A DNA stretch of 64,000 bases. Origin: Cellulomonas gilvus ATCC 13127. GTDB taxonomy: Bacteria > Actinomycetota > Actinomycetes > Actinomycetales > Cellulomonadaceae. The notes below the pieces were generated by a model that was not told the DNA's origin, made no database searches, and was given only the letters and a program-made list of their open reading frames with translations. The position numbers and the translations under genes are program-made. Location of the stretch: assembly GCF_000218545.1 (NCBI RefSeq), contig NC_015671.1:496001-560000 (forward strand). Direction: 5' to 3'. Positions 1 through 64,000 of this stretch are shown in pieces; position 1 is the first letter of the stretch, and every line of letters begins with the position of its first letter.

Positions 1-284
1 CCGGCTCGGCGGACGCGGCGATCAACTCGATCGACGCGGCCATCACCAAGGTGTCGGGCGTCCGCTCGCAGCTCGGTGCCGTGCAGAACCGCTTCGACCA
101 CACCATCAACAACCTCAACGTCGCGGTCGAGAACCTGTCCGCCTCGGAGAGCCGCGTCCGCGACACGGACATGGCGCAGGAGATGGTGTCCTTCACCCGC
201 TCGCAGATCCTCTCGCAGGCGGGCACCGCGATGCTGGCCCAGGCCAAGTCGCTCCCCCAGAGCGTCCTGCAGCTCCTGCAGTGA
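1..284 (+). CDS. fliC: flagellin, C-terminal part (5' end outside window)
   Basis: Only the last 94 or so codons are present; the frame is open from base 3 and stops at 284. The segment has the classic C-terminal D0/D1 flagellin pattern: paired alpha-helical heptads with [17 protein letters not shown], then [19 protein letters not shown] and a terminal region ending SVLQLLQ. This is the region that packs inside the filament and is bound by the FliS chaperone before export. fliD and fliS follow directly, as expected for the filament gene set. A strong terminator hairpin follows the stop, so the gene probably has its own abundant transcript. Start, promoter and any CsrA-binding leader are outside the window. 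Confidence 0.96.
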
Positions 285-316
285 CCCTCGCTCCGGTCTC
301 CTGACCGGACCCGGAC

Positions 317-359
317 TCGGGTGCACGGCCGGATCCCCCATCCCCGGCCGTGCACCCGA
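317..359 (+). terminator. terminator hairpin after flagellin
   Basis: A perfect 16-bp inverted repeat (317-332 pairing with 344-359, 11-base loop) lies 33 bases after the flagellin stop. There is no long T-run, which is common for terminators in GC-rich actinobacteria. It would separate abundant flagellin mRNA from the downstream fliD operon. Confidence 0.75.
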
Positions 360-420
360 ACCGCTTTCCCCGCACGGCACCTGATCGAACGAGCAGCACC
401 GAACGAGCACTGGAGCAGAC

Positions 421-1803
421 ATGGCGGCGATCGACGGCCTGGTCAGCGGTCTGCAGACCGCCGACCTCATCGACAGCCTCATCACGTTGCAGTCGGGCAC
501 GCAGTCGCTCCTCAAGAACAAGCAGTCCACCGCGAGCTCGCTCGTCACCGCGCTGCAGTCGCTCAACACCAAGGTCGCCTCGCTCGCCGAGCACGCCGCC
601 AAGGTCGCCAAGCCCGCGTCCTGGGACGCGGTCACGGCCACCGCGAGCGACAAGTCCGTCACCGCCACGGCGGGTGCGGGCGCCCAGCCCGCGACGCTGT
701 CGTTCCGGGTCGGCGCGGTCGCCGCGTCGCAGTCCTCGCTCGTGACGCTCCCGGCGGCCGGACAGTACGGCTCGGCGACGCCCACGTTCACGATCACGCG
801 CAACGGCGAGACCACCAGCGTGACCGCCGCGAGCACGTCGGTCCCGGACATCGTCGAGGCGTTCAACGCATCCGACACGGGTGTGCGGGCGACCGCCGTC
901 AAGGTCCCCGAGCTCGACGCCGGCGGTGTGCCGACCGGCGCCAGCACCTACGTGCTGCAGCTCACGGGCACCGAGACCGGCGCCGCGAACTCGTTCTCCC
1001 TGACGTACACGGGCGCGTCCGGGCAGGAGCCCGCCGCGCTCGAGCAGGTCCGCGCGGCGTCCGACGCGTCCCTCACGCTGTTCCCGGGATCGTCCGCGCA
1101 GCGCACGCTCACGTCGGCGAGCAACACGTTCGACGACCTCATGACCGGGGTCGACGTCACCGTCTCGGCCGTGACCGCCGCGGACGCCGCACCGGTCACG
1201 GTGAGCGTGGCCGCGGACTCGAGCGCGCTGCGCTCGCTCGCCTCGGGCCTGGTCACCAACCTCTCGACGGTGCTCACGGAGATCAGCTCGCGCACCGCGT
1301 CCAAGACCACGACCGCCAGCGACGGCGGCACGGTGGTCACCGGTGGCCTGTTCTCCGGCAACGCCACCATCCGCATGCTGCAGCAGACGATCCTCGAGCA
1401 GGCCTCGGCCCCCGTCGGCGGCGTCTCACCGTCCGACGTCGGCGTCGTGATCGGCCGCGACGGCACGTTCACGTTCGACCAGACGAAGTTCGACGCCGCG
1501 CTCGCGGCCGACCCCGCCAAGGTCGAGGCCGTGCTGACCGGCATCGCCAAGAACCTGGCGGCCACCGCCAAGGGTGCATCCGACTCCGGCACGGGCACGC
1601 TGTCCGTGACGGTCCAGTCGCAGCAGTCGCTCGTCAAGGACCTCGGTGAGCAGATCACCGACTGGGACGACCGCCTCGCGGCCCGCCGCGTCGCGCTCGA
1701 GCGCCAGTACGCGAGCCTCGAGACCGCGCTGTCCAGCCTGCAGTCCCAGTCCAGCTACCTCGCGAGCCAGATCGCCGCGCTGACGGCGTCGTCGTCGAGC
1801 TGA
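421..1803 (+). CDS. fliD: flagellar filament cap / hook-associated protein 2 FliD
   Basis: 460 residues. FliD caps the growing filament outside the cell and folds incoming flagellin. The N-terminus (IDGLVSGLQTADLIDSL) matches the FliD_N signature; the C-terminus has the FliD_C coiled-coil region with VIGRDGTFTFDQTKFDAAL near residues 340-365 and a final helical stretch EQITDWDDRLAARR. Start ATG 421 is preceded by a GGAG ribosome site. It sits between flagellin and fliS, the usual order. The central part is Ala/Thr/Ser rich and variable, as is normal for the exposed domain. Confidence 0.95.
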   Translation: MAAIDGLVSGLQTADLIDSLITLQSGTQSLLKNKQSTASSLVTALQSLNTKVASLAEHAAKVAKPASWDAVTATASDKSVTATAGAGAQPATLSFRVGAVAASQSSLVTLPAAGQYGSATPTFTITRNGETTSVTAASTSVPDIVEAFNASDTGVRATAVKVPELDAGGVPTGASTYVLQLTGTETGAANSFSLTYTGASGQEPAALEQVRAASDASLTLFPGSSAQRTLTSASNTFDDLMTGVDVTVSAVTAADAAPVTVSVAADSSALRSLASGLVTNLSTVLTEISSRTASKTTTASDGGTVVTGGLFSGNATIRMLQQTILEQASAPVGGVSPSDVGVVIGRDGTFTFDQTKFDAALAADPAKVEAVLTGIAKNLAATAKGASDSGTGTLSVTVQSQQSLVKDLGEQITDWDDRLAARRVALERQYASLETALSSLQSQSSYLASQIAALTASSSS

Positions 1804-1819
1804 CACTTCAGGAGGAGCC

Positions 1820-2242
1820 ATGTACGACGCACGCACGCGCTACGTCACCGCCGCCGTCGAGACGGCGGCCCCCGCCCGTGTGGTGACGATGCTGTTCGAC
1901 CGGCTGCTGCTCGACGTCGACCGCGGTCACGCCGCGCTCGAGCAGGGCGACGTGCTCGGTGGGCGCTCGCACCTGCAGCACGCGCAGGACATCGTCGCCG
2001 AGCTCATGGCGAGCCTCGACGCCGCGTCCTGGGAGGGTGGCCCCGGCCTCATGGCGGTGTACGCCTACCTGTACTCGACGCTCGTCGAGGCCGGCGTGCA
2101 GGGCGACGCGGGCAAGGTGCTGGAGTGCCGCTCGATCGTCGAGCCGCTCGCCACGACGTGGCACGAGGCGGCCGCGCTGGCCGCCGCCGCCGCACCCGCG
2201 GCACCCGCACCCGCCGCCGCGGGCCTGCTCGGGGTGGGCTGA
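1820..2242 (+). CDS. fliS: flagellar export chaperone FliS
   Basis: 140 residues, four-helix bundle family. FliS binds the C-terminal helices of flagellin in the cytoplasm and prevents early polymerisation before handing it to the export gate. The N-terminal YVTAAVETAAPARVVTMLFDRLLLDV and the HLQHAQDIVAELMASLD segment are typical. The start has a good AGGAGG site (1810-1815). The C-terminal 25 residues are an Ala/Pro-rich tail beyond the usual FliS length. It is 16 bases after fliD and almost touches the next small gene. Confidence 0.93.
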   Translation: MYDARTRYVTAAVETAAPARVVTMLFDRLLLDVDRGHAALEQGDVLGGRSHLQHAQDIVAELMASLDAASWEGGPGLMAVYAYLYSTLVEAGVQGDAGKVLECRSIVEPLATTWHEAAALAAAAAPAAPAPAAAGLLGVG

Positions 2243-2245
2243 CGC

Positions 2246-2605
2246 ATGACCCCCGCCCTCGGCTCGGCCGTCGTCAGCGCTGACGAGGTCGTGTGGCACG
2301 AGCGGTGGGAGGCCGCGCTGGCGGCCCTCGAGCTCGACGTCGACGCCGCCGAGGAGCTCCTGCGCATCTCGCACCTGCCGACCACCGCGCAGGTCGCGCG
2401 CGCGGCCGCGTGGCGCCCGCCCGCAGGCCTCGGCCCGCTGCCCGCGCCGCTGCTGACGCGCGCGCAGGCGCTGCTGGACCGCCAGCTCGACGTCGCGCAG
2501 CGGCTCTCGCAGGCCGCCGCGCTGTCCCGTCGGCAGCTGGCCGCGGCCCAGGTGCTGCGCGCGCGACCCGACGCCGTTCCGGTGTACCTGGACGCCCAGG
2601 GCTGA
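2246..2605 (+). CDS. small helical protein in the FliT position
   Basis: 119 residues, starting three bases after the fliS stop. No motif identifies it by itself. The C-terminal half is predicted helical (LDRQLDVAQRLSQAAALSRRQLAAAQVLRA), fitting a small export chaperone. Position after fliD-fliS is where FliT (the FliD chaperone) or a FlgN-like protein sits in many flagellar loci, so a chaperone role is a positional inference only. Base composition matches its neighbours. Confidence 0.6.
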   Translation: MTPALGSAVVSADEVVWHERWEAALAALELDVDAAEELLRISHLPTTAQVARAAAWRPPAGLGPLPAPLLTRAQALLDRQLDVAQRLSQAAALSRRQLAAAQVLRARPDAVPVYLDAQG

Positions 2606-2688
2606 ACCGGCCCTGAGCCGGCCCTGAGCCGGCACTGCGCCGGCGCTGCGCCGAACGGGTGAGGTCTCGCGGCCGGCGCGCGGAACTC

Positions 2689-2717
2689 CTCACGAACCCC
2701 CGCCGCCCTCCGATGGG
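2689..2717 (+). promoter_or_regulatory. sigma-28-type promoter for the flgB operon
   Basis: CTCA at 2689-2692, 17-base spacer, CCGATGGG at 2710-2717. The arrangement resembles the FliA consensus (TAAA-N15-GCCGATAA) and recurs with the same spacing in front of five other transcription units here. It is 74 bases before the preferred flgB start. Confidence 0.7.
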
Positions 2718-2791
2718 GCGGCAGAGCACGGACCGCTCGAACCGCAGGCCATGGATGGCCGCCCCCGCCACCCGTGGATGAGGCGAACCCT

Positions 2792-3139
2792 GTGGGCCTT
2801 CTCAACTCCGTGAGCTATGTCGCGGTCAACTCCGCACTCGACTCACTCGCCCTGCGTCAGCGTGCCATCGCCGACAACGTCGCGAACCTCCAGACCCCCG
2901 GCTACCGGGCGCGCGTCGTGGAGTTCGAGGCCGAGCTCTCGCGCGCCGTCGGCCAGGGGTCGGGTGCCGCCGACGCGACGATCCGACGCTCGTCGGCCGC
3001 GACGCAGCTGAACGGCAACAACGTCAACCTCGACGAGCAGACGCTGCTCAACGTCGAGACGAACCTGCGCTACCAGCTCGCGACGCAGGCGGCCTCCGGC
3101 CAGTTCAGCTCCGTGCGCGCCGCGATGAGGACCAGCTGA
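2792..3139 (+). CDS. flgB: flagellar proximal rod protein FlgB
   Basis: About 115 residues. FlgB is part of the rod that crosses the peptidoglycan between MS ring and hook. The N-terminal SVSYVAVNSALDSLALRQRAIADNVANLQTPG contains the rod-family signature (ANN/ADN-[IV]AN-x-x-TPGY), and the C-terminal helix LNVETNLRYQLATQ is typical. GTG 2792 is preferred to GTG 2774 because it gives a family-like N-terminus (GLLNSVSYVAV) and has GAGG nearby; the longer form adds six residues. The stop overlaps the flgC ATG by one base. Confidence 0.93.
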   Translation: MGLLNSVSYVAVNSALDSLALRQRAIADNVANLQTPGYRARVVEFEAELSRAVGQGSGAADATIRRSSAATQLNGNNVNLDEQTLLNVETNLRYQLATQAASGQFSSVRAAMRTS

Positions 3140-3537
3140 TGTCCATCTTCGGCGCCATCGGCATCGCGCAGTCCGGCCTCACCGTGCACCGCACGTGGCT
3201 CGACGCCGTCTCGGACAACCTGGCCAACATCTCGACGGTGCGCCCGACGTCCGAGGCCGCGTTCCAGGCCCGGTACGTCGTCGCGCAGGAGACCCCGGGT
3301 CCCGAGGGCGGCGCGCAGGTCGTGGGCGCGGCGTTCGGCTCGGCGGAGGGGCGGATGGTCTACGAGCCCGCCAACCCGCTGGCCGACGAGAACGGCTACG
3401 TGCGCTACCCCGACATCGACATGTCGAGCCAGATGACGCAGCTCATCATGGCCCAGCGCGGCTACCAGGCGAACGCCGCGGTGGTCGACCGGGCCAAGGA
3501 GACCTACACCGCAGCCCTCCAGATCGGACGCTCCTGA
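3139..3537 (+). CDS. flgC: flagellar proximal rod protein FlgC
   Basis: 132 residues. Rod component assembled with FlgB and FliE. N-terminal FGAIGIAQSGLTVHRTWLDAVSDNLANI is the rod-protein signature; the C-terminal MSSQMTQLIMAQRGYQANAAVVDRAKE is the conserved flagellar axial helix. Start and stop overlap neighbours by one base (ATGA-type junctions), indicating translational coupling from flgB through fliF. Confidence 0.95.
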   Translation: MSIFGAIGIAQSGLTVHRTWLDAVSDNLANISTVRPTSEAAFQARYVVAQETPGPEGGAQVVGAAFGSAEGRMVYEPANPLADENGYVRYPDIDMSSQMTQLIMAQRGYQANAAVVDRAKETYTAALQIGRS

Positions 3538-3866
3538 TGCCCACCCCCATCGCGCCCGTGGGCGCCGTCGCCTCCGCGGTCACCGCGGTCGCCCCCACCG
3601 CCGCGGTCACCGGCCCGGGTGCGACGCAGGCCGCCTCGGCCGTGTCCGGCGCCCAGTTCTCCTCGGTGCTCGGCTCGATCGACTCGCTGCAGGCGCTGCA
3701 GTCGCGCTCGTCGGACCTCGCGGTCCAGGCCGTGACCGGTGACCTCGAGAACGTGCACGACTACACGATCGCCGCCGCCGAGTCCTCGCTCGCGCTCGAG
3801 CTCACCGCAGCCGTGCGCAACAAGGCCGTCGACGCGTTCACCGAGATCATGAGGATGCAGGCCTGA
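3537..3866 (+). CDS. fliE: flagellar hook-basal body protein FliE
   Basis: 109 residues from ATG 3537 (overlapping the flgC stop) to 3866. FliE joins the MS ring (FliF) to the rod. The C-terminal half carries the family pattern: SRSSDLAVQAVTGDLENVHDYTIAAAESSLALELTAAVRNKAVDAFTEIMRM. The N-terminal 40 residues are an Ala/Pro/Val-rich low-complexity segment. A much longer in-frame extension upstream is only the flgC shadow and is rejected. Confidence 0.93.
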   Translation: MPTPIAPVGAVASAVTAVAPTAAVTGPGATQAASAVSGAQFSSVLGSIDSLQALQSRSSDLAVQAVTGDLENVHDYTIAAAESSLALELTAAVRNKAVDAFTEIMRMQA

Positions 3867-5464
3867 TGCCCGCGCAGATGCAGGCCGCCCTGGGCAAGCT
3901 CACGGGCGCCGTCAAGGAGTTCTCCACCGCGCAGCGCACGCTCGCGATCATCGGCGTCGCGGTGCTGGTGCTGGGTGGCGTCGCGCTCTCGTCGTGGCTG
4001 TCGCGCCCCGCGCTCAGCCCGCTGTTCACCAGCCTGTCCGGCGCGGACGCCGCAGCGGTGGTCGAGGAGCTCGACGCACAGGGTGTGCAGTACGAGCTCG
4101 CCGACGGCGGCTCGACCGTCATGGTCCCCGCGTCGCAGATCTACGCGCAGCGCATCAACCTGGCCGCGGCCGGCATCCCGGCGAACTCGGACGGCGCGGG
4201 CTACTCGCTGCTGGACGACATGCCGATGACGTCGAGCGAGTTCCAGCAGGAGAAGACGTACCAGCGCGCGCTCGAGGGCGAGCTCGCCCGGACCATCGGC
4301 GCGATGGACGGCGTCGAGTCCGCGACCGTGCGTCTGGCGATGCCGCAGGAGACCGTGTTCACCGAGACCGCGGGTGAGCCCACGGCGTCGGTGTTCGTCC
4401 GCACGCGCGCCGGCTCCACGCTCGGCGCCGACCAGGTGCAGGCGATCACGCACCTCGTCGCGGCCGGCATCCCGGAGATGGCACCCACCGACGTGGCCGT
4501 CGTCGACGCGTCCGGCCAGGTGCTGTCCGCGGTCGGCACGGGCACCACGGGCCTGTCGGGCGGCGAGGTCAGCGACTACGAGGAGCGCGTGCGCTCGTCG
4601 GTGCAGACGCTGCTGGACCGCGTGATCGGCCCCGGCCGGTCGGCCGTGACCGTGACCGCCGAGCTCGACTTCGACGAGAGCCAGCGCACCACGGAGACGT
4701 TCGACGCGACGAAGGACACCCCGCCGCTCGCGTCGTCGACGAAGACCGAGGAGTACACCGGCACCGACCAGACCGCCACGGGCGTGCTGGGTCCCGACGA
4801 GGACGTCGTCGGTCCCGACGGCACGGGTCAGGGCGGCGCCTACAAGTCGACCAGCGAGGACGTCACCAACGCGATCAACAAGACCACCGAGGTGGTCAAG
4901 GCGGCGCCGGGCGCGGTGCAGCGCCAGTCGATCGCCGTCGTCGTCGACTCCGAGGCCGCCGCGGGTCTGGACCTGACCGAGCTGCAGGCCACCGTGGCCG
5001 CCGCGGCCGGCGTGGACACCACGCGTGGCGACACGCTCGCGCTGCAGGCCGCCGCGTTCGACACCACGGCGGCGCAGGACGCGGCCGCCGCGCTCGCGGC
5101 CGCCGACGCCGCGGCCAAGGCCGACGCGCAGAACGCGCTCATCCGTCAGGCCGCGATCGGCGGCGTCGTGCTCATCGTGCTCATCGTCATCGGGATCCTC
5201 ATGGCGCGCCGGTCGCGCAAGTCGCGCCGCGAGGCGGTCGACCTGGGCGTGCTGCCCGTGCTCGACGGCCAGGGCGGTGCCACCGCACAGCTCGAGGGCC
5301 TGGACGTCGACGCGCTGCCGGTCCTGCCGCCCGCACCGCTGCCGACCACGCCCGACCCGCTGGCCATCAAGCGCGCCGAGATCTCCGCGCTGGCCGACGA
5401 GCAGCCCGAGGAGGTCGCGGACCTCCTGCGCTCGTGGCTGTCCACGCCGAGCGGTGCGCGCTGA
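3866..5464 (+). CDS. fliF: flagellar MS-ring protein FliF
   Basis: 532 residues. FliF oligomerises in the cytoplasmic membrane to form the MS ring on which rod, export gate and C ring assemble. Two membrane segments are visible: about residues 26-48 (TLAIIGVAVLVLGGVALSSW) and about 430-452 (AAIGGVVLIVLIVIGILMA). Between them lie the YscJ-like ring-building domains with QRALEGELARTIGAMDGVESATVRLAMP. The C-terminal cytoplasmic tail (RAEISALADEQPEEVADLLRSWL) is the FliG-binding motif. It overlaps fliE and fliG by one base each. Confidence 0.97.
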   Translation: MPAQMQAALGKLTGAVKEFSTAQRTLAIIGVAVLVLGGVALSSWLSRPALSPLFTSLSGADAAAVVEELDAQGVQYELADGGSTVMVPASQIYAQRINLAAAGIPANSDGAGYSLLDDMPMTSSEFQQEKTYQRALEGELARTIGAMDGVESATVRLAMPQETVFTETAGEPTASVFVRTRAGSTLGADQVQAITHLVAAGIPEMAPTDVAVVDASGQVLSAVGTGTTGLSGGEVSDYEERVRSSVQTLLDRVIGPGRSAVTVTAELDFDESQRTTETFDATKDTPPLASSTKTEEYTGTDQTATGVLGPDEDVVGPDGTGQGGAYKSTSEDVTNAINKTTEVVKAAPGAVQRQSIAVVVDSEAAAGLDLTELQATVAAAAGVDTTRGDTLALQAAAFDTTAAQDAAAALAAADAAAKADAQNALIRQAAIGGVVLIVLIVIGILMARRSRKSRREAVDLGVLPVLDGQGGATAQLEGLDVDALPVLPPAPLPTTPDPLAIKRAEISALADEQPEEVADLLRSWLSTPSGAR

Positions 5465-6468
5465 TGACCGTCATGCTGCCCGGGCCGCAGAAGGCCGCGA
5501 TGCTCCTGGTCCAGCTGGGCCGCGAGCGGGCCGCCAAGGTCATGGCGAGCCTGGACGTCACCGAGATCGAGGAGCTCACGGCGCAGATCCTGCGCCTCGA
5601 CCGCGTCGACCAGCAGCAGGCCGACGCCGTGCTCGAGGAGTTCTACGACGCGTCCGTGATCGGCCCCGGCCTGGGCGGCGGCATGGGCCTGGCCCAGCAG
5701 CTGCTCGAGGCGTCCCTGGGTGCCGAGGCGGCCGCGACCGTCATGGAGCGCCTGCAGATCCACCTCGCGGGGCAGCCGTTCGAGTTCCTGCAGCAGGCCG
5801 ATGCGCGTCAGGTGGTGTCGCTGCTGTCCGGCGAGCACCCGCAGGCGATCGCGCTCGTGCTCGCGCACCTGCGTCCCGACCACGCGTCGACGATCCTGGC
5901 CGGGCTCGAACCGGGCCTGCAGGGTGAGGTCGCGCACCGCATCGCGCTCATGGAGCGCGCGTCGCCCGACGTCGTGACCGTGGTCGCCGAGCAGCTGCAG
6001 CGCAAGGCCTCGGCCGTGCTCGCGCCGCGCGAGCTCGCCGCGGTCGGCGGCGTGCAGCCGCTCGTCGAGATCATCAACCGCGCCGACCCGACCACGGAGA
6101 AGGCGATCCTCGAGGGCCTGGCCTCGCGTGACGAGCAGCTCGCCGAGGAGGTCCGCAGCCGCATGTTCGTGTTCAACGACATCGTGCTGCTCGAGGACCG
6201 GGCGATGCAGATGGTGCTGCGCCAGGTCGAGACGGCCGAGCTGTCCGTCGCGCTCAAGGGCGTGTCCGACGAGGCGCGCGAGACCGTGCTGCGCAACCTG
6301 TCCGAGCGGGCCCGCGAGAACCTCCTCGAGGAGATCGACATGCTCGGCCCGGTCCGCCTCTCGCAGGTCGAGGAGGCGCGCGCCGGCATCGTCCAGCAGA
6401 TCCGCCGCCTCGAGGAGAGCGGCCAGATCGTCATCCGCCGCGAGGGGGAGGACGAGTACGTTGCCTGA
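5464..6468 (+). CDS. fliG: flagellar motor switch protein FliG
   Basis: 334 residues from ATG 5464, which overlaps the fliF stop (ATGA); an in-frame ATG 30 bases earlier would eat into fliF and is less likely. FliG forms the upper C ring, contacts MotA and switches rotation. Visible regions: N-terminal GPQKAAMLLVQLGRERAAKVM, middle domain with EHPQAIALVLAHLRPDHASTIL (EHPQTIA-type motif), and C-terminal MFVFNDIVLLEDRAMQMVLRQVE with the charged residues that touch the stator. Confidence 0.97.
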   Translation: MTVMLPGPQKAAMLLVQLGRERAAKVMASLDVTEIEELTAQILRLDRVDQQQADAVLEEFYDASVIGPGLGGGMGLAQQLLEASLGAEAAATVMERLQIHLAGQPFEFLQQADARQVVSLLSGEHPQAIALVLAHLRPDHASTILAGLEPGLQGEVAHRIALMERASPDVVTVVAEQLQRKASAVLAPRELAAVGGVQPLVEIINRADPTTEKAILEGLASRDEQLAEEVRSRMFVFNDIVLLEDRAMQMVLRQVETAELSVALKGVSDEARETVLRNLSERARENLLEEIDMLGPVRLSQVEEARAGIVQQIRRLEESGQIVIRREGEDEYVA

Positions 6469-7066
6469 CTCCGCCACGCTGGTGCTGCGCCCGCTCACGA
6501 CGAGCGCGGCCGACGAGCTCGTCCAGGACTCCGCACGTGCGGAGGGCTTCGCCGCGGGCTACGCGGCCGGTGCCCGCCGCGCGGCGGCCGACGCCGCGGT
6601 CGCGGCCGAGCGGACCGCCCGGCAGGCAGCCGCGGACGCCGAGGCGCGCCGCCGGTCGCTCGACGAGGCGCTCGGCCTGCTCGCGCGGGCCGCCGACGCC
6701 GTGCGCGCGCTGACCGCACCCGTGCTGGCCGAGGCGTCCGCCGCGGTGCACGCCGCGGGGCTGGACCTCGCGCACGCCGTGCTGGGTGCCGAGCTCTCCG
6801 ACGCGCCGCACGCGGCACGTGCCGCGCTCGCACGCGTGCTCGCCACCGAGCCCGGCCCGGGGCCCGTGACCGTGCGCCTGCACCCCGCCGACGCGGCGCT
6901 GCTCGCGGACGTGCAGGTGCCCGACGGCTTCGTCGTCGAGGCGGACCCGTCGCTGCACCGCGGCGACGCGCTCGCGGTGCACGCCGACGGTCAGATCGAC
7001 GCCCGCATCGACGCCGCGCTCGACCGCGCGCGCGCCGCGCTCGCGCAGCACGTGGACCGGCCATGA
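6461..7066 (+). CDS. fliH: flagellar assembly protein FliH
   Basis: About 201 residues starting at TTG 6461, which overlaps the end of fliG by 8 bases and follows a GGGGGAGG site. FliH regulates the export ATPase FliI and tethers it to the export gate and C ring. Features: short N-terminal segment, a glycine/alanine-rich helix with GFAAGYAAGARRAAADAA (the GxxxG-type FliH repeat zone), and a C-terminal domain with PGPVTVRLHPADAALL typical of the FliH/YscL family. Position between fliG and fliI fixes the identity; sequence conservation of this family is low. Confidence 0.85.
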   Translation: MPDSATLVLRPLTTSAADELVQDSARAEGFAAGYAAGARRAAADAAVAAERTARQAAADAEARRRSLDEALGLLARAADAVRALTAPVLAEASAAVHAAGLDLAHAVLGAELSDAPHAARAALARVLATEPGPGPVTVRLHPADAALLADVQVPDGFVVEADPSLHRGDALAVHADGQIDARIDAALDRARAALAQHVDRP

Positions 7067-8376
7067 GCACGCTCACCCTGCCCCGCCCCGTCCTGGACGC
7101 GGCCCGGCCGCAGCCGGTGGGCGTCCTGCGCGCGGTCGTCGGGCTCACGCTCGAGGTCGTCGGGACGCGGTCCGCGGTCGGCGACCTGGTGCGCGTGGGT
7201 GACGGCCCGGACGCCGTGCTCGCGGAGGTCGTGGCCGCCACCGGCGGGTCCGCGCACTGCATGCCCCTGGGCGCGACGCGCGGCCTGGGTGCGGGCCTGC
7301 CGGTCCGCCCCGCGGGCGCGCTGCGCGTCCCCGTGGGCTCGGGCCTGCTCGGCCGCGTGCTCGACGGCTTGGGCCGCCCGATCGACGGCAAGGGCCCGCT
7401 GCGCGCGCAGGCGTGGGTGCCGGTCGACGGGACCGCACCGCACCCTCTCGAGCGAGCGCGCGTCGACACGCCGCTCGACCTGGGTGTGCGCGTGCTGGAC
7501 ACGCTCGTGACGGCCGGGCGCGGTCAGCGCCTCGGCCTGTTCGCCGGCTCGGGCGTCGGCAAGTCGAGCCTGCTGTCGATGATCGCGCGCGGCACGGAGG
7601 CCGAGGTCTCCGTCATCGCGCTCGTCGGCGAGCGCGGGCGTGAGGTGCGCGAGTTCCTCGAGGACGACCTCGGCCCCGAGGGGCTCGCCCGGTCCGTCGT
7701 CGTGATCGCGACGTCCGACGAGCCCCCGCTCGTGCGGCTGCGGTCGGCGTTCGTCGCGACGCGCATCGCCGAGCACCTGCGTGACGAGGGCCGCCACGCG
7801 GTCCTGATGATGGACTCCCTCACGCGTGTCGCGATGGCCCAGCGCGAGATCGGCCTGTCCGTGGGTGAGCCGCCCGCGACGCGCGGCTACCCGCCGAGCA
7901 CGTTCGCGCTGCTCGCGCAGCTCCTGGAGCGTGCGGGCACCGGCCCGCGCGGCTCGGTCACGGGTCTGTACACCGTGCTCGTGGACGGCGACGACCACAA
8001 CGAGCCGATCGCCGACGCGGCACGTTCGATCCTCGACGGGCACGTGGTCCTCGACCGCCGGCTCGCCGTGGCCGGGCACTTCCCGAGCGTCGACGCGCTC
8101 GGCTCGATCAGCCGGGTCGCGTCGCGCGTCACGACGGGTGAGCAGCGGGCCGCGGCCCAGCGGCTGCGCTCGGTCATGGCGGCCCGGCGCGCCGCGCAGG
8201 ACCTGCTCGACGTCGGCGCGTACGTGGCCGGCACCAACCCCCTGGTCGACGCGGCCGTCACGCACGGCGCGCAGATCGACGCCTTCCTGCAGCAGGGCAT
8301 GGACGAGTCCGCGCCCGCCGCTCAGTCCTGGGAGCGCCTCGGCGCCCTCGTGCACACCCTGGGAGAGCTGCCATGA
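7063..8376 (+). CDS. fliI: flagellum-specific ATPase FliI
   Basis: 437 residues. Hexameric cytoplasmic ATPase, F1-beta-like, that helps unload and feed substrates into the type III export gate. Walker A (FAGSGVGKSSLL) is near residues 159-170, Walker B (HAVLMMDSLTRVAMAQREI) near 246-264, followed by the GEPPATRGYPPSTFALL stretch diagnostic for FliI/type III ATPases. ATG 7063 overlaps the fliH stop; fliJ overlaps its end. Confidence 0.97.
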   Translation: MSTLTLPRPVLDAARPQPVGVLRAVVGLTLEVVGTRSAVGDLVRVGDGPDAVLAEVVAATGGSAHCMPLGATRGLGAGLPVRPAGALRVPVGSGLLGRVLDGLGRPIDGKGPLRAQAWVPVDGTAPHPLERARVDTPLDLGVRVLDTLVTAGRGQRLGLFAGSGVGKSSLLSMIARGTEAEVSVIALVGERGREVREFLEDDLGPEGLARSVVVIATSDEPPLVRLRSAFVATRIAEHLRDEGRHAVLMMDSLTRVAMAQREIGLSVGEPPATRGYPPSTFALLAQLLERAGTGPRGSVTGLYTVLVDGDDHNEPIADAARSILDGHVVLDRRLAVAGHFPSVDALGSISRVASRVTTGEQRAAAQRLRSVMAARRAAQDLLDVGAYVAGTNPLVDAAVTHGAQIDAFLQQGMDESAPAAQSWERLGALVHTLGELP

Positions 8377-8819
8377 CCCGACCCTTCCCACTCAGCGGTC
8401 TGCTGCGTGTGCGCGCCCGTGCCGAGGAGCGCGCGGCCGTGGAGCTCGCGGCCTCGCGCCGCGACGCGGACCGTGTCCGTCTGCGCCAGCAGGCGACGCG
8501 TGAGGCGCTCGCGGGCTCCGAGCTGCCCTCGGGCCGCGACGAGCTCGCGTGGATGGCCGCCGTGTCCAGCCGCTCGACGCTCGCGGTGCTGCTGCAGGAG
8601 GCCGAGCGTGCGGTCGAGGAGGCCGAACGTGACGTCGCCCAGCAGTCCGCGCGCTGGTCGCTGGCCCGCCGCGACGTCCGCGCGATCGACCGTCTGGCCG
8701 AGCGCCACGACGCGACCGAGCGTGCGTCCGAGGCCCGCGCCGAGCAGAACGTGCTCGACGAGGTCGCGGCCCGCATGACGGGCCGCACCGTCGGCGGCGC
8801 GCAGGAGGCCGGCGCATGA
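8373..8819 (+). CDS. fliJ: flagellar export protein FliJ
   Basis: 148 residues, almost entirely charged coiled coil (ERAAVELAASRRDADRVRLRQQ and similar). FliJ is the central stalk of the FliI hexamer, analogous to the gamma subunit of F1, and recycles chaperones. Start PFPLSGLLRVRARAEERAA fits the family. Identification rests on size, coiled coil and location immediately after fliI with a four-base overlap. Confidence 0.85.
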   Translation: MTRPFPLSGLLRVRARAEERAAVELAASRRDADRVRLRQQATREALAGSELPSGRDELAWMAAVSSRSTLAVLLQEAERAVEEAERDVAQQSARWSLARRDVRAIDRLAERHDATERASEARAEQNVLDEVAARMTGRTVGGAQEAGA

Positions 8820-9691
8820 CCGGGCTCGCCGCCGTGCAGGCGCGCATGGCCGAGCTGCAGCAGCTCGTCGCACCGCCCGCCGCGACCTCGTCCGTGGGCG
8901 CGTCCGAGGTCGACTTCTCCGCCGCGCTGCAGCAGGCGTCCCAGGTGCTGGGCGCCACGCCCACGACTCCCGTGCCCACCACGGCGCCGATCCCGGCACG
9001 GCCCACCGAGGGCCCCACCACGAACATCGCGCCCGGCTCGGGCGTCTCCGGCCAGGACCTGGTCGAGGCGGCCAAGAAGTACATCGGCACGCCCTACGTG
9101 TGGGGCGGCGAGTCGCTGTCCGAGGGCGGGCTGGACTGCTCGGGCCTGGTGCTGCGCTCGCTCACCGACCTGGGCGCCGCGGACGGCGTGCCGCGCGTCG
9201 CGCGGGACCAGCAGAGGCTCGGCACCAAGGTCGACTCGCTCGACGACGCGCTGCCCGGGGACCTGCTGGTGTTCGGCGGCGGCTCGCACATCGCGATCTA
9301 CGTCGGCGACGGCCAGATGATCGACGCGCCCAAGCCGGGCGGCCGGGTCAGCGTGCGCGACGTGTACGCCGAGCCGACGAACATCCGCCGGATCCTGCCG
9401 CAGGAGCAGGCCGCGGGCGCCGAGCTGGCGTCGTCGCCGGTCCTGACGGCCGGGCTCACGGGACTGTCGGGCCTGTCGGGTGCCGCGGGCACCGACGCGC
9501 TGGCGTCGCTGAACGGGCTGAACGGGCTGACCGCCGGCAGCGGGGGCGCTCCCGACCTGGGCGCGCTCGCCGCGCTCGCACAGACGTACCTGCCCTCGCT
9601 CACGGGTGAGCAGGGCTCGGCCGCGGCCTCGACGGCCGCGTCCCGCACGCAGTGGCAGATCCTGTCCGGCCTCCTGGGGGGTGCAGCATGA
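8816..9691 (+). CDS. NlpC/P60 (C40) peptidoglycan hydrolase of the flagellar operon
   Basis: 291 residues. The C40 peptidase domain spans about residues 80-195: catalytic Cys in GLDCSGLV (near residue 108), catalytic His in GGGSHIAIYVGDG, preceded by YIGTPYVWGGESL. Such enzymes cut D-gamma-glutamyl-diaminopimelate or related stem-peptide bonds. No Sec signal peptide is seen; the N-terminus is a short helix (MTGLAAVQARMAELQQLV) plus a Pro/Thr linker, so secretion through the flagellar export apparatus is plausible. It sits between fliJ and fliK, overlapping both, where it could open the wall for the rod, a job done by FlgJ in other bacteria. That role is inference. Confidence 0.85.
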   Translation: MTGLAAVQARMAELQQLVAPPAATSSVGASEVDFSAALQQASQVLGATPTTPVPTTAPIPARPTEGPTTNIAPGSGVSGQDLVEAAKKYIGTPYVWGGESLSEGGLDCSGLVLRSLTDLGAADGVPRVARDQQRLGTKVDSLDDALPGDLLVFGGGSHIAIYVGDGQMIDAPKPGGRVSVRDVYAEPTNIRRILPQEQAAGAELASSPVLTAGLTGLSGLSGAAGTDALASLNGLNGLTAGSGGAPDLGALAALAQTYLPSLTGEQGSAAASTAASRTQWQILSGLLGGAA

Positions 9692-11094
9692 CGACGAGCC
9701 CGCTGAGCCTGGCCGCCGCACGCGCCACGGCGCCGGCGCGTCCGGACGCGGCCCGGGGCGACGCCTCGGGTGCGCGTGACTTCGCGCAGGCGCTCGACCG
9801 TGCCGACCGCGCGTCCGCCGACCGCACGCAGGCGGCCCGCCCGTCGGCGGCGCGGCCCGCGCGCGACGACGCGGCACGCACCGAGGACCGGTCCGAGCCC
9901 CGGCGTGCCGAGACGCGTCGGGGCGAGACCCGGCGCACCGAGCGTGCGCCCGTGGAGCGACCCGACCGCACCGCCGTGGGCGATCCCACGACGACGCCGG
10001 CCACCGACCAGGCCGCGCCGGCCGCGGACGTGACGGCCGACGCGGCGGACGCGACCGCGCCGGCGCCGACGACCGACACCACCGGACAGGCGGCCACGGC
10101 CGCGACGCAGGACGGCGCCGCGGCGGCCGGAACCGTTGCGCAGCCCGGCCTGGCCGGCCTCGTCGTGCCGACGCCGGCGGCAGCCGCGTCGCCCACGACG
10201 ACCGCGGCGGTCGACGTCGCGGCCCCCGCGGCCGCGCCCGTCGTCGACGCCGTGGCGTCGCCGGCCACGGCGAGCGGCCCCGTGCCCGCCACCCCCGTGG
10301 AGGCCGCGGCGCCGACCGCCCCGGCCGCGACCGCCACCCCGGCCGAGCCCTCCGCGGCGGCCGACCCGACGGCGCCGCGCACCGCGGGCACGCCGACGGC
10401 TCCCGCAGCACCGGCCGACGCGAGCACCGCGCGGACCGGTGCGACGCACGGCACCGCGCCGGTCCGGACCGCCGCACCCGCCGCTGCGGCGGACACCGCG
10501 GCAGCGGTCGAGCCGGTGACCGCGCGGCCCGCCGAGGCGACGGCACCCGTCGCCGCCGCGGCTCCCACGGGCGCGACGGCCACCGCCGCGGCACCCGTGC
10601 CGGCCCAGGGGCCCGTGCCCAGCACGCCGGCGGCCCCCGCGGCCCCGGCCGCCGCACCCGCGGCTCCGGCGACCACTGCGCCCCCGATCGCCGAGCAGCT
10701 CGGCGCCCGGTTGACCACGCTCGGTGGCCTGCACCGCGGCACGCACGTGCTGACCGTGCCGATCGACCCCGAGCACCTCGGTCCGGTCCGGATCGTCGCG
10801 CACATCGGTGCCGAGTCGGTGCGCGTCGAGCTGGTCGGGGCCACCGAGGCCTCGCGCCAGGCGCTCCAGCAGCAGCTCGGCGACCTGCGCCGCGACCTCG
10901 CGGCGGCGGGCATCCAGGTGGATGTCGGCGACCGCCGCGGTCCCGGTGCCGAGGCCGGCTCGTCGTCGGACGGCGCGGCACAGGGCCGCACCGGCCGCTC
11001 GTCGGACCGGACCGACCCGCGGACCGCACCGCCCGAGGCGGACGCCACGGCGCCGTCACCCACCCGTACCGGCCGGCTCGACCTGGTCGTCTGA
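9688..11094 (+). CDS. fliK: flagellar hook-length control protein FliK
   Basis: 468 residues from ATG 9688 (overlapping the previous stop). FliK is a secreted molecular ruler that switches the export gate from hook to filament substrates. About residues 20-335 are Ala/Pro/Thr/Asp-rich low complexity, matching the disordered ruler. The C-terminal Flg_hook domain is clear: HVLTVPIDPEHLGPVRIVAHIGAESVRVELV near residues 350-380, then a helical ASRQALQQQLGDLRRDLAAAGI segment. An in-frame ATG 12 codons upstream lies inside the hydrolase gene and is not used. Confidence 0.88.
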   Translation: MTTSPLSLAAARATAPARPDAARGDASGARDFAQALDRADRASADRTQAARPSAARPARDDAARTEDRSEPRRAETRRGETRRTERAPVERPDRTAVGDPTTTPATDQAAPAADVTADAADATAPAPTTDTTGQAATAATQDGAAAAGTVAQPGLAGLVVPTPAAAASPTTTAAVDVAAPAAAPVVDAVASPATASGPVPATPVEAAAPTAPAATATPAEPSAAADPTAPRTAGTPTAPAAPADASTARTGATHGTAPVRTAAPAAAADTAAAVEPVTARPAEATAPVAAAAPTGATATAAAPVPAQGPVPSTPAAPAAPAAAPAAPATTAPPIAEQLGARLTTLGGLHRGTHVLTVPIDPEHLGPVRIVAHIGAESVRVELVGATEASRQALQQQLGDLRRDLAAAGIQVDVGDRRGPGAEAGSSSDGAAQGRTGRSSDRTDPRTAPPEADATAPSPTRTGRLDLVV

Positions 11095-11136
11095 CCCGGC
11101 CCACCCGCACCAGACCCACGCACTCCAGGAGCACGC

Positions 11137-11652
11137 ATGACCATCGACACCTCGTACGCCACGGGGACGAGCGGCTACGGCACCTCGCCCACGCAGTCGA
11201 GCAGCACGCTCGACTCGCAGGCGTTCCTCGACCTCCTGGTCGCGCAGCTGCGCAACCAGGACCCGTCCTCGCCCATGGACTCCTCCCAGATGATGGCGCA
11301 GTCCACGCAGCTGGCGACCATGGAGCGGCTCGTCGAGCTGTCCGACACGTCCCGCGAGGCGTTCGCGCTGCAGATGCGGGCCGCGGCGGCGGCGCTCGTC
11401 GGCCAGAAGGTCACCTGGACCGACGCCGAGGGCGTCGAGCAGACCGGCGTCGTCTCGGGCGTGTCCTACCGCGGCGCGGTGCCCACCGTGACCGTCGGTG
11501 ACCAGGAGATCCCGCTCGACCAGGTCGCCACGGTGACCGCGGGCAGCACGCGCACCGGCACCGGCACCGGCGAGGGCGACGGACCGGGAGCCGTCGACCC
11601 GATCACGCCGCCCGAGGCCATCGACCCCATCGAGGACCCCGTCCCCGCCTGA
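11137..11652 (+). CDS. flgD: flagellar hook assembly scaffold FlgD
   Basis: 171 residues. FlgD caps the growing hook and is discarded afterwards. Core motif: LDSQAFLDLLVAQLRNQDPSSPMDSSQMMAQSTQLATMERL (near 25-65), the FlgD signature. The C-terminal part has only a short beta domain followed by a Pro/Asp/Gly tail, so it is a compact FlgD lacking the full FLN/TUDOR region. A good AGGAG site precedes ATG 11137; 42 bases separate it from fliK. Confidence 0.93.
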   Translation: MTIDTSYATGTSGYGTSPTQSSSTLDSQAFLDLLVAQLRNQDPSSPMDSSQMMAQSTQLATMERLVELSDTSREAFALQMRAAAAALVGQKVTWTDAEGVEQTGVVSGVSYRGAVPTVTVGDQEIPLDQVATVTAGSTRTGTGTGEGDGPGAVDPITPPEAIDPIEDPVPA

Positions 11653-11713
11653 CCCAGGCCACCCACCACCGACTGCCGCGCCACCCGGCCCGGCCCCCGC
11701 GAAGGGAACCACC

Positions 11714-12892
11714 ATGCTCCGCTCACTCTTCTCCGGCATCAGCGGCCTGCGCAGCCACCAGACGATGCTCGACGTCACCGGCAACAACATCGCCAACGTC
11801 AACACCGCGGGCTTCAAGTCCTCGCAGGTGCAGTTCCAGGACACGCTGAGCCAGATGCTCATGGGTGCGGGCGGCGCGCAGGCCGGCGTCGGCGGCACCA
11901 ACCCCGCCCAGGTGGGCCTCGGCGTGCGCGTCGCGGGCATCACCACCAACTTCACGCAGGGCGCCTCGCAGCTCACGGGCCGCAGCACCGACATGATGAT
12001 CCAGGGCGACGGGTTCTTCGTGGTCCGCAAGGGTGCGGAGACGTTCTACACGCGTGCCGGCTCGTTCGACTTCGACTCCACGGGTCAGATGGTGCTCCCG
12101 GGCGAGGGTGCGCTGGTGCAGGGCTGGATGGCCGTGAACGGCGTCATCGACACCAACTCCCCGCTCACCGACCTGCGCGTGCCCTCGGGCTCGGTCATGG
12201 CGGCGGTGCAGTCCACCGCGGCGACGTACGCGGGCAACCTCGACTCGGCCGCGGCCGACGGCACGGTGCTCAACCGGACCGTCGACCTGTACGACTCCAC
12301 GGGCAACGCGCGCACGCTCACGCTCACGTTCACCAAGTCGGCGACGGGCTGGTCGCTCGCCGCGTCCGACGGCGCGGCGACGGTCGCCGCGACCCCGATG
12401 ACGTTCGCGACGGACGGCTCGCTCACCACACCGACGTCGCTCACGATCGGCGGCGTCGCGGTGGACCTCACCGGCATCACGGGCTTCGCGGGCCTCGACA
12501 CCGCGAAGGCCATCACGCAGGACGGTCAGGCCGCGGGCACGCTGCAGTCGTTCGCGCTCGGTGCCGACGGCACCATCACGGGCTCGTTCAGCAACGGCCT
12601 CAAGCAGGTCATCGGCCGCATCGCGCTGGGCGGGTTCACCAACCCGGCCGGCCTGGAGAAGGCGGGCGGCTCGCTGTTCCGCACGTCGGTGAACTCGGGC
12701 GACGCCGCGATCGGCACCGCCGGCACGGGCGGCCGCGGCTCGCTCGCGGGCGGCGCGCTCGAGATGTCGAACGTCGACCTGTCCTCGGAGTTCACCTCGC
12801 TGATCGTCGCGCAGCGCGGTTTCCAGGCGAACTCGCGCGTCATCACGACGTCCGACGAGGTCCTCCAGGAGCTGGTCAACCTCAAGCGCTGA
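11714..12892 (+). CDS. flgE: flagellar hook protein FlgE
   Basis: 392 residues. FlgE polymerises into the hook. The N-terminal SLFSGISGLRSHQTMLDVTGNNIANVNTAGFKSS is the axial-protein signature, the middle contains the FlgE D1/D2 region (MMIQGDGFFVV, YTRAGSFDFDSTGQMVL), and the end has the conserved SSEFTSLIVAQRGFQANSRVITTSDEVLQELVNLKR. No separate flgF/flgG gene is seen in the window, so a distal-rod protein is either elsewhere or absent. A GAAGGGA site precedes the start. A hairpin at 12,899 ends the operon. Confidence 0.95.
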   Translation: MLRSLFSGISGLRSHQTMLDVTGNNIANVNTAGFKSSQVQFQDTLSQMLMGAGGAQAGVGGTNPAQVGLGVRVAGITTNFTQGASQLTGRSTDMMIQGDGFFVVRKGAETFYTRAGSFDFDSTGQMVLPGEGALVQGWMAVNGVIDTNSPLTDLRVPSGSVMAAVQSTAATYAGNLDSAAADGTVLNRTVDLYDSTGNARTLTLTFTKSATGWSLAASDGAATVAATPMTFATDGSLTTPTSLTIGGVAVDLTGITGFAGLDTAKAITQDGQAAGTLQSFALGADGTITGSFSNGLKQVIGRIALGGFTNPAGLEKAGGSLFRTSVNSGDAAIGTAGTGGRGSLAGGALEMSNVDLSSEFTSLIVAQRGFQANSRVITTSDEVLQELVNLKR

Positions 12893-12898
12893 CCACGT

Positions 12899-12928
12899 GC
12901 CGGGGCGCGGCTTTTGCTGCGTCCCGGC
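12899..12928 (+). terminator. hairpin after flgE
   Basis: Bases 12,899-12,908 pair with 12,919-12,928 (10 bp with one G-U) around a loop containing TTTT. It lies 7 bases after the hook gene stop and would end or attenuate the flgB-flgE transcript before the phosphatase gene. No U-tract follows the stem. Confidence 0.5.
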
Positions 12929-12970
12929 ATATGCTGCGCACGGGACGGTCGACGACGAGGGGCACGCGCC

Positions 12971-15103
12971 ATGGCGGAGCAGGTCGGTCGTGCACCCCGC
13001 GGTGCGGTCCCGGACCCGGCTGACGTCGCCGCACCTCTCGCGCGCGACGAGGCCGAGCGGCTGCGCTGGCAGCTGGCCGTCACGGCCGGCGGTGTGGGCA
13101 GCTTCGACTGGGACCTGCTCACGGGGCACCTGGAGTGGGACGACCAGCTGCTGACGATCTTCGGCGTCACGCGCGACGAGTTCGGCGCGACCATCGAGGC
13201 GTTCGACGCGCTGCTGCACCCCGACGACCTGCCGCGCGTCACGGAGGCCGTGGCCGAGGCGATCGAACGGTGCGACCGCTACGTCGCGGAGTACCGCGTG
13301 GTGCGGCCCGACGGCGCGGTGCGCTGGGTCAAGGCCCAGGGCGTGGCGCTCGCGGGGGAGTGCGGCGTCGCGGTGCGGCTGCTGGGCGCGGCGTACGACA
13401 CCACGGCCGAGCGGGACTCCGACGCCCGCATCGCGCGCGTGCTCGAGACCATGCCGGGCGCGTTCTTCCTGCTCGACCACGAGTGGCGGTTCCGGTACGT
13501 GAACTCCGCCGCGGAGCGCATGCTCACGAGCTCGCGTGAGGAGATGCTGGGCACGGTCATCTGGGACCGCTACCCGGCGACCGCGGGCTCGTCGTTCGAG
13601 GAGCACTACCGGGGTGCGGTCGCGGACGGGCGTCCGCGCGCGTTCGAGGCGTACTACCCCGCGCCGCTGAACCGCTGGTACGAGGTGCGGGCGTGGCCCG
13701 GCCCGGACGGGCTGTCGGTGTACTTCGCCGACGTCTCCGAGCGGCGCCTCGCGCAGGAGGAGGTGCGGGTCGCGTGGCGTGCGGCGCAGGACTCGTCGCG
13801 CCGGCTCGCGCTGCTCGCGGACCTGAGCGAGGACCTGACATCGACGCTCGAGACCGAGGAGGCGGTCGGGCGCCTGGCCCGGCACCTGGTCCCGACGCTC
13901 GGCACGTGGTGCCTCATCACGATGTCCGAGGACCTGCACCACCTGCGGGACATCGCGAGCTGGCACGAGGACGCGACGCTGCGGGACACGGTCGCGACGT
14001 ACGCCGAGCTGCGGATGGACGCGCTCAAGCCGACGTCGTACCTGTTCCGGGCGATGCGCACGGGTGAGGTGGTGGTGGTCGAGGACGCGACGCGTGCGAT
14101 CGCCGACGTGCTGACGGGCCGCGCGCAGGACGTGCTGCGCGAGCTCGCACCGCGGACGGCGTACGCGGTTCCGATGCGCGCGCGGGGCCGGACCGTCGGG
14201 GCGATCACGCTGTTCCTCGACCACACGCGTCCCGACCTGCCGCCCGACGACCTGACGCTGCTGGTGCAGGTCGCCGACCGCGCGGGCATGGCGCTCGAGA
14301 ACGCGCGGCTGTACGAGCGGCAGCGGGACATCGCGGTCGCGCTGCAGACGTCGCTGCTGTCCGCACCCGCGCACTCGGACGACCTCGACGTCGTCGTCCG
14401 GTACGTCGCCGCCGCCGAGGCCGCGCAGGTGGGCGGCGACTGGTACGACGCGTTCGTGCAGCCCGCGGGTGAGACGGTCCTGGTGATCGGCGACGTCATG
14501 GGCCACGACACCCCGGCCGCGGCCGCGATGAGCCAGGTCCGCACGCTGCTGCGCGGGATCGCGCACACCAGCGGCGGGACGCCCGCGCAGGTGCTGCGCG
14601 GGCTGGAGTCGGCGACCGCGGCGCTGCACGTGGACGCGATGGCCACGGCCGTGGTGGTGCGCCTCGAGGAGACCGACGAGCAGCGCGCCGCGGGTGAGGT
14701 GACGCTGCGCTGGACGAACGCGGGGCACCTGCCCCCGCTGCTGGTGCTGCCCGACGGCACCACCGAGCTGCTCACGGGCGGCCACCCGGAGCTGGTGCTC
14801 GGCCTGGACCCCCAGGCGCCCCGCACCGACACCGAGCGTGTGGTCCCGCGCGGCGCGACCCTGCTGCTCTACACCGACGGGCTGGTCGAACGCCGCGGCG
14901 AGCACCTGCACCACGGCCTCGAACGGCTGCGCGCGGGCGTCGCCGCGGCGCTGCCCGCGGCCCGGGCGGCGGCGCAGGGCGTGAGCGAGATCGACGCGCA
15001 GCGCCTGGTCGACGACGTGCTCACGTGGTGCGTCGCCACGGGCCGTCCGGCGGACGACGTCGCGGTGCTCGCCGTGCACCTGTCCCGCCGCCGCACCGCC
15101 TGA
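12971..15103 (+). CDS. PAS-PAS-GAF-PP2C (SpoIIE-type) sensory protein phosphatase
   Basis: 710 residues from ATG 12,971 (GAGGGG site; TTG 12,914 would add 19 residues). Domains: PAS at about 25-135 with WRLAVTAGGVGSFDWDLLTGH-like features, second PAS at about 140-255 (YVNSAAERMLTSSREEML), GAF at about 265-430, then PP2C/SpoIIE phosphatase at about 440-690 with the metal-binding GGDWYDAF, GDVMGHD and ADDVAV motifs. Family members dephosphorylate anti-anti-sigma factors (STAS proteins) to release alternative sigma factors; the partner is not in the window. No membrane segment. It follows flgE in the same direction but after a hairpin, so a link to motility is only positional. Confidence 0.9.
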   Translation: MAEQVGRAPRGAVPDPADVAAPLARDEAERLRWQLAVTAGGVGSFDWDLLTGHLEWDDQLLTIFGVTRDEFGATIEAFDALLHPDDLPRVTEAVAEAIERCDRYVAEYRVVRPDGAVRWVKAQGVALAGECGVAVRLLGAAYDTTAERDSDARIARVLETMPGAFFLLDHEWRFRYVNSAAERMLTSSREEMLGTVIWDRYPATAGSSFEEHYRGAVADGRPRAFEAYYPAPLNRWYEVRAWPGPDGLSVYFADVSERRLAQEEVRVAWRAAQDSSRRLALLADLSEDLTSTLETEEAVGRLARHLVPTLGTWCLITMSEDLHHLRDIASWHEDATLRDTVATYAELRMDALKPTSYLFRAMRTGEVVVVEDATRAIADVLTGRAQDVLRELAPRTAYAVPMRARGRTVGAITLFLDHTRPDLPPDDLTLLVQVADRAGMALENARLYERQRDIAVALQTSLLSAPAHSDDLDVVVRYVAAAEAAQVGGDWYDAFVQPAGETVLVIGDVMGHDTPAAAAMSQVRTLLRGIAHTSGGTPAQVLRGLESATAALHVDAMATAVVVRLEETDEQRAAGEVTLRWTNAGHLPPLLVLPDGTTELLTGGHPELVLGLDPQAPRTDTERVVPRGATLLLYTDGLVERRGEHLHHGLERLRAGVAAALPAARAAAQGVSEIDAQRLVDDVLTWCVATGRPADDVAVLAVHLSRRRTA

Positions 15104-15119
15104 GCGGGACGGCGACGCG

Positions 15120-15141
15120 CCGGCCCGGCCACGAGGGCCGG
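15120..15141. terminator. hairpin between convergent genes
   Basis: CCGGCCC (15,120-15,126) pairs with GGGCCGG (15,135-15,141), 8-base loop, in the 46-base gap between the phosphatase gene and the oppositely oriented helicase gene. It could act on both strands. The stem is short. Confidence 0.4.
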
Positions 15142-15149
15142 ACGAGGGG

Positions 15150-16721
15150 TCAGCGACCCGAGGGCGCGCCCGAGTCGCGCACGGCACGACGCGGTCCCGC
15201 GGACCGGCGCGTGGCCGATGAGGCGGGTGCGGCCGCCCGCTGGCGCTGACCGCCGCCCGCGGGAGCGCCGCCCCGCGTACCGGCCGGTGCGCCGCCCGTG
15301 CGTGCACCGGACTGCGCGGGACGGCCCTGGGTGCGCGCGGGTGCCTGACCCTGGTTCTGGCCCTGGCGCGCGGGGCCACCCGTGCGTGCCCCGCGCTGCG
15401 AGCCCTCGCCGGACGTCCCGGCGGCGGGAGCGGCCCCGGACGAGCGTCGCTGCCCGCCGCGGCGGGCGCCGCCGGGCCGCGAGGGTGCGTTGCCCTGACG
15501 GGCCGGCCGGGGCGGGGCCACGGGGGCCGCGGGCGTGACGTGCGGTGCGACGTCGCCGACGAGCGCGGTCAGCACGGCCGCGCCGGGGCGCACGGCCTGC
15601 GGTGCGGCGGTGATGCCGGCCTGCCGCGTCATGGTGCGCACCTCGGACAGCTGCTCGGGCAGCACGATCGTCACGACGTCGCCGCCCGAGCCCGCGCGCG
15701 CGGTGCGGCCCGAGCGGTGCAGGTACGCCTTGTGCTCGGCGGGCGGGTCCACGTGCACCACGAGCTCGACGTCGTCGACGTGGATGCCGCGCGCCGCGAT
15801 GTCGGTCGCGACGAGCACGCGCACCGCGCCCGTGGAGAACGCCTCGAGGTTGCGCTCACGCGCGCCCTGGCCCAGGTTGCCGTGCAGGTCCACCGCGGGG
15901 ACGCCCGCGCTGGTCAGCTGCTTGGCGAGCTTCTTGGCCGCGTGCTTGGTGCGCGTGAACAGCACGCGCCGCCCGGTGCCCGAGGCGAGGTGGTGCACGA
16001 CGTCACGCTTGGCGGCGGCGTCCTGCACCGTCAGCACGTGGTGCGTCATGGTCGAGACGGGCGACTGCGCGGTGTCCACCGAGTGGCTCAGCGGGTCCTG
16101 CAGGAACGCCTGCACCAGCTTGTCCACGCCGTTGTCGAGCGTCGCGGAGAACAGCAGACGCTGGCCGCCGCGCGGCGTGGCGCTCAGGATGCGGCGCACG
16201 CCCGGGAGGAACCCGAGGTCGGCCATGTGGTCCGCCTCGTCCAGCACGGTGATCTGCACGTCCGCGAGCGAGACGATGCCCTGGCCCATGAGGTCCTCGA
16301 GGCGGCCCGGGCACGCGACGACGATGTCGACGCCCGCCTTGAGCGCGGAGGCCTGCGGACGCTGCGAGACGCCGCCGAACACCGTGGTGACGTGCAGCCC
16401 GGCCGCCTTCGCGAGCGGCTCGAGCGCGGTCGCGATCTGCGTCGCGAGCTCACGCGTGGGGGCCAGCACCAGGCCGTGCGGGCGGCCCGGCGTGCGGCGC
16501 ACGTTGCGCGACCCGGGGACCAGGCCCGCCAGGCGCGCCACGAGCGGGAGGCTGAACGCGAGCGTCTTACCCGATCCCGTGCGGCCGCGGCCCAGCACGT
16601 CGCGGCCGCGCAGCGTGTCCGGCAGCGTCGCGGTCTGGATGGGGAAGGCGTCGGTCATGCCGCGCTCGACGAGCTCGCGGACGAGGACCTCGGGCACGCC
16701 GAGGGAGGAGAAGGAGGTCAT
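15150..16721 (-). CDS. DEAD-box ATP-dependent RNA helicase (RhlE/CshA type)
   Basis: 523 residues. Remodels RNA structure during ribosome assembly or mRNA decay. Motifs in order: Q motif GMTDAFPIQTATLP, Walker A GRTGSGKT, PTRELA, GRLEDLM, VLDEADHMADLGF (DEAD), FSATLD (SAT), then helicase C with ATDIAARGIHVDDVELVVHVD and HRSGRTARAGSGG. Residues beyond about 385 form an Arg/Gly/Pro/Ala-rich low-complexity RNA-binding tail. The gene runs against the flagellar operons and splits the island; composition is like the surroundings, so this is insertion of a housekeeping gene or fusion of two flagellar blocks around it. Confidence 0.95.
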   Translation of the reverse strand: MTSFSSLGVPEVLVRELVERGMTDAFPIQTATLPDTLRGRDVLGRGRTGSGKTLAFSLPLVARLAGLVPGSRNVRRTPGRPHGLVLAPTRELATQIATALEPLAKAAGLHVTTVFGGVSQRPQASALKAGVDIVVACPGRLEDLMGQGIVSLADVQITVLDEADHMADLGFLPGVRRILSATPRGGQRLLFSATLDNGVDKLVQAFLQDPLSHSVDTAQSPVSTMTHHVLTVQDAAAKRDVVHHLASGTGRRVLFTRTKHAAKKLAKQLTSAGVPAVDLHGNLGQGARERNLEAFSTGAVRVLVATDIAARGIHVDDVELVVHVDPPAEHKAYLHRSGRTARAGSGGDVVTIVLPEQLSEVRTMTRQAGITAAPQAVRPGAAVLTALVGDVAPHVTPAAPVAPPRPARQGNAPSRPGGARRGGQRRSSGAAPAAGTSGEGSQRGARTGGPARQGQNQGQAPARTQGRPAQSGARTGGAPAGTRGGAPAGGGQRQRAAAPASSATRRSAGPRRAVRDSGAPSGR

Positions 16722-16892
16722 GGGGGAGGCCTTTCAGGGCGTCGGGGGGCGCCCACCAGGCGGTTTCCTCACCCGGGACGCGGGCCCGCGCTGGTCCAAG
16801 AGCCGCGCAGAGCCACCACCAGTGTGACGCATGCGCGCCGCGGCACGGGTGTCGCCCTGCTCACAGGGCTCGGTCCCGGTCGGCCGGGATGC

Positions 16893-16921
16893 CTCATCAC
16901 CGCCGGGCACCCGCCGATGGG
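16893..16921 (+). promoter_or_regulatory. sigma-28-type promoter for flbD-motA-motB-fliL
   Basis: CTCA at 16,893-16,896, 17-base spacer, CCGATGGG at 16,914-16,921 (preceded by G, so GCCGATGGG). Seventy bases upstream of the flbD start, in the 269-base divergent region between the helicase and flbD. Confidence 0.7.
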
Positions 16922-16990
16922 AGACCTGAGGCCCACGGATGGGCCCACGCGGCACTCGCCGCATGCACGGACCACGGACGGGGGCTCGCC

Positions 16991-17281
16991 ATGATCGTCG
17001 TGACTCGCCTGACAGGCGACAGATTCGGGATCAACCCGGATCTCATCCAGCGTGTCGACAGCGCGCCGGACACGATCATCACGCTGATCGACGGCACGAA
17101 GTACATCGTGTCCGAACCCCTGACCGAGGTGATCGGCCGCATCGACGAGCGCGCCGCCCAGGTGCTGGCCCGCTCGCAGGAGCTGCGGGCGATCTCGCGC
17201 CTGGCTCCCGTCCCGGACCTGCCGGACGACGACGACGAGCCCCTCGACCCGCCGCTCCCGCTGCGGCCCAGGAGCGTGTGA
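16991..17281 (+). CDS. flbD: flagellar FlbD family protein
   Basis: 96 residues from ATG 16,991 (a GGGGG stretch lies upstream); in-frame codons before it belong to the promoter region. FlbD-family proteins are small, of uncertain function, and almost always sit just before motA. The core MIVVTRLTGDRFGINPDLIQRVDSAPDTIITLIDGTKYIV with SEPLTEVIGRI matches the family (short beta-rich domain binding a conserved site). The C-terminal tail is Pro/Asp-rich. It overlaps motA by one base. Confidence 0.9.
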   Translation: MIVVTRLTGDRFGINPDLIQRVDSAPDTIITLIDGTKYIVSEPLTEVIGRIDERAAQVLARSQELRAISRLAPVPDLPDDDDEPLDPPLPLRPRSV

Positions 17282-18060
17282 TGGACCCCGCCGGCATCAT
17301 CGGGATCGTCGCCGCGCTCGTCGCGATCTTCGGGGCCATGATCCTCGAGGGCGCGCAGCCCATGTCGATCATGCTGCCCGCACCGCTGCTCCTGGTGTGG
17401 GTGGGCACGATCGGCGTCGGCGTCGCCGGCCACACGCTGCGCGACGTGAAGAACGCGTTCGCCGCGGTGCCGCGTGCGCTGCGCTCCAAGGCCCCCGACC
17501 CGTCCCAGACCGTCGACACGGTGGTCGGCCTGGCCGACCGCGCGCGCCGCGAGGGCCTGCTCTCGCTCGAGGATGCCGCCCGCGACATCGACGACGAGTT
17601 CCTGCGCTCGGGCCTGCAGGCCGCGATCGACGGCACCGACCCCGAGGACCTGCGGGTGATCCTCGAGGACCGCATCGCGACCAAGCGCACGGCCGACAAG
17701 GTCAACGCCAAGTACTTCCAGGACATGGGCGGCTACGCGCCCACCATCGGCATCATCGGCACGGTCATCTCGCTGGTGCACGTGCTCGAGAACCTGTCCG
17801 AGCCCGCGGCCCTGGGCGAATCGATCGCGGCCGCGTTCGTCGCGACCCTGTGGGGCATCCTGTCCGCGAACGTGGTGTGGCTGCCGCTGGGCACGCGCAT
17901 CAAGCGCATCTCCGACCTCGAGTGCGCGCACATGGAGGTCACGCTCGAGGGCCTGCTGGCCGTGCAGTCCGGCGCCAACCCGCGCGTGGTCGGCGAGCGG
18001 CTGCGCTCGCTCATCCCGGCCGACCTGGTGGCGGCGGGCGACGACAAGGCCGCGGCGTGA
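17281..18060 (+). CDS. motA: flagellar motor stator protein MotA
   Basis: 259 residues. With MotB forms the ion-conducting stator that pushes FliG. Membrane segments near 5-25 and 33-52 at the N-terminus, and 150-172 and 183-203 near the end; the large cytoplasmic loop contains the Arg/Glu-rich FliG-contact region (VVGLADRARREGLLSLEDA). GGYAPTIGIIGTVISLVHVLENL is the conserved MotA/ExbB-like segment. Reads straight into motB with a four-base overlap. Confidence 0.96.
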   Translation: MDPAGIIGIVAALVAIFGAMILEGAQPMSIMLPAPLLLVWVGTIGVGVAGHTLRDVKNAFAAVPRALRSKAPDPSQTVDTVVGLADRARREGLLSLEDAARDIDDEFLRSGLQAAIDGTDPEDLRVILEDRIATKRTADKVNAKYFQDMGGYAPTIGIIGTVISLVHVLENLSEPAALGESIAAAFVATLWGILSANVVWLPLGTRIKRISDLECAHMEVTLEGLLAVQSGANPRVVGERLRSLIPADLVAAGDDKAAA

Positions 18061-18947
18061 GCGCGGGGCACGGCGGCGGGCGACGCCGCCGCGGGGACCA
18101 CGAGGAGGAGCACGTCAACCACGAGCGCTGGCTCGTGAGCTACTCGGACATGATCACGGTCCTCATGGCGCTGTTCATCGTGCTGTTCGCGATCAGCCAG
18201 GTGGACCAGGAGAAGTACATCGCGCTGCGCGACTCGCTCGCCGAGGGCTTCCAGGACCAGACGGGCACCGAGTCCATCCTGGACGGCACCGCGGGCACCC
18301 TGGACGGCAGGTCCGTGGTGCCCGAGAGCAGCACGCAGGAGGGCACCGCGGGCATGGTGAACGCGGACCAGGGCCTGGGTGACCAGGGCACCGAGCCCTC
18401 CCCGCAGGACGACCCGGACGCCGAGACCGTCGCGGCGGCCCGCAAGGAGGCCGCGCACCTCGACGACATCCGCGACGTGATCCAGCGCCGCCTGGACAAG
18501 GCCGGGCTGGGCGACGCCGTGCGCTTCCGGGTCAACGAGCGCGGCCTGGTGCTGGGCCTGGTGGCCGACGACGTGTTCTTCGCCGCCGCGAGCGCGGACA
18601 TGACCGCGACCGCGCGGCGCGTGCTGGACATCGCGGGACCCACGCTGCGTGACGTCGGCGAGCAGATCTCCGTCGAGGGCCACGCCAACGTCCTGCCGGT
18701 GTCCGGCCGCTACGCGACCAACTGGGAGCTCTCCGCGGACCGCGCCACGCAGGTGCTGCGCCACCTGGTGGAGAAGGACCGCGTCCCCGGCACCCGGATC
18801 ATGGCCGTCGGCTTCGGCGACGAGCGCCCCCTGGTCGACGGCAAGAGCGCGCAGGCGCTCGAGACCAACCGCCGCGTGGACCTGGTCATCCTGTCCGACG
18901 CGCCCGAGGCCGTGCGGGCCCTGCTGCCCGCCGTGAGCAAGGAGTAG
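18057..18947 (+). CDS. motB: flagellar motor stator protein MotB
   Basis: 296 residues from GTG 18,057 (GTGA overlap with the motA stop). Single membrane helix at about 30-50, with the conserved proton-path Asp31 in SYSDMITVLMALF. The C-terminal OmpA-like peptidoglycan-binding domain is at about 160-285 (ISVEGHANVLP, NWELSADRATQVLRHLVE, AVGFGDERPLV). Asp followed by Met and hydrophobics fits a proton-driven motor, although ion choice cannot be read with certainty. A linker of about 100 acidic residues separates helix and domain. Confidence 0.95.
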   Translation: MSAGHGGGRRRRGDHEEEHVNHERWLVSYSDMITVLMALFIVLFAISQVDQEKYIALRDSLAEGFQDQTGTESILDGTAGTLDGRSVVPESSTQEGTAGMVNADQGLGDQGTEPSPQDDPDAETVAAARKEAAHLDDIRDVIQRRLDKAGLGDAVRFRVNERGLVLGLVADDVFFAAASADMTATARRVLDIAGPTLRDVGEQISVEGHANVLPVSGRYATNWELSADRATQVLRHLVEKDRVPGTRIMAVGFGDERPLVDGKSAQALETNRRVDLVILSDAPEAVRALLPAVSKE

Positions 18948-18951
18948 CGAC

Positions 18952-19470
18952 ATGCCCGTGGAGCAGCGAGTCATCGGCGGGGGCGCCAAGATCGGCGGCC
19001 CCAAGATCGGCGGCGCCAAGATCGGCGCGCCCGCACCCGAGCCCGAGCCGGAGCCCAAGAAGTCCAAGAAGAAGCTCGTGCTGATCGCGGTCGTGCTCGT
19101 CGTGCTGATCGCCGGCGCGGCCGCGTGGTGGTTCCTGCTGCGGCCCAGCGGCGCACCCGCCGAGCCTGCGGCCGAGCCCGAGCCCGAGAAGGGCGAGGTG
19201 CTCGCGGTCGAGCCCGTGAGCCTCAACCTGGCCGACGGTCACTACCTGCGGCTGGGGTTCTCGCTGCAGCTGACCGCCGACGCGCGCGAGGCGCCGGACC
19301 CCGCGGTCGCGGTGGACCACGCGATCGAGCTGTTCTCGGGCCGGACCGTCGAGGAGATCTCCGACCCCAAGAAGCGTGCCGCGCTGCGCGACGAGCTCGC
19401 CGCCGAGCTCTCCGAGGCGTACGAGGGTGAGGTGATGGCCGTCTACCTGACGAACTACGTCACGCAGTAG
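18952..19470 (+). CDS. fliL: flagellar basal body-associated protein FliL
   Basis: 172 residues. FliL forms a ring around MotAB and increases torque. One membrane helix at about 40-61 (KLVLIAVVLVVLIAGAAAWWF) is preceded by a lysine cluster; the C-terminal extracytoplasmic domain (YLRLGFSLQLTADAREAPD, DHAIELFSGRTVEEISD, VYLTNYVTQ) is typical. The cytoplasmic N-terminus contains three tandem copies of G-[AP]-K-I-G encoded by 15-bp DNA repeats at 18,982-19,026. Confidence 0.93.
   Translation: MPVEQRVIGGGAKIGGPKIGGAKIGAPAPEPEPEPKKSKKKLVLIAVVLVVLIAGAAAWWFLLRPSGAPAEPAAEPEPEKGEVLAVEPVSLNLADGHYLRLGFSLQLTADAREAPDPAVAVDHAIELFSGRTVEEISDPKKRAALRDELAAELSEAYEGEVMAVYLTNYVTQ
18982..19026 (+). repeat. three 15-bp tandem repeats inside fliL
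   Basis: Units 18,982-18,996, 18,997-19,011 and 19,012-19,026 read GGCGCCAAGATCGGC with one base difference in the middle copy (GGC-CCC). They encode GAKIG-GPKIG-GAKIG in the cytoplasmic tail of FliL. Copy number could change by slippage without breaking the frame. Confidence 0.85.
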
Positions 19471-19488
19471 CGCGACCGCTGCTGCACC

Positions 19489-19532
19489 GCCGGCCCCGGG
19501 CCGGCGCACCAGGGCGCCATGGAGGGCGCCGC
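19489..19532 (+). terminator. paired hairpins after fliL
   Basis: A near-perfect palindrome at 19,489-19,505 (GCCGGCCC-C-GGGCCGGC) is followed by a second small inverted repeat around 19,512-19,532 (GGGCGCC and GGCGCC arms). Both are in the 213-base gap between fliL and fliM and could end the mot transcript. No T-run is present. Confidence 0.45.
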
Positions 19533-19648
19533 ACCGCTGCACACCCCGCACGGGGGACCCGCCCATGGAGGGACGGGGTGCAGATCACGCCGGCCGGCCG
19601 TCAGGACCCGCGCCGGGTGAAACCTCGACGCGAGTGCGAGGCGAACCG

Positions 19649-19677
19649 CTCACAACCGTGACGCGCCCGCCGATGAG
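19649..19677 (+). promoter_or_regulatory. sigma-28-type promoter abutting fliM (leaderless)
   Basis: CTCA at 19,649-19,652, 17-base spacer, GCCGATGAG with the core CCGATGAG at 19,670-19,677. Exactly six bases separate the box from the fliM GTG (19,684), so transcription would start at or next to the start codon. Confidence 0.7.
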
Positions 19678-19683
19678 TCGGCC

Positions 19684-20619
19684 GTGACCGTCCTCGACAC
19701 CCCGGCTGCGCCTGCGCGCACCCGCGAGCCGCAGGTGGAGCTCTACGACTTCCGCCGCCCGCTCACCCTCGTGCGTGAGCACGCGCGCCACCTCGAGATG
19801 GCGTTCGGACGCTTCGCGCGGCAGTTCGGCACGCAGCTCACCGCACGGCTGCGCGTGCTGACCCAGCTCGAGTTCGAGCAGGTCGCGCTGCACACGTACG
19901 ACGAGTACGTCAGCCTCCTGCCGACGCCCACCGCGATGGTGCTCTGCACGGTCGAGCCGACGCGCCAGACCGGCGTGGTCCAGCTCCCGGTCGCGGCGAC
20001 CATGGTGTGGATCGACTACCTGTTCGGTGGCGACGGCCGCGGCGACGACCGCCCGGGCCGTGAGCTGACCGAGATCGAGCTGACGCTGGTCCGCGAGCTG
20101 CTGCAGCACGCGCTCGCCGACCTCGAGTACGCGTTCGCGGGCATCACCAAGCTCGCGCTGGACGTGCGTGGCGTGCAGTACAACCCGCAGTTCGTGCAGG
20201 CCGCAGCGGCCTCCGACACCGTGCTGGTCGCGACGTTCACGCTGCGGATGGGCGAGCGCACCGACGTCCTGACGCTCATGCTCCCCGGCGAGCACATGGT
20301 CGCCGCGCTGCAGGCCGCGGACGGCTCGATCGCCGCGAGCCCCGAGGACCGGCTGCGCGCCGAGCGTGCCCAGGTGGACCTGGCCCGCGCGGTCGGGGAC
20401 GTGCCCGTCGAGGTCGGTGTCCGCTTCACCCCCGTCACCGTCCAGCCGCGCGACGTCATCGCGCTCGCGGTCGGCGACGTGCTCCCGCTCACCCATCCGT
20501 CGACCGAGCCGCTCGACGTCGTCGTGGACGGCGTCGTGCTGGCCCGAGCAGCTCTCGGCAGCCACGGGCCCCGGCTCGCCTGCCGCGTCGTGTCCGTCAC
20601 CGAGGAGAACCGCGAATGA
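19684..20619 (+). CDS. fliM: flagellar motor switch protein FliM
   Basis: 311 residues. FliM is the C-ring subunit that binds phosphorylated CheY. Conserved VELYDFRRPLTLVREHARHLEMAFGRFARQ near residues 19-48, central CheC-like domain (VWIDYLFGGDGRG), and C-terminal SpoA domain. GTG 19,684 is the only start upstream of the conserved block and has no ribosome site, fitting a leaderless mRNA from the box six bases upstream. The N-terminal CheY-binding EIDAL-type helix of enteric FliM is not recognisable, which is worth noting given the two CheY genes downstream. Confidence 0.95.
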   Translation: MTVLDTPAAPARTREPQVELYDFRRPLTLVREHARHLEMAFGRFARQFGTQLTARLRVLTQLEFEQVALHTYDEYVSLLPTPTAMVLCTVEPTRQTGVVQLPVAATMVWIDYLFGGDGRGDDRPGRELTEIELTLVRELLQHALADLEYAFAGITKLALDVRGVQYNPQFVQAAAASDTVLVATFTLRMGERTDVLTLMLPGEHMVAALQAADGSIAASPEDRLRAERAQVDLARAVGDVPVEVGVRFTPVTVQPRDVIALAVGDVLPLTHPSTEPLDVVVDGVVLARAALGSHGPRLACRVVSVTEENRE

Positions 20620-21323
20620 CCACCACCACCACGCCGACCGCCGTCGACGCCGCCGCCGTGGCGCAGGCCGCCGCCGCGCTCGTCCCGTCGGCCGTGCCGC
20701 TCGTCGTCGTGCCGTGCGCGATCGCCGACGTCCCCGCCTCCGCCCAGGCGGTCGTCGCGACGTTCGTCGGTGCGCCCAGCGCGGACCTCGTCCTGGTCGC
20801 GGGCGACGTGCTCGCGGACGTCGAGGCCGCGGGTGCCGCCGCCGGGACGCGCGTGGAGCCCGGTGACGCGCTGCGTCCCGCGCTCGAGGCCGCGGCCGGA
20901 ACGCTGGGTGCGGGCGTCCTGGAGCACGTGCGCACCGAGCCCGTCTCCGCGGTGCTGGTCCCGGGTGCCGAGGTCTTCGCGCTGCAGCACGAGGGCACCG
21001 CGATCGCGTGGTTCGCGGTCCGGGTGCGCGCGGGCCAGGCACATGCGCCGTCCACCTCCGCGGTGCCGACGCAGCGCGGCTCGATGCGCATGCTCTACGA
21101 CGTCGACATGACGCTGACCGCGCAGATCGGCCGCACGACCCTCCCGGTGCGCCAGGTCCTTGACCTCGTGCCCGGCACGGTGCTCGAGCTCGACAGGGCC
21201 GCGGGCAGCCCCGCGGACGTCATGGTCAACGGCCGGCTCATCGCGCGCGGCGAGGTCGTCGTGGTCGACGAGGTCTACGGCGTGCGCATCACCGAGATCG
21301 TCACCGACGACGACGGGCGCTGA
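20616..21323 (+). CDS. fliN: flagellar motor switch protein FliN (long form)
   Basis: 235 residues, clearly longer than a minimal FliN of about 100-140. The C-terminal SpoA domain (about 155-230) is canonical: YDVDMTLTAQIGRTTLPVRQVLDLVPGTVLELDRAAG then VMVNGRLIARGEVVVVDEVYGVRITEIV. The first 150 residues form an alpha/beta domain of the kind found in FliY-like proteins, but no CheC catalytic E-x-x-N pair is visible, so phosphatase activity is not supported. It overlaps the end of fliM by four bases. Confidence 0.92.
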   Translation: MTTTTTPTAVDAAAVAQAAAALVPSAVPLVVVPCAIADVPASAQAVVATFVGAPSADLVLVAGDVLADVEAAGAAAGTRVEPGDALRPALEAAAGTLGAGVLEHVRTEPVSAVLVPGAEVFALQHEGTAIAWFAVRVRAGQAHAPSTSAVPTQRGSMRMLYDVDMTLTAQIGRTTLPVRQVLDLVPGTVLELDRAAGSPADVMVNGRLIARGEVVVVDEVYGVRITEIVTDDDGR

Positions 21324-21326
21324 CCG

Positions 21327-21797
21327 ATGGACGGCCTCATGCTCGTGCTGCGCGTGGTGCTCTCGCTCGCGTGCGTGGTCGGGCTCATCTGGTACGCCGG
21401 GCGCAAGCTGTCCGGCGGGCGCCGCCTGCGCGAGGAGAACGAGCACGACGTGCGCGTGGTCGGCCGCCAGGGCATGGGCCGGCACTCCGGGGTCGCCGTG
21501 GTGGCCGTCGGGACGCGGCGCATCCTGGTCGGGTACGGCGAGCAGCAGGTCACCATGCTCACCGAGCTCGGACCCGTGATCCCGGCCGCCGGGCCGCCGG
21601 CTCCACCACCCCGCAAGGACGTCGCTCCACCCGTACGGCCCGTGCAGGCCGCACGGCCGGGTGACGGGCTTCCGACCGCGGTGGGGGCGGCCGTGAAGCC
21701 CGGCAAGACGGCCGGTGGTCTCGAGGGTTCGGTGCTCTCGCCGCAGACGTGGCGCACGTTCGTGCGTGCGCTCCAGGACCGGACGGTCCGGCGATGA
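21327..21797 (+). CDS. fliO: flagellar biosynthesis protein FliO
   Basis: 156 residues. FliO is a small membrane protein that helps assemble the FliP ring of the export gate. One N-terminal helix at about 4-24 (MLVLRVVLSLACVVGLIWYA), then a short SH3-like cytoplasmic region (VVGRQGMGRHSGVAVVAVGTRRILVGYGEQQVTML) characteristic of FliO. A Pro/Ala-rich tail follows. Start is three bases after fliN; the end overlaps fliP. Confidence 0.88.
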   Translation: MDGLMLVLRVVLSLACVVGLIWYAGRKLSGGRRLREENEHDVRVVGRQGMGRHSGVAVVAVGTRRILVGYGEQQVTMLTELGPVIPAAGPPAPPPRKDVAPPVRPVQAARPGDGLPTAVGAAVKPGKTAGGLEGSVLSPQTWRTFVRALQDRTVRR

Positions 21798-22636
21798 GCG
21801 CGGTGCCGGCGGCCCCGGCGCGCGTCGGGTCGCCCGCGCTGCGCAGGCTCGTGCTCGTGCTCGCGCTCGTCGTGGGTGCGCTCGTGCTGGGCGTCGTGCT
21901 GGCCGGCCCGACGTGGGCCGCGCCCACGCCGCCGACGGACCCGACCGCGCCGACGACCCCCGGCGACTCGGTCTCCGTCTCGGTCAACGGCGTCAACGGC
22001 ACGCCGAGCTCGTCGGTGGTCGTGCTGCTCGCGATCACGCTGCTCTCGGTGGCGCCCGCGCTGCTGCTGATGATGACGAGCTTCACCAAGATCTTCGTCG
22101 TGCTCGCGTTCACGCGGAACGCGCTGGGCCTGCAGGGCGTCCCGCCCAACCAGGTGCTCGCGGGCCTCGCGCTGTTCCTGTCGATGTTCGTCATGGCGCC
22201 CGTGCTGGGCGACGTCAACGCCGACGCGGTGCAGCCCTACCTGGACGGCGAGCTCACGTTCTCGCAGGCCGTCGACGTGGGCTCGGGCCCGCTGCGCTCG
22301 TTCATGCTCGACCACACGCGTGAGCAGGACCTGGCGCTCCTGACGCGGGCCGCGGACCAGCCGAACCCCGCGACCCCGGAGGACGTGCCGCTCGCGACGC
22401 TCATCCCCGCGTTCCTGCTCTCGGAGCTGCGCTCGGCGTTCATCATGGGCTTCGTCATCTTCGTGCCGTTCCTGGTCATCGACCTGGTGGTCTCGGCCGT
22501 GCTGATGGCGATGGGCATGATGATGCTCCCGCCCGTCATGATCTCGCTGCCGTTCAAGGTGCTGCTGTTCGTGCTCGTCGACGGCTGGGGCCTGGTGGTC
22601 ACGTCGCTCGTCCGCTCGTACGCCGGGGGCGGCTGA
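21794..22636 (+). CDS. fliP: flagellar export gate protein FliP
   Basis: 280 residues from ATG 21,794 (ATGA overlap with fliO). FliP forms the pentameric core of the type III export gate in the membrane. N-terminal signal-like helix (about 16-43), then helices with the family signature LLSVAPALLLMMTSFTKIFVVLAFTRNALG and PPNQVLAGLALFLSMFVM, and the C-terminal ELRSAFIMGFVIFVPFLVIDLVVSAVLMAMGMMMLPPV. The proline-rich region behind the signal peptide is somewhat longer than in model FliP. Confidence 0.96.
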   Translation: MSAVPAAPARVGSPALRRLVLVLALVVGALVLGVVLAGPTWAAPTPPTDPTAPTTPGDSVSVSVNGVNGTPSSSVVVLLAITLLSVAPALLLMMTSFTKIFVVLAFTRNALGLQGVPPNQVLAGLALFLSMFVMAPVLGDVNADAVQPYLDGELTFSQAVDVGSGPLRSFMLDHTREQDLALLTRAADQPNPATPEDVPLATLIPAFLLSELRSAFIMGFVIFVPFLVIDLVVSAVLMAMGMMMLPPVMISLPFKVLLFVLVDGWGLVVTSLVRSYAGGG

Positions 22637-22908
22637 TGGACACCAACGCGGTCCTCGACGTGGCGTTCGACGCCCTGGTCCTCGCGGCCAAGCTGTCCGC
22701 ACCCGTGCTGGTCAGCGCGCTCGTCGTCGGGTTCATCGTCTCGCTCGTGCAGTCGGTGACGCAGATCCAGGAGATCACGCTCAGCTTCGTGCCCAAGGCG
22801 CTCGCCGCCGGGATCGCGCTGCTCGTGTCCGGGCACTGGATGATCTCCGAGACCGTCGCGTTCACCCACGACATGTTCGAGCGCATCCCGTCGCTCGTCG
22901 GGGGCTGA
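22636..22908 (+). CDS. fliQ: flagellar export gate protein FliQ
   Basis: 90 residues, two membrane helices (about 15-37 and 53-73). SAPVLVSALVVGFIVSLVQSVTQIQEITLSFVPK is the FliQ/SpaQ signature. It forms part of the export gate with FliP and FliR. Start overlaps the fliP stop by one base. Confidence 0.96.
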   Translation: MDTNAVLDVAFDALVLAAKLSAPVLVSALVVGFIVSLVQSVTQIQEITLSFVPKALAAGIALLVSGHWMISETVAFTHDMFERIPSLVGG

Positions 22909-22909
22909 C

Positions 22910-23677
22910 GTGGGACCCATCGCGCTGACCCTGCCGCTCGCCCAGGTCGAGACGGTCATGCTCGCGGGCGTGCGCATGGCCGCGTTCCTGGTGCTCGCGC
23001 CGCCGTTCTCGCACCGGGCGATCTCGGCGCAGGTCAAGGTCGCGCTCGCGCTCGGCCTCGCGCTGGCCGTCTCGCCGCGCCTCGAGCCGCTGGTCGACGA
23101 CGGCACGGTCGCGTTCGTCGCCGCGCTCGTCGCGCAGGTGATCGTGGGCGCCGCGCTGGGGTTCGGCGTGCAGCTCGTGTTCTCGGCCGTGCAGTCGGCC
23201 GGCGCGTTCATCGACGTGTTCGGCGGCTTCCAGCTCGCGTCAGGCTTCGACCCGCTGGGTCAGACGAGCGGCGCGATCTTCCAGCGGTTCTACCAGCTGC
23301 TCGCGCTCGTGCTGCTGTTCGTCACCGACGGGTACCTCGTGGTCGTCGGAGGGCTGGTGCGCACGTTCGACGCGCTCCCGCTCGACGCGGTGCTCGAACC
23401 CGCGCAGGTGGCCGCGAACCTCACCGACGGACTGGGGCAGATGTTCCTCGCCGCGCTGCAGGTGGCCGGGCCGCTCATCGTCGTGCTGTTCCTCGCGGAC
23501 GTCGGCCTGGGCCTGCTCACGCGCGTGGCCCCCGCGCTCAACGCGTTCGCGCTCGGCTTCCCGCTCAAGGTGCTGCTCACGCTCAGCCTGGGCGGCTTCG
23601 CGATCATCGGGCTGCCCGCGATCATCGAGCAGCTCACGGGTCAGTCCGTCGCGCAGATGATGGGGGTGCTGCCGTGA
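22910..23677 (+). CDS. fliR: flagellar export gate protein FliR
   Basis: 255 residues from GTG 22,910, one base after fliQ. Several membrane helices; family features include MAAFLVLAPPFSHRAISAQVKVALALGLALAVSP, FGGFQLASGFDPLGQT and the C-terminal ALNAFALGFPLKVLLTLSLGG. It completes the FliPQR gate and contacts FlhB. It overlaps flhB by four bases. Confidence 0.95.
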   Translation: MGPIALTLPLAQVETVMLAGVRMAAFLVLAPPFSHRAISAQVKVALALGLALAVSPRLEPLVDDGTVAFVAALVAQVIVGAALGFGVQLVFSAVQSAGAFIDVFGGFQLASGFDPLGQTSGAIFQRFYQLLALVLLFVTDGYLVVVGGLVRTFDALPLDAVLEPAQVAANLTDGLGQMFLAALQVAGPLIVVLFLADVGLGLLTRVAPALNAFALGFPLKVLLTLSLGGFAIIGLPAIIEQLTGQSVAQMMGVLP

Positions 23678-24858
23678 GCGACGGACAGGACCGCACCGAG
23701 AAGGCCACGCCGCAGCGGATGAAGGAGGTGATCCGCAAGGGTCAGCTCGGCCGCTCGCAGGACCTCGCGGCATGGCTCGGCCTGGGCGCCGCGGCGCTCA
23801 TGCTGCCCTCGGTCATCACGCGCGGCCAGGACGCCGCGACCGACCAGCTCGTCACGCTGGGCGACGTCGCGACCGACCCCACGTCACAGGGCGCGACCGA
23901 CGCGCTGCGCGACGGCCTGACGAGCCTGCTGTCCACGCTCGCGCCGCTGTTCGCGGTGCTCGTGGTCGTCACGCTCGGGGTCGGCATCGCGCAGGGCGGG
24001 TGGCGGCCGCGCCGGTTCCGGATCGTGGTCGACCACCTCAAGCCGCAGTCCGCGGTCAAGCGGCTGGTCGGCGGGCAGGCGTGGTGGCAGGGCGCCAAGA
24101 CGCTGCTCAAGACGGCCGTCGTCGCGCTCGTGCTGTACGTCGCGGTCAAGGGCATGGTGCCGCTGGTGCTCGCGTCGGGGCACCTGCCCGTCGACGAGCT
24201 GCTCGCCAAGGCCGGCGGCGGCACCGCGAACCTCCTGCGGCTCGGCATCGTGGCGGGCCTGCTGCTCGCGGTCGCGGACGTCGTCGTCGTGATGAAGCGC
24301 AACCGCAAGTCCACGCGCATGTCCACGCGTGAGATCAAGGAGGAGCACAAGCGGACCGAGGGTGACCCGCAGGTCAAGGGTCAGATCCGGTCGCGGCAGA
24401 TGATGATGAGCCGCAACCGCATGCTCGCCGAGGTCGCCACGGCCGACGTGGTGCTGGTCAACCCCACGCACGTCGCGGTCGCGCTGCGCTACGAGCCCGG
24501 GACCGGCGCACCGCGCGTGGTCGCCAAGGGCGCGGGCGCCGTGGCCGCCAAGCTGCGCACGCTCGCCGCCGAGCACCGCGTGCCGATGGTCGAGGACGTG
24601 CCCCTGGCGCGTGCGCTGCACGCGTCGTGCGAGCTCGGCCAGGAGATCCCCGGCCACCTGTTCACCGCGGTGGCCACCGTCCTCGCGTTCGTGATGCAGC
24701 TGCGCCGTCGCGGCGCGGCGGCGGGCAAGCACCGCCTCGCGGGCGGCTCGACGCTCGGCGCCGACGACACCACCGACCACAAGGCCGCCGCCCGTGCGGC
24801 CCGCCGCCCGGCACGCGCCGCGGCAGCGCCCAGCACCGCGTCCGGGAGGACGTCATGA
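23674..24858 (+). CDS. flhB: flagellar export switch protein FlhB
   Basis: 394 residues from GTG 23,674. FlhB decides export specificity after autocleavage. N-terminal DRTEKATPQRMKEVIRKGQLGRSQDLAAW is diagnostic, four membrane helices follow (about residues 27-210), and the autocleavage NPTH motif is present near residue 263 (VLVNPTHVAVALRYE). Conserved VVAKGAGAVAAKLR and EDVPLARALHASCELGQEIPGHLF follow. The Ala/Arg-rich C-terminal tail is variable. It overlaps the flhA start. Confidence 0.96.
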   Translation: MSDGQDRTEKATPQRMKEVIRKGQLGRSQDLAAWLGLGAAALMLPSVITRGQDAATDQLVTLGDVATDPTSQGATDALRDGLTSLLSTLAPLFAVLVVVTLGVGIAQGGWRPRRFRIVVDHLKPQSAVKRLVGGQAWWQGAKTLLKTAVVALVLYVAVKGMVPLVLASGHLPVDELLAKAGGGTANLLRLGIVAGLLLAVADVVVVMKRNRKSTRMSTREIKEEHKRTEGDPQVKGQIRSRQMMMSRNRMLAEVATADVVLVNPTHVAVALRYEPGTGAPRVVAKGAGAVAAKLRTLAAEHRVPMVEDVPLARALHASCELGQEIPGHLFTAVATVLAFVMQLRRRGAAAGKHRLAGGSTLGADDTTDHKAAARAARRPARAAAAPSTASGRTS

Positions 24859-26915
24859 AGAACCGGTCCATCGCCCCCATGGCGGTCCCCGCCGGCGTCG
24901 TCGGCGTCGTGCTGCTGCTCGTCGTGCCGCTGCCCGCGGCCCTGCTCGACGTGCTGATCGTCGTCAACATCACCGGCTCGCTCGTGGTGCTGCTGACCAG
25001 CATGTACGTGCGCCGGCCGCTCGACTTCTCGGTGTTCCCGTCACTGATCCTGGTGCTCACGCTGTTCCGGCTGGGGCTCAACGTGGCCTCGACGCGCCTG
25101 GTGCTGCGCGACGGGTTCGCGGGTCAGGTGATCGACGCGTTCGGCCACTTCGTCGTCGGCGGCTCGCTCGTCATCGGCCTGGTGATCTTCCTGATCCTGG
25201 TGGTCATCCAGTTCGTCGTCATCACCAACGGTGCGGGGCGTGTGGCCGAGGTCGGTGCACGGTTCACGCTCGACGCGATGCCCGGCAAGCAGATGGCGAT
25301 CGACGCCGACCTGAACTCGGGCCTGATCGACGAGGACACCGCGCGCCAGCGGCGTGCCGACGTCGCGGCCGAGGCCGACTTCTACGGCGCGATGGACGGT
25401 GGTTCGAAGTTCGTCAAGGGCGACGCGATCGCGGGCATCGTCATCACGGTCATCAACCTCATCGGCGGGTTCGTCATCGGCATGGTCCAGATGGGCATGT
25501 CGCCGGCCGAGGCGCTCGAGCGGTTCAGCCTCCTGACCATCGGCGACGGCCTGGTCACGCAGATCCCGGCGCTGCTGCTCTCGGTGGCCACGGGCATCGT
25601 CGTGACGCGGTCCACCGCCGAGGGCGACATGGGCACCGCGGCCGCCAAGCAGCTGACGCAGTCGCGCACCGCGCTGATGATCGCGGGCGCCGGTGCGATC
25701 GTGCTCGCGCTCATCCCGGGCATGCCGAAGGTGCCGTTCATCCTGGTGGGTGCGGTGCTCATCGTCGCCTCGCAGCGCATCAAGGCGGCCGAGCGCAAGG
25801 CCGAGCAGGACGCCGCGGACGGCACCACCGCGACCGCGGTCGCGGCGCCCGGCCCCGACTCGCCCGAGCAGCTGATCGAGCAGATGCGCGTGCACGTGCT
25901 CGAGGTGCTGCTCGCGCCCGACCTCGTCTCGCTCGTGGGCGACGGGCCCGACGGCGACCTGCTGGGCCGCGTGCGCGCGCTGCGCCGCAAGGTCGCGATG
26001 GACCTGGGCATCGTCGTGCCGCCCGTGCGCACGCGCGACAGCGTGGACCTGCCGCCGTCCACGTACGCGGTGCGCGTCGCGGGTGTCGAGGTCGGCCGTG
26101 GCGAGGCGCCCGCGGGCCGCGTGCTCGCGCTGGGCGACGACCTCGCGGCGCTGCCCGGCACGCCCGTGCTCGAGCCCGTGTTCGGCCTGGCCGGCAAGTG
26201 GGTGCCCGCCGAGCTGCGGCACGCCGCGGAGATGTCCGGCGCGACCGTGGTGGACCGCGTCTCGGTGCTCATCACGCACCTGGGTGCGCTCGTCACGCAG
26301 AACGCCGCGCGGCTCATGACGCGTGAGGACGTGCGCGTGCTGACCGACGGCGTCAAGCGCGTCAACCCGTCCGTGGTGGAGGAGCTCGTGCCCGGGCTGC
26401 TCAGCCTGGGGGAGGTGCAGCGCGTGCTGCAGGGCCTCCTGGCCGAGGAGGTGCCGATCCGGGACCTGGGCCGCATCTATGAGGCGCTCGCGCTGCGCGC
26501 GCGCACCAGCACGGATCCCGAGGGCCTCGTCGAGGCCGCGCGGACCGCGCTCGGGCCCGCGCTCGCGGCGCCGCACGTGCAGGAGGGTGTGCTGCGCGTC
26601 CTGACGCTGGACCCGCTGCTCGAGCAGTCGCTGCTCGAAGGTCTGCGGCCCGGCGAGGGCGGCACGCAGCTGGTGGTGGACCCGAACCGGGTGGAGTCCG
26701 TGCTGGGCCAGCTGCGCGACGCCGTCGCGCACGCCGAGGCGAGCGGCCGGTCCGTGGTGCTCGTGTGCGCACCCGCCGTGCGGCCCGCGCTGCGCCGCCT
26801 GGTCGCGCTCGGCCTCCCGCGCCTGCCCGTGCTGTCCTACGCCGAGGTGACCGGTGCCGGCGTCCAGGTCGAGACGACGGGGGTGGTGCGCGGTGGCCAG
26901 GCGATTGCTGCTTGA
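24855..26915 (+). CDS. flhA: flagellar export gate protein FlhA
   Basis: 686 residues from ATG 24,855 (preceded by GGGAGGA); the longer upstream frame overlaps flhB and is rejected. FlhA is the nonameric membrane component and chaperone-docking platform. Eight membrane helices occur within about 1-320; the conserved FHIPEP-type region is represented by VRRPLDFSVFPSLILVLTLFRLGLNVASTRLVL and RFTLDAMPGKQMAIDADLNSGLIDE. The cytoplasmic domain (about 330-680) ends in VLSYAEV, a typical FlhA terminus. Confidence 0.97.
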   Translation: MKNRSIAPMAVPAGVVGVVLLLVVPLPAALLDVLIVVNITGSLVVLLTSMYVRRPLDFSVFPSLILVLTLFRLGLNVASTRLVLRDGFAGQVIDAFGHFVVGGSLVIGLVIFLILVVIQFVVITNGAGRVAEVGARFTLDAMPGKQMAIDADLNSGLIDEDTARQRRADVAAEADFYGAMDGGSKFVKGDAIAGIVITVINLIGGFVIGMVQMGMSPAEALERFSLLTIGDGLVTQIPALLLSVATGIVVTRSTAEGDMGTAAAKQLTQSRTALMIAGAGAIVLALIPGMPKVPFILVGAVLIVASQRIKAAERKAEQDAADGTTATAVAAPGPDSPEQLIEQMRVHVLEVLLAPDLVSLVGDGPDGDLLGRVRALRRKVAMDLGIVVPPVRTRDSVDLPPSTYAVRVAGVEVGRGEAPAGRVLALGDDLAALPGTPVLEPVFGLAGKWVPAELRHAAEMSGATVVDRVSVLITHLGALVTQNAARLMTREDVRVLTDGVKRVNPSVVEELVPGLLSLGEVQRVLQGLLAEEVPIRDLGRIYEALALRARTSTDPEGLVEAARTALGPALAAPHVQEGVLRVLTLDPLLEQSLLEGLRPGEGGTQLVVDPNRVESVLGQLRDAVAHAEASGRSVVLVCAPAVRPALRRLVALGLPRLPVLSYAEVTGAGVQVETTGVVRGGQAIAA

Positions 26916-28026
26916 GGGCCACGACCTGGCCTCGCTGCTGGTCCAGGTCGCCGACGAGCTGGGCCCCGGCGCCAAGGTGATCCGCGCCGAGCGCGTGCGC
27001 ACGGGCGGCTTCGCGGGGTTCTTCCAGCGTGAGCACTTCGAGCTCACGGTCGACGTGCCCGACGCGCCGCCCGCGCGCCGACCGGTGCGTGCCGTGCCGC
27101 AGCCGCGGTCGGCGCCCGCAGCCGTGGGTCTGGACGCGCTGCTCGAGGCCGCCGACGCGGCCGACGGCCCCGCGACCCCGGGGCAGGGTGCGGCAGCCGC
27201 CGCACCTGTCGTCTCCACGGGCGGTGAGGCGTTCGCCGACGTGCTGGCCCAGGTCCGTGCGCTCGCGGCCGAGCGCGCGTCGGCCACGTCGGTGCCGAGC
27301 CCGGCGCCGACCGCGCCCGCCGACGCCATGCCCACGGTGGTGCTGCCGCCGCAGCCCGCGCCGCTGGCCGACGCGCTCACGCAGCGCCTCGGGGCGCTCG
27401 GGGTGCCGGATGTGCTGCTCGCGCGCGCACCGGGTTCGCTCGCGGCCCTGGTGGCCGAGCTGCCCACCGCGCAGCAGCCCCCGCGTGAGCCCGGCTCGGT
27501 GATCGTGGTCGCGGGTGCGGCCGGGGCCGTGGACACCACGGCCGCGCTGCTCGCGGACCGGCTGGGCCTGCCCACCGACGCGGTGGTCACCGCGGGTGCG
27601 CCGGGCTCGCGTCCGCCCGGCCCGCGCGGTCGCGGGTCGCGCCAGCAGCCCTCGGACGTCACGGCCGCGCACGCGTGGCGCGCGGCGTCCCGCAAGGCTC
27701 CGCACGCCTGGGTGGTCGCGCTCGCGGTCGGCGAGGGTGCCGACGAGCGCGCCGCGGGGTCCGAGCTGCGGCACGCGTTCGCCGCGGACCAGACCTGGGC
27801 CGTCGTCGACGCGCGGACACGCACGTCCGACGTCGCGGCGTGGCTCGCGTCCGTCGGCCCGTTCGACGCGCTCGCGGTGCGCGGCCTGTTCGACACCGCC
27901 GAGCCGGGTGCCGTGCTGGGCCTGGGCGTGCCGGTCGCGTGGTGCGACGGCATCCCCGCGACGCCCGCGGCGTGGGCCGCGGCGTTCGACCGCGCGCTCG
28001 ACGGCGCACCCGCCTGGGTCGGCTGA
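26893..28026 (+). CDS. FlhF-like protein with degenerate GTPase motifs
   Basis: About 377 residues from GTG 26,893 (overlapping flhA by 23 bases, GGGGGTGG upstream). The N-terminal ARRLLLEGHDLASLLVQVADELGPGAKVIRAERVRTGG matches the FlhF N-terminus, and the end (FDTAEPGAVLGLGVPVAWCDGIPATPAAW) aligns with the segment after G4 in SRP GTPases. The G1 P-loop, normally GxxGxGKTT, reads VAGAAGAVDTTAALL: the lysine is missing, and no DTAGR or TKLD motif is found. It therefore looks like an FlhF-derived pseudo-GTPase in the standard flhF position. FlhF normally governs flagellar placement and number at the membrane. No flhG follows. Confidence 0.7.
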   Translation: MARRLLLEGHDLASLLVQVADELGPGAKVIRAERVRTGGFAGFFQREHFELTVDVPDAPPARRPVRAVPQPRSAPAAVGLDALLEAADAADGPATPGQGAAAAAPVVSTGGEAFADVLAQVRALAAERASATSVPSPAPTAPADAMPTVVLPPQPAPLADALTQRLGALGVPDVLLARAPGSLAALVAELPTAQQPPREPGSVIVVAGAAGAVDTTAALLADRLGLPTDAVVTAGAPGSRPPGPRGRGSRQQPSDVTAAHAWRAASRKAPHAWVVALAVGEGADERAAGSELRHAFAADQTWAVVDARTRTSDVAAWLASVGPFDALAVRGLFDTAEPGAVLGLGVPVAWCDGIPATPAAWAAAFDRALDGAPAWVG

Positions 28027-28086
28027 CCGCCCGGGCGGGGGACGGGCGCAGCGGACCGAGCCCGGCGCCCGGACCGCGCCGCGCCG

Positions 28087-28629
28087 TCAGGACTGCGTGC
28101 CGGTGAACGTGACGACGAGCCGGCCGGACCGGCCCGCGTTCGCCTGGCTCCAGTCCTCGGGCGCGAGCACGCGCACGGTCGCCGCGGCCCGTGCGCCGGG
28201 CTCGAGCAGCCCGGGCAGCCCGACGACCTCGACCAGCGGCTCCTGCGCGAACGGCTCGCCCACCACGGGCGCGAGCCACTCGATCCGTGAGACCACGGTC
28301 TGGCGGCCGTGCGCGTCGTTGGTGACGGCCACCTGGAACGTCCGGACGTCGCCGGGCACCAGGCCGTCGAGCAGCGCGGCGGGGACGGCGACCTGGTCGC
28401 CCTGCACGGCGTGCGCGCCCTCGGGCGCGTCCAGCAGCTCGAGGCTCAGGCCGGTCGCGTCGTCGCGGCCGAACCACGTCCGGGGCAGGTCGCCGTACGC
28501 GGCCGCGGCCTGCACGCCGGCCATGCCCAGACCCAGCGCGGCACCCGTGGCCAGTGCGGCGACGGTCGCGGGGCGCAGGCGCGCACGGGTGCCACGCGCG
28601 ACGCTCGTCGTGCGTCCGTGCAGGACCAT
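28087..28629 (-). CDS. secreted SipW-tag / TasA-camelysin-like protein
   Basis: 180 residues. An Arg-rich start is followed by ATVAALATGAALGLGMAGVQAAAAYGD, closely resembling the SipW-cognate class of signal peptides used by TasA/CalY fibre proteins in Gram-positive bacteria. The mature part is beta-rich with the typical LVPGDVRTFQVAVTNDAHG stretch (a 'TVTN' Ig-like pattern) and no cysteine. Assignment to TasA/CalY is by pattern only. A ribosome site (GGAGAG) precedes the ATG. Most notably it has its own sigma-28-type promoter at 28,680-28,708, so it is probably made with the flagella. Function is unknown; an adhesive or matrix fibre is the first guess. Confidence 0.65.
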   Translation of the reverse strand: MVLHGRTTSVARGTRARLRPATVAALATGAALGLGMAGVQAAAAYGDLPRTWFGRDDATGLSLELLDAPEGAHAVQGDQVAVPAALLDGLVPGDVRTFQVAVTNDAHGRQTVVSRIEWLAPVVGEPFAQEPLVEVVGLPGLLEPGARAAATVRVLAPEDWSQANAGRSGRLVVTFTGTQS

Positions 28630-28679
28630 GGGGCTCTCCGCGAGGATCGGACCGCTCGCGCCCGTGGGCGCTCAGCCCG

Positions 28680-28708
28680 CCCATCGGCGGCCGGGGGCCG
28701 GGTGTGAG
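28680..28708 (-). promoter_or_regulatory. sigma-28-type promoter for the secreted TasA-like gene
   Basis: On the minus strand CTCA (28,708-28,705), 17-base spacer, CCGATGGG (28,687-28,680), preceded by G. Identical layout to the flagellar promoters. It is 50 bases upstream of the gene start. Confidence 0.68.
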
Positions 28709-28777
28709 GCGCCGGGTCCCGCGGATGTCGGCGCGGCCACGTGTGGTGGTGTCGCGCGGGCCGCGCCGATCGGCGGG

Positions 28778-28783
28778 TAGTGT
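28778..28783 (+). promoter_or_regulatory. -10 element (TAGTGT) of a leaderless csrA promoter
   Basis: TAGTGT fits the actinobacterial TANNNT consensus and is followed by exactly six bases and the csrA ATG, the standard spacing for leaderless transcripts. No clear -35 hexamer. A CCGAT at 28,766-28,770 lacks the matching CTCA. Confidence 0.4.
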
Positions 28784-28789
28784 CGCGCC

Positions 28790-29059
28790 ATGCTGGTCCT
28801 CACGCGCCGCGCAGGCGAGAGCGTCGTGATCGGCGACGGCATCGTCGTCACCATCATCGACGTGCGCGGCGACGGCGTGCGGATCGGCATCGACGCACCC
28901 CGGTCGGTGCGCGTGCACCGCGCCGAGGTGCTCGCGGCGGTCGAGACGGCCAACGCGCAGGCCACGGTGCCCGACGAGGACGCGCAGGCGACGGTCGACG
29001 CGCTGCGGGCGATCCGCCCCCCGGCCGACCGGACCGCCCCGGAGGCACCCTCCGCCTGA
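28790..29059 (+). CDS. csrA: carbon storage / flagellar translational regulator CsrA
   Basis: 89 residues; the CsrA core occupies the first 50 or so (MLVLTRRAGESVVIGDGIVVTIIDVRGDGVRIGIDAP, then RSVRVHRAEVL). CsrA dimers bind GGA motifs in leader RNAs; in Gram-positive flagellar systems CsrA represses flagellin translation and is antagonised by FliW. The C-terminal extension of about 30 residues (QATVDALRAIRPPADR) is longer than in E. coli. It is divergent from the TasA-like gene and lies upstream of cheA. fliW is not in the window. The ATG has no good ribosome site and may be leaderless. Confidence 0.95.
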   Translation: MLVLTRRAGESVVIGDGIVVTIIDVRGDGVRIGIDAPRSVRVHRAEVLAAVETANAQATVPDEDAQATVDALRAIRPPADRTAPEAPSA

Positions 29060-29078
29060 CCCACCGCCACCCGGACTC

Positions 29079-29107
29079 CTCAACTCGACGGCCCCCGCGC
29101 CGATGAG
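29079..29107 (+). promoter_or_regulatory. sigma-28-type promoter for cheA-cheW
   Basis: CTCA at 29,079-29,082, 17-base spacer, CCGATGAG at 29,100-29,107 preceded by G. Thirty-nine bases before the cheA ATG. Confidence 0.7.
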
Positions 29108-29146
29108 GCGGTCGCCGGGCGATGGCCCCCCCGGCGGGAGGGCACC

Positions 29147-31504
29147 ATGGACGAGATCGACGAGATCGTCCGCGAGTTCCTGGTCGAGAGTCACGAGAAC
29201 CTCGACCAGCTCGACAGCGACCTGGTCGCGCTCGAGGAGACTCCGGACTCGCGGGCGCTGCTGAGCAGCGTGTTCCGCACGATCCACACCATCAAGGGAA
29301 CCAGCGGGTTCCTCGCGTTCTCGCGCCTCGAGCGCGTGGCGCACGTCGGCGAGAACCTGCTCGTCGACCTGCGTGACGGACGTCGGTCGATGGACCAGCC
29401 GACGACCGACGTGCTGCTGCTCATGGTCGACACCGTGCGCGAGCTGCTCGGTGCGATCGAGCGCACGGGTGGCGAGGGCGACGTCGACGTCGAGCCCGCC
29501 GTCGCGGCGCTCGTCCGCGTGCAGGCCGGAGAGCCGGCGGCCCCCGCCGCGCCCGAGGCCGCCGCACCCGCGGCGCCGCCCGCCGAGCCCGAGGTCCCCA
29601 CCGCACCCGAGGAGGCCGCCGCACCCGCGGAGGCCGTCGCGCCCGAGGAGGTCGCCGTGCCCGCCGAGGTCCCCGCCGAGCCCGCCGCACCTGCGGCGCA
29701 GCCCGTCGCCGAGGTGCCCGCGCCGGCTGCGCCCGCCGCACCCGCGGCCGTGCTGCCGTCGCAGCGCCCCGACCCGACCCCGCTGGACGAGACGGGCACG
29801 CTCCGCGGCGCCGCGGACTCCTCGATCCGCGTGGACGTCGAGCTGCTCGACCAGCTCATGCGCCAGGTCGGCGAGCTGGTGCTCGCGCGCAACCGGATCA
29901 GCCGGCTGGCCAACTCGGCGCAGGACGTGGACCTGAGCCGCGGTGCGCAGCAGCTCAACCTGATCGCCTCCGAGCTGCAGGAGGGCGTCATGCGCACGCG
30001 CATGCAGCCCATCGAGCACGTGTGGTCCAAGATGCCCCGCGTCGTGCGGGACCTGGCGGCCCTGTGCGGCCGTGAGGTCCGCCTCGAGATGGTCGGTGGC
30101 GACACCGAGCTCGACCGCAGCCTCCTGGAGGCCGTCAAGGACCCGCTGACGCACCTGGTGCGCAACGCGGTCGACCACGGCATCGAGCCCCCCGAGGCCC
30201 GTGTGGCCGCGGGCAAGCCCGCGCAGGGCCTGCTCGAGCTGCGTGCGTCGCACGCGGGCGGTCAGGTCGCGGTCGAGGTGCGCGACGACGGCCGGGGCAT
30301 CGACCCCGAGGTCGTCGGCGCCAAGGCGATCGCCAAGGGTCTGCGCACGGCCGAGCAGGTCGCGGCCATGAGCCCGAACGACCTGCTGCAGCTGCTGTTC
30401 CTGCCGGGCTTCTCGACCGCGGAGAAGGTCACCAACGTCTCGGGCCGCGGTGTCGGCATGGACGTGGTGCGCACGCGCATCGAGGCCATCGGCGGGACCG
30501 TCGACGTCGAGTCGACGATCGGCGCGGGCACCGTGTGGCGTCTGCGCATCCCCCTGACGCTCGCGATCATGCCGTCGCTGTCGGTCGAGTGCGCAGGTGA
30601 CCTGTACGCGCTGCCGCAGGTGCACGTCGTCGAGCTCGTCGCGCTGGACACGCAGCGCTCGGACTCGGGCGTCGAGTACGTGCACGCCGCGCCCGTCTAC
30701 CGGCTCCGCGGCGAGCTGCTGCCCCTGGTCTCCCTCGCGGGCGTCCTGGGGGTCGCGGCCGACGACGACCGTCCGGCCGTCATCGCGGTGGTCCAGGCCG
30801 ACCAGCACCGGTTCGGCATGCTGGTGGACCGCGTGCTCACCACGGAGGAGATCGTGGTGACGCCGCTCGCGGCGCGCCTCAAGGCGATCGGCATCTACTC
30901 GGGCGCCACGGTGCTCGGGGACGGCCGCGTCGCGCTCATCCTCGACGTGCAGGCGATCGCCCGCCGCGCCATCACGCGCGACAGCGAGCTCGCGGCCCGT
31001 GCCGCGGCCGCGGCGGAGTCCGCGACCGTGCGGGCCGAGGTCGAGCAGGTCCTGGTGGCCGGCATCGGCGGCAGCCGCCGCGTGGCGATGCCGCTCGCGT
31101 CCGTGGCGCGCCTCGAGCACGTCCGGGCCGAGCAGGTCGAGCTGGTCGGCGGCCGCGAGGTCGTGCAGTACCGCGGCACGATCCTGCCGCTGGTGCGCCT
31201 GGACCGGCTGCTGGGCACGTACGCCCGCGAGTCCGACGAGCTGCTGCTCGTGGTCTACACGCGCGGCTCGCGCTCGGTCGGGCTGGTCGTCGAGGAGATC
31301 GTCGACATCGTCGAGGACGAGGTCGGCAAGCACTCCTCGATCGACGACGCGGGCCTGACGGGCTCGACGGTCCTGGGCGACAAGGTCACCGAGCTGCTCG
31401 ACGTGCGCTCGGCGATCCTCGCGGCGGACCGCGACTTCTACACCGACCCCGTGCCGGCGGACGTGTTCGCCGGTCTCGACGAGCTCGTGGGAGCGACCCG
31501 ATGA
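29147..31504 (+). CDS. cheA: chemotaxis histidine kinase CheA with two CheW-like domains
   Basis: 785 residues. Autophosphorylating kinase of the receptor array. Hpt (P1) domain at about 1-105 with phospho-acceptor His47 in IHTIKGTSGFL; an Ala/Pro/Glu-rich linker (about 125-215) replaces a recognisable P2; dimerisation P3 at about 220-290; HATPase P4 at about 290-465 with HLVRNAVDHGIE, DDGRGID and GRGVGMDVV. Two regulatory CheW-like domains follow, about 470-615 (SLSVECAGDLYALPQVHVVELV) and 625-765 (RRVAMPLASVARLEHV ... RSVGLVVEEIVDIVED). A good GGGAGGG site precedes ATG. It overlaps cheW by four bases. Confidence 0.95.
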   Translation: MDEIDEIVREFLVESHENLDQLDSDLVALEETPDSRALLSSVFRTIHTIKGTSGFLAFSRLERVAHVGENLLVDLRDGRRSMDQPTTDVLLLMVDTVRELLGAIERTGGEGDVDVEPAVAALVRVQAGEPAAPAAPEAAAPAAPPAEPEVPTAPEEAAAPAEAVAPEEVAVPAEVPAEPAAPAAQPVAEVPAPAAPAAPAAVLPSQRPDPTPLDETGTLRGAADSSIRVDVELLDQLMRQVGELVLARNRISRLANSAQDVDLSRGAQQLNLIASELQEGVMRTRMQPIEHVWSKMPRVVRDLAALCGREVRLEMVGGDTELDRSLLEAVKDPLTHLVRNAVDHGIEPPEARVAAGKPAQGLLELRASHAGGQVAVEVRDDGRGIDPEVVGAKAIAKGLRTAEQVAAMSPNDLLQLLFLPGFSTAEKVTNVSGRGVGMDVVRTRIEAIGGTVDVESTIGAGTVWRLRIPLTLAIMPSLSVECAGDLYALPQVHVVELVALDTQRSDSGVEYVHAAPVYRLRGELLPLVSLAGVLGVAADDDRPAVIAVVQADQHRFGMLVDRVLTTEEIVVTPLAARLKAIGIYSGATVLGDGRVALILDVQAIARRAITRDSELAARAAAAAESATVRAEVEQVLVAGIGGSRRVAMPLASVARLEHVRAEQVELVGGREVVQYRGTILPLVRLDRLLGTYARESDELLLVVYTRGSRSVGLVVEEIVDIVEDEVGKHSSIDDAGLTGSTVLGDKVTELLDVRSAILAADRDFYTDPVPADVFAGLDELVGATR

Positions 31505-31917
31505 GCAGCTACGTGACGTTCACGGTGGAGGACGGCCTGTACGGCGTCGACGTCCAGCGCGTGCAGGAGGCGCTGCGTGCGCACGCCCGCACGCGCGTCC
31601 CGCTCGCGCCCGAGGGCGTCGCGGGCCTGGTCAACCTGCGCGGTCAGGTGGTCCTCACGGTGGACCTGCGCCCGCGCCTCGGGCTCGGCCCGGTCGGTGA
31701 CGACGTCCAGCAGATGATGGTCGTGGTCCAGGTCGGCGGCGAGACCGTCAGCATCCTCGTCGACGAGATCGGCGACGTCGTCGACGTCGCACCGGACCGC
31801 GTCGAGGCGCCGCCGGACACGCTCGACCCCGCGATCCGTCCGCTCATCAAGGCCGCCTGCACGCTCGACGACCGGCTGCTGCTGGTCCTCGACGTCGACG
31901 AGGCCGCGGCTGCCTGA
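31501..31917 (+). CDS. cheW: chemotaxis coupling protein CheW
   Basis: 138 residues. Couples receptors to CheA. Pattern YVTFTVEDGLYGVDVQRVQEAL, GVAGLVNLRGQVVLTVDLRPRLGL and VSILVDEIGDVVDV is canonical CheW. It overlaps cheA by four bases; an 8-bp hairpin then the next promoter follow. Confidence 0.95.
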   Translation: MSSYVTFTVEDGLYGVDVQRVQEALRAHARTRVPLAPEGVAGLVNLRGQVVLTVDLRPRLGLGPVGDDVQQMMVVVQVGGETVSILVDEIGDVVDVAPDRVEAPPDTLDPAIRPLIKAACTLDDRLLLVLDVDEAAAA

Positions 31918-31943
31918 TCCCCCTCAGGCCCGCACCTCACCCC

Positions 31944-31967
31944 CGATCCGCACGATCACGCGGATCG
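31944..31967 (+). terminator. hairpin after cheW
   Basis: CGATCCGC (31,944-31,951) pairs perfectly with GCGGATCG (31,960-31,967), 8-base loop, 26 bases after the cheW stop and just upstream of the next -35 box. Either a terminator for cheAW or an operator for the receptor promoter. Confidence 0.45.
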
Positions 31968-31972
31968 CACCC

Positions 31973-32001
31973 CTCACAGCCGTCCCCGGGTGACCGATCT
32001 G
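31973..32001 (+). promoter_or_regulatory. sigma-28-type promoter for the chemoreceptor operon
   Basis: CTCA at 31,973-31,976, 17-base spacer, CCGATCTG at 31,994-32,001. The -10 deviates after CCGAT, the weakest of the six boxes, but the spacing is the same. It lies 43 bases before the receptor ATG. Confidence 0.55.
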
Positions 32002-32044
32002 ACAGGTCGACACCACCGCGCCCCTGCCCCCCGAGGAGCTCCCC

Positions 32045-33667
32045 ATGAGCACCAGCCCCGCTCAGCCCGCACCGGCCCGCCGCGGCCGCTGGTTCGCCGA
32101 CCGCGGCATCCAGACCAAGATCTTCTCCGTCTTCGCGCTGCTCGGCGTCGTCGCCGTCGCGTGCGGCGTCTACGCGCTCTCGGCGCTCGACCAGTCGCGC
32201 AACGACCTGCAGACGGTCGCGAGCATCCAGGAGTCCATCGCGGACGTCCGCTCGATGGTGCACCAGAACCAGCTCAAGGGCCGGATGATCATCGCGAACA
32301 TCGCGGCGTCCGACCACGCTGATGAGAAGGAGACCTGGACGCAGAAGCTCGTCGAGAACGACGCCGAGCTGAACCCCCAGATCGAGGCGTACACCGCGAC
32401 CGAGGCGGGCTCGTCGGAGACGTGGCAGAAGTTCCTGGCGGACTACGACGCGTTCCTGAAGGTGCGCGACGAGCAGCTGGTGCCGGCCGCGCAGTCGCTC
32501 GACCTGGAGCTCTACTCGCAGGTCCGTGACGAGGTCGCGCAGCCGCTCATCACCACGTACGCCGACGACCTGGACGCCGTCGCGGCGGAGATCACCGCAT
32601 ATGTCCAGGGCGTCGCGGACGCGGCGAACGACCGCACGTCGCGTGCGTTCACGGTCCTCGCGGTGAGCCTCACGGTCGCGCTGCTGGCCTCGCTCGCCCT
32701 CGGGTACACGATCACGCGCCGCATCCGGAAGTCGATCGCGCAGGTCCAGGGATCGCTCGAGGCGATGGCGCGCGGCGACTTCACGCAGCCCGCCGTGGTC
32801 GACAGCGCCGACGAGCTGGGCCGCATGGCGCAGGCGCTCACCACCGCGCAGGGTGCGGTGCGCGAGACGCTCTCGGGCGTCGTCGAGACCGCGCAGACCG
32901 TCGCCGCGGCCGCCGAGGAGCTCTCGGCCGCCTCGGAGCAGGTCGGTTCGGCGCAGGACGAGACCTCGGCGCAGGCCGGTGTGGTCGCGGCCGCCGCCGA
33001 GCAGGTGTCCCGCAACGTGCAGGCCGTCGCGGCCGGCGCCGAGCAGATGGGCGCCTCGATCCGCGAGATCGCGCAGAACGCCACCGAGGCCGCCAAGGTC
33101 GCGTCGTCGGCCACGGGTGTCGCGGCGCAGGCCAACGACACCGTGTCCCGCCTGGGCACGTCGTCGGCGGAGATCGGCAACGTGGTCAAGCTCATCACGA
33201 CGATCGCGGAGCAGACCAACCTGCTGGCGCTCAACGCGACGATCGAGGCCGCACGCGCCGGTGAGGCGGGCAAGGGCTTCGCGGTCGTCGCCGGTGAGGT
33301 CAAGGAGCTCGCCAACGAGACCGCCAAGGCGACCGAGGACATCGCGCGCCGCGTCGAAGCGATCCAGCAGGACACCACCGGGGCGGTCGCGGCGATCGGC
33401 GAGATCGGCTCGATCATCGCGTCGATCAACGACTACCAGCTGACCATCGCCTCGGCGGTGGAGGAGCAGACGGCCACCACCAACGAGATGTCCCGCGGCG
33501 TCGCCGAGGCCGCGACCGGCTCGGGCGAGATCGCCGTCAACATCACCGGCGTCGCCACGGCCAGCGCGACCAGCTCCGACGTCGTCGGGCAGATGGGTGC
33601 GTCCGTCGCGGAGCTCGCCCGGATGTCGGCCGACCTGCGCACGCGCGTCGCCGCCTTCACGTACTGA
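32045..33667 (+). CDS. methyl-accepting chemotaxis protein (first copy)
   Basis: 540 residues. N-terminal membrane helix at about 25-45, extracytoplasmic four-helix-bundle sensor at about 46-193, second helix at about 198-220, HAMP at about 222-275, then the kinase-control domain. The hairpin tip ([44 protein letters not shown]) is intact. No C-terminal CheR/CheB-binding pentapeptide; it ends in TRVAAFTY. Ligand unknown. The signalling half is nearly identical at DNA level to the second receptor. GAGGAG site at 32,033. Confidence 0.95.
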
Positions 33668-33692
33668 GCACCACCACGTACTGAGCACCACC
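33659..33692 (+). repeat. 17-bp tandem duplication spanning the receptor stop codon
   Basis: ACGTACTGAGCACCACC occurs at 33,659-33,675 and again, perfectly, at 33,676-33,692. The first copy contains the last Tyr codon and TGA stop of the first receptor; the second copy repeats the stop. The duplication lengthens the spacer to the binding-protein gene without altering either product. Confidence 0.9.
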
Positions 33693-33727
33693 GAACCCGA
33701 CCCCGTCCCGACGAGAGCGGAAGTCCC

Positions 33728-34834
33728 ATGACCAGCACAGCCACCCGCCGGAGCCTCGCGCTCGGTCTCGCGGCCCTCACGGTGCTCACCGTGAGCGCCT
33801 GCGGGGACAGCGGCGGCGACGACGCAGCACCGGACACCCTCCTGGTGGGCGTCGCGATGCCGACGACGACCTCCGACCGGTGGATCGCCGACGGTGAGAA
33901 CCTCGAGGCCCAGCTCACCTCGCTGGGCTACCAGGTGGACCTGGAGTACGCCGAGGACGACGTGCAGACGCAGGTCGACCAGATCGGCGCGATGCTCGAC
34001 GCGGGTGCCTCGGCGCTCGTCGTCGGTGCCATCGACGGCACCGCGCTCAAGCAGGTGCTCGGCCGGGCCGGGGACGCGGGTGTGCCCGTCATCTCCTACG
34101 ACCGCCTGATCCGGGACTCGGACGACGTCGCGTTCTACGCGTCGTTCGACAACGCGAAGGTCGGGGTGCTGCAGGGCACGTCGCTGCTGCAGGGCCTGGG
34201 CGTGCTCGACGCGTCGGGTGAGAAGACCGGTGCGAAGGGTCCGTTCCAGGTCGAGCTGTTCGCCGGCTCGACGGACGACAACAACGCCAAGGTCTTCTAC
34301 GACGGCGCGATGTCGGTGCTGCAGCCCTACCTGGACGCGGGCGTGCTCGAGGTGCCCTCGGGTCAGACGGACTTCGAGACGATCGCGACGGCCGGCTGGA
34401 AGGGCGAGGTCGCGGCCGAGCGCATGGCCACGCTGCTCGAGCCGTACCAGGGCGGCGTCACGCTCGACGGCGTGCTCTCGCCGTACGACGGCATCTCGCG
34501 CGCGATCCTCGACACGGTCGCCTCGGGCCTGCCCGACGCGCCGGCCCCGCAGGTCACGGGCCAGGACGCCGAGCTCGACTCGGCCAAGCTCATCGCCAAG
34601 GGCGAGCAGCTCTCGACCATCTACAAGGACACGCGCCAGCTGGCCGAGGTCACGGTGGTCATGGTCAACGCCGCGCTCGCCGGTGCGGACCCCGAGGTCA
34701 ACGACGTCACGTCGTACGACAACGGTGCGGGCGTGGTCCCGGCCTACCTCCTGGCCCCGCAGCTCGTCACCAAGGACAACTACCGCGCCGTGCTGGTCGA
34801 CGGCGGCTACTACTCCGCGAAGGAGCTCGGCTGA
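33728..34834 (+). CDS. substrate-binding lipoprotein, xylose/ribose-type (PBP type 1)
   Basis: 368 residues. Signal peptide with lipobox ([13 protein letters not shown], Cys25) anchors it to the outer face of the membrane. The mature protein has the XylF/ChvE-like fold: [60 protein letters not shown] and [15 protein letters not shown]. No permease or ATPase gene accompanies it; instead it lies between two chemoreceptors and its stop overlaps the second receptor's ATG. The likely job is delivering a sugar signal to a receptor rather than transport; the sugar cannot be read from sequence. Confidence 0.88.
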
Positions 34835-36441
34835 TGAGCGAGAAGCCTGCACGTCGGCGTGCAGCCTGGTTCTGGGACCGGCCCATCGGCGTGAAGTTCA
34901 CCGTCGTGCTGCTGGTGCTCGGCGGCAGCTTCGCCCTGGTGGGCGGGGCGGGCGGCGTGGCGCTGTCGCGCGCGGCCGACGACCTCGAGCAGATGTCGCA
35001 GCTCAACACGCAGCTGCAGCGCGCGTTCACCAACCTGCAGTCGGAGCAGCAGCGCAGCCACCTCCTGGTGCGTCGCGCGCTCGCCGCGGACCCCGCGGCC
35101 CGCGCGCAGCTGCTGACCTCCTCGGAGTGGATCGACGACGACGCCGCGGCGCAGATCGCCGTGATCGCGACGTTCCCGTCGGCGGACACGCCGCAGTGGC
35201 GGGACTTCCTCACGCGGTGGGAGGCGTGGCAGACCTACCGCGACGCGACGCTGCTCCCGCTCGTCGAGGCCGGTGACGCCGCGGCGTTCGAGGCCGCGGT
35301 GGCGGCCAACGCGGCCGCGGACCCGGACTGGGCGGGCCGTGCGCTCGAGCTCGCGTCGGCGCAGACCGATGCGCAGGTCGTCGCGATCCAGGAGAGCGGC
35401 CAGGCCGACGCGCGGCGCATGATCGTCGTGCTCGCGCTGACGTTCGTCGTCGCGGTGCTGCTCGCGGTCACGCTCGCCGTGGCCACGATCCGCCGCATCT
35501 CGCGCTCGGTGCGGTCGGTCGCCGTCACGCTCGACGCGATGGCGACGGGCGACCTGACGCAGGGCGTCGAGGTCGCCGAGCAGGACGAGGTGGGCCGCAT
35601 GGCCGCGTCGCTGGCGTCCGCGCAGGAGAGCCTGCGCACGACGTTCGGCGAGGTCGCGCGTACCGCGCAGGACGTCGCCGAGTCCGCCGAGCGGCTCGCC
35701 GGCTCCAACGCGCAGGTCTCGGACGCCGCGGGGGAGACCTCGGCGCAGGCCGGTGTGGTCGCGGCCGCCGCGGAGCAGGTGTCCCGCAACGTGCAGGCCG
35801 TCGCGGCCGGTGCCGAGCAGATGGGCGCCTCGATCCGGGAGATCGCGCAGAACGCGACCGAGGCCGCCAAGGTCGCCTCGACCGCGACGGGCGTGGCCGC
35901 GGCCGCGAACGACACGGTCTCGCGCCTGGGCACGTCCTCGGCGGAGATCGGCAACGTCGTCAAGCTCATCACGACGATCGCCGAGCAGACCAACCTGCTG
36001 GCCCTCAACGCGACGATCGAGGCCGCACGCGCCGGTGAGGCCGGCAAGGGCTTCGCGGTCGTCGCCGGTGAGGTCAAGGAGCTCGCCAACGAGACCGCCA
36101 AGGCGACCGAGGACATCGCGCGCCGCGTCGAGGCCATCCAGCACGACACGTCGGGTGCGGTCGACTCGATCGGCCAGATCTCCGGGATCATCGCGTCGAT
36201 CAACGACTACCAGATGACCATCGCGTCGGCGGTCGAGGAGCAGACGGCCACCACGAACGAGATGTCGCGGGGCGTGGCCGAGGCCGCGACCGGCTCGGGC
36301 GAGATCGCCGTCAACATCACCGGTGTGGCCACGGCCGCCGACCGCTCGTCGCACGTGCTCTCGGGCGTGAGCGGCCAGGTCGACGAGCTGGCCGTCCTGT
36401 CGGGCGCGCTGCGCGACCGCGTCGCGAAGTTCACGTTCTGA
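34834..36441 (+). CDS. methyl-accepting chemotaxis protein (second copy)
   Basis: 535 residues. Membrane helices at about 17-40 and 190-213 enclose a short helical sensor domain that differs from the first receptor. HAMP at about 214-268, then a signalling domain almost identical to the first copy (bases 35,734-36,334 align with 32,960-33,560 without gaps). ATG overlaps the binding-protein stop by one base, so receptor and binding protein are probably made together. It ends DRVAKFTF with no tether pentapeptide. It overlaps cheB by one base. Confidence 0.95.
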
Positions 36442-37589
36442 TGGCGGCCATCCGCGTCCTCGTCGTCGACGACTCGGTCGTCGTACGGCGGCTCGTGTCC
36501 GACGCGCTCGCGCAGGCGCCGGGTGTCGAGGTGGTGGGCGTCGCCGCGAACGGTCGGCTCGCCCAGGCGAAGGTCGCGCAGCTGCGGCCGGACGCGGTCA
36601 CGATGGACATCGAGATGCCGGAGATGAACGGCATCGAGGCGGTCCGGGCGCTGCGTGCGGCCGGGCACCGGATGCCGATCATCATGTTCTCCACGCTCAC
36701 CGAGCGCGGGGCCGAGGCGACGCTCGACGCGCTCGCGGCGGGCGCCACGGACTACGTGGCCAAGCCGTCGAACGTCGGCAGCGTGCAGGAGTCGATCGCC
36801 AAGGTCGCGCACGAGCTCGTGCCGCGGCTGCGCTCGCTGGTGCCCGTGCCCGGCCTGGGTGCGGGGGTCGCGGGTGCGGCCCCGGCGTCCGCCACGGGCG
36901 CCCCCGTGGCGGGTTCGGGGTTCGCGTCCGTGCCGCGTGCCGCGGTCGGTGCCGCGGCGGTGCGCCGTCCGGTCACGACGAGGCCCGCACCCGCGCCGCA
37001 CGCGATGCGCCTGATGGTGCTCGGGTCCTCCACGGGTGGGCCCGAGGCGCTGTCCCGCGTGCTCTCGTCGCTCACCGCACCGCCCGCGGTGCCGGTGCTC
37101 GTGGTCCAGCACATGCCGCCCGTCTTCACGCGTCAGCTGGCCGCGCGGCTCGACCGGCTCGGCCCGGCCACCGTGGTCGAGGCCGCCGGTGGTGAGCTGC
37201 TCCGGCCCGGGACGGTCTACATCGCCCCCGGCGACCGGCACCTCGAGGTGCGGCGTGCGGGCACCGCGCTCGAGACGGTGCTCACCGACGGCCCGCCCGT
37301 GAACTTCTGCCGCCCCGCGGTGGACGTGCTGTTCCGCTCCGCGGTGCGTGCGGTCGCGGGCGACCTGCTCGCGGTCGTGCTCACGGGCATGGGCGCGGAC
37401 GGCCGCACCGGCTGCCAGGAGGTCGTCGACGCGGGCGGCACCGTGCTGGTCCAGGACGAGCCGACGAGCGTCGTGTGGGGGATGCCGGGCGCGGTCGCCA
37501 CCGCGGGGCTCGCCCACCAGGTCCTGCCCGTGACCGAGGTCGCGTCCGCCGTCGAGCGGGCGCTGTTCACAGGAGGTGTCGCGGCATGA
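36441..37589 (+). CDS. cheB: chemotaxis protein-glutamate methylesterase/glutaminase CheB
   Basis: 382 residues. Receiver domain (about 3-120) with Asp acceptor in AVTMDIEMPEMNGIEAVRALR and the DDS acidic pair near the start; methylesterase domain (about 190-375) with catalytic Ser in LGSSTGGPEALSRVL, His in VVQHMPPVFTRQLA and Asp in LTGMGADGRTG. A Pro/Ala-rich linker of about 60 residues joins them, longer than in enterics. CheB removes methyl groups from receptors. It overlaps the preceding receptor and cheR. Confidence 0.97.
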   Translation: MAAIRVLVVDDSVVVRRLVSDALAQAPGVEVVGVAANGRLAQAKVAQLRPDAVTMDIEMPEMNGIEAVRALRAAGHRMPIIMFSTLTERGAEATLDALAAGATDYVAKPSNVGSVQESIAKVAHELVPRLRSLVPVPGLGAGVAGAAPASATGAPVAGSGFASVPRAAVGAAAVRRPVTTRPAPAPHAMRLMVLGSSTGGPEALSRVLSSLTAPPAVPVLVVQHMPPVFTRQLAARLDRLGPATVVEAAGGELLRPGTVYIAPGDRHLEVRRAGTALETVLTDGPPVNFCRPAVDVLFRSAVRAVAGDLLAVVLTGMGADGRTGCQEVVDAGGTVLVQDEPTSVVWGMPGAVATAGLAHQVLPVTEVASAVERALFTGGVAA

Positions 37590-38566
37590 GCCTGTCTGCC
37601 GAGTCCTTCGCGTTCGTCGCCGACCTGGTCCGTCGGCGCAGCGCGATCCAGCTCACCCCGGGCAAGGAGTACCTGGTCGAGTCCAGGCTGCTCCCGCTGG
37701 CCCGCGAGGCGGGTCTTGACGTCGACGGGTACGTGGCGATGCTGCGCACCCAGCCGGCGTCGCCCGCGGTCACCGACGTGATCGAGGCCATGACCACCAA
37801 CGAGACGTCGTGGTTCCGCGACGGCGCGCCCTACCAGGCGCTGCGCGGCACGGAGCTGCCCCGCATCGTGGACGCGCGCCGCGGCGTGGGACGCCTGCGC
37901 ATCTGGTCCGCCGCGTGCTCCACGGGTCAGGAGCCGTACTCGCTCGCGATGTGCCTGCACGAGGACCTGCCGGCCGCCATGAGTGCGGAGATCGTCGCGA
38001 CCGACCTGTCCGAGCAGGTGCTGTCCCGCGCCCGCGCGGGCCGCTACTCGCAGCTCGAGGTCAACCGCGGCATGCCCGCGCAGATGCTCGTGCAGCACCT
38101 GCGGCGCGTGGGTACGGAGTGGGAGATCGCCGAGAACCTGCGGCGCATGATCTCGTTCCGCGCGCACAACCTGCTCGACACCCCGCCGCCCGGGCCGTAC
38201 GACATCGTGTTCCTGCGGAACGTGCTCATCTACTTCGACCCGCCCACCAAGCGGGCGATCCTCGACCGCGTGCTGCGCGTGCTGCGGCCCGACGGCGTGC
38301 TGTTCCTCGGCGCGGCCGAGACCACGCTGGGCGTCCACGACGGCTACGAGCGGGTCACGATCGACCGCACGTCGGTCTACCGCCCCGCGGGTGCCTCGGC
38401 GGTCACGCCGCTCACCGGAGCCGTCCCCGCGCAGCGCACCGCGCTGCCGGCCACCGGCACCGACGGGCTCGCCGCCCGGACCGCGGCCCTGGGTGCGCGC
38501 CCGGTCGTCGCGCCCGCCCGACCCGCCACCTATCCCGTCCCCCTGAGTGGAGGAACCGCCCGATGA
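37586..38566 (+). CDS. cheR: chemotaxis protein methyltransferase CheR
   Basis: 326 residues from ATG 37,586, preceded by a perfect AGGAGGTG ribosome site inside cheB; an upstream in-frame extension overlaps cheB and is rejected. SAM-dependent receptor methylation. Helical N-domain, then the SAM-binding core LRIWSAACSTGQEPYSLAM, DIVFLRNVLIYFDPPTKRAIL and LRPDGVLFLGAAETTLGV. The C-terminal 50 residues are low-complexity. It overlaps the next gene by four bases. Confidence 0.96.
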   Translation: MSLSAESFAFVADLVRRRSAIQLTPGKEYLVESRLLPLAREAGLDVDGYVAMLRTQPASPAVTDVIEAMTTNETSWFRDGAPYQALRGTELPRIVDARRGVGRLRIWSAACSTGQEPYSLAMCLHEDLPAAMSAEIVATDLSEQVLSRARAGRYSQLEVNRGMPAQMLVQHLRRVGTEWEIAENLRRMISFRAHNLLDTPPPGPYDIVFLRNVLIYFDPPTKRAILDRVLRVLRPDGVLFLGAAETTLGVHDGYERVTIDRTSVYRPAGASAVTPLTGAVPAQRTALPATGTDGLAARTAALGARPVVAPARPATYPVPLSGGTAR

Positions 38567-38946
38567 GAGCACTGGTGATCGACGACTCGCGCACGATGCG
38601 CCGCATCGTCGCGGGCACGTTGGAACGACTCGGGTTCGAGACCCTGCAGGCCGAGCACGGCCGCGAGGCGCTCGACCACCTCGAGGCCGGGGAGCACGTG
38701 GACCTGGCCTGCATCGACTGGAACATGCCCGTGATGGACGGGCTGACCTTCGTGACCCAGGTGCGGGCCAACCCGGCCTGGCGCGACGTCACGCTCATGA
38801 TGGTGACGACGGAGAGCGAGCACGGGCAGATCGTCCGGGCGCTGGCCGCGGGCGCGCACGAGTACCTGATCAAGCCGTTCACCCCGGACGCCATCCGCGA
38901 CAAGCTCGACCTGCTCGGGCTCGTCCCCGTCGAGGAGCTCGCATGA
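38563..38946 (+). CDS. cheY: CheY-type response regulator (first copy)
   Basis: 127 residues from ATG 38,563. Single receiver domain: ALVIDDSRTMRRI acid pocket, phospho-acceptor Asp in CIDWNMPVMDG, switch Thr in MVTTESEHGQ, and Lys in EYLIKPF. No output domain, so it acts as a diffusible phospho-signal, most likely to FliM or to the following CheX-like protein. It overlaps cheR and the next gene by four bases. Confidence 0.95.
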   Translation: MRALVIDDSRTMRRIVAGTLERLGFETLQAEHGREALDHLEAGEHVDLACIDWNMPVMDGLTFVTQVRANPAWRDVTLMMVTTESEHGQIVRALAAGAHEYLIKPFTPDAIRDKLDLLGLVPVEELA

Positions 38947-39431
38947 CCACCACCACCGTCGACCACGACGCGGTCCACGCCATCGCCCAGGAGGTCTTCG
39001 CCGCGATGGTCGACGGCGACCTCGGCCTGCTGCTGCCCTGGGACGGCGACCTGCCCGAGCTGCCCGACGCGGTCGTCGCGTGGGTGGACCTGCACGGCGA
39101 GTGGTCGGGCCGTGCGGTCCTGGTCACCGCGCACGAGACCGCCGAGGACCTGGCGCGCGCGCTGCTCGCGCTCGAGTCCGGCTCCGTGGTCTCCCGCCCC
39201 GACCTCGAGGACGCGTTCGGTGAGATCGCGAACGTGGTCGGCGGCAACCTCAAGTCCCTGCTGCCCCACGCGGGCACCCTCGGCCTGCCGCAGGTCGGCT
39301 CCGAGGTCCCGCCGCTCGCCGGTGCGGTCCGGGTGCAGCATCTCCCCCTGTCCTGGCGGGGGCGCCTGCTCGTCGTCGACGTGTGGGTGACACTCGGTGA
39401 GACCGGCACCACCTCTGGAGGAAACCGATGA
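38943..39431 (+). CDS. CheX-like chemotaxis phosphatase
   Basis: 162 residues from ATG 38,943. The CheC/CheX/FliY catalytic signature is visible: acidic and Asn residues in EDAFGEIANVVGGNLKSLLP (E and N three residues apart). Such proteins dephosphorylate CheY; no CheZ gene is present in the window, so this is the probable signal terminator. Embedded between two cheY genes with four-base overlaps on both sides. Confidence 0.82.
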   Translation: MTTTTVDHDAVHAIAQEVFAAMVDGDLGLLLPWDGDLPELPDAVVAWVDLHGEWSGRAVLVTAHETAEDLARALLALESGSVVSRPDLEDAFGEIANVVGGNLKSLLPHAGTLGLPQVGSEVPPLAGAVRVQHLPLSWRGRLLVVDVWVTLGETGTTSGGNR

Positions 39432-39793
39432 GCATCAGCGTCCTGGTCACCGACGACAGCCGCGTGATGCGGCAGATCGTCATCCGCACCCTGCGCCAGG
39501 CCGGCTACGACTGGGACGTCCGGGAGGCCGCCGACGGCGCGGAGGCGCTCGCCGCGGTCCAGGCCGACGAGCCCGACGTCGTGCTGTCCGACTGGAACAT
39601 GCCGAACATGACGGGTATCGAGCTCCTGCACAACCTGCGCCGCGCGGGCTACCAGACCCCCTTCGGGTTCGTCACGTCCGAGGGCTCGCCCGAGATGCGC
39701 GAGATGGCCGAGTCCGCGGGTGCGCTGTTCCTCATCGCCAAGCCGTTCACCCCGGAGGGCTTCCGCGAGGTCATCGAGCCGGTGCTCGCATGA
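39428..39793 (+). CDS. CheY-type response regulator (second copy)
   Basis: 121 residues, single receiver. Acid pocket VTDDSRVMRQI, acceptor Asp in VLSDWNMPNMTGIELL, Thr/Ser in GFVTSEGSPEMR, Lys in LIAKPFTPEGF. Clearly diverged from the first CheY, so they are not a recent duplicate. A CTGGAGGA site precedes ATG 39,428. It could be a phosphate sink or the motor-binding form; sequence does not tell which. Confidence 0.93.
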   Translation: MSISVLVTDDSRVMRQIVIRTLRQAGYDWDVREAADGAEALAAVQADEPDVVLSDWNMPNMTGIELLHNLRRAGYQTPFGFVTSEGSPEMREMAESAGALFLIAKPFTPEGFREVIEPVLA

Positions 39794-40272
39794 GTGCCGA
39801 GACCCCGCTGCCCAACGCCAAGGAGGTCCGCGAGCTCGTCGAGGGCCTCATCGGGCGTGAGGTCGGCGTCGAGACCGGCGGCGTCATGGTGGACCCCGCG
39901 CAGGGCGCGCTGGTCGGCATCTACGTCGACCGCAACCTGCGCCTGGCCGCGCTCGTGCTGATGGACGTGCCGCTGGCCGCCTACGTGGGCGCCGCGCTCG
40001 GCCTGGTGCCGCTGCGCACGGCCGCGGAGGCCGCCGAGCTCGGCGCGCTGCCGACGTCGCTCTCGGAGAACGCGGGCGAGGTCCTCAACGTCACCGCGTC
40101 GCTGTTCAACCACGAGGGTGCCCCGCACCTGCGCCTGGACCGCGTGTACCAGCCGGGCGAGGCGCTGCCGGGCGACGTCGCACCCTGGGTGCTGTCCTAC
40201 GTGCGCCGCACGGACCTCACCATGGAGGTCTCGGGCTACGGGACGGGTGCGTTCTCGCTGCTCGTCCTGTGA
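39790..40272 (+). CDS. CheC/CheX-like protein of the chemotaxis operon
   Basis: 160 residues from ATG 39,790 (four-base overlap with the second cheY). The segment LPTSLSENAGEVLNVTASLFN resembles the E-x-x-N helix of CheC-family proteins, and the overall alpha/beta pattern is similar to the preceding CheX-like protein, but conservation is weak. It is the last gene of the chemotaxis operon. A second CheY phosphatase or adaptor is the best inference; without a search it should be treated as uncharacterised. Confidence 0.6.
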   Translation: MSAETPLPNAKEVRELVEGLIGREVGVETGGVMVDPAQGALVGIYVDRNLRLAALVLMDVPLAAYVGAALGLVPLRTAAEAAELGALPTSLSENAGEVLNVTASLFNHEGAPHLRLDRVYQPGEALPGDVAPWVLSYVRRTDLTMEVSGYGTGAFSLLVL

Positions 40273-40388
40273 CCTCGGTCCCGCCGGCGTGCCGTCGGCG
40301 GGACCCGTCACCCGTCCGGCGCCGGGTGGCCCGTGATCATGCGTGAGAACGACATCTGCGCGTGACACGGGTCTGCCATCATGCGCGC

Positions 40389-41840
40389 ATGGCATCGACC
40401 TCGGGCGCGACGACGACGCGCACAGCTCCCCCCACGAACCCCGTCGACCGCTACTTCAAGATCACCGAGCGTGGCTCGACGATCGGCACCGAGATCCGCG
40501 GCGGCCTGGTCACGTTCTTCACGATGGCGTACATCGTCGTGCTGAACCCGATGATCCTCGGCAGCACGGACAGCACGGGCGCGAAGCTCGCCGAGCCGAC
40601 GACGATCGCCGCGACGACCGCGCTGGTCGCGGGCGTGCTGACGATCCTCATGGGCGTGTTCGCGAACTTCCCGCTCGCGCTCGCCACCGGCCTGGGCCTG
40701 AACGCCGTGGTGGCGTTCTCGATCGCGATCCTGCCGGACATGACGTGGCAGGACGCCATGGGCATCGTGGTGCTCGAGGGTCTGCTGATCTTCGTGCTGG
40801 TGCTCACGGGCTTCCGCAAGGCCGTGTTCGAGGCGGTCCCCGCATGGCTCAAGACGTCCATCAGCGTGGGCATCGGCCTGTTCATCGCGTTCATCGGCTT
40901 CTACGACGCGGGCTTCGTCCGCGTCCCGTGGATCCCGGGCTCGGAGTCGGCGCCCGCGACGCCCGTCGAGCTCGGCGTGGGCGGCTCGATCGCCTCGTGG
41001 CCCGTGGCCGTGTTCGTGCTCGGCCTGCTGCTGACCATCGTGCTCATGGTCAAGAAGGTCCGGGGCGCGATCCTCATCTCGATCGTCGCGACGACGGCCG
41101 TGGCCATCGCGCTCGAGGCAGTCACGGACCAGAACTGGAAGCTGGGCAAGCCCGCGCTGCCCGACGCCGTGGTCGACGCGCCCGACTTCTCGCTGCTGGG
41201 CCACTTCTCGCTGTTCGGCTCGTTCGACAAGATCGGCGTCGTCGCGGCGCTGCTGCTGGTGTTCTCGCTGCTGCTCGCGGACTTCTTCGACACGATGGGC
41301 ACCATGGTCGCCGTGGGCGGCGAGGCGGGCCTGCTCGACGAGAAGGGCAACCCGCCGCAGTCCCAGCGCATCCTGGTGGTCGACTCGATCGCCGCGGCCG
41401 CGGGTGGTGCCGCGGGCATCTCGAGCAACACGTCCTACATCGAGTCCGCGGCGGGCGTCGGCGACGGTGCGCGCACGGGCCTGGCGTCGGTGGTCACGGG
41501 CATCGCGTTCCTGCTGGCCACGTTCCTGGCACCGCTCGTCGCCGTGATCCCGTCGGAGGCCGCGGCGCCCGCGCTCGTGGTGGTCGGCTTCCTCATGGTC
41601 ACGCAGGTCACGGACATCGACTGGACCGACTGGTACATCGCGATCCCCGCGTTCTTCGCGATCATCCTCATGCCGTTCACGTACTCGATCACCGCGGGCA
41701 TCGGCGCGGGCGTGATCCTGTACGTGCTGCTGCAGGTGGTCGCGCGCAAGACGCGCCAGGTCCACGTGCTCATGTGGATCATCACGGCGCTGTTCGTCCT
41801 GTACTTCGTGCGCGGCCCGGTCGAGCAGCTCGTCGGCTGA
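40389..41840 (+). CDS. NCS2 family purine permease (AzgA-like)
   Basis: 483 residues from ATG 40,389 (nine codons after an in-frame GTG). Integral membrane proton symporter for adenine, guanine or hypoxanthine. DRYFKITERGSTIGTEIRGGLVTFFTMAYIVVLNPMIL at the N-terminus is diagnostic for the AzgA branch; LATGLGLNAVVAFSIA and LLLADFFDTMGTMVAVGGEAGLLDE with SSNTSYIESAAGVGDGARTGLASV line the substrate site. About 12-13 helices. A CATCAT six bases before the ATG could be a leaderless -10. A strong terminator follows. No purine riboswitch is seen. Confidence 0.93.
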   Translation: MASTSGATTTRTAPPTNPVDRYFKITERGSTIGTEIRGGLVTFFTMAYIVVLNPMILGSTDSTGAKLAEPTTIAATTALVAGVLTILMGVFANFPLALATGLGLNAVVAFSIAILPDMTWQDAMGIVVLEGLLIFVLVLTGFRKAVFEAVPAWLKTSISVGIGLFIAFIGFYDAGFVRVPWIPGSESAPATPVELGVGGSIASWPVAVFVLGLLLTIVLMVKKVRGAILISIVATTAVAIALEAVTDQNWKLGKPALPDAVVDAPDFSLLGHFSLFGSFDKIGVVAALLLVFSLLLADFFDTMGTMVAVGGEAGLLDEKGNPPQSQRILVVDSIAAAAGGAAGISSNTSYIESAAGVGDGARTGLASVVTGIAFLLATFLAPLVAVIPSEAAAPALVVVGFLMVTQVTDIDWTDWYIAIPAFFAIILMPFTYSITAGIGAGVILYVLLQVVARKTRQVHVLMWIITALFVLYFVRGPVEQLVG

Positions 41841-41862
41841 CGGCGCCGAGCTGCACCGAGCC

Positions 41863-41899
41863 CGACGGCCCGGCACCCCTGGTGGGTGCCGGGCCGTCG
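41863..41899 (+). terminator. terminator after the purine permease
   Basis: Perfect 16-bp inverted repeat (41,863-41,878 with 41,884-41,899), 5-base loop, 22 bases after the stop. Confidence 0.8.
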
Positions 41900-42005
41900 T
41901 CGTCGCAGGGCTCCGCGCACCGCGCCGGGACCCACGGCGTGGGGGAGGCCCCTCGCGGGCCGGTACCCTCGATCCGGCTTTCCCCGAGCAGTCAGGAGCG
42001 TCGTC

Positions 42006-43331
42006 GTGCGGATCAGCGTCATCGGTTGTGGCTACCTGGGCGCGGTGCACGCCGCCGCCATGGCCTCGCTCGGCCACGAGGTGGTGGGCATCGACGTCGA
42101 CCAGGCGAAGATCGACTCGCTGCGCGCGGGCCGCGCGCCGTTCTACGAGCCCGGCCTGCCGGAGCTGCTGCTCGAGGCGGGCGCGTCGGGCGGCCTGACG
42201 TTCGGCACGGACATCGCGGCCGTCGCGGGTGCTCGCGTGCACTTCGTGTGCGTCGGCACGCCGCAGATGAAGGGCGAGTTCCGCGCGGACCTGTCCTACG
42301 TCGACGCCTCGATCGCGGCCCTCGTCCCGCACCTGCAGCCCGGCGACGTCGTCGTGGGCAAGTCGACCGTCCCGGTGGGCACCGCCGAGCGGCTCGCGGT
42401 CGAGCTCGAGCCCACGGGCGCCACGCTCATCTGGAACCCCGAGTTCCTGCGCGAGGGCTTCGCGGTCGAGGACACGCTGCACCCCGACCGGTTCGTCTAC
42501 GGCCTGCCGACCGACGACGCGGGCGTCGTCACGCCCGCGGGCGACGCGGCCCGCACGCTGCTCGACGAGGTCTACGCGACGCCGCTGGCCGACGACACCC
42601 CGCAGGTGCTCACCGACTACGCGACCGCGCAGCTGGTCAAGGTCGCGGCGAACTCGTTCCTGGCGACCAAGATCTCGTTCATCAACGCCATGGCCGAGCT
42701 GTGCGAGGCCACCGGTGCGGACGTCACGCAGCTCGCGGACGCGATCGGCTACGACGTGCGCATCGGCCGGCGGTTCCTCAACGCGGGCCTGGGCTTCGGT
42801 GGCGGCTGCCTGCCCAAGGACATCCGTGCGTTCATGGCCCGTGCCGGCGAGCTGGGCGTGGACCAGGCGCTGACGTTCCTGCGCGAGGTGGACTCCATCA
42901 ACGGCCGCCGGCGCGAGCGCATGGTGGACCTGGCGCGTGAGGTGTGCGGGGGCTCGCTCGTCGGCAAGCGCGTCGCGGTGCTGGGCGCGACGTTCAAGCC
43001 GAACTCCGACGACATCCGCGACTCGCCCGCGCTCGCGGTCGCGCTCGGGCTCGAGAAGCAGGGTGCGCACGTCGTCGTGACGGACCCGCAGGGTCTGGAG
43101 AACGCGCGTCAGGCGTGGCCCGAGCTGCACTACGCCGACGACGTGCTGGACGCGGTGCGGGACGCCGACGCGGTGCTGCTCGGCACCGAGTGGTCGCAGT
43201 ACCGCGAGCTCGAGCCGGACGTGCTGGGCGGGCTCGTCGCGGGCAAGCACATGCTCGACGGCCGCAACGTGCTCGACCCGGTGCAGTGGCGGGCCGCGGG
43301 CTGGACGTACCGCGCGCTCGGACGCCCCTGA
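42006..43331 (+). CDS. UDP-glucose 6-dehydrogenase
   Basis: 441 residues from GTG 42,006 with CAGGAG upstream. NAD-dependent four-electron oxidation of UDP-glucose to UDP-glucuronate for surface polysaccharide. Rossmann start MRISVIGCGYLGAVHAAAMASLGHEVVGID; STVPVGTAERL and WNPEFLREGFAVEDTLHPDR; catalytic Cys region LGFGGGCLPKDIRAFM; C-domain GATFKPNSDDIRDSPAL and LDGRNVLDPVQWRAAGW. Length is normal. No other polysaccharide genes adjoin. Confidence 0.95.
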   Translation: MRISVIGCGYLGAVHAAAMASLGHEVVGIDVDQAKIDSLRAGRAPFYEPGLPELLLEAGASGGLTFGTDIAAVAGARVHFVCVGTPQMKGEFRADLSYVDASIAALVPHLQPGDVVVGKSTVPVGTAERLAVELEPTGATLIWNPEFLREGFAVEDTLHPDRFVYGLPTDDAGVVTPAGDAARTLLDEVYATPLADDTPQVLTDYATAQLVKVAANSFLATKISFINAMAELCEATGADVTQLADAIGYDVRIGRRFLNAGLGFGGGCLPKDIRAFMARAGELGVDQALTFLREVDSINGRRRERMVDLAREVCGGSLVGKRVAVLGATFKPNSDDIRDSPALAVALGLEKQGAHVVVTDPQGLENARQAWPELHYADDVLDAVRDADAVLLGTEWSQYRELEPDVLGGLVAGKHMLDGRNVLDPVQWRAAGWTYRALGRP

Positions 43332-43346
43332 GCCAGGGGGCTGCGG

Positions 43347-43386
43347 ATGATCGTTACCCAAGGTAATGAGGTAGGGTAACGATCAT
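43347..43386. promoter_or_regulatory. palindromic MarR operator overlapping promoter and start codon
   Basis: Perfect 13-bp inverted repeat, ATGATCGTTACCC (43,347-43,359) and GGGTAACGATCAT (43,374-43,386), spacer 14. Inside it a smaller palindrome TTACC-CAA-GGTAA (43,354-43,366) and a -10 TAGGGT (43,372-43,377) seven bases before the marR ATG (43,385). AT-rich against a GC-rich background. Binding would directly block a leaderless marR-MFS transcript. Confidence 0.8.
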
Positions 43387-43873
43387 GTCCTCCACCGCGC
43401 CCGTGCCCCCCACGAGCGACCCGGTGCTGGACCTCCTGCAGGACCCCGCGCACGACCCGGTGCACGACCTCGCGGCCGAGCTGCGCGGTGCGATCGCGGT
43501 CTCGTCGCGGCGCATCCGCGCCGAACGGGGTGACGCGGGCCTGACCGACCCGCAGTACAGCGTGCTGATGTGGCTCGACAAGCGAGGTCCGCTCACGCCC
43601 GGCCAGCTCGCCGAGCTCGAGCGCGTGCAGCCCCCGACGGTCACCCGCACGGTCAACTGCCTCGTCGAGGACGGGCTGGTCGCCAAGGGCGAGCACCCCA
43701 GCGACGGGCGCGCGGTGCTGGTGTCGCTGACCGCCGCGGGGATCGCCGAGGTCGCGGAGACGCGCCGCCGCCGGCACCTGTGGCTGGCCGGCCGTCTGGC
43801 GGACCTCACCGACGACGAGCGCGCGCTGCTGGCCGACGCCGCGGGCGTGCTGCGCAGGCTGGCCGAGTCATGA
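43385..43873 (+). CDS. MarR family transcriptional regulator
   Basis: 162 residues. Winged-helix regulator: DPQYSVLMWLDKRGPLTPGQLAELERVQPPTVTRTVNCLVEDGLVAKGEHPSDGRAVLVSLTAAG is the classic DNA-binding region (about 55-120), with dimerisation helices at both ends. It autoregulates in all likelihood through the palindrome that includes its own start codon. It overlaps the MFS gene by four bases, a typical drug-responsive regulator/efflux pair. Confidence 0.93.
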   Translation: MSSTAPVPPTSDPVLDLLQDPAHDPVHDLAAELRGAIAVSSRRIRAERGDAGLTDPQYSVLMWLDKRGPLTPGQLAELERVQPPTVTRTVNCLVEDGLVAKGEHPSDGRAVLVSLTAAGIAEVAETRRRRHLWLAGRLADLTDDERALLADAAGVLRRLAES

Positions 43874-45198
43874 GCACGTTCGACTCGCTGCGCTACTTCA
43901 ACTACCGGCTGTGGTTCGCCGGCGCGCTCGTGGCGAACGTCGGCACGTGGATGCAGCGCGTCGCGCAGGACTGGCTGGTCCTGACCGTGCTCACGTCGGA
44001 GTCCGGTGTCGCGGTGGGGGTCACCACCGCGCTGCAGTTCGCGCCCGTGCTGGTGCTGTCCGCGTGGGCGGGCCTGCTGGCCGATCGCGTCGACCGCCGC
44101 AAGCTGCTCGTCGCTACCCAGGTGGGTCAGGGCGTGCTCGCGGCCGGGCTGGGTGTGCTCGTGCTCGGCGGGCACGCGCAGCTGTGGCACGTGTACCTGT
44201 TCGCGGGGCTGCTCGGCTGCGTCTCGGCGATCGACGCCCCGGTCCGCCAGACGTTCGTCGCCGAGCTGGTCCCGCCCGAGAAGCTGTCGAACGCCGTCGG
44301 CCTCAACAGCGCGTCGTTCAACGCCGCACGCCTGATCGGTCCCGGCGTCGCGGGCCTGCTCATCGCGTGGGTCGGTCCGGGCTGGGTGTTCGTCATCAAC
44401 GCCGTGACGTTCGGCGCCACGATCCTGGCGCTGACCGGCATGCGCAGCCGCGAGCTGCGCTCGATGCCGTCCGCGCCGCGGGCCAAGGGGCAGATCCGGG
44501 ACGGCATCCGCTACGTGCGGAACCGCTCGGACATCCTGGTCATCATGGTCGTGGTCGGCGTGGTCTCGACGTTCGGCCTCAACTTCCAGCTCACCAGCGC
44601 GCTCATGGCGCGCACCGAGTTCGGCAAGGGTGCGGGGGAGTACGGCATCCTCGGCTCGGTCCTGGCGATCGGCTCGCTGACCGGCGCGCTGCTGGCCGCG
44701 CGGCGCGAGCGTCCGCGCGTGCGGCTGGTGATCGGGTCCGCGTTCGCGTTCGGCATCACCACGGGCGTCATGGCGCTCATGCCGACGTACGTCTCGTTCG
44801 CGATCGCGTGCATCCCCGTGGGCCTGGCGTCGCTGACCATGATGACCGCCGCGAACGCGACCATCCAGATGACCACCGAGCCCGCGATGCGCGGCCGCGT
44901 GATGGCGCTCTACATGATCGTGTTCCTGGGCGCGACGCCCGTGGGCTCGCCCATCGTCGGGTGGGTCGGTGAGGAGCTCGGCGCCCGCTGGTCCATCGGC
45001 ATCGGCTCGATCTCGGCGCTCCTGGTGTCCGCGGGCGCGGCGCTGTGGGCCCGCCGCGCGTGGGACGTGCAGGTGCGCTACCACCTGTCCCGCCCGCACC
45101 TGGAGGTCCTGCACCCCGCGCAGGTGGAGGGCGTGCGCGAGTCGGCCGCCCGCCGGGTCGGTGCGCAGGACGCCGCGGACCGCGCCTCGGCGGCCTGA
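43870..45198 (+). CDS. MFS efflux transporter
   Basis: 442 residues from ATG 43,870; a longer in-frame opening overlaps marR and is rejected. Twelve membrane helices. STFDSLRYFNYRLWFAGALVANVGTWMQRVAQDWLVL resembles the enterobactin-exporter-like EntS/MFS_3 branch; motif A is ADRVDRRKLL. Substrate not readable. Co-transcribed with marR, so probably induced by the same small molecule it exports. Confidence 0.92.
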   Translation: MSTFDSLRYFNYRLWFAGALVANVGTWMQRVAQDWLVLTVLTSESGVAVGVTTALQFAPVLVLSAWAGLLADRVDRRKLLVATQVGQGVLAAGLGVLVLGGHAQLWHVYLFAGLLGCVSAIDAPVRQTFVAELVPPEKLSNAVGLNSASFNAARLIGPGVAGLLIAWVGPGWVFVINAVTFGATILALTGMRSRELRSMPSAPRAKGQIRDGIRYVRNRSDILVIMVVVGVVSTFGLNFQLTSALMARTEFGKGAGEYGILGSVLAIGSLTGALLAARRERPRVRLVIGSAFAFGITTGVMALMPTYVSFAIACIPVGLASLTMMTAANATIQMTTEPAMRGRVMALYMIVFLGATPVGSPIVGWVGEELGARWSIGIGSISALLVSAGAALWARRAWDVQVRYHLSRPHLEVLHPAQVEGVRESAARRVGAQDAADRASAA

Positions 45199-45289
45199 CC
45201 GCACGTCGATCGGGTGAGCAGTCCGGCACGCGGGTGAATCCCGCGGACGCGACGGTGGTCCGCCGCGTCCGATATGTCACGATCGCGGC

Positions 45290-47104
45290 ATGAGTGCCCA
45301 GGTCGACGACGCGTCCGCGGCGCCGACGCCGGACGCCCGGCCCGCCCGGCCCCGCCGCCGCGCGCGCCGCGTGCTGCTCGGCGTGCTGGCGCTGCTCCTG
45401 CTCGTCGTCGCGGCGCTCGCGTGGCTCGCGTACCGCGGTGCGGGAGCCGTGGACGCGCTGCGGGACGCGCAGGACGCGCTCGCGGACGTGACGGCGCAGG
45501 ACGGGGCGCTGGACGGGAGCGAGAGCCTGGCCGCGCTCGAGGCGAGCCTGCCCGCGCTGCAGGACGCGACGGCGCGGGCCGAGGAGCGGACCGACGACCC
45601 GGTGTGGCGGGCCGCGGAGCACGTCCCGTGGCTGGGGGACCAGCTCACCGCGGTCCGTGCCGTGAGCCTGTCGCTCGACGAGGTCGCCGCGCGGGCGCTG
45701 CCCGCGACGGTCCAGGCCGGCGCGCTGCTGACCGGTGACGGCCTGCGGGCCGACGATGGCCGGATCGACCTCGCCGCCGTGCAGGACGTGGCCGCACCGG
45801 TCGCGGACGCGGCCGGTGTCGCGCGCACGGCGCACGAGCGCGTCGCCCGCCTCGACCGCACCGACCTGGTGGGCCTGCTCGACGACGCGGTCGGCGACGT
45901 GGACGACGCGCTGACCGAGCTCGCGGCCACGCTCGACGGCGCGTCCGACGTCACCCGGCTCCTGCCGCCGCTGCTGGGTGCCGACGGCCCGCGCACCTAC
46001 CTGGTCCTGGCGCTCAACTCGGCCGAGCTACGGACCTCCGGCGGCATCGTGGGCGCGGTGCTCGAGCTGCGCGTCGACGACGGCCGGGTGTCGCTGGTGC
46101 GGCAGGTCGCGGCGCGCGACGTGGCGGTGGCCGACGAGCCCGTCCTCGCGCTGTCGGACGCCGAGCTCGCGATCCTCGGGACGCCGCTGGGCCGGTACAT
46201 GCAGAACGCGTCGGGCTCACCCGACTTCCCGCGCACCGCGGCCATCGCGACCGCGCTGTGGGAGGCCGACGGCGGCGACCCGGTCGACGGTGTGATCGCG
46301 ACCGATCCCGTGACGGTGCGCCTGGTGCTGCGCGCCACGGGCCCGCTGCCCGGACCCGGCGGCAAGGCGATCCGCGGCAGCACGTTCCTGCAGAAGGCCC
46401 TGCGCGACGTGTACCTCGAGGTCGACGACGACGCGCAGGCCGACGCGTACTTCGCGGCCGTGGCGGCCACGGTGCTGGGCGCGGTCGGATCGGGGACGGG
46501 CGACGCCGAGGAGCTGGTGCGTGCCGCGGCCCGGTCCGTGGACGAGCGCCGCGTGCGGATCTGGTCGGCGCATCCGGACGAGCAGGCGGTGCTCGCGCGC
46601 TCGACGATCGGCGGGGCGTTCCTGAGCGGCGGTGCGCCGCAGGCCGTGGGCGTCTTCCTCGACGACGCGACCACCGCCAAGCTCGACTACGACCTGACGT
46701 CCGAGGTCACCGTCGAGGAGCTCGAGTGCTCCGGGCCCTCGCCGACCGCGACCGTGCGCATCGACCTCGCGTACGACCCACCGGCCGACGTCGCGACGTG
46801 GCGCGACTCGGTGCTGGGCATCCGGCCGCACCTGCTGCCGCGCGGCTGGCTCGACACGCGCGTCACGGTCTACGGCCCGGTCGGGGGTCAGGTCGGGGCG
46901 CTCGCGCAGGACGAGGGGTTCGTCGGTGTCCCGCTGCAGGAGCAGGGGCGCGAGGTGCGCACCACGGCGGTGGTGCTGGCGCCGGGCCAGGAGACGACGC
47001 TCCGGGTCACGGTGCCGGTGGTGGACGGCGTGGTCGACGTGTGGACCACGCCGACGCTCGGGGCGCCCGGCGCGGTCCTCGCGCGGTGCGTGGCGCACTC
47101 GTGA
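45290..47104 (+). CDS. DUF4012 domain-containing membrane protein
   Basis: 604 residues. An Arg-rich cytoplasmic N-terminus, one membrane helix at about 30-52 (LLGVLALLLLVVAALAWLAY), then a large extracytoplasmic region. The DUF4012 hallmark is YLVLALNSAELRTSGGIVGAV near residue 238-258, plus the VIATDPVTVRLVLRATGPL stretch. Family members are common in actinobacteria near surface-polysaccharide genes; biochemical role unknown. The upstream region carries an inverted repeat (45,245-45,251 with 45,264-45,270) abutting CCGATATGT, a 9-mer repeated before the next gene. Confidence 0.88.
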   Translation: MSAQVDDASAAPTPDARPARPRRRARRVLLGVLALLLLVVAALAWLAYRGAGAVDALRDAQDALADVTAQDGALDGSESLAALEASLPALQDATARAEERTDDPVWRAAEHVPWLGDQLTAVRAVSLSLDEVAARALPATVQAGALLTGDGLRADDGRIDLAAVQDVAAPVADAAGVARTAHERVARLDRTDLVGLLDDAVGDVDDALTELAATLDGASDVTRLLPPLLGADGPRTYLVLALNSAELRTSGGIVGAVLELRVDDGRVSLVRQVAARDVAVADEPVLALSDAELAILGTPLGRYMQNASGSPDFPRTAAIATALWEADGGDPVDGVIATDPVTVRLVLRATGPLPGPGGKAIRGSTFLQKALRDVYLEVDDDAQADAYFAAVAATVLGAVGSGTGDAEELVRAAARSVDERRVRIWSAHPDEQAVLARSTIGGAFLSGGAPQAVGVFLDDATTAKLDYDLTSEVTVEELECSGPSPTATVRIDLAYDPPADVATWRDSVLGIRPHLLPRGWLDTRVTVYGPVGGQVGALAQDEGFVGVPLQEQGREVRTTAVVLAPGQETTLRVTVPVVDGVVDVWTTPTLGAPGAVLARCVAHS

Positions 47105-47150
47105 CGCGCACGCGTGTATCGGCGGGCCGCGGGCGGGCTCCTTCCTGCAC

Positions 47151-47167
47151 AGCCGAGCCACTCGGCT
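47151..47167 (+). terminator. small hairpin after the DUF4012 gene
   Basis: AGCCGAG-CCA-CTCGGCT (47,151-47,167), 7-bp stem with a 3-base loop, 46 bases after the stop. No T-run. Confidence 0.35.
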
Positions 47168-47361
47168 GCTGACCGAAATCACCCGATCGGTTGCTGCTCT
47201 CCGGGTGCTCGACGCGCGAGGATGGTCCCGATATGTACGATTCGTCCGATCCAACGCGAGAGCAGTCGCACCGCGCCGCGCACCCCGCGGCCGGGGCCGC
47301 CGCTCCGCTCACCGGCAGGACTGACCTCCTGCACGACGCTCCCCCGAGGTGGCACGGTCTC

Positions 47362-48036
47362 ATGAGCAGGTTCGTCAAGGCAGCGTTCGCGCTGGTCCTC
47401 CCCGCACTGGCCCTCGTGGCGGTGCCCTCCGCGGCATCGGCGGAGGTCGCACCGGCCCCCGCGGCCACGTCGGACGGCTGCCTCGACCCCGAGCCCGACG
47501 ACTACGGCCCGCCCGAGCCGTGCGAGCTGCACGTCAAGGTCCTCACGCCGTTCTGCGACAACGAGGTGCCCAAGCTCCGCTACCAGGTCGAGGCCGTCGG
47601 CACGCCCAACAAGACCGTGAAGATCACGTGGGTCAACCCCACGGGTTCGTCCGTGGTGCTCGACGACCTGCCGCTCGAGGGCGTCGTGAACTGGCCCGGC
47701 GCGGTGGAGGAGAACGGCCGCGGCGTGGACTGGCCGGGCTGGACCCAGCTGCCGGACGGCACGTGGGTCGAGGGTGACGAGTTCGACTGGGTCCGCCCGT
47801 CGGTCGACGTGCTCTTCCAGGTCAACCCGGAGACCACGGTCTCGGTCGCCTACCCGCCGTCGCGGCCCGACTGCAACACCAACCCGCCGGACAGCGAGGT
47901 GCTCTCGGACGACCCGGAGCTGTCCGCCACGGGTGCGAACGCGCTGCCGATCGCGCTGGCCGGTGGCGGCCTGGTGGTCGCGGGCGGGCTCGCGCTCGCC
48001 GCCGCGATGTGGCACCGCCGCCGCGCACAGGTCTGA
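47362..48036 (+). CDS. secreted protein with sortase-type C-terminal anchor
   Basis: 224 residues from ATG 47,362 with GAGGTGG upstream; earlier in-frame starts (47,191, 47,233) would place 40-57 charged residues before the signal peptide. Signal peptide SRFVKAAFALVLPALALVAVPSAASA, a mature domain with four cysteines (DGCLDPEPD, EPCELHV, TPFCDNE, RPDCNTN), then a sorting signal: LSATG-AN, hydrophobic helix IALAGGGLVVAGGLALAAAMW and RRRAQV tail. LSATG resembles the class E LAxTG motif of actinobacterial sortases. Role on the wall unknown. Confidence 0.8.
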   Translation: MSRFVKAAFALVLPALALVAVPSAASAEVAPAPAATSDGCLDPEPDDYGPPEPCELHVKVLTPFCDNEVPKLRYQVEAVGTPNKTVKITWVNPTGSSVVLDDLPLEGVVNWPGAVEENGRGVDWPGWTQLPDGTWVEGDEFDWVRPSVDVLFQVNPETTVSVAYPPSRPDCNTNPPDSEVLSDDPELSATGANALPIALAGGGLVVAGGLALAAAMWHRRRAQV

Positions 48037-48070
48037 CGCACGCAGGACGCGCCCCCGCACGGGGGTGACG

Positions 48071-48111
48071 ACGACGGGGCCGCGGGTGCCATGAGCCCGC
48101 GGCCCCGTCGT
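48071..48111. terminator. bidirectional terminator between convergent genes
   Basis: Perfect 16-bp stem (48,071-48,086 with 48,096-48,111), 9-base loop, in the 95-base gap between the wall-anchored protein and the oppositely oriented serC. Confidence 0.8.
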
Positions 48112-48131
48112 GCGCCAGGCGGGGGTGCGGC

Positions 48132-49298
<1,167 letters not shown>

Positions 49299-49354
49299 CT
49301 ACCCTGTGAGGGCGGCCGCCAGCACCGGCCGCGGGCGAATGGGGAGGCGGCGCG

Positions 49355-50044
49355 GTGAGCGACCTGATCGACACGACGGAGATGTACCTCAAGACGGTCT
49401 ACGAGCTCACCGAGGAAGGCATCACCCCGCTGCGGGCCCGGATCGCCGAGCGCCTCGGGCACTCGGGGCCGACCGTCTCGCAGACCGTCGCCCGGATGGA
49501 GCGTGACGGGCTCGTCGTGGTCACCGGTGACCGGCACCTCGAGCTCACCGAGCTGGGCCGCGCGAAGGCCGTGCGCGTGATGCGCAAGCACCGCCTGGCC
49601 GAGCGGCTCCTCACCGACATCGTCGGGCTCGAGTGGCCCTACGTGCACGAGGAGGCGTGCCGCTGGGAGCACGTCATGAGCGAGCGCGTCGAGAAGCGCC
49701 TCGCGGCCCTGCTCGACCACCCGCACTTCGACCCGTACGGCAACCCGATCCCCGGGCTCTCGGAGATCGGCGAGGAGCAGACCCGCATCGAGTTCCTGGA
49801 CGGCGTGACACCGCTCGTCGGGGCGGACGTGGCCGCCGGACGCGTGCGGGTCGCGCGCATCGCCGAGCCGCTGCAGGTGGACGTCGAGCTGCTCACGCGG
49901 CTCGCGGACGCCGGGATCCTGCCCGGCGTGGAGATCACCGTCGAGCGTGCGCCCGGGACCACCACGGTGGGCGTCCCGGACGGCGCCGTGGTGCTGGACC
50001 TGCCCGACGAGGTCGCGCGGCACATCTTCGTCGGGACCGTCTGA
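49355..50044 (+). CDS. ideR: iron-dependent transcriptional repressor (DtxR/IdeR family)
   Basis: 229 residues from GTG 49,355. Ferrous-iron-activated dimeric repressor of uptake genes. Winged helix at about 1-70; metal-binding and dimer domain at about 71-140; SH3-like domain from about 150. All DtxR metal ligands are in register: Met10, Cys102, Glu105, His106 for the ancillary/primary sites and His79, Glu83, His98 for the other. ARIAERLGHSGPTVSQTVARMERDGLV is the recognition region. TACCCT at 49,300-49,305 may be its -10. Confidence 0.94.
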   Translation: MSDLIDTTEMYLKTVYELTEEGITPLRARIAERLGHSGPTVSQTVARMERDGLVVVTGDRHLELTELGRAKAVRVMRKHRLAERLLTDIVGLEWPYVHEEACRWEHVMSERVEKRLAALLDHPHFDPYGNPIPGLSEIGEEQTRIEFLDGVTPLVGADVAAGRVRVARIAEPLQVDVELLTRLADAGILPGVEITVERAPGTTTVGVPDGAVVLDLPDEVARHIFVGTV

Positions 50045-50067
50045 CGTCCGTGATCTGAGACACACTG

Positions 50068-50087
50068 CCGAGGCGTGGTCGCCTCGG
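50068..50087 (+). terminator. hairpin after ideR
   Basis: CCGAGGCG-TGGT-CGCCTCGG (50,068-50,087), 8-bp stem, 24 bases after the ideR stop. Confidence 0.5.
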
Positions 50088-50194
50088 TGGTCCCTGCGAC
50101 ACGCTCCCACGCCCGTGACCTGGCGTGTCGTCCGCGCGCCGTGCGTGGTGCAGGTCGGCTGTCCAGTTTCTTCCAGATTTCTCGTGATCGGAAC

Positions 50195-50224
50195 GTGACA
50201 ATCGCGGACGGGCTCATGTACGGT
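50195..50224 (+). promoter_or_regulatory. promoter of the riboswitch-controlled hydrolase
   Basis: GTGACA (50,195-50,200), 18-base spacer, TACGGT (50,219-50,224), a reasonable primary-sigma promoter in a locally less GC-rich stretch. Transcription would begin about 40 bases before the riboswitch. The rest of the 50,088-50,194 stretch shows nothing recognisable. Confidence 0.5.
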
Positions 50225-50271
50225 CGACCTGCTTCGCCGGAACCCCTCCTCCACGAAGCCCTCGAGCGGGA

Positions 50272-50434
50272 CGCCTAGCCCTGCCGCCGCAAGAGGTCCG
50301 CTCGAACCGCCGGCAGGGGCGGGGGACCCAAATCTGGGCGCTCAGGCGCCCTTGGGGTGAAGCCCCGTCGTGGAGCGATCCACGGCGAGGCCGGGTGTTC
50401 TCCCACCCGAACCCGACAGCTGACCTCGTAGGCG
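50272..50434 (+). promoter_or_regulatory. c-di-AMP riboswitch (ydaO-yuaA class)
   Basis: Long structured leader before a C40 cell-wall hydrolase. Outer helix: CGCCTA (50,272-50,277) pairs with TAGGCG (50,429-50,434). Between them lie the conserved elements of the class in order: GGGGGACCCA (50,330-50,339), TTGGGGTGAAG (50,352-50,362), GGGTGTTCTCCCACCCGAA and CCCGACAGC near 50,394-50,420, then TGACCTCG. A known association exists between this riboswitch and actinobacterial Rpf/NlpC wall hydrolases. A ribosome site (AAGGAGAGG) follows 4 bases after the outer helix, so c-di-AMP likely turns expression off. Confidence 0.88.
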
Positions 50435-50452
50435 ACAAGGAGAGGCACGCGC

Positions 50453-51220
50453 ATGACGCATGCACGGCACAGGGCCGCACGTCGGCCCGCGACGCCGCTG
50501 ACGGACTTCGCCTCGGCTGCTTCGGAGCAGCTCGGCACCGCCGGCCGTCGTACCGCGGTGGTCGCCGCATCCTCGGGACTGGTCGTCTCGTCGATGCTCG
50601 GAGCGGCCCCCGCGTTCGCAGCCCCGTCGGACGGCGCGTCCGCAGGCGCACTCGCCGCGGTGGACACCGAGGCCCTGACCGCGGGCGCCCGCGCGCTGCT
50701 GGAGACCGCTCCGGTCGTCAGCGCGCCGGCTGACGCGAAGTGGACCATCGACGACCCCGCGCTCAAGATCAAGCTCCCCGCGCCGAAGCCCGATCCCGTG
50801 GTGGTCACGACCCGGACGACGACGCCGGACCAGACCACGCGCAACGCGCCGCGTGAGACGGTCAACTCGCCGATCCCGCAGTCGGTCAGCGGCAACAAGG
50901 TGCTCGAGATCGCCGCGCGCTACGTGGGCGTCCCCTACGTCTCGGGCGGCTCGTCGCCGAGCGGCTTCGACTGCTCGGGCTTCACGTCCTACGTCTACGC
51001 GCAGCTCGGCATCAGCCTGCCGCGCACGTCCAGCGCGCAGCACTACGCCGGCACCATCGTGTCCCGTGCGGACGCGCTGCCCGGGGACCTGATCTGGAGC
51101 CCCGGCCACATCGGGATCTACGCCGGCGGCAACATGCAGATCGACGCGCCGCGCCCCGGCAAGACCATCCAGTTCCGCTCCATCTGGCAGAGCTCGCCGG
51201 TCTTCATCCGCGTCGGCTGA
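50453..51220 (+). CDS. secreted NlpC/P60 (C40) cell-wall hydrolase
   Basis: 255 residues. Signal-peptide-like helix at about 30-60 (RRTAVVAASSGLVVSSMLGAAPAFAAP), a variable linker, then the C40 domain from about 145: YVGVPYVSGGSSPSGFDCSGF (catalytic Cys near 173), SLPRTSSAQHYAGTIV and catalytic His in WSPGHIGIYAGGN. Cleaves stem peptides in peptidoglycan. Expression is placed under the c-di-AMP riboswitch, tying wall opening to osmotic status. A terminator follows. Confidence 0.93.
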   Translation: MTHARHRAARRPATPLTDFASAASEQLGTAGRRTAVVAASSGLVVSSMLGAAPAFAAPSDGASAGALAAVDTEALTAGARALLETAPVVSAPADAKWTIDDPALKIKLPAPKPDPVVVTTRTTTPDQTTRNAPRETVNSPIPQSVSGNKVLEIAARYVGVPYVSGGSSPSGFDCSGFTSYVYAQLGISLPRTSSAQHYAGTIVSRADALPGDLIWSPGHIGIYAGGNMQIDAPRPGKTIQFRSIWQSSPVFIRVG

Positions 51221-51233
51221 CGCACCCGCTCCT

Positions 51234-51283
51234 CGACGAGGCCCCGGGACGACACGAGTCGTCACCGGGGCCTCGTCGTCTTT
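51234..51283 (+). terminator. intrinsic terminator after the C40 hydrolase
   Basis: CGACGAGGCCCCGG (51,234-51,247) pairs with CCGGGGCCTCGTCG (51,265-51,278), continued by an inner GACGAC/GTCGTC stem with one bulged A, followed by TCTTT. The strongest classical terminator in the window. Confidence 0.88.
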
Positions 51284-51382
51284 CCGATTGCGGCGTGCGG
51301 TTACCCTGATCGCGCACCGACGCTTCCGTCGACGGGCCAGCCGGGTCCGGTCGATCGGGCGGCGGGCCCTCGGGAGGGCATC

Positions 51383-51481
51383 GTGTCCAGAACCGCACAG
51401 GTCAGCGCGCAGCACCGGACCGGTCAGGTCCGTCCGGGGGGTGCGCCCACGCGCGCCCGGGACGCCGGGGCCGCGACGTGA
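51383..51481 (+). CDS. possible 32-residue leader peptide coupled to the HNH gene
   Basis: GTG 51,383 with a GGGAGGG site six bases upstream opens a 32-codon frame rich in Arg, Gln and Ala, whose TGA overlaps the HNH gene's GTG (GTGA at 51,478-51,481). The HNH start itself has only a weak ribosome site, so re-initiation from this frame would make sense. A TACCCT -10 lies at 51,302-51,307. The peptide resembles nothing known and may simply be coupling. Confidence 0.35.
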   Translation: MSRTAQVSAQHRTGQVRPGGAPTRARDAGAAT

Positions 51482-51984
51482 GCGGCACGCTCGTGCTCAA
51501 CGCGTCGTACGAGCCGCTGTGCGTCGTGCCCGTGCGCCGGGCCGTGCTGCTCCTGCTGCTGGACAAGGCCGTCGTGGAGCAGGGCAGCGAGGCGCTGCTG
51601 CACTCCGAGCGGCTGACGCTCGTCGCGCCGTCCGTGGTCCGCCTGCAGCGCTACGTGCGCGTGCCGCACCGCACGCGCGCGGCGATCACCCGGCGCGCGG
51701 TCCTCGCGCGCGACGGCGAGCGCTGCGCGTACTGCAGCGGCCGTGCGGACACGATCGACCACGTGGTGCCGCGCAGCCGGCGCGGGCCGCACGCGTGGGA
51801 GAACGTGGTCGCGGCGTGCGCGCGGTGCAACCACCGCAAGGCCGACCACCTGCTGTCCGAGCTGGGCTGGGAGCTGGGGTTCACGCCGCGCGTCCCGCGT
51901 GCGCCGCTCGCGGGCATCCTGGTGCACCGGCCCGACTGGGAGCCGTACCTGCTGGGGTGGGCGGACGGCGTCTCGGTGGCCTGA
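51478..51984 (+). CDS. HNH endonuclease family protein
   Basis: 168 residues. LVLNASYEPLCVVPVRRAVLLLL is the start typical of a widespread actinobacterial HNH family; the nuclease core ERCAYCSGRADTIDHVVPRSRRGPHAWENVVAACARCNHRKAD contains the CxxC...DH...CxxC zinc ribbon and H-N-H residues. Not linked to a phage or intein here; the family is chromosomally conserved and its biological role is undefined. Confidence 0.9.
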   Translation: MSGTLVLNASYEPLCVVPVRRAVLLLLLDKAVVEQGSEALLHSERLTLVAPSVVRLQRYVRVPHRTRAAITRRAVLARDGERCAYCSGRADTIDHVVPRSRRGPHAWENVVAACARCNHRKADHLLSELGWELGFTPRVPRAPLAGILVHRPDWEPYLLGWADGVSVA

Positions 51985-52077
51985 CGCGCGCGCCGGGGCT
52001 GGGACGTGGATCGTTCCGTGCCCGATACTGGCTCCAGGCCCGGGCACCGGTCCGGCCGGCCGAGGGAGGCGAGCGGG

Positions 52078-53004
52078 TTGACGCGCGACGACGTGGTCCT
52101 CGTGGGGGTCGACGGCTCAGCGGCGAGCCTGTTCGCCCTCGACTGGGCGGCGGCCGAGGCGGTGCGACGAGGCTGGGCGCTGCATCTCGTGTGCGCCTAC
52201 GCGCTGCCGTCGTTCGCGGCGGCCTCGCTCGACGGCGGGTACGCCGCTCTCGACGACACCGCGATCCAGGAGGGCGCCGCGGCGGTTCTCGCGGAGGCGT
52301 CCGCGCGCGTGGCGGGGTGCGGAGTGCCGGTCACGGCCAAGGTGCACACGGGTGACGCCGCGGGCGTGCTCGTCGAGCTGTCGCGCGAGGCGCGCCTCGC
52401 GGTCGTCGGGACGCGGGGGCGCGGCGGGTTCGCCGACCGGCTGCTCGGCACGGTCTCCTCGGCGCTGCCCGCGCACGCGCACTGCCCGACGGTCGTGGTG
52501 CCGCTGCGGGACGCGCAGGGGCACCGCCTGCCCGACGACGCCGAACTGCCGCACGTGCGGCCGGTCGAGCGGATCGTCGTGGGCGTGGACGGCTCGCCGC
52601 AGGCCGAACGTGCGTTGCGCTTCGCGGTCGACGAGGCCATCGCGTGGGGCGCGTCGCTCACCGCGGTCTCGGGCGTGCCGGTCGGCTCGATGACGGGTGT
52701 GCTGGCGTGGCTGCCCGCGGCCGTCGACCACGAGCAGGTGCTGAGCGACGTCACCGAGGGGCTCAACGTCGTCGTGGACCGCGTGCTCGAGGGCAGGGAG
52801 CTCGAGGTCCGACGGTTCGCGCTGGACGGCACGGGCGCCGAGCTGCTCACCGAGTTCTCCGCCGCGACGGACCTGCTGGTGATGGGCTCGCGCGGGCGCG
52901 GCGGGTTCGCGGGGCTGCTGCTGGGCTCGACCAGCCAGGCGGTGCTGCACCACGCCGACTGCCCGGTCATGGTGGTCACGCAGCGGTGCGAGGACGCGGC
53001 CTGA
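52078..53004 (+). CDS. universal stress protein, tandem UspA domains
   Basis: 308 residues from TTG 52,078, which follows a GGGAGGCG ribosome site; an upstream in-frame ATG (52,006) lacks one. Two Usp domains: about 5-145 (VLVGVDGSAASLFALDWA, ATP-binding GTRGRGGFADRLLGTVS) and about 160-300 (IVVGVDGSPQAERALRFAVDEA, GSRGRGGFAGLLLGSTSQAVLHHADCPVMVV). Both keep the G-x2-G-x9-G-S/T nucleotide motif. Such proteins respond to hypoxia and growth arrest. GATACT at 52,024-52,029 may be a -10. Confidence 0.92.
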   Translation: MTRDDVVLVGVDGSAASLFALDWAAAEAVRRGWALHLVCAYALPSFAAASLDGGYAALDDTAIQEGAAAVLAEASARVAGCGVPVTAKVHTGDAAGVLVELSREARLAVVGTRGRGGFADRLLGTVSSALPAHAHCPTVVVPLRDAQGHRLPDDAELPHVRPVERIVVGVDGSPQAERALRFAVDEAIAWGASLTAVSGVPVGSMTGVLAWLPAAVDHEQVLSDVTEGLNVVVDRVLEGRELEVRRFALDGTGAELLTEFSAATDLLVMGSRGRGGFAGLLLGSTSQAVLHHADCPVMVVTQRCEDAA

Positions 53005-53034
53005 CCTGGCGCCCCCGCGGCCGGCCCGCGCCGG

Positions 53035-53481
53035 TCAGGGCATGACGTCGGGCCGGCGCACCAGCGCCGAGAGCACCACGGTGGAGCGGGTGCGGGAGAC
53101 GAACGGCTCGGCCGCGAGGCGCTCGACCACCTGCTCGAGGTGCCGCATGTCCCGTGCGCGCACCTGCACCATGAGGTCGACGTCGCCCGTGACCGTGCTG
53201 GCGGCCACGACCTCCGGGTACTGCTCGACCGCGGCGCGCATGGTCGCGGGGCTCGTCGACCCCTGGCAGTAGAGCTCCACGAACGCCTCGGTCTGCCACC
53301 CCAGCGCGGCGGGGTCCAGGCGCACGGTGTACCCGCGGATCACACCGTCGGCGCGCATGCGGTCCACGCGGCGCTTGACCGCCGGCGCGGACAGCGAGAC
53401 CTGCTGGCCGATCTGCGCGAACGTGGCGCGCGCGTCGACCGCGAGCACGCGCAGGATCGCGGCGTCGAGGGGGTCGGTCAT
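53035..53481 (-). CDS. Lrp/AsnC family transcriptional regulator
   Basis: 148 residues from ATG 53,481 (53,490 would add three residues). HTH at about 1-60 (LDAAILRVLAVDARATFAQIGQQVSLSAPAVKRRVDRMRADGVIRGY) and RAM ligand domain at about 65-145 (VVAASTVTGDVDLMVQVRARDMRHLEQVV). A small feast/famine regulator that typically senses an amino acid. The nearby DDAH-like/ornithine aminotransferase operon, with repeated motifs in its control region, is a plausible target. Confidence 0.92.
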   Translation of the reverse strand: MTDPLDAAILRVLAVDARATFAQIGQQVSLSAPAVKRRVDRMRADGVIRGYTVRLDPAALGWQTEAFVELYCQGSTSPATMRAAVEQYPEVVAASTVTGDVDLMVQVRARDMRHLEQVVERLAAEPFVSRTRSTVVLSALVRRPDVMP

Positions 53482-53627
53482 GGCGCCCATGATCCTCGCC
53501 CGGCACGCCTGCACGGGCGTCGGGCGCCAGCGGGACCGGACGTGTCGTGTGGCGGGACTCCAGCGACGGTGGCAACGTGCCGATGACACGGGGGGACTTT
53601 CCGCGCGAATCGGATGGAGGCGACGCG

Positions 53628-54662
53628 ATGCGCGCCACGCAGCAGACCTCGTTGCCCACGCCGCGCCCCGCACCCGAGGCGCCCGCCGGGCTGCTCCCGA
53701 CCCAGCGCAGGGCGCCAGGGGAGCCCGTGGCACCGCCCCGCGCGTCACGACGGGTGCGCGTGACCGCGGTGGCCGCGGTGGCGACGGTCGCGCTCGCCAC
53801 GGCCGGGGGCTGGATCGCGCAGGACCGGGCCGAGCGCGCCGAACGCGCACGCGTGGCCGCGCAGGAGGCCCGTGCCCGGGTGGACGTCGTCCTCACCGCG
53901 CAGGACGTGCCCGTGGACACCACCGCGCGCACGGCGGCCGGCACGTGGACCCGGGAGCGGGACGCGCTGGTCGTGGCGCTCCGGGACGCCGTGCGGCGTG
54001 CGGCGGCGGCGGCCGAGGCCGCCCCGCATGCCGGCGACGCGCGGCTCACCACGCTGCGGGAGGCGATCGCGGGCGCACGCGCGCTGACCGCCGCGGACGA
54101 CGCGACGCTCACCGCGCTGCGCGCGGCCCCGGCCGCGCTGACGGCGCCCGTCGAGGAGGTCACGGCCGCGGAGAAGCGGTGGCGCGCGGCGGAGGAGCGC
54201 CGCCGGGCCGAGGCGCGCGCGGAGGCCGAACGCCGGGCCGCGGAGCTGCGCGCACCGAGCACGCGCACCGTGGACCCGCCCTCGACGGCGCCCCGGATCC
54301 CCGCGGGCGGGCTGGTGTGCCGCGGGACGGGCGGGTCGGGCGCGCAGGAGTCCAGCGCGTCGGCCGTGGGCGCCGCGATCAACGCCTACCGCGCCTCGCG
54401 CGGGCTGCCGCAGCTCGCGGTGGTGCGGTCCAGCACGCTCGTCGGGCATGCGCTCGCGATGGGCACCGCGGGCGGCATCTGGCACTCGGGCGGGGACAAC
54501 ATCGTCGGGTGCTCGGGCAGCCCCACCGCGTCCTACCTGGTGCAGGCGTGGTCGCACTCGGGCAGCCACGACGCGCAGATGCGCCGCACGGACGTCGGCA
54601 CCATGTACGTGGGCGCCGCGACGCAGTCGGGCTGGCTGTTCTCCGCTGTCCTGTTCCGCTGA
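53628..54662 (+). CDS. membrane-anchored CAP (SCP/PR1) domain protein
   Basis: 344 residues from ATG 53,628 (GGAGG upstream). Membrane helix at about 43-65, a long charged helical stalk at about 66-215 (RWRAAEERRRAEARAEAERRAAEL), then a C-terminal CAP domain with VGAAINAYRASRGLPQLAV, ALAMGTAGGIWHSGGDNIVGCSG and AWSHSGSHDAQMRRTDVGTMYVG. A disulfide (CRG ... GCSG) is likely. CAP proteins are secreted with varied roles; the function here is unknown. The stop lies 4 bases from the convergent rocD stop. Confidence 0.85.
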   Translation: MRATQQTSLPTPRPAPEAPAGLLPTQRRAPGEPVAPPRASRRVRVTAVAAVATVALATAGGWIAQDRAERAERARVAAQEARARVDVVLTAQDVPVDTTARTAAGTWTRERDALVVALRDAVRRAAAAAEAAPHAGDARLTTLREAIAGARALTAADDATLTALRAAPAALTAPVEEVTAAEKRWRAAEERRRAEARAEAERRAAELRAPSTRTVDPPSTAPRIPAGGLVCRGTGGSGAQESSASAVGAAINAYRASRGLPQLAVVRSSTLVGHALAMGTAGGIWHSGGDNIVGCSGSPTASYLVQAWSHSGSHDAQMRRTDVGTMYVGAATQSGWLFSAVLFR

Positions 54663-54666
54663 GCGC

Positions 54667-55887
54667 TCAGGCGAGCGTGCGCAGCGCCCGCGTGGTGCGG
54701 GCCAGGGCCTCGGCGAGGTCCTCCGGCGTGATCGTCAGCGGCGGCGCCAGGCGCAGCGTGCGGCCGTGCGTGTCCTTGGCCAGCGCACCCTCGCGCAGCA
54801 TGGCCTCGCACGCGGCGCGGCCGGTCCCGTGCGGCACGTCGAGGCCCGCCCACAGCCCCGCGCGCCGGTAGCCCGTCAGGAGTCCCTCGGCCACCATCGC
54901 GTCCAGCGCGGCGCCCAGCTCCGTACCGCGCTCGCGCGCGGCGGCCTGCACGTCCCCGGTGCTCAGCAGCCCGACCACAGCGATGCCGACCGCGCACGCG
55001 AGCGCGTTGCCGCCGAACGTGGAGCCGTGCGTCCCGGCGGTCAGCACGCCGAGCACGTCGGCACGCCCGACGACGGCCGAGACGGGCAGGATGCCCCCGC
55101 CCAGGGCCTTGCCGAGCGTCACCAGGTCCGGGCGCACGCCCCACGCCTCGCACGCGAGGACATGGCCCGTGCGGCCCAGCCCGGACTGGATCTCGTCCGC
55201 GACCAGCAGCACACCCGCCTCGTCGCACGCGGCGCGCACCGCGGCCAGGTAGCCCTCGGGCGGCACGATCACGCCGTGCTCGCCCTGGATGGGCTCGAGC
55301 AGCACCGCGACCGTCGTCGGGTCGATCGCGGCGCGCAGCGCGTCCGCGTCGCCGAACGGCACCGACCGGAAGCCCGGGGTGAACGGTCCGAAGCCCTCGC
55401 GTGCGTCGGCGTCGTCGGAGAAGGACACGATCGTCGTCGTGCGGCCGTGGAAGTTGCCGTCCGCGACGACGATCGTGGCGCGGTCCGCGGGCACGCCCTT
55501 GATCTGGTAGCCCCACTTGCGCACGGCCTTGATCGCGGTCTCCACGGCCTCGGCGCCCGTGTTCATCGGCAGCACCAGCGCCTCGTCGCCCGCCACGAGC
55601 GGACCGACCAGACCCGCCAGCGCGGCCGCGAACGGCTCGAGCAGGTCGTGGTCGAACGCGCGGCTGGTGAGCGTGAGCCGGTCCAGCTGCGCGTGCGCCG
55701 CCGCGACGAGCGCGGGGTGCCGGTGCCCGAAGTTGAGCGCCGAGTAGCCCGCGAGCAGGTCGAGGTACCGGCGGCCCTCGTCATCCGTGACCCACGCGCC
55801 CTCACCCATCGCGAGCGTGATGGGCAGCGGGGCGTAGTTGGGCGCCAGGCGCGAGGCCGTGGCGGGGCGGGGGGCCAGCGCGGTCAC
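54667..55887 (-). CDS. rocD: ornithine--oxo-acid aminotransferase
   Basis: 406 residues from GTG 55,887, one base after the upstream gene's stop. PLP enzyme converting ornithine plus 2-oxoglutarate to glutamate semialdehyde and glutamate. APNYAPLPITLAMGEGAWVTDDEGRRYLDLLAGYSALNFGHRHP is the class III start; NTGAEAVETAIK, DEIQSGLGRTG and the PLP lysine in LGKALGGGILPVSAVVG follow. Coupled to a DDAH-family gene, forming an arginine-to-glutamate route. Confidence 0.94.
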   Translation of the reverse strand: MTALAPRPATASRLAPNYAPLPITLAMGEGAWVTDDEGRRYLDLLAGYSALNFGHRHPALVAAAHAQLDRLTLTSRAFDHDLLEPFAAALAGLVGPLVAGDEALVLPMNTGAEAVETAIKAVRKWGYQIKGVPADRATIVVADGNFHGRTTTIVSFSDDADAREGFGPFTPGFRSVPFGDADALRAAIDPTTVAVLLEPIQGEHGVIVPPEGYLAAVRAACDEAGVLLVADEIQSGLGRTGHVLACEAWGVRPDLVTLGKALGGGILPVSAVVGRADVLGVLTAGTHGSTFGGNALACAVGIAVVGLLSTGDVQAAARERGTELGAALDAMVAEGLLTGYRRAGLWAGLDVPHGTGRAACEAMLREGALAKDTHGRTLRLAPPLTITPEDLAEALARTTRALRTLA

Positions 55888-55888
55888 G

Positions 55889-56734
55889 TCAGGCCCGGAT
55901 CTCGAGCGTGCAGCACTTGGCGCCGCCGCCGCCCTTGAGCAGCTCGCTCGTGTCCACGGGGATCGGCGTGTAGCCGCGCTCGCGCAGCGCGGCGGTGAGG
56001 TCCACCGCACCCGGCGCGACGACGACGTTCTCGCCGTCCGAGACCGCGTTGAGCCCGAGCGCCACGGCGTCGCGCTCGGTGGCCAGCACGGCGTCCGGGA
56101 ACATCTCCTCGAGGACCGCGCGGCTCGCCTCGCTGAACGCCGGCGGGAAGTACGCGACCTGCGGGTTCGCCGCATCGGAGGACAGCACGGCGAGCGCGGT
56201 GTCCAGGTGGTAGTAGTGCGGCGAGACGAGCTCGAGGCTCACCACGGGCCGGCCGAACAGCTCCTGGGCCTCGGCGTGCGCGGCGCGGTCGGTGCGGAAG
56301 CCCGTTCCAGCCAGGATCACGGACCCGACGACGAGCAGGTCGCCCTCACCCTCGTTGATCTGCGCGGCGGTGTGCGTGACGTAGCCGCGGTCCGCGAACC
56401 ACTTCTGGTACGCGGGCCCCTCGGGCTGCCGCTCGGGGTGCCGGAAGCTCGCGGAGTAGACCGTGCCGTCGACGACGGTCGCGCCGTTCGCCGCGTAGAC
56501 CATGTCCGGCAGCCCGGGGATGGGGTCGATCGTCTCGACCCGGTGACCCAGGTCCAGGTAGGTGTCACGCAGCGTGCGCCACTGCCGCACCGCGAGCTCG
56601 GCGTCGGTGAACCGGGTCTTGTCCATCCACGGGTTGATCTCGTAGGACACCGTGTAGTGGACCGGCTCGCACATCAGGTAGTGGCGGGCGGTCCGGCCAG
56701 GGGCGCGGTTCGCGTCGGGGCTCGTGGCGGTCAT
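55889..56734 (-). CDS. amidinotransferase-superfamily hydrolase (DDAH / arginine-degrading type)
   Basis: 281 residues from ATG 56,734 (GAGGGAG upstream); the longer frame to 56,779 enters the control region. Guanidino-group-modifying fold. Substrate and catalytic residues: HYTVSYEINPWMDKTRF, GLPDMVYAANGATV, LVSPHYYHLDTALAVLS (His) and C-terminal GGGGAKCCTLEIR with the nucleophilic Cys. Annotated in relatives as dimethylarginine dimethylaminohydrolase, but pairing with ornithine aminotransferase is compatible with arginine degradation to citrulline or ornithine. Substrate is therefore left open. Confidence 0.88.
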   Translation of the reverse strand: MTATSPDANRAPGRTARHYLMCEPVHYTVSYEINPWMDKTRFTDAELAVRQWRTLRDTYLDLGHRVETIDPIPGLPDMVYAANGATVVDGTVYSASFRHPERQPEGPAYQKWFADRGYVTHTAAQINEGEGDLLVVGSVILAGTGFRTDRAAHAEAQELFGRPVVSLELVSPHYYHLDTALAVLSSDAANPQVAYFPPAFSEASRAVLEEMFPDAVLATERDAVALGLNAVSDGENVVVAPGAVDLTAALRERGYTPIPVDTSELLKGGGGAKCCTLEIRA

Positions 56735-56781
56735 GGGACTCCCTCGGATCGGCGTTCCTCCGAGCCTAGGAGCACGCACCC

Positions 56782-56860
56782 GCGCAACCGATCAACGGCT
56801 CTTGCGCACCACCGCGCGATCCGTTGCGCGATGGTGGCGTACAGCGGCGATCCGTTGTGC
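56782..56860. promoter_or_regulatory. three copies of GATCSGTTGYGC upstream of the DDAH-rocD operon
   Basis: Minus-strand copy GATCGGTTGCGC (56,793-56,782), plus-strand copies GATCCGTTGCGC (56,818-56,829) and GATCCGTTGTGC (56,849-56,860). The last two start 31 bases apart, about three helical turns. Likely a multi-site operator for an Lrp-type or other regulator. Confidence 0.55.
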
Positions 56861-56872
56861 GCGTGACGCGCG

Positions 56873-57325
56873 TCACCCCCGGTGTCGGCCGTGCACGCCC
56901 GTCACCTCGGCGCGCGCGGCGCGCAGGGCGAGCCGCATCATCACCGCGAGCGGCACGTGCAGCACCGCGCGCGTCAGCGCGCGCGGCAGGGGCCCGGCGA
57001 GGTGCACGTCCTCGACCCAACGCACGTGCGAGCCCCCGTCGGCGGCCGCACGGACCGCGATCTGCGCGTGCCCCAGCAGCACGGGCCCGCGCTTGGCGAA
57101 CACCGCGACGCCCGGCGCGGCCCCCTGCGGCGGGTCCGCGCGCAGGATCTCCATGCGGTCCGTGAACACCCCCGCCGTGACGGCCTCCACCTGCACGCCC
57201 ACGGCGGGGTCGCCGCTCGTCGTGACCGTGGTGAGCGGGATCCAGCGCGCGTGGTGACGCGCGTCCACCAGGAGGTCCCACGCCTCGTCGGGCGGCAGCG
57301 GCAGCGTGGCGTGGGCTGGACGCAC
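56873..57325 (-). CDS. SRPBCC family protein
   Basis: 150 residues from GTG 57,325 (GAGGTG upstream). START/SRPBCC small-molecule-binding fold: HATLPLPPDEAWDLLVDARHHARWIPLTTV, then beta strands VRWVEDVHLAGPLPRAL and a long C-terminal helix. Ligand and role unknown. It has the same direction as ddaH but is separated by the motif-bearing control region, so probably not in that operon. Confidence 0.82.
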   Translation of the reverse strand: MRPAHATLPLPPDEAWDLLVDARHHARWIPLTTVTTSGDPAVGVQVEAVTAGVFTDRMEILRADPPQGAAPGVAVFAKRGPVLLGHAQIAVRAAADGGSHVRWVEDVHLAGPLPRALTRAVLHVPLAVMMRLALRAARAEVTGVHGRHRG

Positions 57326-57369
57326 GGGGCACCTCGCAGGGTCGGGAGCGGACGGGCCGTTCCCGACGT

Positions 57370-57375
57370 TAGCCT
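57370..57375 (+). promoter_or_regulatory. -10 element of a leaderless aldo/keto reductase promoter
   Basis: TAGCCT followed by exactly six bases and the ATG at 57,382. No ribosome site precedes the gene. Confidence 0.45.
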
Positions 57376-57381
57376 CAGGAC

Positions 57382-58374
57382 ATGGAGACGCGCGTGCTGG
57401 GACGGACGGGACGGTCCGTCGGTGTGGTCGGACTGGGGTGCTGGCAGCTGGGTGCGGACTGGGGTGACGTCACCGAGGACACCGCGGTGGAGATCCTCGC
57501 CGCCGCGGTCGACTCCGGGGTCACGTTCCTCGACACCGCCGACGTGTACGGCGACGGGCGCTCCGAGCGGCTCGTCGGGACGTTCGTCGCCGCACGCGGC
57601 GGTGCGGCCTCGGGCCTGACCGTCGCGACGAAGATGGGCCGCCGCGCCGACCCGCACGTCGCCGACGCGTACACGCTGGACGCGTTCCGCGCGTGGAACG
57701 ACCGCTCGCGCGAGAACCTGGGCGTCGAGACCATCGACCTGGTCCAGCTGCACTGCCCGCCCACCGAGGTGTTCGGCCGCGACGCGACGTACGACGCGCT
57801 CGACACGCTCGTCGACGAGGGCCGCATCGCCGCCTACGGCGTGTCCGTGGAGACGGTCGACGAGGCGCTCGCGGCCATCGCCCGGCCGAACGTCGCCTCG
57901 GTGCAGATCATCCTCAACGCGTTCCGCCGCAAGCCGCTCGAGCAGGTGCTCCCGGCTGCCGCCGCGGCGGGCGTCGGGATCATCGCGCGTGTGCCGCTCG
58001 CGTCGGGCCTGCTGTCCGGCAAGTACGACGAGCACACGACGTTCGCCGCCGACGACCACCGGACCTACAACCGGCAGGGCGAGGCGTTCGACGTCGGCGA
58101 GACGTTCTCCGGCGTGCCGTTCGACGTGGGCGTCGCCGCCGCACGCGAGGTGGCCGCCCTGACGCCCGAGGGGGCCACGACCGCACAGCTCGCGCTGCGC
58201 TGGATCATCGACCAGCCCGGCGTCTCCGTGGTCATCCCCGGTGCCCGCACACCGGACCAGGCGCGCGGCAACGCGGACGCCGCGGCCCTCGCGCCGCTGC
58301 CCGCCGCGACGCAGGACGCGCTCGCGTCGATCTACGACGAGCGCATCCGCGCCCACGTGCACGACCGCTGGTGA
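57382..58374 (+). CDS. aldo/keto reductase
   Basis: 330 residues. NADPH-dependent reductase barrel. Catalytic tetrad visible: Asp and Tyr in FLDTADVYGDGRSE, Lys in VATKMGRR, His in DLVQLHCPP; cofactor region SGLLSGKYDE and VVIPGARTPDQARGNADA. Similar to the YghZ/YajO-type soluble AKRs. Substrate unknown. Divergent from the SRPBCC gene; a terminator follows. Confidence 0.93.
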   Translation: METRVLGRTGRSVGVVGLGCWQLGADWGDVTEDTAVEILAAAVDSGVTFLDTADVYGDGRSERLVGTFVAARGGAASGLTVATKMGRRADPHVADAYTLDAFRAWNDRSRENLGVETIDLVQLHCPPTEVFGRDATYDALDTLVDEGRIAAYGVSVETVDEALAAIARPNVASVQIILNAFRRKPLEQVLPAAAAAGVGIIARVPLASGLLSGKYDEHTTFAADDHRTYNRQGEAFDVGETFSGVPFDVGVAAAREVAALTPEGATTAQLALRWIIDQPGVSVVIPGARTPDQARGNADAAALAPLPAATQDALASIYDERIRAHVHDRW

Positions 58375-58381
58375 GCCCAGT

Positions 58382-58416
58382 CGGGGGCATCTGGGCCGCG
58401 TGCCCGGATGCCCCCG
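58382..58416. terminator. bidirectional terminator between convergent genes
   Basis: CGGGGGCATCTGGG (58,382-58,395) pairs with CCCGGATGCCCCCG (58,403-58,416) with one G-U pair and a 7-base loop. Confidence 0.75.
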
Positions 58417-58429
58417 GGTGGGACGGCGG

Positions 58430-60331
58430 TCAGCGGTCGTCCACCGCGACGCCGTGCGATGCGGCGAGCTCGGCCAGCCCGTGGTCGTAGCCCTGGCCGA
58501 CGACGCGGACGCGCCACGTGCCCGCCCGCAGGTACAGCTCGGTCAGCACCAGGGTGCGCTCGGACGTCGCGGCGTCGAGCGTGGCCGTCACGAAGCTCCC
58601 GTCCGGATGGTCGACGTTCAGCTCGATGGCGCCGACGTCGCCGAAGGTCGGACCGCCGCCGACCGCGGCCGCGACGACGATCCGGTCGCAGTGGTCCGGC
58701 AGCTGGTCGAGGTCGATCGCGACGCTCTGCTCGTGCGGACCGTCGACGACGAGCCTCACGGCATCGCGGTCGCTGGACGGTTGGTTGTAGAAGACGAAGT
58801 CCTCGTCGGTGGACACGCGGCCGTCCTGGTCGAGGAGAAGAGCGACGACGTCGACATCGGCGCCTGGGGCCTCGTCCACCCGCCAGCTCGCGCGTACGGT
58901 CCATTCGCTCGCGGCGGGGAGGTCGACGACGCCGCCACGAGGCAGCTCGAGCGCCTCGTCGCCGGAAGCGACGGGTGCTGCAGCAGCGTCCTCCTGGGCG
59001 AGCAGGCGAGCGAGGAGCTCCGCGGCAGGCACGCCCCCGCCCAGATGCACCCGGACCCCGGCTGCCCGGGCCTTCTCGACGCGGCGGTCTTGCTCGGCGC
59101 CGAGCAGCGCGACGAGGTCGGTGACGTTCAGGCTGAGGTTGACAGCGGCCGCACCTCCACCCGCCACGACGAGGGCGCGGATGTCGGCTGCGTGGTCGTG
59201 GGGGCCACCGAGCACGAGCACGCGGCGTTGCGCGTACCGACCCGGTGCTGGACGCCGCTCCCGCGCGGCGGGCGCCGTCGCCGACGACGGGGCTGCCGGG
59301 GGGAGCTGAGGCTGGGACGCGGCCGGGGCGGCGGTGGGTCGCGGCGGTGCGGTGCGTGGCGTGGCCGTCGACGCCGTGCGCGGCGCCCCGGGCAGGACCT
59401 GGGGGAGCAGCCGCAGCAGCGTCGCCTCGTCGATCACGTGCGTGCCGAGGTCTGCGGCGCGGACGAGCTTCGAGCTCTCGAATCCAGCGGCTCGGTTGCA
59501 GACGACCACGCTGGTGAACTTCGAGACCGATGACATGATCTCCAGCCCGGCATCCTCCGCCATCTGGCAGAGGGTCTCGCGAGGCCGGCGGGTGTCACCG
59601 GTGATGACGACCTTCATCCCCTGGACGAGCGGGGCCCCGGGCGCCAGGCGTCCCGGCCATGACCAGTCGCACCGGCGCTTCGACCAGGCAGGCGGGTCCG
59701 GCCGGATGACGCCGAGGTCGGCGGTCGCGACGACCGGCAGAGGCATGGCCAGCCGGTCGGCCAGCTCGCGGCTCCGTCGGAACACGTCGACGAGTACCCG
59801 GACGTCGTCAGCCGCCACGTGCGCCTGGCCACGAGGAATGCGCCAGTAGGACGCCAGGGTGTCCAGCCGGTGGTTGGGGACGGGCACCCCGATCCGCCGG
59901 CTCAACGCCACCGTGCACAGCCGGTGTGTCACCGGATCGTCGAGACCTGCGCGGATGGACTCCGCCTGCAGGAACCCGTGGTCGAAGGCGGCATTGTGGG
60001 CCACGAGAACACGGCCGGAGAGGATGCGGTTGAGGCGTGAGGAGACCTCCGCGAACTGCGGTGACCCGGCGAGCCGCTCGCGGGTGAGCCCGTGGATGTG
60101 GACCGGCCCGGGGTCACATCCGGGGTCCAGGAGGCTCTCGAACGAGTCCTCGACGTTGCCGCGTTCATCGAGCGCGGCGGCGGCCACGCTCAGCACGCGG
60201 TGGGAGCGCGCAGAGAGCCCGGAGGTCTCCACGTCGACCACCGCCCATTTGTGCGCCGGGGAGCTGACGGATGCGCTGCGTCGCGCGGCAGGCCAGATCA
60301 CGAGGGCAGCATGGCGCAGGCAACGCCGCAT
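58430..60331 (-). CDS. DnaQ-like exonuclease - BRCT - TerD fusion protein
   Basis: About 633 residues (start uncertain: ATG 60,331, GTG 60,301 or further upstream to 60,418; none has a good ribosome site). N-terminal 3'-5' exonuclease of the DnaQ/RNase T type: WAVVDVETSG (DxE), IHGLTRERL, VAHNAAFDHGFL, and HVAADDVRVLVDVF. Next a BRCT domain (MKVVITGDTRRPRETLCQMAEDAGLEIMSSVSKFTSVVVCN), a Pro/Ala linker, a second BRCT-like segment (RRVLVLGGPHDHAADIRALVVAGGG), then TerD with its metal-binding core DVDVVALLLDQDGRVSTDEDFVFYNQ. Codon use is less GC3-biased than neighbours. Suggests a DNA-damage or chemical-stress protein; no other ter genes are adjacent. Confidence 0.85.
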   Translation of the reverse strand: MRRCLRHAALVIWPAARRSASVSSPAHKWAVVDVETSGLSARSHRVLSVAAAALDERGNVEDSFESLLDPGCDPGPVHIHGLTRERLAGSPQFAEVSSRLNRILSGRVLVAHNAAFDHGFLQAESIRAGLDDPVTHRLCTVALSRRIGVPVPNHRLDTLASYWRIPRGQAHVAADDVRVLVDVFRRSRELADRLAMPLPVVATADLGVIRPDPPAWSKRRCDWSWPGRLAPGAPLVQGMKVVITGDTRRPRETLCQMAEDAGLEIMSSVSKFTSVVVCNRAAGFESSKLVRAADLGTHVIDEATLLRLLPQVLPGAPRTASTATPRTAPPRPTAAPAASQPQLPPAAPSSATAPAARERRPAPGRYAQRRVLVLGGPHDHAADIRALVVAGGGAAAVNLSLNVTDLVALLGAEQDRRVEKARAAGVRVHLGGGVPAAELLARLLAQEDAAAAPVASGDEALELPRGGVVDLPAASEWTVRASWRVDEAPGADVDVVALLLDQDGRVSTDEDFVFYNQPSSDRDAVRLVVDGPHEQSVAIDLDQLPDHCDRIVVAAAVGGGPTFGDVGAIELNVDHPDGSFVTATLDAATSERTLVLTELYLRAGTWRVRVVGQGYDHGLAELAASHGVAVDDR

Positions 60332-60433
60332 GAGCTGGGATGTCACTCGTGCGGCGCAACGCTCGCGGCCAGGTCGGGACGGTCGTGCAGACGCGTGGCC
60401 GGCTGGCGGCGCCGCCATTCGTCGACGCGGGCG

Positions 60434-61153
60434 TCAGCGCGGGGTGGGCCCGGGCTGCGGGCTGGGGGCCGGTTCGATCACGCGCCGGTCCGCGGCTTTG
60501 AGCTCGAGCACCGGCGCGAACGCCAGGGGAGCGGGGCCGAACGCCTTGCGTGCACCCGTGACCACCTGACGGCCCAGCGCGCGGCCACCCGTCGCGCCGA
60601 CGACCATGCCGACGCCGTACGGCAGCAGCCGGCCGAAGAACAGGCCGGTCTGCTTCGCCAGCTGCGTGCGCACCATCCGGCGCGTGAGCGTGGTGTTGAC
60701 CTTCTTGACCGTGGCCATGGGCAGGCGGGTCAGCAGCAGGCGTGCCGCGTTGGCGCCCCCGAAGCCCGTGAGGTCGTCGAGCGCCTTCGCGCCCGACTCC
60801 CCGAGGAGCGCGGTCAGGAGCAGCGCGCGGCGGCGCTCGGTGTCCTCGACCTCGATGCCGTGCACCGACGCGACCGCGAGCACGTACGCGGCCGACGCGC
60901 TGAAGAATGTCGCGACGTCGCTCGCGGTCAGCACCAGCGCCACGCCGGTCCCGACCGCGGGGGCCGCGGCGGCGGCGCCGACGGCTCCGCCAGCGCCCGC
61001 GACCACGCGCAGGTACTCCTTCTCCAGCAGGCGGACCAGCTGCTCGGGGGTCGCGTCCGGGTTGCGCCGCCGCAGGCTCGCGACGTGCGCGTGCACCACG
61101 GCGGACGGCAGCTGCACCGCGCGGGCCAGGGCGTCCTCGACGATGCGGGGCAC
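60434..61153 (-). CDS. EcsC family protein
   Basis: 239 residues from GTG 61,153, six bases after the OsmC stop. The EcsC pattern is visible: YLRVVAGAGGAVGAAAAAPAVGTGVALVLTASDVATFFSASAAYVLAVASVHGIEVED, and RMVRTQLAKQTGLFFGRLLPYGVGMVVGATGG. Two or more hydrophobic segments suggest membrane association. Family function is unclear (a protein encoded with the EcsAB ABC transporter in Bacillus). Probably co-transcribed with osmC. Confidence 0.82.
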   Translation of the reverse strand: MPRIVEDALARAVQLPSAVVHAHVASLRRRNPDATPEQLVRLLEKEYLRVVAGAGGAVGAAAAAPAVGTGVALVLTASDVATFFSASAAYVLAVASVHGIEVEDTERRRALLLTALLGESGAKALDDLTGFGGANAARLLLTRLPMATVKKVNTTLTRRMVRTQLAKQTGLFFGRLLPYGVGMVVGATGGRALGRQVVTGARKAFGPAPLAFAPVLELKAADRRVIEPAPSPQPGPTPR

Positions 61154-61158
61154 GGCGC

Positions 61159-61620
61159 TCAGCGCTCCCCGACGACCGACAGCTCGACCTGCGCGCCCGC
61201 CTGGAGCGTGCGGCCCACCGTGCAGTGCTGGTCGATCGCGCGGTGCATGACGGTCAGCAGGCGCTCGCGGGCGTCCGGCTCGAGCGCGGACAGGTCCACC
61301 ACCAGGCGCTCGGCGAGCGCGGGGTAGCGGTCCTCGTCGTCGTCGGCCAGACCGCCGACCTCGATGGTGACCGGCACGTCGTCGCCCAGGCGGCGCGCGA
61401 GCGCGGCGTCCGCGGACAGCCCGCTGCAGCCCGCCAGGGCGATCTTCAGGAGCTCGCCGGGCGTGAACGCCTCGTCGTAGGCGATGTCCCCGATCTCCAC
61501 GCGCGCACCGCGCGAGCTCCTGCCGACGTAGCGACGCTTCCCGGTGCGCTCGACCCACAGGCGCGTGCCGCCCGCGTTCGCGAGGGCCGCGTCGGTGGTG
61601 GCGGTCGTCTCGTTCGTCAT
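61159..61620 (-). CDS. OsmC family peroxiredoxin-like protein
   Basis: 153 residues from ATG 61,620. OsmC/Ohr fold reducing organic hydroperoxides. Two catalytic cysteines: LLKIALAGCSGLSADAALARR and AIDQHCTVGRTL; helix and beta layout as in the family. Ohr versus OsmC cannot be resolved confidently; the sequence around the second Cys (HCTVGRTL) is like the YhfA/OsmC subgroup. Confidence 0.9.
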   Translation of the reverse strand: MTNETTATTDAALANAGGTRLWVERTGKRRYVGRSSRGARVEIGDIAYDEAFTPGELLKIALAGCSGLSADAALARRLGDDVPVTIEVGGLADDDEDRYPALAERLVVDLSALEPDARERLLTVMHRAIDQHCTVGRTLQAGAQVELSVVGER

Positions 61621-61719
61621 GCGGCCGATCCTCGCACGCACCCGCGCGCGCGGCAGGGGCACGCCGTGGGCGCCGCACGACGAGGGCCGTGGGCCGCGTC
61701 CGCGTGGCACGCTGGGTCC

Positions 61720-62172
61720 GTGAGCCTGTTCCGCCGCCGCCCGCGCGTGCACGTCCCGTTCGACGAGGGCTGCCACGCGGCCGAGGCGCCCGCGCTGCAG
61801 CGCGGCATCGTGCAGGCGCTGGGGCACGACGCGCGTGCCGGCCGGTTGGTCCCCGCCGAGCTCGAGGTGGTGCGCGGCCGCGAGGGGCGGCTGGCGCTGG
61901 TGTGGCGGCAGGCGTTCGTCGGCTTCGTGCCCGCGGACCGGGTGGACGAGCTGCGCGGCCGCCTCGACGCGCTGGACCGCCGCGCGGTCGCGCTCGTGCC
62001 CGGTGCGGTGCTCCCGATGCCCGATCCCGCCGCCACGGACGCGCCGTGGCGCGTGTGGATCGGTCCCGTGCCGGACGCGATCCCGCCCGTGCCCGAGGGG
62101 CTCGACACGCTGGCCGTGCCCGAGCGCACCATCCTGGGCGTGCCGGTCAGCAAGCTGCGCGCCCCGGGCTGA
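61720..62172 (+). CDS. conserved hypothetical protein
   Basis: 150 residues from GTG 61,720. No signal peptide, no recognisable catalytic motif. Starts SLFRRRPRVHVPFDEGCHAAEAP and ends ERTILGVPVSKLRAPG, a compact alpha/beta protein. Divergent from osmC. GC-rich codon use supports real coding. Function unknown. Confidence 0.7.
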   Translation: MSLFRRRPRVHVPFDEGCHAAEAPALQRGIVQALGHDARAGRLVPAELEVVRGREGRLALVWRQAFVGFVPADRVDELRGRLDALDRRAVALVPGAVLPMPDPAATDAPWRVWIGPVPDAIPPVPEGLDTLAVPERTILGVPVSKLRAPG

Positions 62173-62177
62173 CGCGC

Positions 62178-62205
62178 GGGCGGGCCGACACGCGCCGACC
62201 CGCCC
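62178..62205. terminator. weak hairpin between convergent genes
   Basis: GGGCGGG (62,178-62,184) pairs with CCCGCCC (62,199-62,205), 14-base loop, in the 43-base gap. Confidence 0.4.
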
Positions 62206-62215
62206 CCGCCGCGGC

Positions 62216-63073
62216 CTAGAAGACCGGCTTGCCGCCCGTCACGCCCAGCACCGTCCCGGACACGTACGAGCCCGTGACGGCCGAGGCCAGGAACACGAAC
62301 GCGTGCGCCACCTCCGCAGGCTCGCCCGCGCGCCCCAGCGGCGTGTCCTGCCCGAACGACGCGACCTTCTCCGGCAGCTGCGTCGCGGGCTGCAGCGGCG
62401 TCCAGATGGGCCCCGGCGCCACGGCGTTCACCCGGATCCCGCGCTCCCCGAGCTCGGCCGCCAGGTTCACCGTCATGTTGTTGATCGCCGCCTTGGTGGA
62501 CGCGTAGTCCACCAGCGACTGCGACGGCTGGTACGCCTGGATCGACGAGCAGTTGACGATCGCCGAACCCTCACCCAGGTGCTGGAGCGCCTCCTGCGTC
62601 ACCCACACCAGTGCGTACAGGTTGGTGCGCATCACGCGGTCCATCTCGTCCGTCTCGACGTCCTCGAACGTCTCCCGGCGCGCCATCTGGTACCCCGCGT
62701 TGTTCACCAGCACGTCCAGCCCGCCCAGGCCATCGACCGCCGTGCGCACCGCGGCCCGCGCCTGCTCCTCGTGCGTCAGGTCCGCCGGCACCAGCACGCA
62801 CGTGCGCCCCGCCTCCCGGACCCACCGCGCCGTCTCGTCGGCGTCCACCTGCTCCTCCGGGAGGTAGCCGATCGCCACGTCCGCACCCTCCCGCGCGAAC
62901 GCGATCGCCACCGCCCGCCCGATCCCCGAGTCCCCGCCCGTGATGAACGCGCGCTTCCTCTCGAGCCGGCCCGAGCCTCGGTAGGAGTCCTCGCCGTGAT
63001 CGGGCTGCGGGACCATCGGCCCCGTCAGGCCCGGGGGCTCCTGCTGCTGCTCCGGACGCACCTGCTCCGCCAT
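62216..63073 (-). CDS. SDR family oxidoreductase
   Basis: 285 residues from ATG 63,073 with an AGGAGGCG site; the longer frame upstream is non-coding. NAD(P)-dependent short-chain dehydrogenase of the YghA/glucose dehydrogenase-like group: nucleotide motif ITGGDSGIGRAVAIAFAREGADVAIGY, NNAGYQMARR, catalytic Ser (NCSSIQAYQPSQ), YASTK (Tyr and Lys), and GPIWTPLQPAT. The N-terminal Gln/Pro-rich 35 residues are typical of general-stress SDRs. Substrate unknown. Confidence 0.94.
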   Translation of the reverse strand: MAEQVRPEQQQEPPGLTGPMVPQPDHGEDSYRGSGRLERKRAFITGGDSGIGRAVAIAFAREGADVAIGYLPEEQVDADETARWVREAGRTCVLVPADLTHEEQARAAVRTAVDGLGGLDVLVNNAGYQMARRETFEDVETDEMDRVMRTNLYALVWVTQEALQHLGEGSAIVNCSSIQAYQPSQSLVDYASTKAAINNMTVNLAAELGERGIRVNAVAPGPIWTPLQPATQLPEKVASFGQDTPLGRAGEPAEVAHAFVFLASAVTGSYVSGTVLGVTGGKPVF

Positions 63074-63330
63074 GGTGGACTCGCCTCCTGCCGTCGTGTG
63101 GCTGGTCCCCGCCACGCTAGGCAGGCGCTGCCCGGTCCCGCATCTGGGGGCTCTGCCCGCGCACGGACGGCGCTCGCGGCGGCCGGCGTCTTCCCGGGCC
63201 CGACGACGACGCCTGTCCTGGTCGCAGGCGTGAAGCACCGCGTACTCGTGAACCGCCCTCCCGGACGTCCACCACGCGCTACGGTCCGTCAGGAGAGACC
63301 GACGACGGCACCCGGCCCCCGGAGGCACCG

Positions 63331-63753
63331 ATGACGCGCACGCCGCCCCGCACCGCGGATCTCCCGCCCGGCGCCGCCCGGCCGCGCACACCCGCCCGTC
63401 GGGCGATCGGACGGACCCTTGCGGCGGTCCTCGTCGCGGGGGTGGCTGTCGCGGGCTGCGCCGGGGACCGCGTCACCGAGCAGAAGGTCGTGCGCTGGCA
63501 CGCCGGCACCGACGACGCGACCAGCCTCACGCTGGTCGTCGGGATCGGCCCGGGCGACCGCATCGAGCGTGCCCGGGTCGTGTCCGAGTCCGCGAGCACG
63601 GTCGTCGTGGCCGTCGACGTCCGGCGTGCCGACGGGGACCAGCAGGCCATCGCCGTGTACGCGGAGGCGACGGTGGCGCTGGACGACCCCATCGGCGAAC
63701 GGGTGGTCGAGAACGTGGACGGCACGCCCGTCCAGCAAGGCACGGCGCTCTGA
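63331..63753 (+). CDS. small lipoprotein of unknown function
   Basis: 140 residues, GGAGG upstream. N-terminal Arg/Pro tail then hydrophobic segment and lipobox VAVAGCAGD (Cys43), mature part beta-rich (TSLTLVVGIGPGDRIERARVVSESASTVVVAVDV). No family recognised. A TACGGT at 63,280-63,285 may be its -10. Confidence 0.75.
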   Translation: MTRTPPRTADLPPGAARPRTPARRAIGRTLAAVLVAGVAVAGCAGDRVTEQKVVRWHAGTDDATSLTLVVGIGPGDRIERARVVSESASTVVVAVDVRRADGDQQAIAVYAEATVALDDPIGERVVENVDGTPVQQGTAL

Positions 63754-63800
63754 GACTCCGCACCCGGTCACGACCGCACGGGGGCCAAGGCGCGCTCCTG

Positions 63801-63806
63801 TAGCAT
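63801..63806 (+). promoter_or_regulatory. -10 element of the tRNA-Arg promoter
   Basis: TAGCAT, 36 bases before the mature tRNA. No clear -35. Confidence 0.4.
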
Positions 63807-63842
63807 CCTGGAGGACCTCCGGCCCCCGGCCGCCAGGTCCTT

Positions 63843-63915
63843 GCGCCTGTAGCTCAGGGGATAGAGCACCGCTCTCCTAAAGCGGGTGTCGGCAGTTCGA
63901 ATCTGCCCAGGCGCA
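63843..63915 (+). tRNA. tRNA-Arg (anticodon CCT)
   Basis: Complete cloverleaf of 73 bases: acceptor GCGCCTG with CAGGCGC plus discriminator A, D arm AGCTCAGGGGATAGAGC, anticodon stem CCGCT/AGCGG with loop CTCCTAA (anticodon CCT, reading AGG), T arm with GTTCGAATC. CCA is not encoded. Arg-CCT genes are frequent integration sites for genomic islands. Confidence 0.95.
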
Positions 63916-63934
63916 CAGTGTGTTACCGCAGGTC

Positions 63935-64000
63935 ATGGGCGTAGAGACTGCATCGGACGACTTCGCTGCATCAGCCGCGGAGGCCCCGTGGTCAGCACGT
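63935..64000 (+). CDS. start of a reading frame running off the window
   Basis: ATG 63,935 opens a frame (MGVETASDDFAASAAEAP) that is still open at the window end. Too short to identify and lacks a strong ribosome site. It starts 20 bases after the tRNA, a place where integrated elements often begin. Low confidence. Confidence 0.22.
   Translation, partial: MGVETASDDFAASAAEAPWSAR

Follow-up and report, generated by a model that had tools for sequence, protein, structure and literature searches.

A shared sigma-28-type box before most flagellar and chemotaxis operons of Cellulomonas gilvus and its likely reader, a cluster-encoded sigma factor

In Cellulomonas gilvus ATCC 13127, a box of the form CTCA-N17-CCGAT recurs upstream of flagellar and chemotaxis operons; most likely it serves as promoter for a dedicated flagellar sigma factor, whose gene lies in the flagellar cluster. 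A CRP-type input would act at the sigma gene, and any ordering of products would fall to CsrA and FliW. Most flagellar parts, here and in relatives, appear to be switched on from one promoter type. Flagellar genes are the standard example of expression that follows the sequence of assembly; in enteric bacteria, rod and export genes stand one tier above sigma-28, which is held back by FlgM. The actinobacterial group described here apparently has neither transcriptional ordering nor the FlgM hold-back, yet possesses a full flagellar gene set. The window analyzed is a stretch of 64,000 nt (assembly GCF_000218545.1, contig NC_015671.1, positions 496,001-560,000, forward strand); coordinates refer to it unless marked as genome positions, and gene starts and intergenic status follow our own gene predictions.

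The box in the window, the genome and related clusters

All six boxes of the original prediction are exact matches at the positions and on the strands claimed, compared with 0.39 expected from 100 shuffles of the window (sd 0.58; maximum 2). The continuation CCGATGGG or CCGATGAG, claimed for five, is present in five of the six; the receptor site, the weakest, reads CCGATCTG. The first box (2689..2717, plus strand, CTCA-N17-CCGATGGG) precedes the run flgB-flgC-fliE-fliF-fliG-fliH-fliI-fliJ-NlpC/P60-fliK-flgD-flgE (2792..12892, plus; gene models, with flgB starting at 2774 or 2792), in which Pfam matched flgB, fliE, fliF, fliH, fliJ, NlpC, fliK, flgD and flgE; flgC, fliG and fliI we take to be such from their position. 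The second (16893..16921, plus, also CCGATGGG) lies before flbD, motA, motB and fliL (16991..19470, plus; Pfam), and the third (19649..19677, plus, CTCA-N17-CCGATGAG) before fliM-fliN-fliO-fliP-fliQ-fliR-flhB-flhA-flhF (19684..28026, plus), where Pfam matched fliM, fliN, fliO and fliP, and FHIPEP at genome 520906-522852; an FlhF-like match is weak and below the cut-off, and fliQ, fliR and flhB are presumably those genes, named from position. On the minus strand, a box (28683..28708) precedes a gene for a small exported-looking protein of 180 aa (28087..28629, minus), found in two clusters, G000 and G121; for this protein, labelled TasA-like earlier, searches of Pfam (at E 0.001) and NCBIfam gave no family. 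Beyond csrA (28790..29059, plus; Pfam CsrA, 1e-23), the fifth box (29079..29107, plus, CTCA-N17-CCGATGAG) stands before cheA and cheW (29147..31917, plus; Pfam), and the receptor box (31973..31998, plus) before genes for a receptor, a binding protein, a receptor, cheB, cheR and a response regulator (32045..38946, plus; Pfam). A second exact element, CTCA-N16-CCGAT, is located at 31923, 50 bases upstream of the receptor box. Rod and MS-ring (flgB), motor (flbD-mot), switch and export (fliM) and chemotaxis units do share the box, as had been proposed, and this holds across genera; it is also found upstream of the flagellin gene fliC, outside the window.

Genome-wide, 28 exact matches were counted (7 for the reversed-pattern control), 12 intergenic and 16 inside genes. 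The flagellar cluster (genome 490455-527998) holds eight of these, two of which fall a short way beyond the window; every one is intergenic, reads in sense and lies 10-78 bases upstream of a predicted start. Four of the 20 matches outside the cluster are intergenic: two lie 39 and 47 bases upstream of chemotaxis-receptor genes, one upstream of a DUF5701 gene, and one has no downstream gene on its strand.

De novo dyad discovery in 26 clusters, run before the lower-GC G012 and G015 were added, recovered the same box from 103 of the 268 upstream regions searched, against 2 in the control. The spacer is 17 in these 103 regions versus 16 in three; in the named loci, 141 boxes have spacer 17 and six have spacer 16. 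In 29 box-type clusters or pieces, counted with C. gilvus and without G003a, G012 and G015, all 155 intergenic copies are in sense and 16 copies are coding; the density is 21.6 per 10 kb in intergenic versus 0.156 in coding sequence, so that hits in relatives are far from equally frequent within genes, the outcome that the original prediction had named as speaking against it. An origin of the boxes by chance or from coding composition at 74% GC would fit the 16 of 28 genome-wide matches that fall inside genes, but the excess over shuffled windows and the uniform sense orientation of the intergenic copies make such an origin exceedingly improbable; it was rejected on the shuffle statistics, the de novo rediscovery and the intergenic versus coding density.

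The exact box precedes flgB in 15 of 26 upstream regions and 45 of 59 named loci, flbD in 17/26, fliM in 19/26 and cheA in 18/20 upstream regions, and is least common at flgN (5/26), HDOD (8/20) and mcp, the receptor site (7/19). The sigma gene, fliD and csrA lack it (csrA, 0 of 25 upstream regions). Mobiluncus and Jonesia loci contain few boxes, as CTTA/CTAA variants, sometimes upstream of fliD, and many boxes in G012 and G015 read CTAA/CTTA-N17-CCGAT. In 20 loci of other families, the box is absent from the top unbiased dyads and is visible only as an excess at spacer 17 (17/213 regions; at most 4 at other spacers).

The consensus of sigma-28 (FliA/SigD) of enterics and Bacillus, TAAA-N15-GCCGATAA, aligns with (C)TCAN-N15-GCCGATGRG here. 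A one-sigma flagellar regulon with a CTCA...GCCGA promoter has reportedly already been described for Actinoplanes: in 2016, Jang et al. are reported to have mapped eleven starts in Actinoplanes missouriensis that share CTCA(N15-17)GCCGAA, and to have read this as one sigma serving all flagellar genes assembled together. As in that consensus, the CTCA...GCCGA box stands before flagellar units here, with the three exceptions given above; unlike in Actinoplanes, the spacer is nearly fixed, the box continues as CCGATGRG, and the sigma gene lies inside the flagellar cluster, with a separate WhiG encoded elsewhere.

The sigma factor reading the box

Two FliA/WhiG-type sigmas are encoded in the genome, plus a weaker third match. 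The cluster sigma is a divergent FliA-family protein; its gene, at genome 494166-495029 and hence 1.0-1.8 kb ahead of the window, is flanked by flgN and fliC. The protein has Pfam Sigma70_r2, r3 and r4 (sigma regions 2, 3 and 4), and the solved structures closest to it include chains named FliA (6pmi, 1rp3). Against TIGR02479, its best-matching NCBIfam model, it scores 157.5-158.2 bits, below the NCBI cut-off of 189.6, and is therefore FliA-like rather than a certified family member. WhiG (genome 2296784, away from the flagellar genes), to which it is 37% identical, is the sole protein of the genome above that cut-off, with 267 bits.

The box is most likely read by the cluster sigma and not by WhiG, since genomes without WhiG keep the box and a clade with an altered cluster-sigma helix has lost it. 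Of the FliA/WhiG-type box first proposed, the sigma-28 character and the nearly fixed 17-base spacer stand; as to the reader, the evidence favours the cluster sigma over WhiG. The cluster sigma is present in 65 of 66 FlhA-positive and 4 of 84 FlhA-negative genomes, and WhiG is missing from 12 of the former and found in 15 of the latter. The mean count of CTCA-N17-CCGATGRG is 6.30 in 60 genomes with a box-type sigma (reversed pattern 0.55), 0.44 in nine with an altered sigma, 1.75 in 12 WhiG-only genomes (control 1.08) and 0.75 in 68 with neither sigma (control 0.87); G036, FlhA-positive and without the cluster sigma, was placed in none of these groups. Four WhiG-less genomes with flagellar genes keep the box: G018, G003 and G015 (99-100% complete, FlhA-positive) and the fragmented G028 (91%, FlhA not found); their mean is only 2.75 strict GRG-pattern matches (control 0.75). 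In five of five clusters, an altered region-4 helix of the sigma (mostly TQSR[IV]SQLR to GHSTVSHAR) accompanies loss of the box, and this covariation across genera offers a natural series for the co-change of sigma factor and promoter. No new common dyad was found in the box-less clade.

It is improbable to us that WhiG, the canonical FliA/WhiG-family member, is the reader of the flagellar box and that the cluster sigma has another role. WhiG's score over the family cut-off speaks for it, as do its presence in 54 of 66 FlhA-positive genomes and the promoter specificity that WhiG shares with flagellar sigmas according to PMC8325347; against it stand the four WhiG-less genomes that retain the box, the small box excess in the 12 WhiG genomes lacking both FlhA and the cluster sigma, and the box-less clade, the last a weaker argument because that clade also lacks WhiG. 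WhiG might, in addition to the cluster sigma, read the box where both occur. According to the same paper, the flagellar genes of Actinoplanes are directed by WhiG-like flagellar sigmas. The WhiG-RsiG-c-di-GMP switch described there resembles our case in its WhiG-family sigma, flagellar-type consensus and actinobacterial host, and differs in that the box here goes with another sigma.

As a separate observation, the shorter motif CCGA[CG]AG, picked out visually from the very sequences in which it was then counted, is over-represented in the box-less clade, with 15 of 25 upstream regions versus a background of 6%.

The sigma gene and the number of tiers

The cluster sigma would read CTCA-N17-(G)CCGATGRG and switch on the majority of flagellar and chemotaxis operons at the same time, and the choice to build flagella would be made at the gene for the sigma itself. 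That gene is without an N17 box (0/26 and 0/80 loci) and carries instead a palindrome of CRP type and, apart from it, a promoter-like element. GTGA-N6-TCAC is found upstream of the sigma gene in 57 of 80 loci, against 1 for the control; the exact TGTGA-N6-TCACA, a putative CRP site by sequence, stands there in 47 of 80 named loci. The C. gilvus genome holds one CRP-family gene, and both CRP-type and CsrA-type elements are seen here. The single-tier regulon originally proposed is thus modified: rod, MS-ring, motor, export and chemotaxis units share the box, but the sigma gene, without the N17 box and with conserved upstream elements of its own, places one regulator tier over one output tier. 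Also near the sigma gene, a GGAC-N4-GTCC-like operator was noted in 11/80 versus 2/80.

The promoter-like element, CTCAAG-N16-CCGA just before the sigma gene, could be a WhiG promoter, which would put WhiG above the cluster sigma in a cascade; we regard this as possible, though rather doubtful. Dyads TCAA-N17-CCGA and CTCA-N18-CCGA occur in 41 and 37 of 80 upstream loci (control 1 each), CTCAAG lies at one distance in 23 of 47 (most others being offset by multiples of three), and the element is missing from the WhiG-less G018, G003, G028 and G015. However, it is also missing from the WhiG-positive G092, G096, G045 and G012, C. gilvus itself has the variant TTCAAG-N16-CCGAC, and CTCAAG-N16-CCGARM is common in nearly every genome, with WhiG-positive genomes not set apart by eye.

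Unlike in enterics, whose three-tier scheme has rod, MS-ring and export operons without a sigma-28 box, rod, export and motor operons here carry one (before flgB, flbD and fliM) and FlgM was not found. No FlgM-family match exceeded the cut-off in 150 genomes (one weak match, G039, E 0.007), which makes the earlier remark on an FlgM checkpoint moot; no hold-back of that type would operate. It seems unlikely that early operons depend mainly on unseen SigA- or activator-dependent promoters, with the box as a late boost only. The Bacillus fla/che operon, with its dual promoters, is the model for such a two-tier scheme, and a second promoter is compatible with the sequence scan and the gap of about 180 bases upstream of flgB; against it, each of the 15 top dyads from the 268 regions is the box itself or a shifted or overlapping version of it.

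Leader hairpins and a possible post-transcriptional order

Under transcription by the cluster sigma, early and late products may be separated post-transcriptionally, and their order, if any, would be set by CsrA and FliW. CsrA-type hairpins in the fliC, flbD-mot and, by a looser pattern, flgB leaders suggest that order may be imposed on translation, the level to which the conservation of these hairpins points. The cluster includes both csrA and fliW (Pfam); of 36 cluster pieces, 33 contain csrA and 33 contain fliW. Perfectly paired ANGGAN hairpins number 106 in intergenic sense and 0 in intergenic antisense orientation (strict counts, without G003a). Stem sequences vary among genomes and pairing is kept, in stems of the looser pattern that were selected for pairing prior to testing. 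Loop and stem alone suggest that they may be CsrA sites, and Rfam at gathering scores gave no match at the flagellar leaders.

The fliC leader combines an ANGGAN hairpin, present in 33 of the 35 fliC-bearing clusters, with GGA at the ribosome site. All 20 fliC leaders longer than 20 bases have at least two GGA, but so do 21 of 26 cheA leaders as plain GGA; cheA leaders lack GGA-loop hairpins. The flbD leader hairpin GGCCC-ACGGAT-GGGCC (16930..16945, plus), a putative CsrA site whose core GCCCAYGGANGGGC has just one other occurrence in the genome, is found in 17 of 35 clusters by the strict test and in 27 with G-U pairs allowed. GGCGCC-ATGGAG-GGCGCC (19513..19530, plus), which closely follows the stop codon of fliL and precedes the fliM box, is a putative site near the 3' end of the mot mRNA (20/35 clusters). 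The two putative sites of the flgB leader are hairpin 1 (2724..2738, plus; GAGC/GCTC stem, 7-base loop with GGA), which fails the strict six-base-loop test and occurs in 30/35 clusters by sequence pattern, and hairpin 2 (2747..2760, plus; GGCC-ATGGAT-GGCC), in 27/35, mostly with 7-base loops; the strict form is seen in only 4/35, so the flgB hairpins rest on the looser pattern.

A CsrA-FliW-flagellin checkpoint operates in B. subtilis and C. jejuni; in the latter, several flagellar mRNAs are also among the binding targets of CsrA, which the flagellin mRNA titrates (PMC4894983, PMC7652899). C. gilvus resembles these in having csrA and fliW in the cluster and the two GGA sites of the fliC leader, and differs in carrying similar putative hairpins in the flbD and flgB leaders and after fliL, within a one-sigma actinobacterial regulon. 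More speculatively, and somewhat against the balance of our judgement, transcription could be a single step and the assembly order could reside in the RNA: CsrA, titrated by FliW and flagellin, would time translation of rod, motor and flagellin genes through the GGA-loop hairpins, the one or two post-fliL hairpins would act as a CsrA sink, and the fliM operon would escape and be made first. The fliM RNA of C. gilvus is predicted to start at or next to GTG 19684 and to be near-leaderless, and G is enriched 35 bases past the box start.

A probable promoter element shared by flagellar and chemotaxis operons

The original prediction placed the box CTCA-N17-CCGAT at six sites in the window and read it as a single sigma-28-like promoter for early, middle and late flagellar units. 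All six sites were verified in position and strand, against 0.39 expected from dinucleotide shuffles. Five of them run on as CCGATGGG or CCGATGAG, and the box before the receptor genes differs, with the sequence CCGATCTG. A scan of the genome (one contig, 3,526,441 bases; window at C1:496001-560000) returned 28 exact matches and 7 for the reversed pattern; by our own gene prediction, 12 of the 28 are intergenic and 16 coding. In the flagellar cluster (genome positions 490455-527998), all eight exact boxes fall between genes on the sense strand, at 10-78 bases 5' of a predicted start. Two of these eight lie outside the window, one 5' of an HDOD-domain gene and the other 5' of fliC, and flgN is preceded, 64 bases upstream, by a one-mismatch box (TTCA). 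Four of the 20 exact matches beyond the cluster are intergenic, two of them 39 and 47 bases 5' of methyl-accepting receptor genes.

According to Pfam matches, flgN, flgK, flgL, fliW and the HDOD gene (minus strand) and a sigma factor gene (plus strand) lie before the window, which itself contains fliD, flgB, fliE, fliF, fliH, fliJ, an NlpC/P60 protein gene, fliK, flgD, flgE, flbD, motA, motB, fliL, fliM, fliN, fliO, fliP, csrA, cheA, cheW and receptor genes. FlhA is encoded at genome positions 520906-522852, with a weak FlhF-like match after it; flgC, fliG, fliI, fliS, fliQ, fliR, flhB and fliC are presumptive names given by position. Between flgE and flbD lie a helicase gene and a gene for a PAS-PAS-GAF-SpoIIE phosphatase (window 12971-15103), a protein annotated in no other cluster of the set. 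An exported-looking protein of 180 aa (window 28087-28629, minus strand), whose gene carries a sigma box, is present in two clusters (G000 and G121) and matched no family. Beyond the flagellar region, a c-di-AMP riboswitch (Rfam RF00379) is located at window 50289-50449.

An unbiased dyad count (4-mer, gap of 10-22, 5-mer) across 268 upstream regions of 26 clusters, including that of C. gilvus, ranked CTCA-17-CCGAT first, with 103 regions versus 2 in random stretches of equal size; the spacer was 17 in 103 regions and 16 in 3. Exact boxes precede cheA in 18/20 clusters, fliM in 19/26, flbD in 17/26, flgB in 15/26, fliC in 13/26, the HDOD gene in 8/20, mcp in 7/19 and flgN in 5/26 (17/26 with one mismatch allowed), and none was found upstream of the sigma gene (0/26), fliD (0/26) or csrA (0/25). 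Among 29 box-type clusters or pieces, all 155 intergenic copies are in sense and 16 copies are coding, which corresponds to 21.6 per 10 kb of intergenic versus 0.156 of coding sequence; the box is thus commoner upstream of genes than inside them. In the best 80 of 123 relatives (Cellulomonas, Actinotalea, Sanguibacter, Georgenia, Timonella, Jonesia, Mobiluncus and others), exact boxes precede flgB in 45/59 loci, fliC in 41/72, the HDOD gene in 24/61 and flgN in 22/79, with none upstream of the sigma gene (0/80) or fliD (0/64); fliD carries a CTTA or CTAA form in 4/64. With CTCA, CTTA and CTAA pooled, the spacer in these loci is 17 in 141 cases, 16 in 6 and any other length in 1 or 2. Mobiluncus and Jonesia loci have few boxes, every one of the CTTA/CTAA type, and one Mobiluncus locus has none.

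The cluster sigma extends outside the family: of 396 genomes drawn from the phylum, 114 had a match with an E value of at most 1e-30, a count that mixes cluster-type and WhiG-type proteins. Among 213 regions of 20 loci in other families, CT[CTA]A-CCGA has spacer 17 in 17 and any other single spacer in at most 4, and the box is absent from the top unbiased dyads. For the output genes, the idea of one shared promoter has good support. In Actinoplanes missouriensis, Jang et al. (2016) reportedly mapped eleven starts, found CTCA(N15-17)GCCGAA there and put forward a single sigma as the factor for all flagellar genes. Another paper states that WhiG-like flagellar sigmas direct the flagellar genes of Actinoplanes (PMC8325347), and the queries of a 2023 survey of actinobacterial flagella include FliA, FlgM and CsrA (PMC10746217).

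Two candidate sigma factors

TIGR02479 has three matches in the C. gilvus genome: a canonical WhiG at 2296784 (267 bits), a divergent relative, the cluster sigma, at 494196 inside the flagellar cluster (158 bits, below the cut-off of 189.6), and a third protein at 1577504 (113.6 bits). Of 150 family genomes, 69 encode the cluster sigma (called present at 183 bits or more) and 66 encode FlhA, with both in 65; FlhA stands without the sigma in one genome (G036, 89% complete), and the sigma stands without FlhA in four (G028, G089, G135, G147). WhiG, scored where the cluster-sigma query matched more weakly (80-111 bits) and additionally in G056, is missing in 12 of the 66 FlhA-positive genomes and present in 15 of the 84 FlhA-negative ones. 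TIGR02479 confirmed WhiG in G000, G041, G127, G012 and G056 and found none in all 12 FlhA-positive genomes scored as WhiG-less. In G056 (locus L125) the WhiG match runs over two frames, which may mean that whiG is decaying there or that the sequence contains an error.

With G036 outside all groups, CTCA-N17-CCGATGRG averaged 6.30 copies in 60 genomes with the box-type cluster sigma (reversed 0.55), 0.44 in nine with an altered one, 1.75 in 12 with WhiG only (control 1.08) and 0.75 in 68 with neither (control 0.87). Exact boxes occur in WhiG-less genomes 5' of flgB, flbD, fliM and cheA (G018) and of cheA (G015, with the CTAA form 5' of flgB, flbD and fliM); boxes also lie 5' of flbD and fliM in G003 and of flgB in G028. 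The region-4 helix, mostly TQSR[IV]SQLR, reads GHSTVSHAR in G104, G073, G129, G137 and G095 (loci L110-L117, L120, L121), whose clusters have no intergenic boxes left; CCGA[CG]AG is common in these five genomes and recurs upstream of flgN, fliC, flgB and flbD. Region 4 of sigma factors contacts the -35 element. This clade also lacks WhiG, so box loss there, taken alone, cannot tell the two sigmas apart. The cluster sigma (L034 18166-19026) has a partly conserved tail of about 60 residues past region 4, and this C-terminal extension contains the conserved motif PDGVAERRRxxYFAxxAxR.

Leader hairpins and possible control after transcription

The single-tier regulon originally proposed would leave a FlgM-type checkpoint unable to separate early from late genes; FlgM (PF04316) was above cut-off in none of the 150 genomes, with a single weak match in G039. 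Hairpins with an A-N-G-G-A-N loop and a perfect stem of at least four pairs numbered 106 sense and 0 antisense in intergenic sequence and 43 sense and 10 antisense in coding sequence; seven other loop cores gave 1 to 21 intergenic hairpins. They lie upstream of fliC in 33/35 clusters and of flbD in 17/35 (27/35 allowing G-U pairs), directly 3' of fliL in 20/35 and, in the strict form, 5' of flgB in only 4/35, with none 5' of cheA (0/28; 1 with G-U pairs), flgN (0/35) or the HDOD gene (0/25). A looser pattern, in which the GGA loop may be as long as 7 bases, was found at flgB as GAGC...GCTC in 30/35 and GGCC...GGCC in 27/35. Conservation of the GGA-loop hairpins between genera is strict at fliC, at flbD and behind fliL, and loose at flgB. 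Here they occupy window 2724-2760 (flgB leader), 16930-16945 (flbD leader) and 19513-19530 (just after fliL), and L034 19099-19112 (fliC leader).

Plain GGA is not specific, with at least two copies in 21/26 cheA leaders. Stem sequences vary but keep their pairing: the five distinct fliC stems are fully paired (shuffles at most 0.95), and the 14 flbD stems reach a paired fraction of 0.952, against no more than 0.929 in shuffles. Pre-selection of the stems for pairing biases the test toward this outcome. Other-family loci have a GGA-type loop in 4/5 fliC leaders (on other stems), 2/3 flgB and 0/3 flbD leaders. The sequence GCCCAYGGANGGGC has just two copies in the 3.5-Mb genome, both within these leaders (reversed control 0). 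The known target of CsrA/RsmE is the ANGGAN hexaloop, and FliW acts as an antagonist of CsrA (PMC7652899, PMC4894983); csrA and fliW both lie within this flagellar cluster. From their sequence, the hairpins in the flgB, flbD and fliC leaders and after fliL are likely CsrA sites; we infer that CsrA would bind the leader hairpins and act through them. The point that most deserves bench work is that control of assembly may have moved from transcription to translation.

Elements upstream of the sigma gene

In the 80 loci, unbiased counting 5' of the sigma gene ranked two elements highest, GTGA-N6-TCAC (57/80, control 1) and TCAA/CTCA...CCGA (41/80 and 37/80, control 1 each). The former is a CRP-type palindrome; a perfect TGTGA-N6-TCACA lies at genome positions 493974-493989 (L034 17974-17989), and the exact form occurs in 47/80 named loci. 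The only cyclic-nucleotide-binding domain matched in the C. gilvus genome is within a CRP-type regulator. For these bacteria, a literature search that covered a minority of subscription journals listed no paper on CsrA leaders, on the CRP site or on the cluster sigma. The second element, TTCAAG-N16-CCGA at L034 18129-18155 (CTCAAG in many relatives), is missing in WhiG-less genomes and also in some with WhiG. It ends about 10 bases 5' of the sigma start in C. gilvus and about 9 bases 5' of the predicted start in several genomes, suggesting that the sigma mRNA is leaderless and has its own promoter.
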